From the NCBI GenBank assembly GCA_021199475.1, contig JAJQHZ010000075.1:1-41002 (forward strand): 41,002 nt of DNA, written 5' to 3'. The stretch comes from Lachnospiraceae bacterium. Lineage in GTDB: Bacteria; Bacillota; Clostridia; Lachnospirales; Lachnospiraceae. Position 1 is the stretch's first letter; each line of letters begins with the position of its first letter. The translations under genes were made by a program, and so were the position numbers. The notes under the pieces were generated by a model. It had not been told where the DNA came from, made no database searches, and worked only from the letters and a program-made list of their open reading frames with translations. Of the stretch, positions 1 to 41,002 are shown in pieces.

Positions 1-325
1 ATCTCCACCAATTTTTTGCGCTTTTCAGAGTGGAATTTACTTTTTCACTTCAGCAGAAATTTTTCAGGCCGGTTTTACGGTCATTTTCGGCCAAACTTCG
101 GCTCTCTTTAACGGATCCTTCTCAAAAGTATCCTTAAGAGATTTGTGCTGCTAACGGAACTGCCGCCCAATCTCCCTGTGACCGAGACCGGGCGGTATGA
201 GTGCAGTTCACTTGTTTCAAAAACCATTTGACAGACGATTTGCATGAAATATCCGGTACGATGTTCCGAATACCCATATCCCAATCAGAGATTGGGGCAG
301 AACCCAGCGCAGCTCTCGCGGCTCT
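1..325. other. Non-coding stretch with hairpins downstream of the MATE gene
   Basis: I see no credible gene here. Two stem-loops are visible. One has arms CCGCCC at 163-168 and GGGCGG at 190-195, with an inner TCTC/GAGA pair. The other has arms CCCAAT at 280-285 and ATTGGG at 291-296. Either could end transcription of the minus-strand MATE gene that stops at 326, but neither has a convincing U-run. The bases at about 306-325 (CGCAGCTCTCGCGGCTCTC) resemble the right edge of the dispersed repeat described elsewhere and may be a worn copy. Confidence 0.5.
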
Positions 326-1720
326 CTATTCCTTCTTCAGCATCTGAAAGATCCGCCGGATCATTACAACAGCAATAACGGCCGTCAGCAGATCGGAAAG
401 CGGCATAGAATAGAGAACGCCGTCCAGGCCGAAAAACACCGGCAGAATCAGTGCCCAGCCGACGCCGAACACGACTTCACGGATCAGGGAAAGGATTGAA
501 GACAGCGCCGCCTTCCCCAAGGACTGCATACAGATAAAGGTTCCCTTGTTCATGGTAGCCAGCGGCAGCATGCACAGATAAATCCGGAATGTTTTTACAG
601 CAAATTCCGAATAGTAAGCGCTCTCATTCGCCGCGCCGAAAATACCAATCAGCTGCAGCGGGAACACCTCTACAATAAAGAGCGCCGCAAAGCCGGTAAC
701 CAGCTCTGCAATCAGGATCATCTTGAACAGGCTAAGCGCGCGGTCGTTCCGTCTGGCGCCCACATTGTATCCGATAACAGGAATACAGCCCGCAGACAGA
801 CCAACTGCAATCGAAATCACGATCTGGAAGAACTTCATGACAATTCCCAACACCGCCATCGGGATCTGAGAGTACTCTTCCAGCCCAAAGACTGCGTCCG
901 TGGCTCCGTATTTAACAACCATGTTATTGACAGCCGCCATGGAGGCAACGATTGAAATCTGCGACAGGAAGCTGGTAATACCGAGCGGAAGAAACTGTCT
1001 CATCAGCCCCGGATACACACTGAAGCTCTTCTTTTCCAGCTTTACTGCCTTCATATGAAACAGATACCAGATCGCCAGAACCGCTGTCAGCACCTGTCCG
1101 CCAACCGTCGCCACAGCCGCTCCCATCATTCCCCAATGCAGCCCATAAATACAGATCGGGTCAAAGATGATATTAAATACTGCTCCGAGCACCGTCGATG
1201 CCATCGCAAACCGAGGGCTTCCGTCGGAACGGATAATCGGGTTCAGGCACTGGCCGAACATGTAGACCGGGATTCCGATCGTGATAAACGTAAAATACTC
1301 CTTTGCATTGGAGAATGTCCCTTCATTCACGCGGGCGCCAAAAAAAGTCAGAATCGGATCCTGAAAAATCGCGTAGAGCGCAGTAAGAATCAGACCGATC
1401 ACAATCACAAGCACGATCGCGCAGCCGATGCTTTTGTGCGCATTCTCCTTTTCATTTTTGCCCAGCAAAATGCTGACATACGCGCAGCAGCCGTCGCCGA
1501 TCATCACAGCCAGCGAGAGTGCCACAATCGTCAGCGGAAATACCGCATTGTTTGCCGCATTTCCATAAGAACCCAGATAGGACGCATTCGCAATAAAAAT
1601 CTGATCAACAATATTATACAACGCTGCCACCAGCAGGGAAATGATACAGGGCACGGAATATTTTTTCATCAGTGTGCCCAGCTTCTCTTCTTCCAAAAAT
1701 TTATTCGCTTTCTCTTCCAT
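326..1720 (-). CDS. MATE family multidrug/toxin efflux transporter
   Basis: This is an integral membrane antiporter of the multidrug and toxic compound extrusion family. It probably exports organic cations or metabolites using a sodium or proton gradient. The protein is about 464 aa, the usual MATE length, with about 12 hydrophobic helices in two similar halves. The N-terminal half carries the typical segment PCIISLLVAALYNIVDQIFI, and the middle has GCIPVIGYNVGA. I chose the ATG at 1720 because GGAG lies seven bases upstream. An in-frame GTG/ATG about 30 bases further up would place the start inside a dispersed repeat and adds a non-conserved leader. The gene is last in a run of minus-strand genes but is separated from the amidohydrolase gene by two repeat copies. 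The substrate cannot be told from sequence. Confidence 0.9.
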   Translation of the reverse strand: MEEKANKFLEEEKLGTLMKKYSVPCIISLLVAALYNIVDQIFIANASYLGSYGNAANNAVFPLTIVALSLAVMIGDGCCAYVSILLGKNEKENAHKSIGCAIVLVIVIGLILTALYAIFQDPILTFFGARVNEGTFSNAKEYFTFITIGIPVYMFGQCLNPIIRSDGSPRFAMASTVLGAVFNIIFDPICIYGLHWGMMGAAVATVGGQVLTAVLAIWYLFHMKAVKLEKKSFSVYPGLMRQFLPLGITSFLSQISIVASMAAVNNMVVKYGATDAVFGLEEYSQIPMAVLGIVMKFFQIVISIAVGLSAGCIPVIGYNVGARRNDRALSLFKMILIAELVTGFAALFIVEVFPLQLIGIFGAANESAYYSEFAVKTFRIYLCMLPLATMNKGTFICMQSLGKAALSSILSLIREVVFGVGWALILPVFFGLDGVLYSMPLSDLLTAVIAVVMIRRIFQMLKKE

Positions 1721-1738
1721 TTTTTCACTCCATAACAT

Positions 1739-1808
1739 GTCTGACATCATTCATGATGTCAGACGCAGGCCGTGCCCATCGCCGACTGGCGATTCTGCAT
1801 GGCACGGC
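1739..1808. repeat. Dispersed nested stem-loop repeat, copy A
   Basis: Stem 1 is a perfect 11-bp inverted repeat, arms 1739-1749 and 1754-1764 (GTCTGACATCA/TGATGTCAGAC). Stem 2 has outer arms GCCGTGCC 1769-1776 and GGCACGGC 1801-1808, enclosing a perfect inner hairpin ATCGCC/GGCGAT at 1778-1793. The same architecture with different but compensating bases recurs at 1822-1893, 6696-6741, 17330-17367 and 17373-17452. It lies just upstream of the MATE start. Confidence 0.8.
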
Positions 1809-1821
1809 TCACTATTATAAT

Positions 1822-1898
1822 GTCTGACATTATTTATAATGTCAGACGTAAACCGCGCCTATTGTGCGAAGCAGAATCTCCAAACGGCGCGGTTCTCC
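1822..1898. repeat. Dispersed nested stem-loop repeat, copy B
   Basis: Stem 1 is a perfect 11-bp inverted repeat, arms 1822-1832 and 1837-1847 (GTCTGACATTA/TAATGTCAGAC), four bases of loop. Stem 2 has outer arms ACCGCGCC 1852-1859 and GGCGCGGT 1886-1893, with an imperfect inner hairpin ATTGTGC/GCAGAAT. It follows the amidohydrolase stop codon directly and is tandem with copy A in the same orientation. Confidence 0.8.
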
Positions 1899-1908
1899 GC
1901 CTCATATG

Positions 1909-2943
1909 TTAAATTCCGTAAAGTGTTTCCGCATTTTTGTGCAGCATCATCTCTTTCTCCTCGTCCGTCACATCCAACGCGCGCACAAATGCCGGCCCTT
2001 CCGTCAGCCATTCTTTGCGTACCGGATAAGAGGTCCCCCAGATGATGTGATCTGCGCCGAGCACCTTCACCGCACACTCGAGCTGCGTCTTTCCCCAGGG
2101 CTGCGCGTGGGACATCTCAAAGTAGATGTGTTCACGGAACCGGGCCGCCGTTTCACCGCCATCGGACTTGAACCGGCTGACATCCTCCGTCTTTTTCGCC
2201 TGCTGCGGGAACATCATATTTGCGATAGCGAAGAAACCGCCGCCGAGCATAGAATGAACCATTTTGATATTGGGATATCTCACAAACAGGTCGCTGAACA
2301 CCTCGCGGCCTACCGCAAGTCCCTGATCCACGCAGCGTCCGTAGGAACGTCTTACATTATTATAGGCAAGGAACGACTGCGGCTCGGCGGGAATCGGCGT
2401 ATGATGGACATACACATTCATCTGCAGCTCGTTGACCTTTGCAAAGAATGCGGAGAAACGTTCATCGTCCAGGTATGCGTCGCCATAATGTGCGCTCAGC
2501 TGTACAGCCGTCATGCCCAGTTCCTTTTTACAGCGCTCCAGTTCTGCAAGGCTCTCCTCTGTCCCGTAAGGCGGAACGACCGCCAGCGGAATCAGCCGGC
2601 CATTGCTCTTCTTTCCATATTCAGCCATTCCGTCATTGAACAGTCGGCAAAAGTCCAGATCCATCCACTCATGGCAGCCGGGTACCTTCAGCACCGCCTT
2701 GTCCACGCCCGCCGCGTCCAGGTCGGCAAGCATGCTCTCCAGCACATAGTCTCCCTGTACATAGTTGAGGTTCGGGCTGCCCTCCGGCTTTTCCAGAACG
2801 ACCTGCTTTTTCCCATTTGTCCCCGGAATCTCCTCACAGCGGCCGTGCCAGTCAAACTTTACTTCTCCCAAAAATTTTTCCATCAGAGCATCGTCTGTAA
2901 ACAGCTGCTCCGGAACCCAGTATAAATTCGCGTCAATAACCAT
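1909..2943 (-). CDS. Amidohydrolase-fold (Amidohydro_2) protein, metal ligands altered
   Basis: A TIM-barrel protein of about 344 aa resembling the Amidohydro_2 group, which includes ACMSD-type decarboxylases and lactone or amide hydrolases. The family normally begins with a metal-binding HxH just after strand 1 and ends with a GSDYP-type aspartate. Here the start reads MVIDANLYWVP and the late motif reads IIWGTSYP, so the first two histidines and the late aspartate appear to be missing. Histidines remain in NVYVHHTP and KMVHSMLGGG. The start at 2943 is set by GGAGGTGAG seven bases upstream; a longer frame to 2994 lacks a ribosome site. The gene follows the MBL-fold hydrolase gene, probably in one transcript. 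It may be a metal-independent member or a non-enzyme; the fold is fairly sure, the reaction is not. Confidence 0.75.
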   Translation of the reverse strand: MVIDANLYWVPEQLFTDDALMEKFLGEVKFDWHGRCEEIPGTNGKKQVVLEKPEGSPNLNYVQGDYVLESMLADLDAAGVDKAVLKVPGCHEWMDLDFCRLFNDGMAEYGKKSNGRLIPLAVVPPYGTEESLAELERCKKELGMTAVQLSAHYGDAYLDDERFSAFFAKVNELQMNVYVHHTPIPAEPQSFLAYNNVRRSYGRCVDQGLAVGREVFSDLFVRYPNIKMVHSMLGGGFFAIANMMFPQQAKKTEDVSRFKSDGGETAARFREHIYFEMSHAQPWGKTQLECAVKVLGADHIIWGTSYPVRKEWLTEGPAFVRALDVTDEEKEMMLHKNAETLYGI

Positions 2944-3097
2944 TTTCTCACCTCCACGGCAGTTAATCACTCGTTCTTCCCTGCCGTTTTTCACTTTTCC
3001 ATACCTGCATCTCTAAAATGCGTTCTTATGTGATCTTTCCTATATCTTTCTATACAAAAATCCCAAACCGGTTTCTCACAGAAGCCACATATATTCT

Positions 3098-4003
3098 TTA
3101 CACCAGAGTCTTGTCATAGGAAAACTCGTATCCCTTGTAGACAAAATCGACCATGTTCGGATTCTCCCTGAAAAATCCATCCTTTGGAATATCCTCAATA
3201 TGCGGTCTCTGGCAGTCGTAAATCTCATGTCCCTGCGCGTCATATTCCGCCTTCATCGGCGGCATCGGATTTTCGTCCTTCTTCGGCTTTTCGAGCTCTT
3301 CCCCGGCCAAAGCCTTGCACGCAGCCTCATAAAAAGCTTCCAGGCAGCCGTCCGCCACCTTTCCTGAACCGCCGCAATAGATGGTGTCAAACTCTGCGCG
3401 GTGCGCCATCAGCTTCTCCAGGCTGTCCTTCCATTTGCGCAGAGAGCCATTCAGCGTTTTTCCGTGCGGCATCAGCTCATCACCGATAAAAAGCATCCGG
3501 TATTTCCGGTCCAGAATCGCGATTCCATCCTCGGTGTGATCGCCGATCCGGAAGATTTCCAGTTCACGGCCCGCAAGCGGAATGAGATCGCCGTCGCCCA
3601 CGGCTGTTTTCGGATAATCCGGCGCCGGGAATGAGATGCCGTCAAAGCTCGGATAGGGGATGGACGCCCGCGTCAGCGCTTCCTCTCCCATATAGGCCAT
3701 ATCAAAATAAAAATTATTCGCGGTATGATCAAAATGATGATGCGTATTAATTACCCACGGCACTGGCTTTTGACAAAGTGTTTCCAGGTACTCCCTCAAA
3801 TTTCCCGCACCATATCCGGTGTCAATCGATACGCCGACATCCTCTCCGACCAGCAGGTAATGATAATCCCCTGAACTCATGATCTGCCAGGTGGCTTCAT
3901 TCAGCTGCGTAGCCTCATAATGGGGAACATCCATCGGCAGCAGTGCCCCATCCTTGTAGCGAATCAGTGTATCATGTTTTGGAGAAAAATCGATTCGTTC
4001 CAT
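3098..4003 (-). CDS. Metallo-beta-lactamase fold hydrolase
   Basis: A cytoplasmic binuclear-metal hydrolase of 301 aa with no signal peptide. The defining motif THHHFDH is at residues 87-93. Further metal ligands are likely His156 in GDHTEDG and Asp175 in FIGDEL. This set is typical of broad MBL-fold hydrolases acting on esters, thioesters, lactones or phosphodiesters. The C-terminal 90 residues are proline- and lysine-rich (around EKPKKDENPMPP) and may form a cap over the active site. AGAGG lies six bases before the ATG at 4003. It sits between a small membrane protein gene and the amidohydrolase gene, downstream of an Opp-type importer and an esterase. This suggests stepwise hydrolysis of an imported compound. 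Substrate unknown. Confidence 0.85.
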   Translation of the reverse strand: MERIDFSPKHDTLIRYKDGALLPMDVPHYEATQLNEATWQIMSSGDYHYLLVGEDVGVSIDTGYGAGNLREYLETLCQKPVPWVINTHHHFDHTANNFYFDMAYMGEEALTRASIPYPSFDGISFPAPDYPKTAVGDGDLIPLAGRELEIFRIGDHTEDGIAILDRKYRMLFIGDELMPHGKTLNGSLRKWKDSLEKLMAHRAEFDTIYCGGSGKVADGCLEAFYEAACKALAGEELEKPKKDENPMPPMKAEYDAQGHEIYDCQRPHIEDIPKDGFFRENPNMVDFVYKGYEFSYDKTLV

Positions 4004-4070
4004 CGCAAACCTCTTTTCAAGTGTTATTTTAATAAATATTAATGCAGTTCCTTATTGTTTTAAAAAGTGT

Positions 4071-4733
4071 TCAGTCATATGTAATCTGCTGCGCCTCACG
4101 CGGTGCTTCTTCCGTGCTCAGAAAGCTGTCATAGACAACACGGCTCTCGAGCAGATAAACCAGAAGGCAGAGAATGGCGCACACCAGCAAAACCAGCGTA
4201 CAGCCAAGCTCCCCGGCGAGATTTTCTCCGGAAGATAAAAACGTATAGGCCAACGTTCCCACAGCTGTTAGCGCCTGCGCAACAAACGTATATCGGGAGG
4301 ATTTTATTACCGCATCCACATAGCGGTACTCACCGAGTGTCATATTTTTCCCCGCAGTCAGGAAATTGAACAGCGACCATCCCATCCAGAACAGGCACGC
4401 CACGGTGAGCGCTTCCGGCGCGGCGACGTACCAGCACGCATTGCTTCCTAGCGGCCGCGTGACCGCGAGAAAGTACAGGACGAACGAGAGAAGCCAGGCC
4501 GCGGCATAGCCCGCATGATAGATGCGCCGCTGCCTGTCGCTCAGCTTCGCGGCGTGATAGACCCCTGTATAGACTCTTTTCAGACGCATCTTCCCTTTTT
4601 CGTCTGCTTCGCGATATTCCGACCAGCCTTCAAAATAGCGATGGTATCCCTTGCTGTGAAATTCGGCCCGCTCCGGCATCCCGCCGGTGCGCCGCATTTC
4701 GCGCTCCTGTACATAGTCCTTCAGAGACCGCAT
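4071..4733 (-). CDS. Small multi-pass membrane protein, unknown function
   Basis: I do not recognise this 220-aa protein. The first 75 residues are charged and aromatic (KGYHRYFEGWSEYREADEKG) and look cytoplasmic. Four hydrophobic segments follow, near residues 80-95, 105-125, 150-165 and 175-195, and then an acidic tail. The start at 4733 has GGAG eight bases upstream; an in-frame GTG at 4742 is possible but overlaps that site. It lies 79 bases after the next gene, also a small membrane protein, in the same direction. The pair may work together. No catalytic motif is visible. Confidence 0.7.
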   Translation of the reverse strand: MRSLKDYVQEREMRRTGGMPERAEFHSKGYHRYFEGWSEYREADEKGKMRLKRVYTGVYHAAKLSDRQRRIYHAGYAAAWLLSFVLYFLAVTRPLGSNACWYVAAPEALTVACLFWMGWSLFNFLTAGKNMTLGEYRYVDAVIKSSRYTFVAQALTAVGTLAYTFLSSGENLAGELGCTLVLLVCAILCLLVYLLESRVVYDSFLSTEEAPREAQQITYD

Positions 4734-4812
4734 ATTCCTCACTCCGTTCCTTCCATCCCGCAGTCCAGTGTTTTATATCGTTCGCTTCTGCGCATCCGCA
4801 TACAGAGACGAT

Positions 4813-5358
4813 TTACTCCAGATAAGAAGCATACTCGATTTCCTGCAAATCCAGTCCTTCCAGATATTCCTGAAAAGCACTGTAAAAGTTCTGCGTTACC
4901 TCCGCGCTTTCATAGTTAAACACCACAACCGTCTCGTCCGTCTCAAGCAGGATATAATCCCCCTTCACCTTTTTCAGGGCAAACAGATAATACTCGCCCC
5001 ACGCGTCGTTCTTCCAAAGGCCGCTTCGTACACGGCGGTCGTCGGTTCCCTCTGACAATGTGCCGAAATCAACCTCGTCGCAGAGTTCCATCCGCGTAAT
5101 GTCCGCGTAAGAAATCGTAATCTCATCCTCTGTGTAGCTGTTGATCAGGATGGAATCCTCTCCCGGCTCGATGTAAACAGACTCACTCAGGCTGTTTCGG
5201 AAGAAAATCAGGTATCCGAGTACGATAATCAAAAAAATCAGAATCGAATAATTCCGGTGTCTGGTAAAGCCGTCAAATACCGAGCTTCCCGTCTTTGCGG
5301 TATGCTTTTCTTTTGCTTCCGAAGTTTTCTTATCCGCATTTTCCGATGTTTTTTTCAT
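4813..5358 (-). CDS. Single-pass membrane protein, possible PH-like domain
   Basis: A protein of about 181 aa with a charged, lysine- and glutamate-rich N-terminus and one membrane helix (YSILIFLIIVLGYLIFF). The C-terminal region of about 115 residues is soluble and beta-rich. Its pattern SVYIEPGEDSILINSYTE followed by ITISYADITRMEL resembles bacterial PH-like domains, which is only a suggestion. I prefer the ATG at 5358 with AGGTGA eight bases upstream; a GTG at 5370 is the alternative. It begins 30 bases after the esterase stop, so the two are surely co-transcribed, and it precedes another small membrane protein. Function unknown. Confidence 0.7.
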   Translation of the reverse strand: MKKTSENADKKTSEAKEKHTAKTGSSVFDGFTRHRNYSILIFLIIVLGYLIFFRNSLSESVYIEPGEDSILINSYTEDEITISYADITRMELCDEVDFGTLSEGTDDRRVRSGLWKNDAWGEYYLFALKKVKGDYILLETDETVVVFNYESAEVTQNFYSAFQEYLEGLDLQEIEYASYLE

Positions 5359-5388
5359 CCGTCCGGTCACCTGTCCTTTCCTTCCCGG

Positions 5389-6570
5389 TTATTTGTGCTG
5401 CGCGAACAGCCACTCATGAATGGCATCGATGGAATACGCGTGTCTCCACGTGTTGATGTGATGCTCGCCGCCGTTGCTGTGCCAGCCGTCTGCGACTGTC
5501 GTAATGTCATATGGAGTATAAATAATATTTGCTCCGGTTGCAAGCAGCTTTCGTGTCTTTTCGGTATAAACCTCCTGCGGCTCGCCGGTTCTCCATACCT
5601 CGCGGGCAATCTTCGCACCGTCCTTCTCCAGCTCGACCAGAATCTGGTTCATGCCCGGAAACGCCTTTGCGTCGCCCTGCGAGTTGATCATCCAGAATTT
5701 GTGATTCTCAAGCCCGGCACCATGGAACTGCCGTTCATCCCACTGACCTGCTACCAGGAAGGATGCCGCGAACAGATCCGGATACCGGAGGTTCAGCACC
5801 ATCGACGACATACAGCCCATCGACTGCCCGGTCGTGTACAGCCGGTTCTTGTCAATCGAGTATTCGGAGACAATATGATCCAGAAGACGTTTCCCGGTCT
5901 CCAGGCGGTCGTCCACGCTCCAGTCATCCTCCACAATGCTCGGCGGAGCGTACTGCGGAGCCAGCACAAAGCACTCATGCTTTTCCTGCGCCTCTTCTGT
6001 CATCCAGACCAGTGCCCCAACGCCCTGAGTCAGTGTACATTCCGGCTGTTCACCGCACACGGCTGCGTCATGAATGAACTGCACCAGAGGATAGCTCTTC
6101 GTTGGATCATAGGTTCTCGGGATAAACAGGTTATACGCCAGTCCTTCAAAAACGCCCTGTGCAAATTCTTCTACCAGAAGATTTTTTACGCCTGTATTTG
6201 CATCCGCGCCCGCAGCCGGAATCGTAGTTCCATCCTTCGCTATGAGCGGTTCAGCCTGCTCGACCGAGAGGCTCGCCGGAACGACCCTGGCGCCCTGTCC
6301 CTGCCACGGATGCCCCGGAAAATAGGTCGCTGCCGCTTCATCTTCTGCCGAAAGCCCCAGCACAACAAAAGGTCCGTCGCCCTCCTGTCCATCTGCATTT
6401 TTGCAAACCGAAGCGGATATGATGGAACGTCCCTCCACCTGGAACGCTTCCGGTTTTACAGTCCCTGCAGCAAACACGCAGTCATACTCCAGAATTGCTT
6501 TCGTACATTTCTGTCCTTCCGGCAGGACTTCCGTTACCGCAGTAATTTCTTTTATATGTGAATTTTTCAT
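5389..6570 (-). CDS. Serine esterase, alpha/beta hydrolase with N-terminal beta domain
   Basis: A 393-aa alpha/beta hydrolase related to PHB-depolymerase and feruloyl-esterase-like enzymes. Residues 1 to about 115 form a beta-rich N-terminal domain like the Ig-like domain of similar esterases. The hydrolase domain follows from about residue 125. The nucleophile motif GQSMG is at 248-252 with Ser250. Likely partners are Asp300 (NSQGD) and a histidine at 370-371 (GGEHHINTW). There is no signal peptide, so it acts in the cytoplasm, presumably on material brought in by the importer genes upstream. A GGGAGAGA ribosome site precedes the ATG at 6570. It is separated from the binding-protein gene by about 250 bases that include repeat copy C. 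Cleavage of an ester in an imported compound is the best guess. Confidence 0.85.
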   Translation of the reverse strand: MKNSHIKEITAVTEVLPEGQKCTKAILEYDCVFAAGTVKPEAFQVEGRSIISASVCKNADGQEGDGPFVVLGLSAEDEAAATYFPGHPWQGQGARVVPASLSVEQAEPLIAKDGTTIPAAGADANTGVKNLLVEEFAQGVFEGLAYNLFIPRTYDPTKSYPLVQFIHDAAVCGEQPECTLTQGVGALVWMTEEAQEKHECFVLAPQYAPPSIVEDDWSVDDRLETGKRLLDHIVSEYSIDKNRLYTTGQSMGCMSSMVLNLRYPDLFAASFLVAGQWDERQFHGAGLENHKFWMINSQGDAKAFPGMNQILVELEKDGAKIAREVWRTGEPQEVYTEKTRKLLATGANIIYTPYDITTVADGWHSNGGEHHINTWRHAYSIDAIHEWLFAQHK

Positions 6571-6695
6571 TGATTTCTCTTCTCTCCCATTTTTTACCGC
6601 TCATAGTGACAGATGCTGCAAAAGGGGCCGGCTGCCCTGTAGGAAGGTTCGCCAGCCCCCGAAATCTCTGCTCGTGGCTTTCTGCTTTATCGGCA

Positions 6696-6741
6696 CCACG
6701 CCCATTGTGCAAGTCACAATCTATAAATGGCGTGGCTCTCC
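6696..6741. repeat. Dispersed nested stem-loop repeat, copy C
   Basis: Outer arms CCACGCC 6696-6702 and GGCGTGG 6729-6735 enclose a perfect inner hairpin ATTGTG 6704-6709/CACAAT 6715-6720. CTCTCC follows, as in copies D and E. The first stem seen in copies A, B and E is absent. It lies in the 250-base spacer between the binding-protein stop at 6824 and the esterase start at 6570. Confidence 0.75.
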
Positions 6742-6823
6742 GCTTCTAGTCCGTCCTGCTGTCTTGTCAGAAAGCCATTTCCTGTGGTTTGCCAATGCAG
6801 TCCAAAGTCAGAGCATTCCATTT

Positions 6824-8455
6824 TTAGAATTCATTGTCTACATAGATGCAGCCGCCCGGAATCAGGTAATCCTGGAAGGTCCAGCAAGCTGTCTCGATGT
6901 CATTTGTCACTACGTTGCTGGTCAGCTGTGAGAACAGGCCATATCCATAATAGTGCTCGATGATGTACTCATGGAATGCGTTTACGTTCTCTTCTGTATC
7001 ACCGCCAACTACGATGCAGGCATTCAGAAGATCCTGGATGGTCTGATCATCGCTGTTGCAGATCGTGTAAGTTACAGAGTGGAATGCTTCTGAATACCAT
7101 CTCTGCCATACGATTGGAAGATAATCATCTGACGCCATCTTGGTGATAATCAGATCATACTCGCCAGCCACCTGCTTGGAGTCGGTAATCGTATCAGACT
7201 CAGACTCGATCGCGCAGTTGATACCGATGTTCTGAAGGATCGCAACGATTGCAGTCGCTACGTTCTCCAGCATGGACTCATTGTTCAGGATGATGGTAAG
7301 CGTAGAGCCGTCATAGCTGGACTGCGCCAGGTATTCCATCGCCAGCTCCAGGTTCTGCTCATGATAGTAGTTCTCTTCGGTCTCCCAGTCGCTGTTGTAG
7401 TCGATGAACTTCATGTTGCCAAGTGTAGAGGAAACAACATAGCCGTTGGAACCGGAAGCCAGCGCCAGCTGCTCGCCGTCCAGTGCATAGAAGATAGCCG
7501 CACGCAGATTCTCATCCGCGCAGATGCTGCTGTTCTCATCGCAGTTCGCAAACAGAGCGATAGTCAGGTTGTCCAGATACTGATCGATGGTATAATTATC
7601 AGAATAAGCGCCGCCCTCCTGGAACTGAGCGATATCCGTTGCAGATACATAGCTGGAGAAATCAAGCTCGCCGGTCTGCAGACCAACTGAGTTCTGGGAA
7701 GCCTCTGCTACAACCTTGTAATAAATTGTCTGAACATTCGCGCACTGACGGATGGTCTGATGATCGGTGCCCTCTGCCCAGTAGTCATCCTTTGCTTCCA
7801 GTGTGATGGACGCACCAGACTGGTAATCACTTACATAGTACGGACCGGTGCCGCACGGGTCGGTCGCCAGATTATGGTCAATCGCTGCCTGCTCACAGTA
7901 TACATACGGCTGTGCCAGAATCGCGCTCAGATCGCTGAGTCCATCCAGCGGCGCATTCATGATCAGGTCTACGGTGTAATCATCCACAACCTCACCATGA
8001 TCATACTTCGCGATGTCGCCGCTCATACGGTTTCCTGCCGCAAGAAGGGTATCATAAGAATAGATTACATCGGATGCATGAAGCTCATTTCCGTCCGAGT
8101 CATAAACACCTTCATAGAGATATACACGGTAGGTCGTATCATCGATCTGCTCGTAGCTGCTGGCCACGGAGCCTACCAGACCGCCGCCGATGCCGTTGAT
8201 TTCAAACAGGCGCTCATAAACGCTGTATTTCCACATCGATCCGCCGCTGTCCACCGCTTCTTCCGGTGACAGGTTGCCCGGCTCAGTATCCATCGCGATG
8301 GAGATGGACTCATGCTTTACCGTTGCGGAATTTGCGGTTCCTTCATAGGTCGCGTCATGAACATACGTTGCGTCATCATCCGCAAATGCCACTGAGCTGA
8401 AGCTGCCGCATACGGTAACGGCTGCCATCAATGCTGCTAAAACTTTTTTCTTCAT
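6824..8455 (-). CDS. Extracytoplasmic solute-binding protein of an Opp/Dpp-type importer (SBP_bac_5)
   Basis: A 543-aa family-5 binding protein that captures a peptide, opine, glycoside or similar ligand for the adjacent ABC importer. A signal peptide is clear: basic start, hydrophobic core, and a likely cut after AFA at residue 25. There is no canonical lipobox; the only cysteine, in AVTVCG, lacks the small residue normally at -1. Most Gram-positive binding proteins are lipid-anchored, so this one may be anchored differently. The mature part has family features such as the segment AYDTLLAAGNR and repeated aromatic ligand-cleft residues. AAAGGAGGA stands seven bases before the ATG. It is the fifth gene after the two permeases and two ATPases, behind a spacer with a terminator-like hairpin. 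Confidence 0.9.
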   Translation of the reverse strand: MKKKVLAALMAAVTVCGSFSSVAFADDDATYVHDATYEGTANSATVKHESISIAMDTEPGNLSPEEAVDSGGSMWKYSVYERLFEINGIGGGLVGSVASSYEQIDDTTYRVYLYEGVYDSDGNELHASDVIYSYDTLLAAGNRMSGDIAKYDHGEVVDDYTVDLIMNAPLDGLSDLSAILAQPYVYCEQAAIDHNLATDPCGTGPYYVSDYQSGASITLEAKDDYWAEGTDHQTIRQCANVQTIYYKVVAEASQNSVGLQTGELDFSSYVSATDIAQFQEGGAYSDNYTIDQYLDNLTIALFANCDENSSICADENLRAAIFYALDGEQLALASGSNGYVVSSTLGNMKFIDYNSDWETEENYYHEQNLELAMEYLAQSSYDGSTLTIILNNESMLENVATAIVAILQNIGINCAIESESDTITDSKQVAGEYDLIITKMASDDYLPIVWQRWYSEAFHSVTYTICNSDDQTIQDLLNACIVVGGDTEENVNAFHEYIIEHYYGYGLFSQLTSNVVTNDIETACWTFQDYLIPGGCIYVDNEF

Positions 8456-8534
8456 GGGAATCCTCCTTTAAGATAAATTCTGGTAACTGTTCTTTCACCC
8501 GACAGTCACCGGTTAAAGTAACACTTCTTTATGC

Positions 8535-8557
8535 AAAACTCTGACCGCCCGTCAGAG
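8535..8557 (-). terminator. Terminator-like hairpin between the ATPase and binding-protein genes
   Basis: On the minus strand a 7-bp stem, CTCTGAC/GTCAGAG (arms 8551-8557 and 8539-8545), has a GGGCG loop and is followed by TTTT. It could end or attenuate transcripts from the four upstream importer genes. A second inverted repeat, CCGGTAT 8586-8592/ATACCGG 8611-8617, precedes it. A separate promoter for the binding protein is not obvious. Confidence 0.5.
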
Positions 8558-8643
8558 ATCAGCATGCTCTGATTGTTAATAGCTTCCGGTATCATTTCGA
8601 TTACATATCAATACCGGCTGCATTCCGGTTCCGGAAGAGGATG

Positions 8644-9618
8644 TCAGTTAATCTCCGCCACCCGGCAACAGGATACAAAATGATTCTTTGAAACCTCCGT
8701 CAGCTCCTGCGGCTCGCTGCAGGCCGCTGTCGCATACGGACACCGGGAAGCAAACCGGCAGCCGGGCTTCGGGTTGATCGGCGAGGTAATCTCGCCCTTC
8801 AGCTGAATCCGCTGCATCGGATGATGCACATCCGTGGTCGGAATCGCAGAAAGCAATGCTTTTGTATACGGATGAAGGTTGTTCGCGAACAGCTCCTCTG
8901 TCGAGCACTTCTCTACCAGCTGACCCAGGTACATAACACAGATGTTATCGGAAATATGGCGCACGACGGAAAGGTCGTGTGTGACAAACATGTAAGCCAT
9001 TCCCATTTGATCCTGCAGGTCCATCAGCAGGTTCAGCACCTGTGCCTGAATCGACACATCCAGTGCAGAAACCGGCTCATCACAGACGATAAAGTGCGGT
9101 TCCAGCGCCAGCGCACGCGCGATGCCGACTCTCTGCCGTCTTCCGCCGTCCAGCTCATGCGGATACGCATTCCGGAGGCGCTCGTCGATTCCTACCAGGT
9201 CCATCAGCTCGTTCGCCTTCTCTGCCAGCTCCTTTTTGCCCTTATAACGGCCGGATCTCTTCAGCGGCTCCATGATCGTACTATTGATGTTCATACGGGC
9301 ATTCAGCGAGGAGTACGGATCCTGAAACACAATCTGCACCTGCTCGCGGACCTCTTTCAGCTCCTTGCCCTTGACATGGGTGATGTCCTTGCCATTTAAG
9401 AGCACCGTGCCGTCCGTCGCCTCCAGGAGGCGGATAATAGTGCGCCCCAGTGTGGATTTGCCGCATCCGGATTCGCCTACTACACCGACCGTCTCGCCTT
9501 TGTGGATGGTAAAGGAAATATCGTCCACCGCATGGTTGACACCAGCCGGAACATTGAAATATTTTTTCAGGTGGGAGACCTCAATCAGCGGTGCTCCGCT
9601 AAACTCTTTCTTACTCAT
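8644..9618 (-). CDS. ABC importer ATP-binding protein, OppF/DppF type
   Basis: The second ATPase of an Opp/Dpp-type importer, 324 aa, cytoplasmic. Walker A is GESGCGKST at 48-56. Walker B is FIVCDE at 176-181, followed by the D-loop SALD. The signature reads LDGGRRQR near 156-163, with Asp in place of the usual Ser. The C-terminal oligopeptide-type extension has its cysteine cluster (GCRFASRCPYATAAC). Its start overlaps the stop of the upstream ATPase gene by four bases, showing translational coupling. It should pair with that protein to power the two permeases. The substrate class cannot be set from the ATPase. Confidence 0.92.
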   Translation of the reverse strand: MSKKEFSGAPLIEVSHLKKYFNVPAGVNHAVDDISFTIHKGETVGVVGESGCGKSTLGRTIIRLLEATDGTVLLNGKDITHVKGKELKEVREQVQIVFQDPYSSLNARMNINSTIMEPLKRSGRYKGKKELAEKANELMDLVGIDERLRNAYPHELDGGRRQRVGIARALALEPHFIVCDEPVSALDVSIQAQVLNLLMDLQDQMGMAYMFVTHDLSVVRHISDNICVMYLGQLVEKCSTEELFANNLHPYTKALLSAIPTTDVHHPMQRIQLKGEITSPINPKPGCRFASRCPYATAACSEPQELTEVSKNHFVSCCRVAEIN

Positions 9619-10595
9619 TTCTTCTCTCCCTCCTGCTTAAAGTCCATGACACACCGTGTAAAGTGACCGGGAGCCGTCTCCTGATACGGAATGGTTCCGA
9701 AGCATTTTTCGGTCGCATGCGGGCATCTCGGATTGAACGGGCAGCCCTTCGGAAGGTTGGTCGGATCCGGCGGCATCCCGTCAATCGGCTTCAGACGCTC
9801 CGCACCCTCGTTCATCTCCGGAAGAGAGCCGAACAGACCGAGTGTATACGGATGCTGCGGATGGTCGAACAGCTCGACCTTTTCGGCATACTCTACGATC
9901 TGGCCCGCATAGATGACCGCCACATTGTCGCAAGTCTGCGCCACAACGCCCAGATCATGGGTGATCAGAATCATGGAAGTATTCAGCTTCTTCTTTAAGT
10001 CATTGATCATCTCAAGCACCTGCGCCTGAATGGTCACATCCAGCGCGGTGGTCGGCTCATCCGCCAGCAGCAGCTCCGGATCGCAGGCCAGTGCCATCGC
10101 GATGACAACTCTCTGTTTCATACCGCCGGAGAACTGATGCGGATATTCCACATACCGCTCGCCCGGGATGCCTACCATCTCCAGGATTTCTACGACACGC
10201 TTATGCCCTTCCTCCTTGCTGTAGCTGTTGTGCAGCATCAGTACCTCGAGGATCTGGTCGCCAATGGTCATCAGCGGGTTCAGCGCCGTCATTGGATCCT
10301 GGAAAATCATCGCAATTTTGTCGCCGCGGATTTTCAGCATCTCATTCTCCGAAAGCTCCACCAGATTCTGTCCGTCCAGAATAATCTCGCCGCCCTTAAA
10401 GATTGCCGGCGGATTTGGCAGGATCCGCAGAATTGCACGCGCGATCGTCGTCTTGCCTGCACCGGTCTCACCGACCAGACCAAGCGTTTCCCCCTTTTCC
10501 AGATCGAACGATACGCCGTTCACTGCATGCACGATGTCTCCGCCGGAGGTGTATACAACTTCTACATTTTTTAATTGAAGAAATTTCTCACTCAT
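9615..10595 (-). CDS. ABC importer ATP-binding protein, OppD/DppD type
   Basis: The first ATPase of the same importer, 326 aa. Walker A GETGAGKTT is at 42-50, signature FSGGMKQR at 155-162, Walker B ELLLADE at 174-180, and the D-loop TALD follows. A C-terminal cysteine-rich Opp-type domain (GCPFNPRCPHATEKC) is present. Two ATGs stand in tandem at 10598 and 10595; the second has better spacing (seven bases) from the AGGGGG ribosome site. It starts 12 bases after the permease stop and overlaps the next ATPase by four bases, so this is one tight operon. Confidence 0.92.
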   Translation of the reverse strand: MSEKFLQLKNVEVVYTSGGDIVHAVNGVSFDLEKGETLGLVGETGAGKTTIARAILRILPNPPAIFKGGEIILDGQNLVELSENEMLKIRGDKIAMIFQDPMTALNPLMTIGDQILEVLMLHNSYSKEEGHKRVVEILEMVGIPGERYVEYPHQFSGGMKQRVVIAMALACDPELLLADEPTTALDVTIQAQVLEMINDLKKKLNTSMILITHDLGVVAQTCDNVAVIYAGQIVEYAEKVELFDHPQHPYTLGLFGSLPEMNEGAERLKPIDGMPPDPTNLPKGCPFNPRCPHATEKCFGTIPYQETAPGHFTRCVMDFKQEGEKK

Positions 10596-10607
10596 CATTC
10601 TACCCCC

Positions 10608-11474
10608 TTATTTGCGAAGCTTCGGATCCAGTGCGTCGCGCAGGCCGTCACCCATCAGGTTGATTGCAAGGGTGGTAAAGCCGATCGCGAGACCCGGGAA
10701 CAGCAGCAGGTACGGATAAGACATTACGTAGTTCTTGCCTGCGGAAAGCATTGCGCCCCACTCCGGGTTCGGCGGCTGTACGCCCAGTCCTATGTAGGAA
10801 AGTGTCGCTGCCTGTGTGATCGTGGCACCGATTCCCATCGTTGTACCAACAATCGTCGGCGAGATGACGTTTGGAAGCAGATGCCGGAACATAATCGAAA
10901 GCTTCGAGCAGTTCATGGCCTCCGCCGCTTCCAGATACTCCTTCGTCCTCTCTGCAAGGATCTGTCCGCGCGTCATCCGGGCGCCGTTCGGGATCGCTCC
11001 GATCGACAGTGCGAGGATTGTGTTAAAGAATCCGGAGCCCAGTGCGGTCGAAATCACGATGCACAGCAACGTACCCGGAATTGCGGTCCAGATATCGCAG
11101 AAACGCATCAGCAGGTTCTCCACCTGACCGCCAAAGTAACCGGCGATGACGCCCAGGCCGGTGCCGCCAACCGCCGCAAACAGCGATCCGATGATACCAA
11201 GCGCCAGAGAATACCGGCCGCCGTAGAGCAGTCTCGACCACTGATCGCGTCCAAGGTTATCCGTGCCGCACCAGTGATCTGCGTTTGGCTTGCAAAACAT
11301 ATTTGTCATATCCATCTCGTTCGGTGAATACTTTGTAAACAGCGGCTCTCCCACGCACAGCACTACAATGATGACCAGGAGAATTCCGCCAAGCTTGGCT
11401 GTCGGGGTCTCAAAAATACGGCTGAATGTATCCATAAAACGAGATTTTTTCTTCTTTTTCTTAGCTTCTGCCAT
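10608..11474 (-). CDS. ABC importer permease, OppC/DppC type
   Basis: A 288-aa inner-membrane permease of the binding-protein-dependent transport family. After a lysine-rich start (KKKKKKS) comes one helix (LGGILLVIIVVLCVGEPLF), a short outer region with HWCGTDNLGRDQWSRLLYGG typical of OppC/DppC, and five more helices. The EAA coupling loop is EYLEAAEAMNCSKLSIMFRH, which contacts the ATPases. The end DALDPKLRK is typical for the family. GGGGGTGA lies upstream of the ATG. The gap to the partner permease is 13 bases. Confidence 0.93.
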   Translation of the reverse strand: MAEAKKKKKKSRFMDTFSRIFETPTAKLGGILLVIIVVLCVGEPLFTKYSPNEMDMTNMFCKPNADHWCGTDNLGRDQWSRLLYGGRYSLALGIIGSLFAAVGGTGLGVIAGYFGGQVENLLMRFCDIWTAIPGTLLCIVISTALGSGFFNTILALSIGAIPNGARMTRGQILAERTKEYLEAAEAMNCSKLSIMFRHLLPNVISPTIVGTTMGIGATITQAATLSYIGLGVQPPNPEWGAMLSAGKNYVMSYPYLLLFPGLAIGFTTLAINLMGDGLRDALDPKLRK

Positions 11475-11487
11475 AATTTTTCACCCC

Positions 11488-12423
11488 CTACTTTCCATTT
11501 GCGTACTGCGCTTTGATTCTCGGATCTACATAGGCATAAACGATATCCATCAGCAGAATCGACAGCGCCGAGAACAGTGCCAGAATGATCGTTGCTCCGC
11601 GGATAACCGGATAATCTCTGGTATTGATTCCGTTCAGCAGGTACAGACCGCAGCCGGGAATCGTGAAAATCGTCTCAATAATCGCGGTACCGCCGACGAT
11701 TTTTCCAAGGCCGCCGATGACCATCGTGATGATTGGCATCAGCGCATTCGGGAACATATGCTTCCAGATAACAATGTTCTCTTTCTGGCCCTTCGCCCGC
11801 GCCGTCACGACGAAGTCCGCGCGGAACACCTCCAGCATAGACGAACGCGTCTGTCTCGCATTGGAAGCAATCCCTCCGATACCAGCCGCGATAACCGGCA
11901 TAACGAAGCATTTCCAGCTTGTCGTGCCCATCGCCGGAAGCCATCCCAGCTTTACTGAGAAGAGCACGATCATCATCAGCGCTACCCAGAAATCCGGAAC
12001 CGACACCAGCACCATCGAGATTGCCATGGACAGGTTATCCTGCCATTTGCTCTGATGCACCGCTGCGAACACACCCAGCGGAATACCGATGACGACCTGA
12101 ATGATCATGGCCAGTCCGCCCACGATAATCGTGACCGGAAGACGTGAAAACAGCTCGCCGGATACCGAAATGTTGTAGGACCACGACGTACCGAAATCCA
12201 GCCGGAGCACCTGCGAATAATAGGTGAGCAGCTGAACGACATATGGCTTATCCAGGCCCAGGCTTACTCGCTTGGCTTCAATCTCCGCGTCTGTCGCCGT
12301 CGAACCCAGAAGCGTTCTCGCCGGATCGCCGGGTATGAAATACGTAATCGTAAAAATAACGAATGTCACACCGAGCATGATCACGATCGTCCAGAGCAGA
12401 CGTTTTAACACATACTTGTACAT
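11488..12423 (-). CDS. ABC importer permease, OppB/DppB type
   Basis: A 311-aa inner-membrane permease and the first gene of the importer operon. The N-terminal signature MYKYVLKRLLWTIVIMLGVT and the early FIPGDPAR segment are hallmarks of OppB/DppB. About six helices follow. The EAA loop is VVTARAKGQKENIVIWKH. The end VDPRIKAQYANGK is typical. AAAGGAGAGGG precedes the ATG. A promoter-like pair lies about 40-70 bases upstream, so the operon is probably led from here. Gene order is permease B, permease C, ATPase D, ATPase F, binding protein, with the binding protein last. Confidence 0.93.
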   Translation of the reverse strand: MYKYVLKRLLWTIVIMLGVTFVIFTITYFIPGDPARTLLGSTATDAEIEAKRVSLGLDKPYVVQLLTYYSQVLRLDFGTSWSYNISVSGELFSRLPVTIIVGGLAMIIQVVIGIPLGVFAAVHQSKWQDNLSMAISMVLVSVPDFWVALMMIVLFSVKLGWLPAMGTTSWKCFVMPVIAAGIGGIASNARQTRSSMLEVFRADFVVTARAKGQKENIVIWKHMFPNALMPIITMVIGGLGKIVGGTAIIETIFTIPGCGLYLLNGINTRDYPVIRGATIILALFSALSILLMDIVYAYVDPRIKAQYANGK

Positions 12424-12465
12424 TTAGTTACCCTCTCCTTTCTTTGTTTCTTTATTTATAGTGCA

Positions 12466-12495
12466 ATCATACAATAATGCTTCTTTGCAAATCAA
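12466..12495 (-). promoter_or_regulatory. Candidate promoter of the Opp-type operon
   Basis: On the minus strand TTGATT (12490-12495) is followed after 18 bases by TATGAT (12466-12471), about 43 bases before the permease ATG. About 30 bases further upstream lies TTGCATTAATCC (12525-12536), which resembles sequence near two LysR genes in this window. Confidence 0.5.
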
Positions 12496-12567
12496 TCCGA
12501 GTTGCGGTCACTTTGACCCAAAATTTGCATTAATCCGTTCTTCTTTTGGTGATTTTTGTGTCTTCAC

Positions 12568-12590
12568 ACACCGGTCTCCATTTCCGGTGT
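12568..12590 (-). terminator. Weak stem-loop after the ceramidase-like gene
   Basis: Arms ACACCGG 12568-12574 and CCGGTGT 12584-12590 form a 7-bp hairpin with a 9-base loop, 38 bases after the hydrolase stop. There is no U-run, so termination is only possible. It would separate the hydrolase from the importer operon. Confidence 0.35.
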
Positions 12591-12627
12591 CGAAAGCTTT
12601 GCACTACTGCCGGTGTCAGGTTGCTGC

Positions 12628-13914
12628 TTATCCGGCCAGGCCCTCTAGCAGTTCCACGCTCTTTTCCGCGAGCATCTCCGCCGCGCCTCTTCCAAACATG
12701 GAGTTCATCGCCTCATAGCCAAACCGCTCATAGGCCCTGTCATCCGCCATATATTTCGCCGCGCCGTTCACCATTGTGCAGACCAGCGTATGCTGAAACG
12801 GAGAGTCCTTGCGGATCGTCAGACCCGTGACACAGCACAGCTCCGGCTGTACGCCGACCAGCGCCAGATTTCCGATACGGATCGCCTCCACAGAGACTTC
12901 CCGCTCCCCATCCGGCCTCCAGTCATAGCTGCGGACCGGCTTCAGATTCCGCAGCTCGCGCTCGATCTCTTTCGACGGAACCGTCAGGCTTGCTTTCCCT
13001 ATACTAATCATTGGAGATGCTTTGGAATACTCGGTTGCCTTTACTGCCTCCTGCACCTGCACAGAAAGCTGTCCTGCCAGACGATCACAAATTTCAAACC
13101 CTTTTTCATGCCGGTCTGTACGTATCCGCTCCCCATTCTCAAACGTTTCTGATACCGATTTTTCTACAGGAGCCTGATCGCCCGCTGCCCCGATGAGATA
13201 CAGAGCGACCGTATCTCCTCCGAGCGATTCCTCGACCATCCGGCACATCGTTCCTGCCACATCCGAGGTCACCGCTTTTCCGCCCCCGGTCAGCTCGGAC
13301 TGATCCAGCACCGAAGACTGCATTCCAAAATGGCTCATGACTGCGATCAGCTTCCCATCCGTATCGCGGAAGCTGACGACGGACACCGTCCGGTCCGTCG
13401 GCCCCAGGCCATTGGTATCCACCCACCAGCCTTCAGACAGCTCCACGTCCCGGTTCGACACGATGTCGCAAAATCCGGTCTTACAGCCCATCACTGCTTC
13501 CCGTTTCGTATTCATCGCTGCCGCAGCCGCATCGACTGCCGCTTTTTGCAGCGCGCCGCGGTACTGATTCCGGAGAGCAATCATCTCTTCTGTCCCAAGC
13601 CGCTCATCCGGCAGAAGATGCGGGGACGAGAACGAATGCGTCGCTCAGACCCAGATGTTTTCCTTCGGAACACCCGTCCGATCCGCAATCTGCTCCCGGA
13701 TGCACCGGATTTCCGGCTCCGGCATCGAGGTGATTTCCAGAGAAACCAGAAGCACCGTCTCATTGCCTGCGATGGCGACTGCCCTGGCATGGATCGGGTC
13801 GTGAATGGTCTTAAAATTCTCAGCTGCCAGATACGCTTCCGGAATCTCAATCACCGCTTTCCCGGCGCCCACCAAAAGCTCCGGTTCAAAACTATCGTTT
13901 TTCATTTCTGACAT
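12628..13914 (-). pseudogene. Neutral/alkaline ceramidase-like hydrolase interrupted by an in-frame TGA
   Basis: The reading frame from ATG 13914 (AAGGAG upstream) to the TAA at 12628 is open except for one TGA at 13645-13647, after residue 89. Across the stop the frame continues without shift: ...PKENIWV, stop, then ATHSFSSPHLLPDERL. In the neutral/alkaline non-lysosomal ceramidase family the matching place reads like SATHTHSGP, so a serine codon TCA changed to TGA explains the break. The rest looks intact to its usual C-terminal helical end, about 428 codons. The family cleaves the amide bond of ceramides; related bacterial proteins of this size often have unknown substrates. It is divergent from a LysR gene that also has one premature stop. 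Options are recent decay, a base-call error, or read-through. The fragment 12628-13584 alone lacks the N-terminal metal-binding part. Confidence 0.75.
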
Positions 13915-14218
13915 ACTCTTCTCCTTCCTTACTAATATGCTTCTGCAGAGTCCTCTCCTGACGCTACTTCGAATGATGGTCTTCAAAATACCGCCATTCA
14001 AAGCACATCCCGGGTTCTTCTGCGTTTCAGGTACCGTCTTTCTGTCTCATCCGCATTGTGCAGATTTCAGAAAAATCTGCCTGTTTCCACCAGTATATTC
14101 CCTTCAAAATGCACAGGCAATCCGAGTTTCCGGCCGCTAATCCCGCATTTTGCATAAATTCCTTTGTATTTTGTGAAATTTTGTGGTAAACTTGGATGAA
14201 AAAGAAGGAGGAGTTCTC
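13915..14218. promoter_or_regulatory. Divergent control region between the ceramidase-like gene and LysR
   Basis: About 300 bases separate two divergent start codons. A perfect 8-bp inverted repeat GCAGATTT 14060-14067/AAATCTGC 14073-14080 with a 5-base loop is a candidate operator. GCATAAATTC at 14152-14161 resembles motifs at 12525-12536 and 26286-26295. No tRNA or open frame of note is seen. Confidence 0.45.
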
Positions 14219-15103
14219 TTGGAAATCGGATATTTAAATGAATTTATAAAGCTTGCGGAAACCGGAAATTACCTGGAAGCGGCGGACGCGCTGTATATCT
14301 CACAGTCGACATTGTCCCGCCACATTCAGAATATTGAAAATGATCTGGGCGTACAGCTGTTCAACCGCACGACCAGACGGGTAGAATTGAATGAGTTTGG
14401 GAAGACCTTTCTCCCCTATGCGAAGCAGATCACCTCGCTGAGGACGGACTACACGCATGCGCTCTCCAACCAGATCAAGCATCAGAAAAATAATATTACG
14501 ATTGGCTGTATTCCCACCATGACCCAATATTATATCTCTGAGATCCTCTCTCGTTTTCAAAAAGAGCATCCGGATCTCATGCTGAATATTATTGGCGCAG
14601 ACTCCACCAGACTGGCCGGTCTTCTGAAAACAGACCAGTGTGATTTTGCGTTCATGCGCCTGCCGCAGAACTAGCAGATTGAGTATCAGAGTTACCCGTA
14701 TTTTACCGACCATATGGTCGCAGTTGTCCCCAAAGACCACCCGCTCGCCTCCTCTAAGAATCTCTCTCTGAGTCAGCTGAAGGCCGAGCCGTTCCTGTTT
14801 CTGGCGGAGGGCTCCATGATGTACACCTTTGCGCTGGAGGCCTGTCAGTCTGCCGGTTTCACTCCTCATATCCGTTTCACCGGCCACCGGGCAGAAAACA
14901 TTATCGATCTGGCCAGACGCGGCATGGGGGTCGGGCTGCTCTCCAAACAGCCGCTGACTGAGATCGACACGGAGGGCGTCTGCCTGATCGACATCGTGCC
15001 CCAGTTCACCACGAAAATCGTTCTGGTATGCAAATCAGAACAGTCGCTCTCCCCTACGGCGCGGCAGTTCCTGAAGTTCTATAAGTCGCTGGGCATTAAT
15101 TAA
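14219..15103 (+). pseudogene. LysR-family regulator interrupted by an in-frame TAG
   Basis: I place the start at TTG 14219 because AAGGAGGAG stands just before it and the product then begins with the usual LysR first residues, MEIGYLNEFIKLAETGNYLE. The winged helix-turn-helix is at about 1-60 (AADALYISQSTLSRHI). The frame is open to 15103 except for one TAG at 14672-14674, after codon 151, inside the ligand-binding domain. Thirteen sense codons in the same frame (QIEYQSYPYFTDH) then lead into the intact remainder, which shows MVAVVPKDHPLA and GMGVGLLSKQPL. Total length, 294 codons, is normal for LysR. The N-terminal piece could still bind DNA without sensing its effector. It probably controlled the divergent ceramidase-like gene and perhaps the Opp operon. 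Confidence 0.8.
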
Positions 15104-15266
15104 GAAACCTGAGAACGATACTGCTCCAGATAGCGAACACCTGACCGGATCCGGTCAGGTGTTCCTTAAATGCAAATGGGGCCGGATCACTTCCCTGTTT
15201 CCATCCCGTTCCAATTCGCAGCGGATCCAGCTCCGGTGCCAATTCCCGCATTTTCTGACTTTCCAT
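15096..15266 (-). pseudogene. Remnant of an IlvD/Edd-type dehydratase start
   Basis: GGAGGG lies five bases before an ATG at 15266, followed by MESQKMRELAPELDPLRIGT and GWK. This is very like the first residues of dihydroxy-acid or sugar-acid dehydratases of the IlvD/Edd family, proteins of about 550-600 aa. After GWK the similarity stops at once and the frame runs through a palindromic terminator, ending at 15096 after 56 codons. The body of the gene seems to have been deleted, leaving its ribosome site, first codons and terminator. The family match is from memory of the motif, so moderate. It sits between two convergent genes. Confidence 0.45.
15135..15164. terminator. Perfect 30-base palindrome, bidirectional terminator
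   Basis: Arms of 13 bases (GAACACCTGACCG and its complement) meet around GATC with no mismatch. It lies 32 bases after the LysR stop on the plus strand and downstream of the ABC exporter gene on the minus strand. There is only a short T-rich tail (TTCCTTAAA) on the plus side. It overlaps the dehydratase remnant frame. Confidence 0.7.
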
Positions 15267-15425
15267 AATGCCCTCCAACTCCTTTCTGCACCCTGTCCGC
15301 CTGATCCAACGGTCGGGCGATCCTGCTGCGTGCTTCTTACATATGCAGAACATACAGTCTTTGCACTGCATGATCTTTATGCCGCATCGTTATTTTTGTC
15401 GCATATTCTTTCCATTGCATCTTTT

Positions 15426-17249
15426 TTACGTCGCAAAGCCCGCGTACTGCGTCATGTAAAGCTCGTAGTATTTCCCCTTCCTCGCCAGCAGCTCCTCGTG
15501 GCTGCCGCTCTCGGCAATGGTGCCGTGATCCATCACTACGATAATGTCCGAGTCGCGGATGGTCGAGAGCCGGTGCGCGATGACAATGCTTGTACGGTTC
15601 TGCATGATGTGCTGCATGGCGTCCTGAATGGCTTTCTCCGTGCGGGTATCCACATTCGAGGTCGCTTCATCCAGAATCAGAATCTCCGGATCCATGGCAA
15701 ACGCCCGCGCAATCGCAAGAAGCTGACGCTGCCCCTGGCTGATGGTTTCTCCTGCCCCGGTGAGCATCGTTTCCAGGCCATCTGGCAGAAGACGAATCAT
15801 CTCTGAGCAATGACTCATCTCCACCGCACTGTTCAGATCCTCGTCCTTCGCCGCCTCATTTCCATATTTCAGATTCGCACGTATCGTGTTGGAAAAGAGC
15901 ACGGTATCCTGCAGCACGATTGCCACATTTTTCCGCAGGCTGGCGCGTGCAATCTCATCCAGCTTCTGATCATTGATGCGGATCGTGCCACTGTCCGGGT
16001 CATAGAACCGCATCATCAGATTCACGACCGTCGTCTTGCCCGAGCCGGTCGCACCGACCAGCGCGACTTTTTTCCCGGACGGCACCGTCAGGGAAAAATC
16101 TCGGATGACCGGATGCCCCGGCTCATAGGAAAAGTTCACATGGTCGAAGGTGACGGACGCCTCCGCGTGCGCGGGGTTTAACGGTTCTCCGCTCTGGTCT
16201 TCATCCTCTTCGTCCATGACGACAAATACGCGCTCCGCGCCCGCTATGGCGGTCTGCAGCTGGCCGTAGACCTGCGCGATCTCGTTGATTGGGCGGGAAA
16301 ACTGCTTCGCGTACACAATAAATGCGGAAATCACCCCAACCGAAATCAGACCATGGATGGAGAAGTATCCGCCAAATGCCGCGATAATGACAAACCCAAT
16401 ATTCCCGATGCAGTTCATAATCGGACCCATGATGCCGCTGAAAATATCCGTGTGAATACCGGCCTTCGTCATCGCATCCGCCGTCTCACAAAAGGAATCT
16501 GTCGTGATCTCCTGATGATTATATGCGACCACGGTGCGATAGCCGGAAATCATCTCCTCGACCGTACCATTCAGCTCCCCGAGCAGCTGCTGTCTTGTTC
16601 TGGAATATTTCCGCACCTGTTTTGACAATATCGTCGTCGCGGCCACCGTGAGGATCACCGTCGCACAGCTCAAGAGCGCAAGCGGCACACAATACCAGAG
16701 CATAATCGCCACCGTTCCGATGATGGTCATCACACCGGAAAACAGAGACGGCAGCGACTGGGAGATTGTCGTGGAAATGTTTTCGATATCATTGGTCATG
16801 CGGCTCATCACATCGCCATGCGAGTGGACGTCGAGATAGCGGACCGGCAGGTCCATGACCTTGCCAAAAAAATCATTTCTCATACGGCCGACCACGCTCT
16901 GGGAAAGCTTTGCGCTGATCAGGCTCTGCAGCAGCTGGCACAGGCTGTACAGCAGGTAAACCGCCAGCATAAACAGAATCGTCCGGGACAGGATGCCTTC
17001 CTGCTCCCCTGCGATGATATCGATTGCCCTGCTCTGCAGACTCGGCGCGTACACACCGCAAATGGTGCCAAAAAGGACCACCGCCAGCATGGCCGCCACC
17101 ATAGATTTTTCCTCTGTGAAATAAGCGATAATCCGTTTCAGCGTGCCGCCCACATGTTCCGCGTGTTGTACTTCAGCAAAACGATCACGCCTGGTGTGGC
17201 CCGGAATATCCTGCCGCGAAGGCTGTTCCTGTTTCTTCTCCTCACTCAT
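15426..17249 (-). CDS. ABC exporter half-transporter, heterodimer partner with canonical catalytic Glu
   Basis: A fused membrane-plus-ATPase exporter subunit of about 607 aa. Residues 1-40 are hydrophilic; six helices follow to about 350, then the ATPase domain. Walker A is VGATGSGKTT, the Q-loop VLQDT, Walker B ILILDEATSNVD with the catalytic glutamate, and the H-loop IVIAHRLST. The signature is ISQGQRQL instead of LSGGQ. This deviation, with the Asp in the partner's Walker B, fits heterodimeric exporters such as TM287/288 that have one active and one degenerate ATP site. The start at MSEEKK (17249) is chosen over an upstream GTG at 17300 on family length; its ribosome site is modest. It is transcribed after its partner, across repeat copies D and E. 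Export of drugs, peptides or lipids is possible. Confidence 0.92.
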   Translation of the reverse strand: MSEEKKQEQPSRQDIPGHTRRDRFAEVQHAEHVGGTLKRIIAYFTEEKSMVAAMLAVVLFGTICGVYAPSLQSRAIDIIAGEQEGILSRTILFMLAVYLLYSLCQLLQSLISAKLSQSVVGRMRNDFFGKVMDLPVRYLDVHSHGDVMSRMTNDIENISTTISQSLPSLFSGVMTIIGTVAIMLWYCVPLALLSCATVILTVAATTILSKQVRKYSRTRQQLLGELNGTVEEMISGYRTVVAYNHQEITTDSFCETADAMTKAGIHTDIFSGIMGPIMNCIGNIGFVIIAAFGGYFSIHGLISVGVISAFIVYAKQFSRPINEIAQVYGQLQTAIAGAERVFVVMDEEDEDQSGEPLNPAHAEASVTFDHVNFSYEPGHPVIRDFSLTVPSGKKVALVGATGSGKTTVVNLMMRFYDPDSGTIRINDQKLDEIARASLRKNVAIVLQDTVLFSNTIRANLKYGNEAAKDEDLNSAVEMSHCSEMIRLLPDGLETMLTGAGETISQGQRQLLAIARAFAMDPEILILDEATSNVDTRTEKAIQDAMQHIMQNRTSIVIAHRLSTIRDSDIIVVMDHGTIAESGSHEELLARKGKYYELYMTQYAGFAT

Positions 17250-17329
17250 GCTCTTCTTTCTCTCCTCATATGCTGACTGCCTGCAAAAGACATGTTTCAC
17301 CTCTCGCCTGCACCTGTCAAAAGTGATTT

Positions 17330-17367
17330 ACCGCGCTATGCGCGATCTCTATATGGCGCGGCTCTCC
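17330..17367. repeat. Dispersed stem-loop repeat, short copy D
   Basis: ACCGCGC at about 17330-17336 faces GGCGCGG at 17355-17361, and CTCTCC follows, the same right edge as in copies C and E. An inner CGCGC/GCGCG pairing replaces the longer inner hairpin and stem 1 is missing. It lies in the spacer between the two exporter genes. Confidence 0.6.
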
Positions 17368-17372
17368 ATCCC

Positions 17373-17452
17373 ATGTCCGGCATCGCTTTTTGATGTCGGA
17401 CGAAGGCCGCGCCCATTGCGCTTTGCGCAATTTTTACATGGCGCGGCTCTCC
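17373..17452. repeat. Dispersed nested stem-loop repeat, copy E, overlapping a gene end
   Basis: Stem 1 is GTCCGGCATC 17375-17384/GATGTCGGAC 17392-17401 with one wobble pair. The outer arms of stem 2 are GCCGCGCC 17406-17413 and GGCGCGGC 17440-17447. The inner hairpin is perfect: ATTGCGC 17415-17421, loop TTT, GCGCAAT 17425-17431. The right edge supplies the stop codon and last few codons (ESRAM) of the ABC exporter gene ending at 17434. Confidence 0.85.
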
Positions 17453-19170
17453 ATCTGAGAAAAATAAATGTCCTGATACACCGCACTGGTTTTCAGAAGC
17501 TCCTCGTGCGTTCCCTGCGCTGCGATTTTTCCGTGTTCGAGTACCACGATGCAGTCCGCCGCGCGCACAGACGCAATTCTCTGTGCAATGATGATTTTTG
17601 TGGCCTCCGGGCAGGATTCTCTGAGCGCCTGATACAGGTTTGCCTCTGTCTTCAGGTCAAGTGCGCTTGTTGCGTCGTCGAAAATCAGAATCCCGGCGGA
17701 TTTCAGAACGGCCCTGGCAATCGAAACACGCTGCTTCTGCCCTCCGGACAGACTCGCGCCGCGCTCCGCAATCAGGGTATCGTACCCGGACGGGGTTCCG
17801 GAAATAAAGTCGTCCGCCTGCGCCGTAACTGCCGCCGCACGGATTTCTTCCGCATCCGCGCCCGGACGGCCCCAGGCGATATTTTCCGATATGGTCTCGC
17901 CAAACAGCTCGCTCTTCTGTAACGTAAACGCCACCTTTTCCCGTAATTCCTTCAGCGGATACTCACGCACATCCATCCCGTCTACCAGAACCGCTCCTTC
18001 GGTTACGTCATAGAAACGCGGAATCAGATGAACAAGGGTCGATTTGCCGCACCCTGTCGCGCCCATAATAGCGACCGTCTCTCCCGGTCGGATATGAAGA
18101 TTGATATGCTCCAGCACCTTCTGGGTACTGTCCGGATAGGTAAAGGACACATCGCGGAATTCAATCTCACCGGATCGGCTGCCTGCACCTTCCGGGACAT
18201 TCATTCCATCCTTCATGCCCGGCTCTGTCCGCAAAATCTCACGCACACGCTTCCAGGAAGCCCATCCTCTGGATATATTCTGAAAAATCATGACCATCAT
18301 CATAATCCCGTGCAGCAGCTGCGTCGTATAGGTAAGCGCTGCCATGATATTGCCCGGGGATGTCACACCCGCGCTCACGTCCACGGCTCCAACCGCCAGA
18401 ATGCAGGCGACAACGAGGTACATCAGCGCATTCACTACCGGATTCATGAAGGCAAAAATCACCAATACCTTCAGCTGTGTTTTAATCAACTCATCATTTG
18501 CTTTTCCAAAACGTATCTTTTCATATGCTTCCCGCACGCACGCTTTGATGATGCGGATGCCCGAGACATCCTCCTGCATTATCGCATTGATCTCGTCAAG
18601 TTCATCCTGCAGAACCGTAAACAGCGGCGTGCCCTTGTACAGGCAGATCACCAATGTGCCCAGCATAAACGGTGTAGCACATAGCACAATGATCCCAAAA
18701 CGTGGATTCAGCCGATACATACAGTAAATACTTCCGATAATCAGTGTGCAATTGCGTGTAATTCCCCGGATAAATGTAGAGACAAAATTCTGCACCTGCG
18801 TGATATCATTCGTCATACGCGTTACCAGAGAGCCGGTGCCGAACTGATCTCTCTGCGGGAAGGAAAACCGCATACTATTGCGAAATGCGTCCTTGCGCAT
18901 CTCATTTCCGATATTCTGTGCGGACATATGTACAAACACATTATTCATGGAACCGCAGAACCCGCCAAAGAGCACCATCGCGAGCATCTGAGCGCCGAGC
19001 AACCAGATCAGGTTCATATTTGCAACGCCATTATTGCCAAGACCCAGCACACCCTCGTCCACAATCCGGCTCATCACGCCCGGCTGAACCAGATCCATCG
19101 CGACCTCGCCAAGCATGAAAAGTGCCGCGAGAACCGCATAAAAAAGATACTGTTTCACGTATTTCCACAT
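17434..19170 (-). CDS. ABC exporter half-transporter, heterodimer partner with degenerate Walker B
   Basis: A 578-aa exporter subunit with six membrane helices (about 1-300) and a C-terminal ATPase domain. Walker A is MGATGCGKST, the signature LSGGQKQRVS is canonical, and Walker B reads ILIFDDATSALD, with Asp where the catalytic Glu normally stands. The H-loop reads IIIAQRIAS, with Gln in place of the switch histidine. Together these mark it as the degenerate-site subunit of a heterodimer with the next gene. The last five residues (ESRAM) are encoded by a dispersed repeat. It starts 45 bases after the Uma2 gene stop, so it probably shares that gene's promoter. Confidence 0.92.
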   Translation of the reverse strand: MWKYVKQYLFYAVLAALFMLGEVAMDLVQPGVMSRIVDEGVLGLGNNGVANMNLIWLLGAQMLAMVLFGGFCGSMNNVFVHMSAQNIGNEMRKDAFRNSMRFSFPQRDQFGTGSLVTRMTNDITQVQNFVSTFIRGITRNCTLIIGSIYCMYRLNPRFGIIVLCATPFMLGTLVICLYKGTPLFTVLQDELDEINAIMQEDVSGIRIIKACVREAYEKIRFGKANDELIKTQLKVLVIFAFMNPVVNALMYLVVACILAVGAVDVSAGVTSPGNIMAALTYTTQLLHGIMMMVMIFQNISRGWASWKRVREILRTEPGMKDGMNVPEGAGSRSGEIEFRDVSFTYPDSTQKVLEHINLHIRPGETVAIMGATGCGKSTLVHLIPRFYDVTEGAVLVDGMDVREYPLKELREKVAFTLQKSELFGETISENIAWGRPGADAEEIRAAAVTAQADDFISGTPSGYDTLIAERGASLSGGQKQRVSIARAVLKSAGILIFDDATSALDLKTEANLYQALRESCPEATKIIIAQRIASVRAADCIVVLEHGKIAAQGTHEELLKTSAVYQDIYFSQMESRAM

Positions 19171-19215
19171 ATTCGCAACTCATCTTCCTTTCCGCGCATC
19201 CGTTTTAATGGGCGA

Positions 19216-20043
19216 CTACCATTCCAGAATCGGACGCACTTCCTCACAGATCTCATCGAATCGGATCTGACACTCCCCGCCAAAAATACGCACCGGAACC
19301 GGCTGGTCCATCCCGTAAATTGATATATGCCAGTTATTACCTGCTCTGTTTTCATCCGCCTTATTTTTGAGCATCCCATCTTCCTCTGTCCTGTCATATA
19401 CAATCACCTTTTCCTGGCGCAGGTCAACAATCCAGTACTCCCGCACCCCCGCGCTCATATACTTCCAAAGCTTCACCGTCAAATCCTTGCGGGCGGTCGC
19501 ATCTGATAAAATCTCGATCACAAAATCCGGCGCGCCATAAACACAGCGTTTTTTGATTTTGTCTCTGTCGCAGACAACCAGCACATCCGGCTGCACCATC
19601 GTTCGGTCATCGCAGTCCAGCTGTACATCCACTGGTGCGTTCAGAACCCGGCACAATCCTTTCCGGGATTTGATAAAATTCGCGAGCTGCACACTGATCT
19701 CAAAGCCCGCGATCTGATGCGTGGTATACGGCGCAGCCATATCATAAAAATACCCATCTATCAATTCCGTGCGCCGGTCATCCGGAAGTGCATAATAATC
19801 CTCCAGTGTATACTCTCCCTGACGTTTGTAAGCGGAATACACATACTTCATTTTTGCCTCGCACAACAGCTCCCCGTTGGAACCATCTCCTTCTTCTTCA
19901 TAGGAACATGGCTTTTCTGGTACGTTTGGTATTCCGGGAGCGTTCCTCTCTTCTGAGCATGGCTTTTCTGGTGCGTTTGGTATTCCGGGAGTGTCTGCCT
20001 CTCCTTTCGCTTTAAAGCTGTTCTTTTTTTCCTGTTCTTTCAT
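19216..20043 (-). CDS. Uma2 family (DUF820) PD-(D/E)XK nuclease-like protein
   Basis: The C-terminal 190 residues are a Uma2/DUF820 domain. This family has a restriction-endonuclease-like fold and is very common in Cyanobacteria and some Firmicutes; its role is unclear. Typical motifs are ELIDGYFYDM, TMVQPDVLVVC, GAPDFVIEILS and GVREYWIVD; the Asp and Glu in PDFVIE match the nuclease core. The N-terminus has a tandem 17-residue repeat (PGIPNxPEKPCSxE twice), not usual for the family. The ATG at 20043 has AGGAG eight bases upstream and is preferred to one at 20064. A near-consensus promoter lies upstream. The exporter genes follow 45 bases downstream. Confidence 0.85.
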   Translation of the reverse strand: MKEQEKKNSFKAKGEADTPGIPNAPEKPCSEERNAPGIPNVPEKPCSYEEEGDGSNGELLCEAKMKYVYSAYKRQGEYTLEDYYALPDDRRTELIDGYFYDMAAPYTTHQIAGFEISVQLANFIKSRKGLCRVLNAPVDVQLDCDDRTMVQPDVLVVCDRDKIKKRCVYGAPDFVIEILSDATARKDLTVKLWKYMSAGVREYWIVDLRQEKVIVYDRTEEDGMLKNKADENRAGNNWHISIYGMDQPVPVRIFGGECQIRFDEICEEVRPILEW

Positions 20044-20120
20044 TTTAATTTCTCCTGATTTCATCCAGGTTCCAATTCCTGTCCGGTACGGTACGGTTTC
20101 TCATTTTTATTTGTAAATGC

Positions 20121-20149
20121 ATAGTAGCATACAGCCAAGGTTCTGTCAA
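20121..20149 (-). promoter_or_regulatory. Near-consensus sigma-A promoter of the Uma2/ABC exporter unit
   Basis: TTGACA (20144-20149) is separated by exactly 17 bases from TACTAT (20121-20126) on the minus strand, 77 bases before the Uma2 start. The rest of 20044-20357 holds no gene; it includes an AT-rich part near 20170-20215 and a stem-loop at 20283-20314. Confidence 0.8.
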
Positions 20150-20282
20150 TATGTTTCTGATACTGTTTTTTTATCACACATATAATTATATATGCAACTA
20201 TGCGTATTTTAAATTCATCCATTTGAAATCAGGAAAATAAATCCGTGATCTGCTTCTGATCACACTGACTGTTCCACGCGTG

Positions 20283-20314
20283 AAAGGCATCTCCGAAGTC
20301 TTAGAGATGCCTTT
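20283..20314 (-). terminator. Stem-loop terminator after the SDR operon
   Basis: Arms AAAGGCATCTC 20283-20293 and GAGATGCCTTT 20304-20314 form a perfect 11-bp stem with a 10-base loop, 43 bases after the SDR stop. The T-run is short (CCTTTC), so efficiency may be partial. Confidence 0.65.
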
Positions 20315-20357
20315 CGTATCGATTCTCTCTATCAGTCAAGCCTCCAAAGGCTGTGAA

Positions 20358-21128
20358 TTATACCAGGCTCAGTCCCCCGCTGACGTCCAGTACCGTCCCG
20401 GTGACATACGCTGACTCTTCACTTGCAAGAAAGCAGATTGCCGCCGCGAGGTCCTCGGGCGTACCCATACGGTTCATCGGGATATACGGAAGCATCGTGG
20501 TCGTGTCCTTCCAGCGCGGGTCAACGATTGCTCCGTTTATCCGGGTGATCGCCCCTTTCTGGATACAGTTCACCGTGATTCCCTCCGAAGCCAGGCGCGC
20601 CGCGCTGTTTTTCGCAAGAGAAAGCACTGCGCCCTTTGCCACGGCGTTCGTGAAACTCTCCAGCTTTCCGCCCCTGGCTCCCTCGACGCTCGTCATGAAA
20701 ATCACGCGCGGGCTGCCGCTCTTGCGAAGATAGGGAAGCGCACATTTCAGCATCGAATAACTCCCGCCGAGCAGATGTCCCACCTCTTTTTGCAGAGTAT
20801 CGGTATCCACCGTGTCAATGCTGTCCTCAAAGCCATCGCCGCCGGTATTGCTGATGACGACGTCGATCGACCCCAAGGTCTCATAAATCTGACGGTACAC
20901 GTCCTCATCCGGCACCGGCGGAGTCTGCGCCTCACCGTCCTGCATCGCCATGCACCTCCCCGGATACCCCAGCTTTTGAATTTCTTCTACGAGACTGGCA
21001 GCCTGCGCCATCTGGTGAGTCATGACGACAACATTCATTCCGGCCTGACACAGTGCCTTTGCCGCCGCCACGCCATCGCCGCCGCTCGCGCCTGAAAATA
21101 CACAGGTCCGCCCTGTTAATGTCTGCAT
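20358..21128 (-). CDS. SDR-family oxidoreductase-like protein lacking the catalytic Tyr
   Basis: A 256-aa Rossmann-fold protein of the short-chain dehydrogenase/reductase family. The nucleotide-binding start FSGASGGDGVAAAKAL and the end YVTGTVLDVSGGLSLV are typical of classical SDRs. The usual YxxxK active site, however, appears as NAVAK in ESFTNAVAKGAVLSL: Lys is kept but Tyr is replaced by Asn. The preceding Ser is present (TSVEG), and the NNAG motif reads SNTGG. It may bind NAD(P) without classical catalysis, or catalyse a different reaction. Start 21128 is set by GGAGGAG five bases upstream. It is last in a five-gene operon after an alpha/beta hydrolase, with a 199-base gap that holds a small palindrome (CTGACCAGGTCAG, 21201-21213). 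Confidence 0.85.
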   Translation of the reverse strand: MQTLTGRTCVFSGASGGDGVAAAKALCQAGMNVVVMTHQMAQAASLVEEIQKLGYPGRCMAMQDGEAQTPPVPDEDVYRQIYETLGSIDVVISNTGGDGFEDSIDTVDTDTLQKEVGHLLGGSYSMLKCALPYLRKSGSPRVIFMTSVEGARGGKLESFTNAVAKGAVLSLAKNSAARLASEGITVNCIQKGAITRINGAIVDPRWKDTTTMLPYIPMNRMGTPEDLAAAICFLASEESAYVTGTVLDVSGGLSLV

Positions 21129-21327
21129 ACCTTCTCCTCCTGATTCTTTATCCACTCATCATCCATGATAACTCATCAATTGCTTTTTACCCGTTCCGAT
21201 CTGACCAGGTCAGGACAAACCGAACCCCCAATTTTTCCATTAGCACAGAAAACTATCCTTCGGTTCCTCAACCGGCCAGCTGTCAAAACCCTTCCGGCAA
21301 TGATTCCGGCATCCAGGCAACCTGTTA

Positions 21328-22623
21328 TCAGAGAAACCGCCGCATCCATCCGGCCATGTAATCATACAGCGCGTTTTCTGTATCCCCGAATTCTCCCGGG
21401 ACCTTTTCCGCAGCATGATTGGGAGCAAACACATGTGAAGCGCCGTGTACAAACGCAATGGATTTGTCCGCCATTTTCGCCCGCTGATAAATCATCTCTG
21501 CGGCCAAGTACTCATATCCGCCTGTCATCCCCATGACGAGCGTCGGCACGGTAATGCCGTCAATGTTTCCAATCGGCGATGCATAGCTGGATTTCCAGTC
21601 TATGCCAACAATTTCATCTTCGAGCACTGCAAAATCTCCGGTCGTGCGGATGGCCTGTGAGCTCAGGAAGCCCTTCACGGTATTTTTATTTACGCCCATT
21701 CCCCAGGTATCGGAAAAGCTGTGGTCACATTCCGGCGTGCGCACACTCCGGATCGGTTCATGCGTGACCGTTCCGTCCCCGTGCACCAGATCGTACTCGC
21801 CCTTCGTATGGCTCAGAAGACGAGTATCCTCCGGGAGCAGCCGGTTGTTCGGCTTCGGCTGATCCGCGCCAGTGATGAAAAATGGTTCATCATCTACGTA
21901 ATTGCCCTCGCCCTTCTGCAGCTTCTCCAGACGCTCCAGCGCCAGATTGATCAGCTTTTCATTCCTCGCTGCCTGTGCAGCCTCGTATTTCCGGATAAAC
22001 GCATCGCTGTAATGCGCTCCCGCCGGGTCATAGCCGTTTTCGGCGCTGAAAATATCAAATTCCGGGTTCAGTTTTCTTCCGTTCCCTTCTTCCTCCACGG
22101 CCGGGTCCATACTTAAAAGGCTCATCACCCCGTTGCCATAGTTCGCGTCGATCAGCATCAGCCCATCCGCCGGCTCCAGGGACCTGGTCAGGGTACATTT
22201 ATAAATCATTTCGTCGCCCTGATAAATCTGCGGCCCGTTCTCCGCGATACTCTGGTACGCCGTCATCAGCGTCGCGCCGCCGCTGTGTCCCATCAGAATG
22301 ATTTTTTCAACCTCCGGGTTCTGACGCAGATAGCGGACGCTCTCATCGAGCATTTCCAGTTTCCGGTCGATTTCTCCGCCCTCCGTGGACTCGCACGCGA
22401 GGACATGGTAGCCGCGCTCCGCAAGCGCCGGTCCCATCTTATAGCCCATATAATTCTGGTCGCAGTGCATGATCACCACCGCGATCTGACTGGTCTCCAT
22501 CGGGTTGACCGGCTGATATTCCATCGCATGGGTGCGCGACCGGTCATTTACAATCAGCGTCTCGCTGATCGTCTTTCGAATATCCCTTTCAACCTCACCC
22601 GTATGTCCGATTCTTATAATCAT
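21328..22623 (-). CDS. Alpha/beta hydrolase
   Basis: A 431-aa cytoplasmic hydrolase. Early motif AVVIMHCDQNYMGYKMGPAL has the oxyanion-hole region followed by RGYHVLACES. The nucleophile elbow is GHSGG in KIILMGHSGGATL, around residue 115. A large insertion between about 170 and 320 acts as a cap domain. A late GITVPTLVMGMTGGYEY strand and a likely catalytic His in VHGASHVFAP complete the fold. AGGAG precedes the ATG. It lies between the GPH symporter and SDR genes in one operon and probably hydrolyses an ester or related bond in the imported compound. The substrate is unknown. Confidence 0.85.
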   Translation of the reverse strand: MIIRIGHTGEVERDIRKTISETLIVNDRSRTHAMEYQPVNPMETSQIAVVIMHCDQNYMGYKMGPALAERGYHVLACESTEGGEIDRKLEMLDESVRYLRQNPEVEKIILMGHSGGATLMTAYQSIAENGPQIYQGDEMIYKCTLTRSLEPADGLMLIDANYGNGVMSLLSMDPAVEEEGNGRKLNPEFDIFSAENGYDPAGAHYSDAFIRKYEAAQAARNEKLINLALERLEKLQKGEGNYVDDEPFFITGADQPKPNNRLLPEDTRLLSHTKGEYDLVHGDGTVTHEPIRSVRTPECDHSFSDTWGMGVNKNTVKGFLSSQAIRTTGDFAVLEDEIVGIDWKSSYASPIGNIDGITVPTLVMGMTGGYEYLAAEMIYQRAKMADKSIAFVHGASHVFAPNHAAEKVPGEFGDTENALYDYMAGWMRRFL

Positions 22624-22686
22624 GCCATTTCTCCTCGTATTCCCAGTCCGGATAAACCGGAACTAAAATTTTGCCAAATTGCATGC

Positions 22687-24039
22687 CTACTGACGGCTCT
22701 TCTCCATCTCCGGCAGATATTTTTCCACGTCCAGCAGCAGAATGCAGATCAGCAGAACTGCGCAGACAGCCGCATCCACCCAGATATAGCTGATTTTCAG
22801 GGCTGACATTACAGCCGCAGACTGTGTCTCCAGAGTCGCGTCATATCCGGCCGCGGCGAGCACCCACATCACGCTCGCACCGCCGATGCCCATACCGATT
22901 TTCTGACCCATGGACTGGGAGGAGGACATCAGGCCTTCCGCGTGAATGCCGGTCTTCCATTCCACATAATTGGCCGAATCCGCGATGAACGCGTAAATAC
23001 CTGCGAACATTGGCCCGCCGGCGAAGTTGCGGAGGAACGCGCATCCCAGAAGCAGCGTCTTACTGGTCGGATTAATATTAATCAGAAGGAAGCTTAAAAT
23101 CAGTCCAAGAGAGCATACCGACATAAAGCTTCTCTTGGAGAACCGCTTTGTCAGATATGGCGTCACGGCCAGCATAATAATGCTCGGAGCCACACCAAGT
23201 CCCAGCAGCGTAGCCGTATACATCGCATCGTTCAGAATCCAGGTGCAGTAATAAATCGTGCAGGAAGCCGCATTTGCGTTATAAACCAGCGTGCAGATAC
23301 CAAATACCAGGCAGCACCAGAAATATTTGCACTTCAATACCGCCTTGAACTGATCCATCAGAGGCGTAGCCTGCTGTGCGGATTTTCCTGCATTTGCCGG
23401 TGTCTCTTCCACGTCCATATCCACCGTCTCGCGGCACACCAGTGCCTCGATCAGGATCAGACCGCCGGCAACAACGCCAACGATTACGCTGGTGTAGCGC
23501 CAGCCGATGTTCAGATACAGCACGGTGATTCCGCTCGCCGCCGCGATCTGTGCAAGGTTCTGCATAATGATTGCCACTGTGGAGGTAAGCGTACGGTCCT
23601 GCGAATCGCGGGTCATCCGCGGCAGCAGCGCCGTATGAGAAATTCCGTAAATCGTATATACGATTGCGTTCAGGAAGATATAGGTAACATATGCATAGAC
23701 CAGCTTCATATTATCCGCCCAGCCGACAGGGACATTCAGAATCAGGATAATACCGGCCAGCATCAGAGGTGCGGCGACATAAATCCACGGCCGTGCCTTG
23801 CCCATCTTTGTATGGGTCCGGTCCACGATGCTTCCCATCGCGAAATCGCTCACACCGTCAAACACACGGGCTACCACCATCATGGTCGCGATGGCCATCG
23901 GAGCGATCAGCGCCGTATCTGTAAAATATGCGGTGATAAAATTGGACATCAGCACACTCATAATATTTCCGCCGCTCATGCCGCAGCCGTACGCCAGCTT
24001 TTGCGGGAGCGGTATTTTTTTGCTTTCGTTTCTGCTCAT
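22687..24039 (-). CDS. GPH-family sodium/proton symporter (MelB-like)
   Basis: A 450-aa, 12-helix transporter of the glycoside-pentoside-hexuronide:cation symporter family within the major facilitator superfamily. The signature FDGVSDFAMGSIVDRTHTKM, followed by GKARPWI near the first cytoplasmic loop, is diagnostic. Hydrophobic segments run evenly to the C-terminus. Members carry melibiose, pentosides, glucuronides and sulfated or plant glycosides. The neighbouring Gfo/Idh/MocA, hydrolase, FMN enzyme and SDR genes suggest a glycoside or sugar-acid-like substrate. The gap to the upstream gene is 79 bases. Confidence 0.92.
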   Translation of the reverse strand: MSRNESKKIPLPQKLAYGCGMSGGNIMSVLMSNFITAYFTDTALIAPMAIATMMVVARVFDGVSDFAMGSIVDRTHTKMGKARPWIYVAAPLMLAGIILILNVPVGWADNMKLVYAYVTYIFLNAIVYTIYGISHTALLPRMTRDSQDRTLTSTVAIIMQNLAQIAAASGITVLYLNIGWRYTSVIVGVVAGGLILIEALVCRETVDMDVEETPANAGKSAQQATPLMDQFKAVLKCKYFWCCLVFGICTLVYNANAASCTIYYCTWILNDAMYTATLLGLGVAPSIIMLAVTPYLTKRFSKRSFMSVCSLGLILSFLLININPTSKTLLLGCAFLRNFAGGPMFAGIYAFIADSANYVEWKTGIHAEGLMSSSQSMGQKIGMGIGGASVMWVLAAAGYDATLETQSAAVMSALKISYIWVDAAVCAVLLICILLLDVEKYLPEMEKSRQ

Positions 24040-24118
24040 TTCTTTCCCTTTCTGTATTCTTTTTGCGCCTGTTCGAACTTATTCGAGCGGGAATGCATCA
24101 GCTTCTCAGCATTTACTC

Positions 24119-25126
24119 TTACTCAAACGGGAACACAACGCCCGCCTGTGCGCGCAGCTCTGTCATGATTTTCGAAATCGTCAGCGTCTGCTCCCACGGT
24201 GCATCGTCGGTCTGCGTTTTGCCCTCGCTAATCGCCTTCTCAAACTGAATCCACTCGTGCTCATAGCCCTTTGCGAAGGGTACCTCCGAATTTACGATCA
24301 GCGGCGGAAGCTCCGGCACCTCGCGCACACTGCCGTCCAGGTTGCGGATCTCCAGCCGGTCCGGATTCGAAACCACGTCCATGTAAATGCTTCCCTCGGT
24401 GCCGAAAATCTCGCAGTACTCTTCCCGCTCGTCCTCCGGCGTATTGATGGTAGAAACACACTCAATCTTAATTCCGCCCGGATACGTCACCGTATAATAA
24501 TCTCTGGCATCAACGCCGGTCTCCAGCTTTTCAAAATGTCCTTCCACCGACTCATAATTCGTTCCAAAATGGCAGGTCATGCGGCTTAAAATATACGGCC
24601 CCATATCCAGAAGAGAACCACCGCCCGTCTCCAGCTTCTTGACGCGGTCGAGGAACATGACATTTCCTCTGCTGATAATTTTCGCGCCCGTCAGCGTTCC
24701 GATTTTTCCGTCCTTGATGATGTGGTCAATGATATGGCGGGACGGAAGAAATGCCGGCCACAGTGCCTCCGACAAAAATACGCCCTTTTCCTTTGCCTTA
24801 TCAATCATGATCTTCGCCTGCTCGTAATTCACCGCGAACGGCTTCTCCACTACCACGTTTTTACCATGCTCGAGCGCCTTCAGGCACAGATCCATATGTA
24901 CATGATTCGGCACGGCGATGTACACCACATCAACCGCCTCGTCGCTCATCAGCTCCTCATAATTGTTGTAAACCTTTTTCCATCCATATTTTTCCGCGAA
25001 CGGACGGCAGGCGTCCGCCGACATCCCGGCCACGCCGTACTTTACAATCCGCTCGTTATTTAACTGTCCCAGAATATCTGAAATCCAGCTGGCAATCGTG
25101 CCAGCGCCGCATACTCCTATATTCAT
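24119..25126 (-). CDS. Gfo/Idh/MocA family NAD(P)-dependent oxidoreductase
   Basis: A 335-aa cytoplasmic dehydrogenase. The N-terminal Rossmann domain starts MNIGVCGAGTIASWISDIL; the conserved EKPFAVN lysine motif is near residue 95; the C-terminal domain has GGGSLLDMGPYILSRMTCHF. The pattern DMGPY rather than DxGxHxxD places it near the dihydrodiol/xylose dehydrogenase-like branch. Members oxidise sugar hydroxyls, inositols or trans-diols, and some start C-glycoside cleavage by oxidising the sugar. GGAG precedes the ATG. It is the second gene in the operon, after the FMN-dependent dehydrogenase homolog. Confidence 0.92.
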   Translation of the reverse strand: MNIGVCGAGTIASWISDILGQLNNERIVKYGVAGMSADACRPFAEKYGWKKVYNNYEELMSDEAVDVVYIAVPNHVHMDLCLKALEHGKNVVVEKPFAVNYEQAKIMIDKAKEKGVFLSEALWPAFLPSRHIIDHIIKDGKIGTLTGAKIISRGNVMFLDRVKKLETGGGSLLDMGPYILSRMTCHFGTNYESVEGHFEKLETGVDARDYYTVTYPGGIKIECVSTINTPEDEREEYCEIFGTEGSIYMDVVSNPDRLEIRNLDGSVREVPELPPLIVNSEVPFAKGYEHEWIQFEKAISEGKTQTDDAPWEQTLTISKIMTELRAQAGVVFPFE

Positions 25127-25199
25127 CGCAAACTCCTTCTCCTATCTATCATTTGCCCGAAATCTCTTTCTTCTGTAAGCAAGGCATCCATCTATGGTG

Positions 25200-26204
25200 T
25201 TACCAGTTCTTCTTCCGCAGCGTCGTCGGATCAAAATGCGCGGTGTCTTTTGTACACGTCCGCGCCATCACGCACGCAAGCTCCGCGTTCAGCTCCCGCA
25301 GCCGCCGCTCGACACCGGCCGCGCCTTCCTTCATGTACGGTTTCACCAGGTTCCGGGCGACGCAGACACGATCCGCGCCGAGTGCCAGTGCTTTGTATGC
25401 ATCAATCCCGCTTGTGATGCCGCAGTCCACAAAAATCTTCACCCGGTCGCCCACAGCCTGCTTGATTTCCGGCAGCACATAGAGCGGCGGCACTGCGTCC
25501 GGAATCTCCCCCTTGTGATGGGAAAGCAGAATGGCCGCCACGCCTGCATCCGCGCACTTCACCGCGTCCTGCACAGACAGTACGCCCTTCGCGATAAACG
25601 GAAGCTTCGTCGATTTCACATACATCGCAATCTCATCCGTAGTCTTGGGGCAGAGCTGACCGTAATCCGGCGTTGCGTGATACAGCGTGCCGTCCGGCGC
25701 GATGCCATGGTCAATATCCATCGCCACCGCAAAGCAGCCGCATTCCTCATCATGCCGGATCTCCGACAAGACCGCCTCATTGTCCCGCTGCATCTTCACA
25801 ATGCGGATGCATTTTGCGCCGGTCGCCACCAGCTCGTCCACCTCCTGATTGGAGATGTAGCCAAACAGTGTCGGCGTATTCATGGCAAGCGCGCCTTTGG
25901 CAATCTCAGTCATGCCGTTTTTGTGAAGCAGCGGTGCAATCGCCGAAAGGCCACCCACCATGATTGGCGTGTCAAAGGTTTCCCCCCACAATTCCACATG
26001 TGTGTCCGCCGTCCAGGAATCCAGATAGCGATACTCAATCATGTAGCTGTCATAGCACTCCCTCGTGATTTTGTTGGAATCATCCTTTTCGGATTTCAGC
26101 GAATACGGCGTATAGCCAAACTGCAGTCCGTCCGCCCGCTTCGGACTGTCCGGCCCGCCAAAATACCGGTCTTCGCTGTAATCATCCGGTCTTTTTTCCT
26201 GCAT
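25200..26204 (-). CDS. FMN-dependent alpha-hydroxy-acid dehydrogenase-like protein, atypical active site
   Basis: A 334-aa TIM-barrel flavoprotein related to lactate and glycolate oxidases. FMN-contact and active-site features seen: Lys206 in LPFIAKGVLS, His230 in SHHKGEIPD, and FVDCGITSGIDAYKALALGA near the phosphate site. In characterised members the His motif reads SNHGGRQLD; here the substrate-carboxylate Arg is replaced by Glu233 and one Gly by Lys. The usual R-rich phosphate stretch GGVRRG reads CGITSG. The substrate is therefore probably not a simple 2-hydroxy acid. ATG 26204 with GAGGAGG seven bases upstream is preferred to an earlier in-frame start. It is first in the operon, behind a LysR gene and its terminator. 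Confidence 0.85.
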   Translation of the reverse strand: MQEKRPDDYSEDRYFGGPDSPKRADGLQFGYTPYSLKSEKDDSNKITRECYDSYMIEYRYLDSWTADTHVELWGETFDTPIMVGGLSAIAPLLHKNGMTEIAKGALAMNTPTLFGYISNQEVDELVATGAKCIRIVKMQRDNEAVLSEIRHDEECGCFAVAMDIDHGIAPDGTLYHATPDYGQLCPKTTDEIAMYVKSTKLPFIAKGVLSVQDAVKCADAGVAAILLSHHKGEIPDAVPPLYVLPEIKQAVGDRVKIFVDCGITSGIDAYKALALGADRVCVARNLVKPYMKEGAAGVERRLRELNAELACVMARTCTKDTAHFDPTTLRKKNW

Positions 26205-26255
26205 AAAATTCCTCCTCTCGTATCCATACCGCACTGCGATGATGAATGCATACTG

Positions 26256-26295
26256 TAATTCTATTGTACCGCCGATTTTTGTCTGGCATTAATTC
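26256..26295 (-). promoter_or_regulatory. Candidate LysR-dependent promoter of the catabolic operon
   Basis: A good -10, TACAAT, lies on the minus strand at about 26264-26269. The -35 region is weak, and GAATTAATGC (26286-26295) overlaps it. That decamer resembles motifs near the other LysR gene at 14152 and the Opp promoter at 12525. A weak -35 covered by a shared motif fits an activator-dependent promoter. Confidence 0.45.
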
Positions 26296-26352
26296 ACAAA
26301 GCAAATCGAATGGTGCAAAAAATGAATCGTCATTTTGATTGCTTATCGCAAA

Positions 26353-26397
26353 AAAAGCGGATGATTTTAGGTATTATCACCAAAATCATCCGCTTTT
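26353..26397 (-). terminator. Strong intrinsic terminator of the LysR gene
   Basis: Arms AAAAGCGGATGATTTT 26353-26368 and its exact complement 26382-26397 form a 16-bp stem, extended by three GGT/ACC pairs with one bulge. On the minus strand it is followed by seven T residues. It separates the LysR gene from the operon it probably controls. Confidence 0.85.
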
Positions 26398-26440
26398 CAC
26401 TCTGCAATTGTCAATCACACTGCCGCAATCGAAGCCGTCA

Positions 26441-27334
26441 TCAGAACGCATCAAAGCACTGGTTCACTTCCCCGATGCGCACCCGCCATCGCTTTGCGAA
26501 GTTCACGAAATCCTGCGCCGGTTCGGAAAGCCGGACTTCGCTGCGGTAGCACATGCAGACCCGGTAGCGCATCCGCGGTTCCAGCCGAACCACGCTCAGC
26601 TCCGGGTAGGTCGGCGTGGCATCCGCGTTCCCGTGAATCAGCGCAATCCCGATTTTCTCCTTCACCAGGCGCATCAGGTCTGTCCCGACCGGGACGGACA
26701 CCGAAGCCTTCCGCTCCAACCCCAGCATCCGATACTTTTCCAGAAACGCGTCGTCAAACACGATATCCTCGCACAGAGAGACAAATCGTTCGTCCTGCAG
26801 CTCCTCCAGACGCACGGAATCCCGTCCGGCCAGCGGGTGCCCCTCGTACAGCACCGCCAGCACCTCTTCCTCGTAAAACGGAATCGACGTCAGGCCCTCA
26901 TGCGTCGATGCCATGGTCGAGAGAAACGCCACCTCAATCCTGCCATCGCGCAGATCGCTCTCCATGTCCTCACTTTTCCGGTAATCAATCACATAGTCCG
27001 GATATGCCTTTTTGAAATCAATGATCAGATCCACGATTTTCCCATCGGACGCGATCCGGAGGGTATCGGAGGATTCCTGCTCCGGATGAAGCTCCCGATA
27101 ACACTGTGACTGAAGCAGCGCAATCTTCTGTGCATAAGGCAAAAACACTTTTCCGCTGGCATTCAGTGTAAAGCCCCGGCGGGTCCGGTCAAAAAGCGGC
27201 ACGCCAAACTCTTCTTCCAGCGCCTGAATATGACGCACCAGAGAAGACTGCGAGATAAACAGCTTTTCAGCCGCCGCGTATGAGCTTCCCGTCTTTGCAA
27301 GCATCAAAAATTCCTGAATACTTTTTGTTTCCAT
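26441..27334 (-). CDS. LysR-family transcriptional regulator
   Basis: A 297-aa DNA-binding regulator. The winged helix-turn-helix reads SYAAAEKLFISQSSLVRHIQ in the first 50 residues. The effector domain begins near SDTLRIASDGKIVDLIIDFK and shows normal LysR features to the end. Two ATGs lie in tandem; the one at 27334 is seven bases from the GGGGGG ribosome site. It is co-directional with, and upstream of, the five-gene operon at 20.4-26.2 kb, from which its own terminator separates it. It is likely the activator of that operon. It has no in-frame stops, unlike the LysR gene at 14.2 kb. Confidence 0.92.
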   Translation of the reverse strand: METKSIQEFLMLAKTGSSYAAAEKLFISQSSLVRHIQALEEEFGVPLFDRTRRGFTLNASGKVFLPYAQKIALLQSQCYRELHPEQESSDTLRIASDGKIVDLIIDFKKAYPDYVIDYRKSEDMESDLRDGRIEVAFLSTMASTHEGLTSIPFYEEEVLAVLYEGHPLAGRDSVRLEELQDERFVSLCEDIVFDDAFLEKYRMLGLERKASVSVPVGTDLMRLVKEKIGIALIHGNADATPTYPELSVVRLEPRMRYRVCMCYRSEVRLSEPAQDFVNFAKRWRVRIGEVNQCFDAF

Positions 27335-27392
27335 CATCAATCCCCCCAAATCAAACAGGAGACGCAAAACTCCTTGCCCGGCCCTGCGAAGA

Positions 27393-27426
27393 AAAACCGC
27401 CCGGCTTCCAATAGCCGAGCGGTTTT
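27393..27426 (-). terminator. Intrinsic terminator of the exported flavoenzyme gene
   Basis: Arms AAAACCGC-C-CGGCT 27393-27406 and AGCCG-A-GCGGTTTT 27413-27426 form a 14-position stem with one mismatch and a 6-base loop; the minus strand continues with T. It lies about 70 bases after the flavoenzyme stop. Confidence 0.8.
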
Positions 27427-27494
27427 CATTCCGAACAGCAGGCGCTCAGCACCGGTCTATCTATTCAATGCTGTTCTAAATTTTAAAAATCACA

Positions 27495-29219
27495 TCATCC
27501 CAGCGCATTCTCCGCCGCGTACTTTCCGGAAAGACGGCCGAACACAAACGCGTCGCCGGTGCCGGAACCGTCCACACGGTAATTTCCATGGAATCCGCCG
27601 GTCACCTCGCCTGCCGCGTACAGACCTTCGATTGCGTCGCCGTTGGTGTCAACGACCTGCGTGTACTCGTTGATCAGAATACCGCCCATGAAGTAGTGCG
27701 CGCCTACGCCAAAGTTGTAGCCGTAAAGCTTGCCTTCCAGCTTGTTCAGATTCTCCTCACGGCCGAACAGGCTGTCCTCGCCTGCCTCGCAGTCCGCATT
27801 CCACTGGTCGATGGTCGCCTGCAGCGCTTCTGCGTCGAGACCAAGATTCTCCGCCAGCTCCTCCACGGTATCGCCCGATACGACATATCCGAGATCCACG
27901 AGGCCCTCAAGTGTCTCATTCAGATTTGCTTCTGTAAAGATGCAGTATGCCATGCCATCCGGCTGCTCCAGAATCGCATCCGAAATTTCAAATCCTTCCG
28001 CAGCAAAACGCTCCGCATTCTCATTGACAAAAATCGCGTCCGGACTGAATCCGCCCGGCATATTCATCGGTGTCAGCAGACCATAGCCCACAATGACATG
28101 CGGGAACAGCTGAATATCCTCCAGATTGACGGTATCCGCGCCCAGCTCTTCTGCCATCAGCAGGCCGTCGCCGGTCGTCGGTGCAATCTCATCCGTGATC
28201 GCGTTCGCCAGATCCGGGCGAATCTCAGTGAGCAGCTCACTGTTCTGTCCGAAGCCGCCGGTCGCCAGAATGATAGAAGTTCCGGAAAACGTCACTTCAT
28301 TTCCGTCCGCGTCCTCGCAGATCACGCCGACCACTGCGCCGTCCTCATCCGTCACGAGCGAGGTCGCCGTCGTGTTCAGATACAGCGTGATATCCGTGGA
28401 ATCCAGGGAATTGCTCAGCGCGTTGACCAGCGTCGTACTGGTCTTGCCATCCTCGGTCGCCATCAGCATATAGTCGTTGTTTCCGCCCTCCGCGGTAAAC
28501 TCGACGCCCAGAGAAGCCAGCCAGTCGATCGTCTCACCACTGTTTTCCGCAAACGCAGTCACCAGCTCCTCGACCGCATCGTCATTATTCATCTGCATCT
28601 CAATCAGACCCTCTACCGTCACATCAACGCCCAGATCCTCCTGCACCTGAGAGCCTGCCGCGTTGATACCCATGGTCGCGCAGAGCGTGTTGCCGCCGAC
28701 ATTTGAGGATTTTTCAATCAGAATCACGGAAGCACCATTCTCATCCGCGGTCTTTGCCGCTGAAAGTCCGGCGCCGCCCGCACCGACTACGATGACATCC
28801 GCCTCAGTAATCGGATAAGCCTCTTCCTCCGATGCCGCAATCTCGCGGCCCGTAAGCTCATCAAGATTTCCGCCCGCCTGCTCCACGCAGCTTTCCAGCG
28901 CCGCGATATAGGCAGTCGTAGAAATCGTCGCCCCAGACACCGTATCGATGGCCAGGGACTGATTCGCGAGCACCGTCTCCGTCAGCGAATCCATTGCAGC
29001 CGCGCCGACCGTATCCGTCTCCTGGCTGTCCACCTGAATGTCCGTGATCTCGTTCTCACTGAATGTGACTGTCAGCGTAATGTCGCCATTGATGCCCGTC
29101 TCCGTCGCCGTGTAGGTCCCCGGATTCGTGAAGACAGCCTCTTCCGCCTGCACCAGCGCCATCGGCATCGTCAGTGTCAGCGCCATGCCCAACAACCATG
29201 CTATTGCTTTTCTTTTCAT
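27495..29219 (-). CDS. Exported FMN-binding/FAD-dependent reductase (fumarate reductase/flavocytochrome c-like)
   Basis: A 574-aa extracytoplasmic flavoenzyme. A signal peptide ends near AQA (residue 25). Residues 27-113 are an FMN-binding domain with the covalent attachment motif DTVSGAT, Thr98 being the expected FMN site. From 138 comes the FAD domain (ADVIVVGAGGAGLSAAKTA). Later motifs match the fumarate-reductase superfamily: IFVNENAERFAAEG with the likely proton-donor Arg, AHYFMGGILINEY, and LYAAGEVTGGFHGNYRVDG. No haem CxxCH is present. Gram-positive relatives act as anaerobic terminal reductases for fumarate, urocanate, cinnamates or other enoates, fed by extracellular electron transfer. 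The FMN transferase ApbE is not in this window. AGGAGG precedes ATG 29219; LysR is divergent. Confidence 0.92.
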   Translation of the reverse strand: MKRKAIAWLLGMALTLTMPMALVQAEEAVFTNPGTYTATETGINGDITLTVTFSENEITDIQVDSQETDTVGAAAMDSLTETVLANQSLAIDTVSGATISTTAYIAALESCVEQAGGNLDELTGREIAASEEEAYPITEADVIVVGAGGAGLSAAKTADENGASVILIEKSSNVGGNTLCATMGINAAGSQVQEDLGVDVTVEGLIEMQMNNDDAVEELVTAFAENSGETIDWLASLGVEFTAEGGNNDYMLMATEDGKTSTTLVNALSNSLDSTDITLYLNTTATSLVTDEDGAVVGVICEDADGNEVTFSGTSIILATGGFGQNSELLTEIRPDLANAITDEIAPTTGDGLLMAEELGADTVNLEDIQLFPHVIVGYGLLTPMNMPGGFSPDAIFVNENAERFAAEGFEISDAILEQPDGMAYCIFTEANLNETLEGLVDLGYVVSGDTVEELAENLGLDAEALQATIDQWNADCEAGEDSLFGREENLNKLEGKLYGYNFGVGAHYFMGGILINEYTQVVDTNGDAIEGLYAAGEVTGGFHGNYRVDGSGTGDAFVFGRLSGKYAAENALG

Positions 29220-29389
29220 GCGTATTCCTCCTGATTTTGATTTCCATCTGTTCCTGCGGTTCCGCCAGCCCATGTCAGAAATTGCATTTGCATTTTGCCG
29301 GTTATGCCGACAGCCTGCGGCCAAAATTTCAGCAAAGTGCGCAGCAAAAACTGGTTTCACCGCTTTCAGACAGATCACTCTGTAAATTT

Positions 29390-29436
29390 ATTATAAAAAA
29401 TATATGTTTGAAAAGGAATGAGAATAATGTTACTAT
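29390..29436. promoter_or_regulatory. Overlapping divergent promoters of the flavoenzyme and LysR genes
   Basis: On the plus strand TTGAAA (29408-29413), 17 bases, TACTAT (29431-29436) form a good LysR promoter. On the minus strand TATAAT (29390-29395) has only a weak -35 within the same stretch. LysR bound here could repress itself and activate the flavoenzyme, as is common for divergent LysR pairs. Confidence 0.7.
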
Positions 29437-29493
29437 AGTGGTACAAAATGGTTACCGGAGCACAGACGACAAAGAGAGAATGGAGTAATGAAA

Positions 29494-30378
29494 ATGACCA
29501 GCAGACAGCTTCAGCTATTTTTATCGATTGCCGACCAGGGAAGCTTTTCCCGGGCAGAGAAAACCGAATACATCTCCAAGCAGGCCATTCTCCGGCAGAT
29601 GAATTCTCTGGAGGACGAGGTCGGGGAAAAGCTTTTTCTGCGCACGGCCGGCGGCATCACTCTTACCGATGCCGGAAAACTATTTTATGATGGGGCAAAG
29701 GAGCTTCTGAATCTGGAAAAAGACGTGCTGGCGCGCTGCCGCAATACGAAACCCGCGCAGGAGATCATCCGCATCAGCCATGTCGAGCATCAGGCGCTGC
29801 TCAATGAGGTGACAGAGGCGTTTGCCGTCAAATATCCGGACATCCGGATTCAGCGCGTTGTGCATCCGAACCACAGCGGAGAATTCCGTGTGGAGCAGGG
29901 AATCGCCGATGTGGGGGAGACCTTTTATACGCCGGAAGCCGCATCTGCCCCCTTCGCCTATACACGGCTTGCGGATATGCCTTATCTGGCGGCCATGGCG
30001 CACCATCACCCCCTGGCCGCGAACCGCCAGGTGTCCCTAGCGGAGCTTACTGGCTACCCGGTCATCGTCTATGAGCAAATGATGGATAAAGAATATCTTC
30101 AGCAATTAAAGGTCGCCTTTGCCTCCTGCCCGGCCGGCGGCTCCCTCGACATCCGCCGCGACGTGGACGCACAGGTCGCAGTCGCTTTTGAGTGCGCCCA
30201 GACATCTGCGGTTCTGCTCACCGCGAACTGCTTTGTACGCACCATTCCGGAGCTTACCGTTCTTCCGCTGGCCGGAGGATGGTACCAGGAATACGGCATC
30301 ATCTACCGCCCGAATCCCTCCCGCACCGTGCGGAAGTACGTGGACCTCGCAGTGGCAATGTATGCACGCCAGGTCTGA
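29494..30378 (+). CDS. LysR-family transcriptional regulator, divergent from the flavoenzyme
   Basis: A 294-aa regulator. The winged helix-turn-helix is SRQLQLFLSIADQGSFSRAE followed by YISKQAILRQMNSLE. The effector-binding part has the usual two Rossmann-like lobes, for example IIRISHVEHQALLNEVTEAF. I prefer ATG 29494, eight bases from GGAG; ATG 29488 is only two bases from it. Its position back-to-back with the exported reductase argues that it senses that enzyme's electron acceptor. It converges with the ECF transporter genes; no clear terminator is seen in 30379-30467. Confidence 0.92.
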   Translation: MTSRQLQLFLSIADQGSFSRAEKTEYISKQAILRQMNSLEDEVGEKLFLRTAGGITLTDAGKLFYDGAKELLNLEKDVLARCRNTKPAQEIIRISHVEHQALLNEVTEAFAVKYPDIRIQRVVHPNHSGEFRVEQGIADVGETFYTPEAASAPFAYTRLADMPYLAAMAHHHPLAANRQVSLAELTGYPVIVYEQMMDKEYLQQLKVAFASCPAGGSLDIRRDVDAQVAVAFECAQTSAVLLTANCFVRTIPELTVLPLAGGWYQEYGIIYRPNPSRTVRKYVDLAVAMYARQV

Positions 30379-30467
30379 AGAACGGTCGCGAAATAGCTTC
30401 CCTATCCTGCACCGCCTGACACGCGAATCGCAGGGCATAAAAGCCTCAACGTTTTTACTCAATTCCC

Positions 30468-31298
30468 TCACCCAAACGGGTTCCAGAACCGGCTACCGTC
30501 GGCGAAGGTAATGGCGAGTGCCGCAATCATAAATATCAGTGCAAAACCGATGGTGATATAGTCGTTCTTTTCCAGACGTTTTCCCATGTACCAGGTGCGC
30601 TTTTTGTTTTTGCCGAAGCCGCGCAGCTCCATGGCGTTGCTGACGACGTCGATCCGGTCGAGGCTGGAAAACAGCAGCGGGAAAATAATCGCGCTCATGT
30701 TCTTGATCCGGCTGGGGATGGAGGCCTTATCGCTCATCTCAATCCCGCGCGCCTCCTGTGCGTGCCTGATTTTTGTAAAGTCGGACTGCACGTCCGGTAT
30801 ATAGCGCAGTGCAATGGCAATGGCATAGCCAACGTTGTAGCTGATGCCGAGCCGGTTCAGACTCGCCGCGAATTCGCTGGGATTCGTCGTCACGATAAAC
30901 ATGAGCACCACCGGCGTCACGGTGAAATATTTGAGCATGATATTGAATTCATAAAAAAGCTGCTCGGCCGTAATATTGTGATTGCCAGTGATTTTTATCA
31001 GAACCGTCTTTGTTCCATAAATCTCCGTTCCCTGATTTGGAGAGAACAGCCAGACCGCGAACAGGTTCAGACACAGAAACAGCAGAATGAACATAAATAC
31101 CGTTCCGACCTGCTTCCATTCGGTCTTCGATACCCGGAAAATCACCAGGCTGATCACCAGCATCAGCAGAAGGATCCGGGTGTCGTAGGTCAGCATTCCC
31201 GTGATGGACCAGAGCAGGAAAAACAGCATTTTGCTAACGCCGGAGAGCCGGTGAATCCATGTGTTTTTCGGCATATACGTCAAAAGTCTACCTGCCAT
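30468..31298 (-). CDS. ecfT: ECF transporter transmembrane component
   Basis: The scaffold membrane subunit of an energy-coupling factor importer, 276 aa. It has several hydrophobic helices and two cytoplasmic coupling motifs with the diagnostic Ala/Leu-Arg-Gly core: AQEARGIEM and AMELRGFGK. These lie in long amphipathic helices that join the ATPases to the S component. An extra stretch (about 85-105, FSPNQGTEIYGTKTV) lies outside the membrane. AAGGTGA precedes the ATG. The start overlaps the ATPase gene end by 11 bases, implying coupled translation. It completes the S-A-T gene order. Confidence 0.92.
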   Translation of the reverse strand: MAGRLLTYMPKNTWIHRLSGVSKMLFFLLWSITGMLTYDTRILLLMLVISLVIFRVSKTEWKQVGTVFMFILLFLCLNLFAVWLFSPNQGTEIYGTKTVLIKITGNHNITAEQLFYEFNIMLKYFTVTPVVLMFIVTTNPSEFAASLNRLGISYNVGYAIAIALRYIPDVQSDFTKIRHAQEARGIEMSDKASIPSRIKNMSAIIFPLLFSSLDRIDVVSNAMELRGFGKNKKRTWYMGKRLEKNDYITIGFALIFMIAALAITFADGSRFWNPFG

Positions 31299-33219
31299 GT
31301 CGGCTCACCTTCTTTCCCTTCCGTCTGCCCGCAGTATCCGGCGACTTCCCCACGCTCTCTGGCGCTTTCTCTGCGCTCTCAGACACCTTTCCCGCATTAT
31401 CAGGTGCTGCCTCTTGGCTATCCGCCCTGTCGAATACTTCTCCTGCATTTTCAGGTGCCATTTGAGCAGCGATCGCATCATTAGAATCGGATTCCGTTGA
31501 GCCAGAAGCAGTGTCCTTCCTCGCAATCGTGCGCTCGTAATAAATAAACCGCTCCACAAATCCGGACGCATCTTCGATGCCGCACCGAACGGCGAGCTCA
31601 TAGAGCGACGTCTTTTTCAGATAAGCACGGTCCGCTACATTCTCATTTGTAAGTACATTCGCCGGGGTGTCATCCGCAATCATCTGTCCGTCTGCGATGA
31701 CAATCGCCCGATCCGTGTATTCCAGCATCAGATGCATGTCATGGGTAATCATGACAATCGTGATGCCGAGCGACTCGTTCAGCTCCTTCAGAAATTCCAT
31801 GATCTCCGTATAATGTCGGTAGTCCTGCCCGGCCGTCGGCTCGTCCAGAATCAGGATCTCCGGATCCATGACGAGAATCGACGCGATGGTGACACGCTTT
31901 TTCTGCCCGAAGCTAAGCGCGGACACCGGCCAGTTACGGAAGGGGTAAAGACCACAGATTTTCAGCTTCTCATAAACCCGCTCTTTGACCTCGTCCTCCG
32001 GCACGCCGCGCACACGCAGGCCCAGCGCCACCTCATCGAAAATCATCGGTTTGGAAATCATCTGATTCGGGTTCTGCATCACGAGGCCAATCACCTGACC
32101 GCGCTCTTTGATGGATTTGTCCGCAATGTCTGAGCCATTCAGCAGAATCTGCCCCCGATCCGGATGGATAAAACCGCAGATCAGGTTCGAGAGCGTGCTC
32201 TTGCCCGCCCCGTTTTTGCCAACGATTGCCAGCATCTCACCCTTTTCAATGCGAAAACGAATATCGGAAAGAACCGGATGCCCGGTAATATAAGAAAAAT
32301 CAAGGTTTAAAACCTCCAGAGCCGGTTCCTTCTCAGGCTTCGGTTCTGGAAGCGTCACTTCCTCAAACCAGGTCTTGACACGGTCATGATAGCGATCCAG
32401 ATTCATTGTCTCAATGTGCTGCGGATGATCCTCCGCGCAAACCTCGCAGCCTGCGTGCTTCAGCGCCGTCACATACAGCGGCTCCCGGATTCCCTCGCGG
32501 ATTAGAATATCCGAAGCGAGCAGCTCATCCGGGCGGCAGTCCGCCGCCACGCGGCCGTCCCCGTTCACCACAATCCGGTCCACATCCCGGTACAACGCAT
32601 CCTCCAGGCGGTGCTCGATGATAATCACCGTCTTGCTCCGCTCCCGGCAGATTTTATCAATCAGGTCAATCGCCCGTTTGCCGGTCGCGGGATCCAGATT
32701 CGCCAGCGGCTCGTCAAACAAAAGGATATCCACATCGTCTACAAGCACGCCCGCCATGGAGACCCGCTGCTTCTGACCGCCGGAAAGCTCCGTCGGCGAA
32801 TGCTCCAGCAGCTTCGAGATATCCACGACCTCCGCCACCTCATCTACCATCCGAAACATTTCATCCTGGGGCACGCAGTCATTTTCCAGCGCAAATGCAA
32901 CATCCTCCGCCACCGTCAGACCGATGAACTGCCCATCGGTATCCTGCAGCACCGTTCCGACAATCTTCGACATCCCGAAAATCCCCGTCTTCGCCGGGTC
33001 GTTTCCTTTCACTGTCAATGAACCGGTCGCATCTCCGGGGTATGAAAAAGGAACCATTCCGTTGATGCAGTGCACCAGTGTCGATTTCCCTGACCCGGAT
33101 GGTCCCACAATCAGAACCTTCTCCCCGGGATACACCGCAAGGTCAATATCCCGGAGAGTCGGCTCCTTCTGCGCCCGATATTTAAACGTATAATTCTTAA
33201 ACTCAATAATCGGATCCAT
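31288..33219 (-). CDS. ECF transporter fused double ATPase (A1-A2)
   Basis: A 643-aa protein with two complete ABC ATPase domains in one chain. Domain 1 has Walker A GPSGSGKST (39-47), signature LSGGQKQRVS and Walker B ILLFDEPLANLD. Domain 2 has Walker A GKNGAGKST, signature LSFGQKKRVT and Walker B ILILDEPTAGQD. Most ECF systems use two genes; the fused form is known in some Firmicutes and is often linked to UPF0397 S components. After domain 2 there is an unusual hydrophilic tail of about 75 residues with loosely repeated units (APENAGEV, APDNAGKV, APESVGKS) ending in a basic patch. It lies 36 bases after the S component gene. Confidence 0.93.
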   Translation of the reverse strand: MDPIIEFKNYTFKYRAQKEPTLRDIDLAVYPGEKVLIVGPSGSGKSTLVHCINGMVPFSYPGDATGSLTVKGNDPAKTGIFGMSKIVGTVLQDTDGQFIGLTVAEDVAFALENDCVPQDEMFRMVDEVAEVVDISKLLEHSPTELSGGQKQRVSMAGVLVDDVDILLFDEPLANLDPATGKRAIDLIDKICRERSKTVIIIEHRLEDALYRDVDRIVVNGDGRVAADCRPDELLASDILIREGIREPLYVTALKHAGCEVCAEDHPQHIETMNLDRYHDRVKTWFEEVTLPEPKPEKEPALEVLNLDFSYITGHPVLSDIRFRIEKGEMLAIVGKNGAGKSTLSNLICGFIHPDRGQILLNGSDIADKSIKERGQVIGLVMQNPNQMISKPMIFDEVALGLRVRGVPEDEVKERVYEKLKICGLYPFRNWPVSALSFGQKKRVTIASILVMDPEILILDEPTAGQDYRHYTEIMEFLKELNESLGITIVMITHDMHLMLEYTDRAIVIADGQMIADDTPANVLTNENVADRAYLKKTSLYELAVRCGIEDASGFVERFIYYERTIARKDTASGSTESDSNDAIAAQMAPENAGEVFDRADSQEAAPDNAGKVSESAEKAPESVGKSPDTAGRRKGKKVSRHGR

Positions 33220-33255
33220 ATGTTAATCCTCTAAATCTGTCAGGTGCATTTCCGG

Positions 33256-33810
33256 TCAGTCCTCCTTCGAGAGGCTCTCCGACTTTGCTCCCACTTTCGA
33301 GTATGCCACGAGCAGCAGCGTACCGAGAATCGCAGTGATAATCACATTCAGAATGCACGCAATTGCGCCCTGCGCGAATACCTTATTCGCCGGCTCCGCA
33401 TAAATCAGGATGTCAAGCACCGGAGCAAGCACAATCCATGCCACCGCATTCGCGACCACCTGCACTACGTTAAACAGCGCAATCTGTTTTCCGCCAAAGC
33501 CGCCCTCTCTCACCTTATACTGCTTCACAAACAGGCCGACTGCCAGACCAAACAGAGCGTCAGGGAACACCCAGCTCCACCACACACTGCCGTAGAACAG
33601 CGCATCACCCAGCGCGTGCCCGATCAGACCAATGGCGCCGCCCACAACCGGGCCGAAGATAGCCGCAAAAAACGCCAGCACCGGCACACGCGTCTGCAGT
33701 GCCGTATTCGGAATAAACCCGACCGGAATCTGGACATTCGTCAGCACCACGAACAGCGCCGTACCAATGCCGATGGCCACTACATCTCTGATTCCAAATT
33801 TTTTCTCCAT
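33256..33810 (-). CDS. ECF transporter S component, UPF0397 type
   Basis: A 184-aa, six-helix substrate-binding membrane subunit. The sequence VVAIGIGTALFVVLTNVQIP, then GFIPNTALQTRVPVLAFFAA, FGPVVGGAIGLIGHALGD and WWSWVFPDALFGLAVGLF, fits the UPF0397/YkoE-like family. Some databases name these riboflavin-type substrate-binding proteins. The true ligand may be a vitamin or vitamin precursor. AGGAGG lies seven bases before the ATG. It is the first gene of a complete ECF operon and has a leader of about 190 bases and its own promoter. Confidence 0.88.
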   Translation of the reverse strand: MEKKFGIRDVVAIGIGTALFVVLTNVQIPVGFIPNTALQTRVPVLAFFAAIFGPVVGGAIGLIGHALGDALFYGSVWWSWVFPDALFGLAVGLFVKQYKVREGGFGGKQIALFNVVQVVANAVAWIVLAPVLDILIYAEPANKVFAQGAIACILNVIITAILGTLLLVAYSKVGAKSESLSKED

Positions 33811-34005
33811 AATTCTTCCTCCTCATAAGTAGGGTGATAACTGCGGGACGCCAGGCTGCTGCACACAGGCTTTCATCTGAACGATCCAAAAACTCGCAAA
33901 ATGTCCTTCGCGACAGATTCCAGACAAGCAATAAACTGAAAAAACAGTTTGCCAGCAGATGCATCACCAGCAGTCATGTAAAAAGATTGTAAAAATAACA
34001 TCTAC
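33811..34005 (-). promoter_or_regulatory. Long leader of the ECF operon with terminator-like hairpin, possible riboswitch
   Basis: Between the promoter at 34006-34034 and the start codon there are about 190 transcribed bases with no credible frame. On the minus strand I see AAACTG-TTTTTT-CAGTTT, a repeated CTGCTGG, then a 7-bp hairpin TCGCGAA/TTTGCGA followed by GTTTTT. Vitamin importers are often controlled by riboswitches. I could not match FMN, TPP, cobalamin or THF consensus elements by eye. Confidence 0.4.
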
Positions 34006-34034
34006 AATATAACCAATTTCCGCCCGGTTTTCAA
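34006..34034 (-). promoter_or_regulatory. Promoter of the ECF transporter operon
   Basis: TTGAAA (34029-34034), exactly 17 bases, then TATATT (34006-34011) on the minus strand. The start of transcription would fall near 33999. The stretch 34035-34496 upstream is AT-rich and holds no convincing gene. Confidence 0.7.
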
Positions 34035-34496
34035 TAGGTTTTGACAATTATACCCTGTTTTTTACAGACTGTCAGGAAACCAATCTCTTCTCTTCGCTGC
34101 ATGACTCCGCCTGAATCGTCAATTGCTCCCGCATTCTGCCTTTTCATCATTCATTTGTATACAGATATTTATTCATTTGCCTTGCCATTTTACACATAAA
34201 TGATTACAATACAAGTAGGGAATTCCGACGTGAGGAAAATGAAGGATGAAAATTATGCTGGACACAAATATTATAGGCGTTCCGGAATTCCTAAATATGC
34301 AGTAAATGCTATAACCATTATCACACTTTAGGTTCTTCCGTGAAAATTCGTATTCGTCACTCGGTAAGCCCACTAATTCCCCCGAAATCCATGTCCTTTC
34401 TCTTGAAATACCAAAAGTCAAATGTGCATGAATTTCGGGAAAATAGTAGTGGCAATTGTAATTGCTGTTAAAAAAATGCAAAACAGGCTTTGAATT

Positions 34497-35885
34497 TTAC
34501 ACTACTTTCCACCAACCATTTTTTCTGGAACCTACCCGCTCTACCAACCCGTTCTTTTTCAAGAAAGAGATATTATTTTCAATCGCCGTTTTCTTGATTC
34601 CGATCATCAGAGCCAGCTGTTCGCCGGTAACATTTGGATTGTTCCTCATCTCCTCCAGAATGCGTTGGCGTGTCGGGTTTAATCTGACCGTGTAATTCCC
34701 ACTTTTATTCCCCGTTTTATTCCCCAGATCTGCCTCAAGATAATGAAACGGGATTGTTACCACGATGGAATTTTCACGAAACTCAAATGCTTCTTTTCCA
34801 TATACTTCGGTTATTTTAGGGACGCCCCTGCCGGAACGCTCACTGATATGAAGCTGCAAAAATATATCTGACAGTTTCTGGTTTACCGGCACGGATTCTC
34901 CCAGATAAAAGCCCTGCATTGTCTGTTTCGGAGGAAGCGTCCCGCGGGATAAAATTTCGATTCGGTCACTGTATACCGTTATCATCGGTGCATTCCCGTC
35001 TATCCATAAATTATGCACAAATGCATTGATCACAGCCTCGCGAAAAGCACTCTGGTCAAACAGCGGAATCTCTTTTCGCTCCACAAGGCGATCACTTTCA
35101 TCCGCCTGTAAAATATTTAAGACATCCCCGTATTCCAGCACCTTGTCAAGTGACAGGAGCAGGCTGTTGTTACCGAATTCCCTCACGGAATAGAGGGAAG
35201 ATGCCTTATCCCTCCCCTTAAAAATGGATACCCGAATTGGAATTCGGCTATTGTCGGATAACAGTTGCGCAAGCAGATTATATTTCCCGTCCCTTGTCAA
35301 AAAGCCCAGATTCTTTTCAAATGTTTTTTTGTTTAATATGATTCCCCTGTCCTCATAATAGAGAAATAATTTACGAAAAGTCATTTCCTGGCTGTCTGCC
35401 TCTGTATTCTCCATCGTAGGAAACCCATTCCTTAAAATATCAAACAGGCGCGCCTCCCGCTCCGGATATTTGTTTAAATTTACTTTGCTGGAACCGATTC
35501 TCAGGAAACGGTTCCCGTTGAACGCTGTCGGGACCTGATGCGCGGCAGGTATTACAAGCACCACGATACGCTTACGGTTGATCCTGATCTCCTGAAATTG
35601 AAAAGCGATGTCCGGCATAAGCTGCCTTGCCAGATAATGCTGTAAGGGTTCGTTCTTTACATCCTTGTGGTAATCCATGACAGTTCCCACAACCTCATGG
35701 CTTTTATCGTTTATGCCCCATATTAAATAACCATACTCTTTACCAAACATGGCCGCTGCGTTTGACAATGCGGAGATATACTCGCCTATCCCTGTCGGTT
35801 CCTGCCAGTTTTCCTTATAATCAAACCATTCTTCCTCTGTTTCCAGGGACATCAGATCCCTTACAGTCTGTTTCAAATCTTCCAT
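34497..35885 (-). CDS. AlbA_2/Schlafen-type ATP-binding transcriptional regulator with C-terminal wHTH
   Basis: A 462-aa cytoplasmic protein. The N-terminal AlbA_2 (divergent AAA_4) domain begins LETEEEWFDYKENWQEPTGI and has YLIWGINDKSHEVVG. A middle GHKL-like region follows with REAVINAFVHNLWIDG and ITVYSDRIEILSRGTLP, then SGRGVPKI. A hydrophilic GNKTGNKSGN linker leads to a winged helix (PTRQRILEEMRNNPNVTGEQ and after). Such proteins act as ATP-binding regulators or stress proteins. The start at 35885 is set by AGGAGG six bases upstream. The promoter region carries repeated TTATTCCCCAC boxes, suggesting self-control. Base use is AT-richer than the genes to the left. Confidence 0.88.
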   Translation of the reverse strand: MEDLKQTVRDLMSLETEEEWFDYKENWQEPTGIGEYISALSNAAAMFGKEYGYLIWGINDKSHEVVGTVMDYHKDVKNEPLQHYLARQLMPDIAFQFQEIRINRKRIVVLVIPAAHQVPTAFNGNRFLRIGSSKVNLNKYPEREARLFDILRNGFPTMENTEADSQEMTFRKLFLYYEDRGIILNKKTFEKNLGFLTRDGKYNLLAQLLSDNSRIPIRVSIFKGRDKASSLYSVREFGNNSLLLSLDKVLEYGDVLNILQADESDRLVERKEIPLFDQSAFREAVINAFVHNLWIDGNAPMITVYSDRIEILSRGTLPPKQTMQGFYLGESVPVNQKLSDIFLQLHISERSGRGVPKITEVYGKEAFEFRENSIVVTIPFHYLEADLGNKTGNKSGNYTVRLNPTRQRILEEMRNNPNVTGEQLALMIGIKKTAIENNISFLKKNGLVERVGSRKNGWWKVV

Positions 35886-35906
35886 GCGAAGCCTCCTGGT
35901 CAAAAT

Positions 35907-35956
35907 TTATTCCCCACTTTTATTCCCCACCCAAATATACCATAGGTGGGGAATAA
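35907..35956. promoter_or_regulatory. Operator-like repeats upstream of the AlbA_2 regulator
   Basis: TTATTCCCCAC occurs at 35907-35917 and 35920-35930 as a direct repeat. Its inverse GTGGGGAATAA is at 35946-35956. The last two form a perfect 12-bp inverted repeat (35920-35931/35945-35956) with a 13-base spacer, in which a -10-like TATATT falls on the minus strand. This looks like an autorepression site. Confidence 0.6.
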
Positions 35957-35978
35957 AATAAATATTATTTTTGGCACA

Positions 35979-36137
35979 TCAGCGGTAATTTATGCTTTGT
36001 GAAAACCGGATGCTCTGAATGGATGTCCGGCTTTCTGGAATTGCGGCGTCCATCAGTTCTTCTACAAGGATTTCTTCAGATAGTTCTTCAGCAAGAACCG
36101 TAAGACCGGGCATAGTTGCCATCAATACATATGTCAT
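35979..36137 (-). CDS. Possible small acidic protein
   Basis: A 52-codon frame (MTYVLMATMPGLTVLAEELS and on) with an acidic LAEELSEEILVEELMD stretch. Upstream are tandem AAAGGGCGAT copies that give only a weak ribosome site. It could be a real small protein, a gene-end remnant, or chance. I do not recognise it. Confidence 0.25.
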   Translation of the reverse strand: MTYVLMATMPGLTVLAEELSEEILVEELMDAAIPESRTSIQSIRFSQSINYR

Positions 36138-36189
36138 TAATATCGCCCTTTAATCGCCCTTTAATATCCGCAGATCTTTTCATAGCAGC

Positions 36190-36218
36190 TTGTCATTTCC
36201 ACTAAGTTTTGTTATAAT
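36190..36218 (+). promoter_or_regulatory. Promoter of the LRR surface protein gene
   Basis: TTGTCA (36190-36195), exactly 17 bases, then TATAAT (36213-36218), about 60 bases before the ATG. AAAGGGAGGA is the ribosome site. Confidence 0.8.
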
Positions 36219-36279
36219 TGTTTAAGACATCTGGATTTATCCGATTGCGCAACTACCGAACAAAAGGGAGGATTGATTT

Positions 36280-39021
36280 ATGAAAAAGAGAATATCGCTA
36301 TTAATTGCACTAATACTGGTTGTTTCTGCGCCTGTCAATATTCAGGCGGAGGATACAAGTGATTCAATTCTATCAGATGGCAGCATTTTGGATGCGGCAG
36401 AGGCTGACGCTGAAGCAGAAAATGCTATGGAGTCCGTTTCAGAATCGGATGAAATGGACACTGCCCTGATTGTGGAGTATGAAACCGAGTCGAGTGATGA
36501 CGGAGCGGATACTTCTATGGTGGTCTCTGATATCGCTGCAGGTGATAATCCTGAAATCACAGAAAACACGGATGGCACAAATGGTATCTCGGAATCGAAT
36601 GCGGATGCAACTGCAGATACAGACAATAATGACTTTATCTTATCTGTTGAAGAATGTTCGATTGAAGATGAGAGCGGCATCAGCGTAATTGATGACGATG
36701 ATGACTCATTGATACAGCTGGCAACACCGGCAAACCTTGAATGGGGAGTTTTTCATTTGGCAGATGGTACTGTACTGTTTGAAATGCCAGGAACTGCATC
36801 GTTTACTGTAAACGGTCTTACACAAGATAAATATCAATTAGTGTGTTATAAGATTAACGAAGATGGGGCAAGTAAAATTGTGCGTTGTACTGGGCCTGGA
36901 CAATACACTTGTAATTTTCCTTTATATATCAGTGAATCAGGTACTTATTACTTTACAGTTCAGTCCTTGGGGGATGGTGTTACCTATTCAGACAGTGAGA
37001 TTGCAAGCTCAGGGGAATGGACAGTTGAACTGGCTTCTGAGCAGCTCCCTTCCCCGACTTCTCTAACCTGGCAGCTGGACGAAAGCACCGGTTATCCGGC
37101 AATTTCCTGGGATACTTATGAAGATGAGTCAAATCTATGGGGATTTGAATTACATTTCTATGTTTCTGATACGGCGGATGGAACCACAAAAACACCACTG
37201 TGGGGCCATACTTGTACTGGCGCCTATCCTGGTTACAGAGATATTTCTTATTCCGATACATTGGACGCAGGGCTGCTTTCAGTAGGCGGTTCGGGGTATT
37301 ATTTTGTCGAGATACATGCCATCTCTAAGGATATCACGGCTGCTCTGCACAGCGATGTCGTCTGGAGTGACGGATTTTACTTTAGGGACATTGTGGGAGA
37401 AATATCTGAAACACTTGATACCATAGACAGTAGTGCAACAGAAGCCGAAATTAAGAGCGTTGTGCAGAATATCGATACGTCAGAGCTTTCTGCTGCGATG
37501 GCTTCTGACCAGGATAATACAGGTGTTGTGGCGCAAATTGCTTCACTGGAAGCCCAGGCTGGTGTCTCAACAAATATCGTGATTACAGATGCCATGTCAG
37601 ATAATTTTGATTCCAGCCAGGTTTCGGTGATTGGCGGCGGATTAAACACCTCTTCCGGAAATGCGGAGCTGACGATTTCCACCCCGGAAGATGGCGATGT
37701 AATTGACACAATGTTGAAAAACTCTATTGCGTTTTCCATGAATCTGGCCGGAGAGGACGTGGACAGCAATCAGCTTTCTGTCCCGGTAAAGATTACGCTC
37801 CCTATCCCAGCTACGATTAACCCGGACTTTTTTGTTCTTTTGCATTACCATCAGGGAGAGGAAGAGCCGGAACAGCTATGGCCCTATATTTATGAAAAAG
37901 ATGGTCAGTACTATGCGTCTTTTGTGATTACAAGCTTTTCCGATTTTGTGATGTATGACAGCAGTCCGGCAGTTGATCTTTCTAACTTTACCGTGACACT
38001 CTCATCATCAAATTACACCTACGACGGGGAAGCAAAAACACCGGATGTTACGGTTACAGATGGGACTTCTATATTAATAAAGGATACTGATTATACAGTT
38101 TCCTACAGTAATAACACGGATGTCGGAACCGCTACAGTGACCGTGACTGGCATCGGAAATTATACTGGTACTGCGACAACGGCCTTTACGATCGTAAAGG
38201 AGGCCATTCAGGTCGGCGCATCTATTTCAATTGACAAGCTTTCCTATACTGTGACCGCATCCGACTCTTCGGAAATGACTGTAACACTCTCCGCTCCGGA
38301 AAGCAAAACAATCACCAGTGCAACGATCCCGGCGACGGTGACGATTGATGGAAATACATACACCGTGACGGCCATCGCGGATAATGCGTTCAGCGGCTGC
38401 ACGAGCCTAACATCCGTATCTGTCGGTGCAAACGTGACTTCCATCGGATCAAAGGCATTTTACAATTGTACAAGCCTGAAGACCGTCAGCGGCAATGCGG
38501 CAGTGACAACCATCGGAAGCAGCGCGTTCCAGGGATGCACGGCGCTAACTACTGTAAACGGCATGACGCATCTGATTACAATCGGTAGCAATGCATTCTA
38601 TAATTGCAAGAAGCTGACCACAATCGGGAGTAAGTCATCCACTGTTACCCTGGCGAGTGTTCAGACGATCGGAAAAAGCACGTTCTACGGCTGCAAAGCG
38701 CTCAAAAAAGTCAATCTGACTTCCAAAGCGTTGTTTAGCATCGGTGCGTCTGCGTTCCAGGGCTGTAAGGCTCTGAAAACTTTTACTGCTAAATCCACCG
38801 TTTTAAAAAGTATCGGAAAGAAAGCCTTCTATGGCGATAAGAAACTCTCCACAGTCTCTTTAAAGACATCGAAGCTGACGAAATCGAATGTAAAATCAAA
38901 TGCCTTCAAGGGAATAAAGAGCACCTGTACATTCAAGGTTCCGTCCAAAAAGGTATCTGCTTATAAGAAGATATTCAGGGCGCGAGGTGCCGGAAGCAAA
39001 ATCAAGGTTAAAAAACTGTAA
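36280..39021 (+). CDS. Secreted BspA-type leucine-rich-repeat surface protein
   Basis: A 913-aa exported protein. The signal peptide is residues 1-23 (cut near IQA). Residues 24-140 are a strongly acidic, Ser/Asp/Glu-rich linker. Two fibronectin-III-like beta domains follow at about 145-235 and 250-370, then a helical stretch to about 430 and a beta region to 560. An MBG/YDG-like Ig domain (SNYTYDGEAKTPDVTVTDGT) lies at about 575-645. LRR_5 repeats run from about 690 to 880 with units like IGSKAFYNCTSLKTV. The end (SKKVSAYKKIFRARGAGSKI) is a basic tail seen in many clostridial secreted proteins. No LPxTG motif is present, so attachment may be by charge. A role in adhesion is the usual inference for BspA-like proteins. 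It is the only plus-strand gene in the AT-richer end of the window. Confidence 0.9.
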   Translation: MKKRISLLIALILVVSAPVNIQAEDTSDSILSDGSILDAAEADAEAENAMESVSESDEMDTALIVEYETESSDDGADTSMVVSDIAAGDNPEITENTDGTNGISESNADATADTDNNDFILSVEECSIEDESGISVIDDDDDSLIQLATPANLEWGVFHLADGTVLFEMPGTASFTVNGLTQDKYQLVCYKINEDGASKIVRCTGPGQYTCNFPLYISESGTYYFTVQSLGDGVTYSDSEIASSGEWTVELASEQLPSPTSLTWQLDESTGYPAISWDTYEDESNLWGFELHFYVSDTADGTTKTPLWGHTCTGAYPGYRDISYSDTLDAGLLSVGGSGYYFVEIHAISKDITAALHSDVVWSDGFYFRDIVGEISETLDTIDSSATEAEIKSVVQNIDTSELSAAMASDQDNTGVVAQIASLEAQAGVSTNIVITDAMSDNFDSSQVSVIGGGLNTSSGNAELTISTPEDGDVIDTMLKNSIAFSMNLAGEDVDSNQLSVPVKITLPIPATINPDFFVLLHYHQGEEEPEQLWPYIYEKDGQYYASFVITSFSDFVMYDSSPAVDLSNFTVTLSSSNYTYDGEAKTPDVTVTDGTSILIKDTDYTVSYSNNTDVGTATVTVTGIGNYTGTATTAFTIVKEAIQVGASISIDKLSYTVTASDSSEMTVTLSAPESKTITSATIPATVTIDGNTYTVTAIADNAFSGCTSLTSVSVGANVTSIGSKAFYNCTSLKTVSGNAAVTTIGSSAFQGCTALTTVNGMTHLITIGSNAFYNCKKLTTIGSKSSTVTLASVQTIGKSTFYGCKALKKVNLTSKALFSIGASAFQGCKALKTFTAKSTVLKSIGKKAFYGDKKLSTVSLKTSKLTKSNVKSNAFKGIKSTCTFKVPSKKVSAYKKIFRARGAGSKIKVKKL

Positions 39022-39067
39022 AGAAAAATCACTGGCACTGAAGTGATATAACTCCTCTGTCCGCTGC

Positions 39068-39112
39068 GCGGGGCAGGTACTGTCAGGCGTAAGATCACCA
39101 TGTCTGCCCCGC
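39068..39112. terminator. GC-rich stem-loop after the LRR gene
   Basis: Arms GCGGGGCAG 39068-39076 and CTGCCCCGC 39104-39112 form a perfect 9-bp stem with a long 27-base loop, 47 bases after the LRR stop. No U-run follows on the plus strand, so termination is uncertain. Confidence 0.4.
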
Positions 39113-39122
39113 AGGCAAAAAA

Positions 39123-39162
39123 ACAGGCGAGCAAGCCGATTAGAAATGGCTTGTTCGCCTGT
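39123..39162 (-). terminator. Intrinsic terminator of the AAA-ATPase gene
   Basis: A 15-position stem (39123-39137 with 39148-39162, one wobble) and a 10-base loop. On the minus strand it is followed by seven T residues, 20 bases after the ATPase stop. It may also stop the convergent LRR transcript. Confidence 0.85.
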
Positions 39163-39181
39163 CCCTTATATTTAAAGTATA

Positions 39182-40897
39182 TTAAAATGACTCCCGCTCT
39201 AAAACAACCTTGCACTGCTTTTTGAAGCAGGCGATGCCATATTTGAGGATTTTGTGCATATCATCTTCTTTCAATTCGGCAGTATAATTGTATTTGTTAA
39301 TCTGATCAAGAGCTTCTTTACATGCTGCGTCAAGATTCCCGCCCTCTGCATATTTTACCTCAATGACAATGCCAATTTCTTCTTCTTCAATCTCAATCTG
39401 GAGATCATAGTATCCATCACCGGCTTCCCTGTTAGATGAAACGCCCCAGTCGCTTTTAAAGAGCATGATTCCGAGAATCAGGCCGTGATAGAAATTTTCC
39501 TTGAATTCCTTTTTTACTGCTGTATCACGAATACTGATTGTTTTTCCCATGGCTTTCGTGAAAATGCGCTCGACATCAGCTGTATCGCCATTTTTCAATG
39601 CTGCGCAAAACTCTGTCACCAAAGTGCCGTCCTCAGCCACTTTTTCCTCAAACAATTCCAGAATAAAGCCACTGAAAATGTCGCGGACTTCGTTATTCGG
39701 GATTTTCAGACGAACCAGATTGCCATATGGCATCTCGGCCGGAGTCAGATAGCCGGTTGCAAACAGAAGACTCCACATATTTTCAATGTTTTCATACATA
39801 GTATTGTAGGTCAGCTGTTCTTCGATTGATTTCTGGACAGTCTCGCCGGAAATCAGCCGTTCAATCTGAGCTTTCGTCACACCGTTGCCCATCCGGCGGA
39901 TGAATTTTTTGACTTCTTCATTACTGCTGGAGTTTTTCCAATAGCTCTTTGGCCTTTTGTCTGGATTTTTCAGTAACTGGTTGCACCAATTGATGACATC
40001 CCATGGATTATAAACATATGCATTGGAAATCCTGTATCCGTCATACCATTCTTTCGTAGTATTATAGTATTCGGAAAGCCCATAATAATCCAGAATTTGT
40101 CGAACCTCAGCATCCGTAAATCCAAAACGCTCATCACATTCGGCGTCTAATAGCGAATATAGTTTCAGATTATTCAGGCCGGTAAAAATACTTTCTTTTG
40201 AGACTCTCAAACATCCCGTCATTACCGCAAAATAAAGGCTTTCGTTTGTTTTTAGCGCGGCATCCAGCATATTTCGAATCAGGACAATCATTTTATCATA
40301 GTATCCGCATGAATTTGCTTTTGCCAGCGGCACATCATATTCATCAATCAGAATAATCACTTTCCGTCCATAATGCTTCTCCAACAGTCGGGAAAGTGTG
40401 TTCAGGCTGCTGGTAATAGTAGCTTCAGACATGACGAAAACGCTTTTTAAAGAATTATCCACATGAATAAGCTGACGATAAAGCTTTTTTTCCTCTTCAT
40501 AAAGTTTGTCACTGTCAAGAAGAAAACGAAATCGTAACGCTTCATTTGCAATAATAGTACAGAGCTCATTCTTTGCAAACTCATAACTGTCTCCATGAGC
40601 AGTTTTTAAACTGATTGAAATCACAGGGAACTGTCCCATGTATGTTTCACACAGCTCGGTCTCTTTAGAAATTGCCAGACCTTCAAATATTTTTGGATCT
40701 GCACCTGTCTCAAAAAAGCGTCTTAACATACTCATATTCAGGCTTTTGCCAAAGCGTCGCGGACGGGTAAACAGGTTTACTTCTCCTCTGTTTTGCAACA
40801 AATCTCTGATAAGGCTGGTTTTATCTACATAATAATAATCTTCTGTCCGGATTTTTTGAAAGTCATCGACTCCTATCGGAAGCATCTTCGTCTTCAC
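39182..40897 (-). CDS. AAA-ATPase-like protein with C-terminal PD-(D/E)XK nuclease domain
   Basis: A 571-aa protein of the widespread 'predicted AAA-ATPase plus DUF1703' family. The N-terminal part begins MLPIGVDDFQKIRTEDYYYV; the P-loop TRPRRFGKSL is at 44-53 and Walker B IILIDEYD at 181-188. The C-terminal PD-(D/E)XK-like motif is GDGYYDLQIEIEE followed by IGIVIEVKYAEG. Such genes are often multicopy in gut Firmicutes and Bacteroidetes; the role is unknown, with defence or mobile-DNA links suggested. It starts with GTG at 40897, five bases after AGGAGG. Its AT-rich base use and lone position suggest acquisition. A possible TTGATA-N17-TAAGCT promoter lies further upstream. Confidence 0.9.
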   Translation of the reverse strand: MKTKMLPIGVDDFQKIRTEDYYYVDKTSLIRDLLQNRGEVNLFTRPRRFGKSLNMSMLRRFFETGADPKIFEGLAISKETELCETYMGQFPVISISLKTAHGDSYEFAKNELCTIIANEALRFRFLLDSDKLYEEEKKLYRQLIHVDNSLKSVFVMSEATITSSLNTLSRLLEKHYGRKVIILIDEYDVPLAKANSCGYYDKMIVLIRNMLDAALKTNESLYFAVMTGCLRVSKESIFTGLNNLKLYSLLDAECDERFGFTDAEVRQILDYYGLSEYYNTTKEWYDGYRISNAYVYNPWDVINWCNQLLKNPDKRPKSYWKNSSSNEEVKKFIRRMGNGVTKAQIERLISGETVQKSIEEQLTYNTMYENIENMWSLLFATGYLTPAEMPYGNLVRLKIPNNEVRDIFSGFILELFEEKVAEDGTLVTEFCAALKNGDTADVERIFTKAMGKTISIRDTAVKKEFKENFYHGLILGIMLFKSDWGVSSNREAGDGYYDLQIEIEEEEIGIVIEVKYAEGGNLDAACKEALDQINKYNYTAELKEDDMHKILKYGIACFKKQCKVVLERESF

Positions 40898-41002
40898 ACT
40901 GCCACCTCCTTCGCTCGCTAAAAACGCCGAAACACAAACGGTTGAATTGTAGAAAGCTTACCACAAATGCATCTGGTTATCAAGAAAAGTTTTCGTTTGC
41001 TC

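Follow-up and report, generated by a model that had tools for sequence, protein, structure and literature searches.

A dispersed nested palindromic repeat of about 76 bp, probably mobile and non-autonomous, in one Lachnospiraceae clade

Five sites in the window (the whole 41,002-nt stretch of Lachnospiraceae DNA analysed here) are confirmed as copies of a single element roughly 76 bp long, three of them full and two partial, and all five lie on the minus strand. Full copies 1 (1738-1813, starting AGTGAG) and 2 (1821-1898) are the second and the first member of a tandem pair; copy 1 ends 17 nt 5' of the predicted start codon of the gene at 326-1720, and copy 2 starts 10 nt past the end of the gene at 1909-2943. 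Full copy 5 (17374-17452) provides the TAA stop (17434-17436) of the overlapped upstream gene (17434-19170), a correction to the first description, which placed all copies between minus-strand genes. With the covariance model (R1), copy 5 was the best match (E = 3.4e-18), and copies 1 and 2 scored E = 4.1e-15 and 3.9e-14, values that are not independent because all three belong to the training set of the model. Partial copy 3 (6690-6741) is a weakly matching core without hairpin 2 (E = 0.0045), and partial copy 4 (17328-17367) a truncated core, also without hairpin 2 (E = 0.0035; blastn E = 1.9e-6).

The unit, taken on the minus strand, starts with GGAGA; next come an outer stem enclosing both an A-rich bulge and a stacked inner hairpin, a linker CTNCGTC, and a second hairpin with a GGACA end. 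The core of copy 1 (1769-1808) comprises an outer stem (1769-1776/1801-1808) and an inner hairpin (1778-1783/1788-1793), and its hairpin 2 folds at 1739-1765; in copy 5 the core (17406-17447; outer stem 17406-17413/17440-17447, inner hairpin 17415-17421/17425-17431) is followed by the linker (17401-17405, CTTCG, belonging to the conserved CTNCGTC) and hairpin 2 (17375-17401). The core begins with GGAGAG or TGAAAG. Hairpin 2 includes the TC(C) of CGTC(C), which pairs there with GGA, and the folds show no pairing between one end of the unit and the other. Units also occur in head-to-tail arrays. Folded by themselves, the three full copies were clearly more stable than shuffles (z = -5.7 to -6.2 on the plus strand and -5.4 to -7.1 on the minus strand), while the partial copies were close or equal to them (6684-6745, z = -1.8/-2.7; 17322-17371, z = -1.4/-0.3). 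The sequence-only reading had described a nested stem-loop plan, and its arms and loops are indeed present; but the best reading is the minus strand, so that the CTCTCC run taken for the end of the unit is GGAGAG at its 5' start, and full copies carry the supposed "optional first hairpin" as their 3' hairpin. In copy 2 the pairing of the inner arms is imperfect.

R1 was built from 24 copies of the source genome, the three from the window and 21 from 18 other loci. Searching the draft genome gave 135 matches at E<=1, of which 121 had E<=0.001 (the 24 training copies included); the genome-wide count is based on 150 scored candidates out of 1640. Among 136 distinct copies from other genomes, in an alignment fitted to the model, 90.6% of cells were paired, compared to 76.1% after shuffling, and the covariation score was 0.301 against 0.086 for shuffled alignments (0/500), with slid controls at or below 0.071. 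Template switching can render palindromes symmetric without selection. A dispersed, REP- or MITE-like family with many genomic copies, whose pairing is kept through sequence change, had been proposed from the window, with further copies and significant covariation as the checks; both were found.

The element was detected in 12 of 36 same-genus genomes, with dozens of copies in close relatives of the source genome. In an ileS tree the nine placed positives formed one clade against 15 others (support 100/100). Six further genera show the same plan with mostly different stems, and in a genome of another genus (G255) eight copies at unlinked sites are identical over 80-82 bp. Carriage by viruses or plasmids was rejected, as viral contigs held no match to the exact pattern and copy 5 had no blastn match in plasmids. 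A single Variovorax locus (1/98; 27.1 bits, GC 0.76) looks like a chance match. A known RNA family was likewise rejected: Rfam gave no match at the gathering threshold in the window, nor any at E<=1 for 1650-1960 of the window and for a further locus (L291). The literature that we searched yielded no description of the element in Lachnospiraceae.

Comparison of orthologous sites revealed filled and empty alleles. Relative to empty orthologues, filled genes were longer by 78 nt (recD2-like gene), 87 nt (DUF4186 gene, element antisense), 81 nt (RluA-family synthase gene, antisense) and 84 nt (gene at L119), the last two values being taken from HSP coordinates. The prfC gene carries the element in G000 and G012 and is empty in G032, G060, G007 and G017; in G012 the 7-bp sequence ATGAAAT flanks it on both sides. 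In the der spacer, G012 has the element together with a direct repeat of 18 bp, and the G013 spacer is empty. Copies in the recD2-like, prfC, RluA-family synthase and DUF4186 genes are in frame. Judged from these sequence comparisons, the element appears to be mobile, given the empty orthologous sites, the direct repeats (the longest of 18 bp) and the in-frame gene copies; that the change was insertion rather than loss is judged from the empty orthologues. The gene at C91, the frame of which is cut by the locus end, matched best to isoleucine--tRNA ligase models of NCBIfam, all below cut-off (TIGR00392, 611.8 of 621.4 bits); its assignment as valS was rejected, valS models scoring lower.

Over 100 non-array copies, direct repeats had a mean score of 6.03 versus 5.11 in within-class permutations (sd 0.11; 0/500), and 18 copies versus 6.27 reached a score of at least 8. 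When the element's own first letters were discounted from the flanks, class B remained above the permutations (5.61 vs 4.73; 0/500); class A was barely above chance (4.57 vs 4.27, with 4/500 permutations as high; 1 vs 1.19 at score >=7). At many sites direct repeats are very short or absent. Such variable repeats, together with the tandem arrays, a solo hairpin 2 inside an otherwise empty allele (L200 vs L180) and the hairpin 2 of the der site, which consists of target sequence plus its inverted copy, would suit replication slippage or template switching that makes and copies palindromes without a dedicated mobiliser. We nevertheless regard this process as an improbable sole cause, since it leaves unexplained the identical copies at unlinked sites and the conserved linker (CTNCGTC in 179 of 218 distinct copies). 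The general idea that hairpin 2 copies the target was rejected, because the excess away from der (23 vs 4.4 of 197 at score >=9) consisted, in the rows shown, mostly of array neighbours; der is a site where it does hold.

Copies are mostly intergenic, with 18 scored copies inside predicted genes, five of them antisense. By coding-model counts, the downstream gene was co-directional for 66 of 80 scored copies in the source genome and 71 of 97 in other genomes, and only 3/80 and 7/97, respectively, lay between convergent genes; a simpler ORF count gave a weaker bias (>> 44, << 18, <> 15, >< 11 of 88). Proximity to start codons was enriched in the source genome (20 vs 11.0 expected, n = 69), with no enrichment in other genomes (7 vs 9.8 for 80 intergenic copies). 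An extended -10-like motif, RTGATAYAA|TG, precedes the copies of class B. A -35 box for this class was rejected: agreement with TTGACA peaks at -28 (38 offsets; 17-bp spacer) and is weak (1.93 vs ~1.5). In G255 the element is reversed relative to the gene (16/19 '<E<', 3 '<E>'), and for 11 of 19 copies the distance to a start codon is 17-22 nt.

These data bear on two readings of the element as RNA. GC-rich stems between genes might be transcription terminators or attenuators, and copy 5 does have a terminator-like score on the plus strand, where its inner hairpin (17415-17431) precedes TTTTACATGG; but on the minus strand, from which the neighbouring genes are read, no window copy among the five is terminator-like, and the scan yielded 15 in 19.5 kb versus 15.8 in shuffles. 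With few copies between convergent genes, this highly improbable function was rejected on the orientation counts and the minus-strand scan. A cis-acting mRNA leader element (a stabiliser or translational control RNA), selected by the host and spread by duplication, would account for the co-directional downstream genes, the scarcity of convergent sites, the motif preceding class B copies and the start-codon distances in G255. Yet with the orientation reversed in G255, an RNA function tied to one strand would not be the same from one genus to another, copies lie within genes and even antisense to them, the affected genes are functionally unrelated to one another, and Rfam holds no match. We thus consider this origin quite unlikely; the mRNA stabiliser or undescribed regulatory RNA suggested earlier fits less well as the primary role, given the reversed orientation in another genus and the copies in coding frames.

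A check for a RAYT, a Y1 HUH transposase, had also been proposed, and classical REP/BIME sequences moved by RAYT, with the enzyme since lost in some genomes, would agree with the REP-like copy number and clustering and with the G(T/C/A)AG that precedes the core hairpin on the other strand and resembles the REP GTAG tag. In this genus the motif is mostly GAAG or GCAG (CTACGTC in 5/218); it is GTAG in copies from G255, G298, G311 and G323. The source genome holds one RAYT-like gene (C122; NF047646, 67.3 bits, under the 80-bit cut-off) and, at C150:2766-2903, a Y1 fragment some 2.9 kb away from an element copy (C150:5833). However, the locus of the RAYT-like gene contains no element, and the gene has no homologue at E<=1e-8 in the other 35 same-genus genomes. 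Y1_Tnp is absent from G012, G027 (65% complete), G030 and G035, and of six genomes outside the genus that bear the element, five lack Y1, one of them G255 with its eight identical copies. Y1 matches occur in 8 of 12 positive genomes of the genus and in 11 of 28 others (4 of the 28 outside the element search), and 28 loci around Y1-type genes gave no element match at E<=0.1; ten of these loci come from positive genomes of the genus and cover 10 of their 14 Y1 matches, which thus have no element within 1.5 kb. IS200/IS605 transposition is not known to produce target duplications, which we count against RAYT. With no linked element and Y1 missing from several element-rich genomes, RAYT/Y1 was rejected as mobiliser, and this origin appears of low probability.

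Among known systems, YPAL (RU-2) of Yersinia is described as a 168-bp sequence whose inverted repeats are internal and whose target duplications span 3-26 bp; its sites occur filled and empty, and its targets lie within or beside dyad symmetry (PMC2229807). Our element is likewise small, with internal inverted repeats, filled and empty sites and variable target duplications (7 bp in prfC, 18 bp at der); the likeness is one of description, and YPAL differs in length and in its bacterial hosts. The consulted passages on YPAL (PMC2229807) speak neither of a nested core with a CTNCGTC-linked hairpin nor of in-frame copies in coding sequence. In CGTC-tagged REPs, including RPE-4 and RPE-6 of Rickettsia, CGTC adjoins the hairpin and no transposase was found; copies in genes code for 20-30 aa, targets include tRNA synthetase, pseudouridine synthase and repair genes, the reported position is at gene 3' ends, and the main text does not name Firmicutes (PMC3733652). 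The present element shares the CGTC beside a hairpin, in-frame insertions in protein genes (seen here against empty orthologues) and the kinds of gene hit. It differs in its nested core, paired TC(C), 76-bp unit and lean to gene 5' ends. The CGTC group is characterised by an unpaired tag, an 8-9 bp stem starting AT, and a CCA tail. With GTAG REP/BIME it has in common the G(T/C/A)AG on the other strand and more than 100 copies, but not the two-part unit of about 76 bp, the head-to-tail arrays or the lack of a linked RAYT. Like classical MITEs (Correia, ERIC, RUP) it is small, non-autonomous and intergenic, sometimes coding; unlike in them its two ends are not paired to one another in the fold, and it has no fixed TA duplication and, by the Y1 search, no parent transposon.

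We therefore favour, with a probability of roughly 0.7, a non-autonomous mobile palindromic repeat of REP/RPE/YPAL-like type; among Y1 genes, the candidates searched, no enzyme was linked to the element. The folded single strand would be recognised by some trans-acting enzyme, or by a host repair or replication process, and pairing may be conserved because this folded strand is what gets recognised. Insertion would be tolerated or favoured beside expression signals, one class at a -10-like box and part of the other near Shine-Dalgarno sequences; within genes, chiefly in-frame copies would persist, and any effect on the mRNA leaders that hold many copies would be secondary. An unlikely though conceivable variant is a new class of transcription-guided element: its folded strand would enter DNA that expression has opened or exposed (just after -10 boxes, near Shine-Dalgarno sites) and copy some of the target in doing so, moved by a clade-specific factor that has no relation to known REP transposases. 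Such insertion would bring it into transcribed leaders, and at times into reading frames, without much harm; the weak class A repeats lower the odds of this variant.

Under the favoured reading of a mobile palindromic repeat, the confinement of positives to one ileS clade would place a dedicated mobiliser, if any, among the clade genes missing from neighbours. Annotators should beware of coding insertions of about 26-29 aa. With more than 100 copies in one genome, dozens in relatives, and filled and empty sites across species, this one clade bears on how RPE- and CGTC-type palindromes may spread and enter genes without killing them.

All five stem-loop places proposed in the sequence-only reading proved real, and all lie on the minus strand, in line with the shared orientation claimed for them; three are full copies of the element and two are partial. 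The proposed hairpins stood but their order did not: because the opposite strand had been read, the supposed first hairpin is the 3' hairpin. The full unit of ~76 bp begins with GGAGA (or TGAAA) and has a core made of an outer arm (for example GCCGCGCC), a bulge AT-nn-AAA, an inner hairpin and the partner outer arm (GGCGCGGC), followed by the linker CTNCGTC (present in 179 of 218 copies) and a second hairpin (hairpin 2) ending in GGACA. Copies start with GG (class A; 108 of 216) or TG (class B; 89 of 216).

Blastn with copy 5 matched 23 places in the source genome. A covariance model of the element (R1), trained on 24 copies (3 from the window and 21 from 18 other loci), bore out the expectation of further copies, with 135 matches at E≤1, of which 121 reached E≤0.001; these counts include the training copies and come from scoring 150 of the 1640 first-look candidates. 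Contigs C75 and C141 have two element loci in common, with identical distances to neighbours and the same flanks, which suggests redundancy of the draft assembly. R1 matches also form head-to-tail arrays, e.g. at C117:40835-41077 and C82:4118-4275. A second palindromic repeat (CTCGCCGGGnGGCAT plus a hairpin) occurs solo, in tandem or nested within the element in two genera, and a third module (containing GACCGGAGCGG) is likewise nested within it (sites of these modules: L128:6336, L147:2091, L173:858, L156:5315, L057:2238 and L246:1622).

Covariation was evaluated on 98 loci fetched with an exact pattern, in which R1 found 139 copies, 136 of them distinct. Both sides changed in 18 of 23 pairs, and the compensatory changes claimed from the sequence were upheld by 392 both-side-changed cells versus 103 in shuffled data, read from an alignment that is fitted to R1 and thus biased towards structure; the fetch pattern also prescribed a large part of the outer stem for one or more copies at each locus, which masks change there. 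None of 500 shuffles reached the observed covariation on any of five measures, and pairing fell from 90.6% to at most 47.5% when partners were slid by 1-3 columns. The inner helix, modelled only approximately by R1, was 86.9% paired. Outer arms vary across seven genera while mostly still pairing; at least one non-standard outer pair occurred in 6 of 19 rows of the seven-genus alignment, in four of these through stem-length shifts.

At E≤1e-4 the element was detected in 12 of 36 same-genus genomes (source genome counted) and in none of 24 genomes from other families of the order, under stricter filters and with up to 80 scored candidates in each genome. Across the family, at least 7 of 299 genomes (298 genera, source genome counted) were positive, a lower bound because no more than 16 candidates were scored in each genome. 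In a contig set of 84,980 species, 97 of 98 pattern loci belonged to Lachnospiraceae or Clostridiales MAGs and one to Variovorax. Element-positive genomes formed one group (support 100/100) in a midpoint-rooted ileS tree of 24 genomes, comprising 9 of 12 positives and 15 of 24 negatives for which an ileS locus had been retrieved; G060 and G062, which lay outside the set searched for the element, were omitted, and G019 and G032 cover less than half of the alignment columns.

Orthologous sites with and without the element were compared within genes. In a recD2-like helicase the filled protein reads KRMSEAVRESRAMQNRADGAMARPTSCTSDAGQGMEAKT versus KRMSEATGMEAKT when empty (+78 nt), and two recD2-like copies in the close relative G032 are empty. 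The source genome has two recD2-like genes with the element at the same position (C14:5366 and C155:49416), the frame of the second being open just 10 codons upstream of the element. In prfC the element lies near the N-terminus in the source genome and in G012, where ATGAAAT stands on either side, and the gene is contiguous in G032, G060, G007 and G017; in the source genome the frame continues through the element, a later unusual start being an alternative. Further insertions measure +87 nt in a DUF4186 gene (L143, antisense) and, from HSP coordinates, +81 nt in an RluA-family gene (L200, antisense) and +84 nt in an unnamed gene (L119). The insertion at L197 (+83 nt) disrupts a frame that L140 has open, and L134 measures +79 nt; in-frame copies thus look like the survivors rather than a product of the mode of insertion. 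The ileS copy of the source genome lies within an open frame, at a site variable in length and sequence among relatives. Judged by frame, copies also lie within open frames in a ferredoxin-like gene (with a weak match to PNPOx, 26.6 of 28.1 bits), a GH43-like gene, RlmD, an EamA transporter, a metallo-beta-lactamase-fold gene and two AAA-ATPase-like readings, one of them with a Pfam match. A core-less allele (L180/L200) retains hairpin 2 by itself, which may be a remnant left by loss. Upstream of der, in several species, hairpin 2 consists of the native target and its inverted copy (C40:3150 of the source genome, locus L090, and loci L131, L136, L282 and L284).

Direct repeats were scored in 100 of 224 copies, after removal of 112 array-like copies and of 12 that were duplicates, lay at ends or contained N. 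Mean flank similarity was 6.03, versus 4.88 when permuted over all copies and 5.11 within class (sd 0.11; 0/500 as high), and 18 copies scored ≥8 versus 6.27 within class. With the initial letters of the element excluded, class B (n=36) remained above chance (5.61 vs 4.73; 0/500) and class A (n=53) barely so (4.57 vs 4.27; 4/500), with one class A copy scoring ≥7 versus 1.19. Repeats span, for example, 16 bp at C75:23667, 14 bp at L124 and C123:65367, 12-13 bp at C155:1547 and 10 bp at C47:20904, and, with an empty orthologue, 7 bp at prfC and 18 bp at der; they were absent at many of the element sites inspected. The class B flank consensus, RTGATAYAA|TGAAAG, resembles an extended -10.

Gene positions came from our own coding-model gene caller. 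For 89 of the 135 copies in the source genome (3 at edges), flanking genes both ran with the element (>E>) at 50, diverged (<E>) at 16, both ran against it (<E<) at 11 and converged (>E<) at 3, and 6 copies lay inside genes; the corresponding numbers for 135 copies from other genomes (26 at edges) were 50, 21, 19, 7 and 12. G255 had 16 <E< and 3 <E> among 20 copies (1 at an edge), and G154 had 4 >E>, 1 <E> and 1 >E< among 6. Copies 5-30 nt from a start codon numbered 20 versus 11.0 expected in the source genome (n=69), 9 versus 4.8 in G255 (n=15) and 3 versus 2.0 in G154 (n=6); there was no enrichment in the other genomes (7 vs 9.8 expected; n=80), a set whose fetch pattern may favour one class. 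In G255, 11 of 19 copies lie 17-22 nt from the start codon, and eight are identical across 80-82 bp. A preference of the element for expression signals is possible.

The suggested link to a RAYT-type transposase found no backing, as the Y1 search of element-bearing genomes and Y1 loci revealed no mobiliser. Y1_Tnp gave no match in G012, G027, G030, G035, G154, G239, G255, G298 or G323, and a scan of 28 loci with Y1-type genes found no element; of these loci, 10 came from positive genomes and represent 10 of the 14 Y1 matches in those genomes. A Y1 fragment (C150:2766) sits ~2.9 kb from an element copy. A lone RAYT-like Y1 gene of the source genome (C122:637-1239) adjoins a gene with a CI/Cro-type HTH domain, and its locus (L024) contains no element.

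Our literature search, with thin coverage of subscription journals, returned no description of the element in Lachnospiraceae. CGTC repeats are described as lacking a transposase and having some copies within genes (PMC3733652); the element also has intragenic copies and carries CGTC beside a hairpin. The word Firmicutes does not occur in the main text of that paper. Variable target duplications are common to the element and YPAL (PMC2229807). The linker looks as if a GTAG-type tag of the opposite strand overlapped a CGTC tag, and the unit may therefore consist of two REP types fused together. The element is genuine, and we consider it probable (roughly 0.7) that it is a palindromic repeat of the REP/RPE/YPAL kind, mobile and clade-restricted, with a putative mover.
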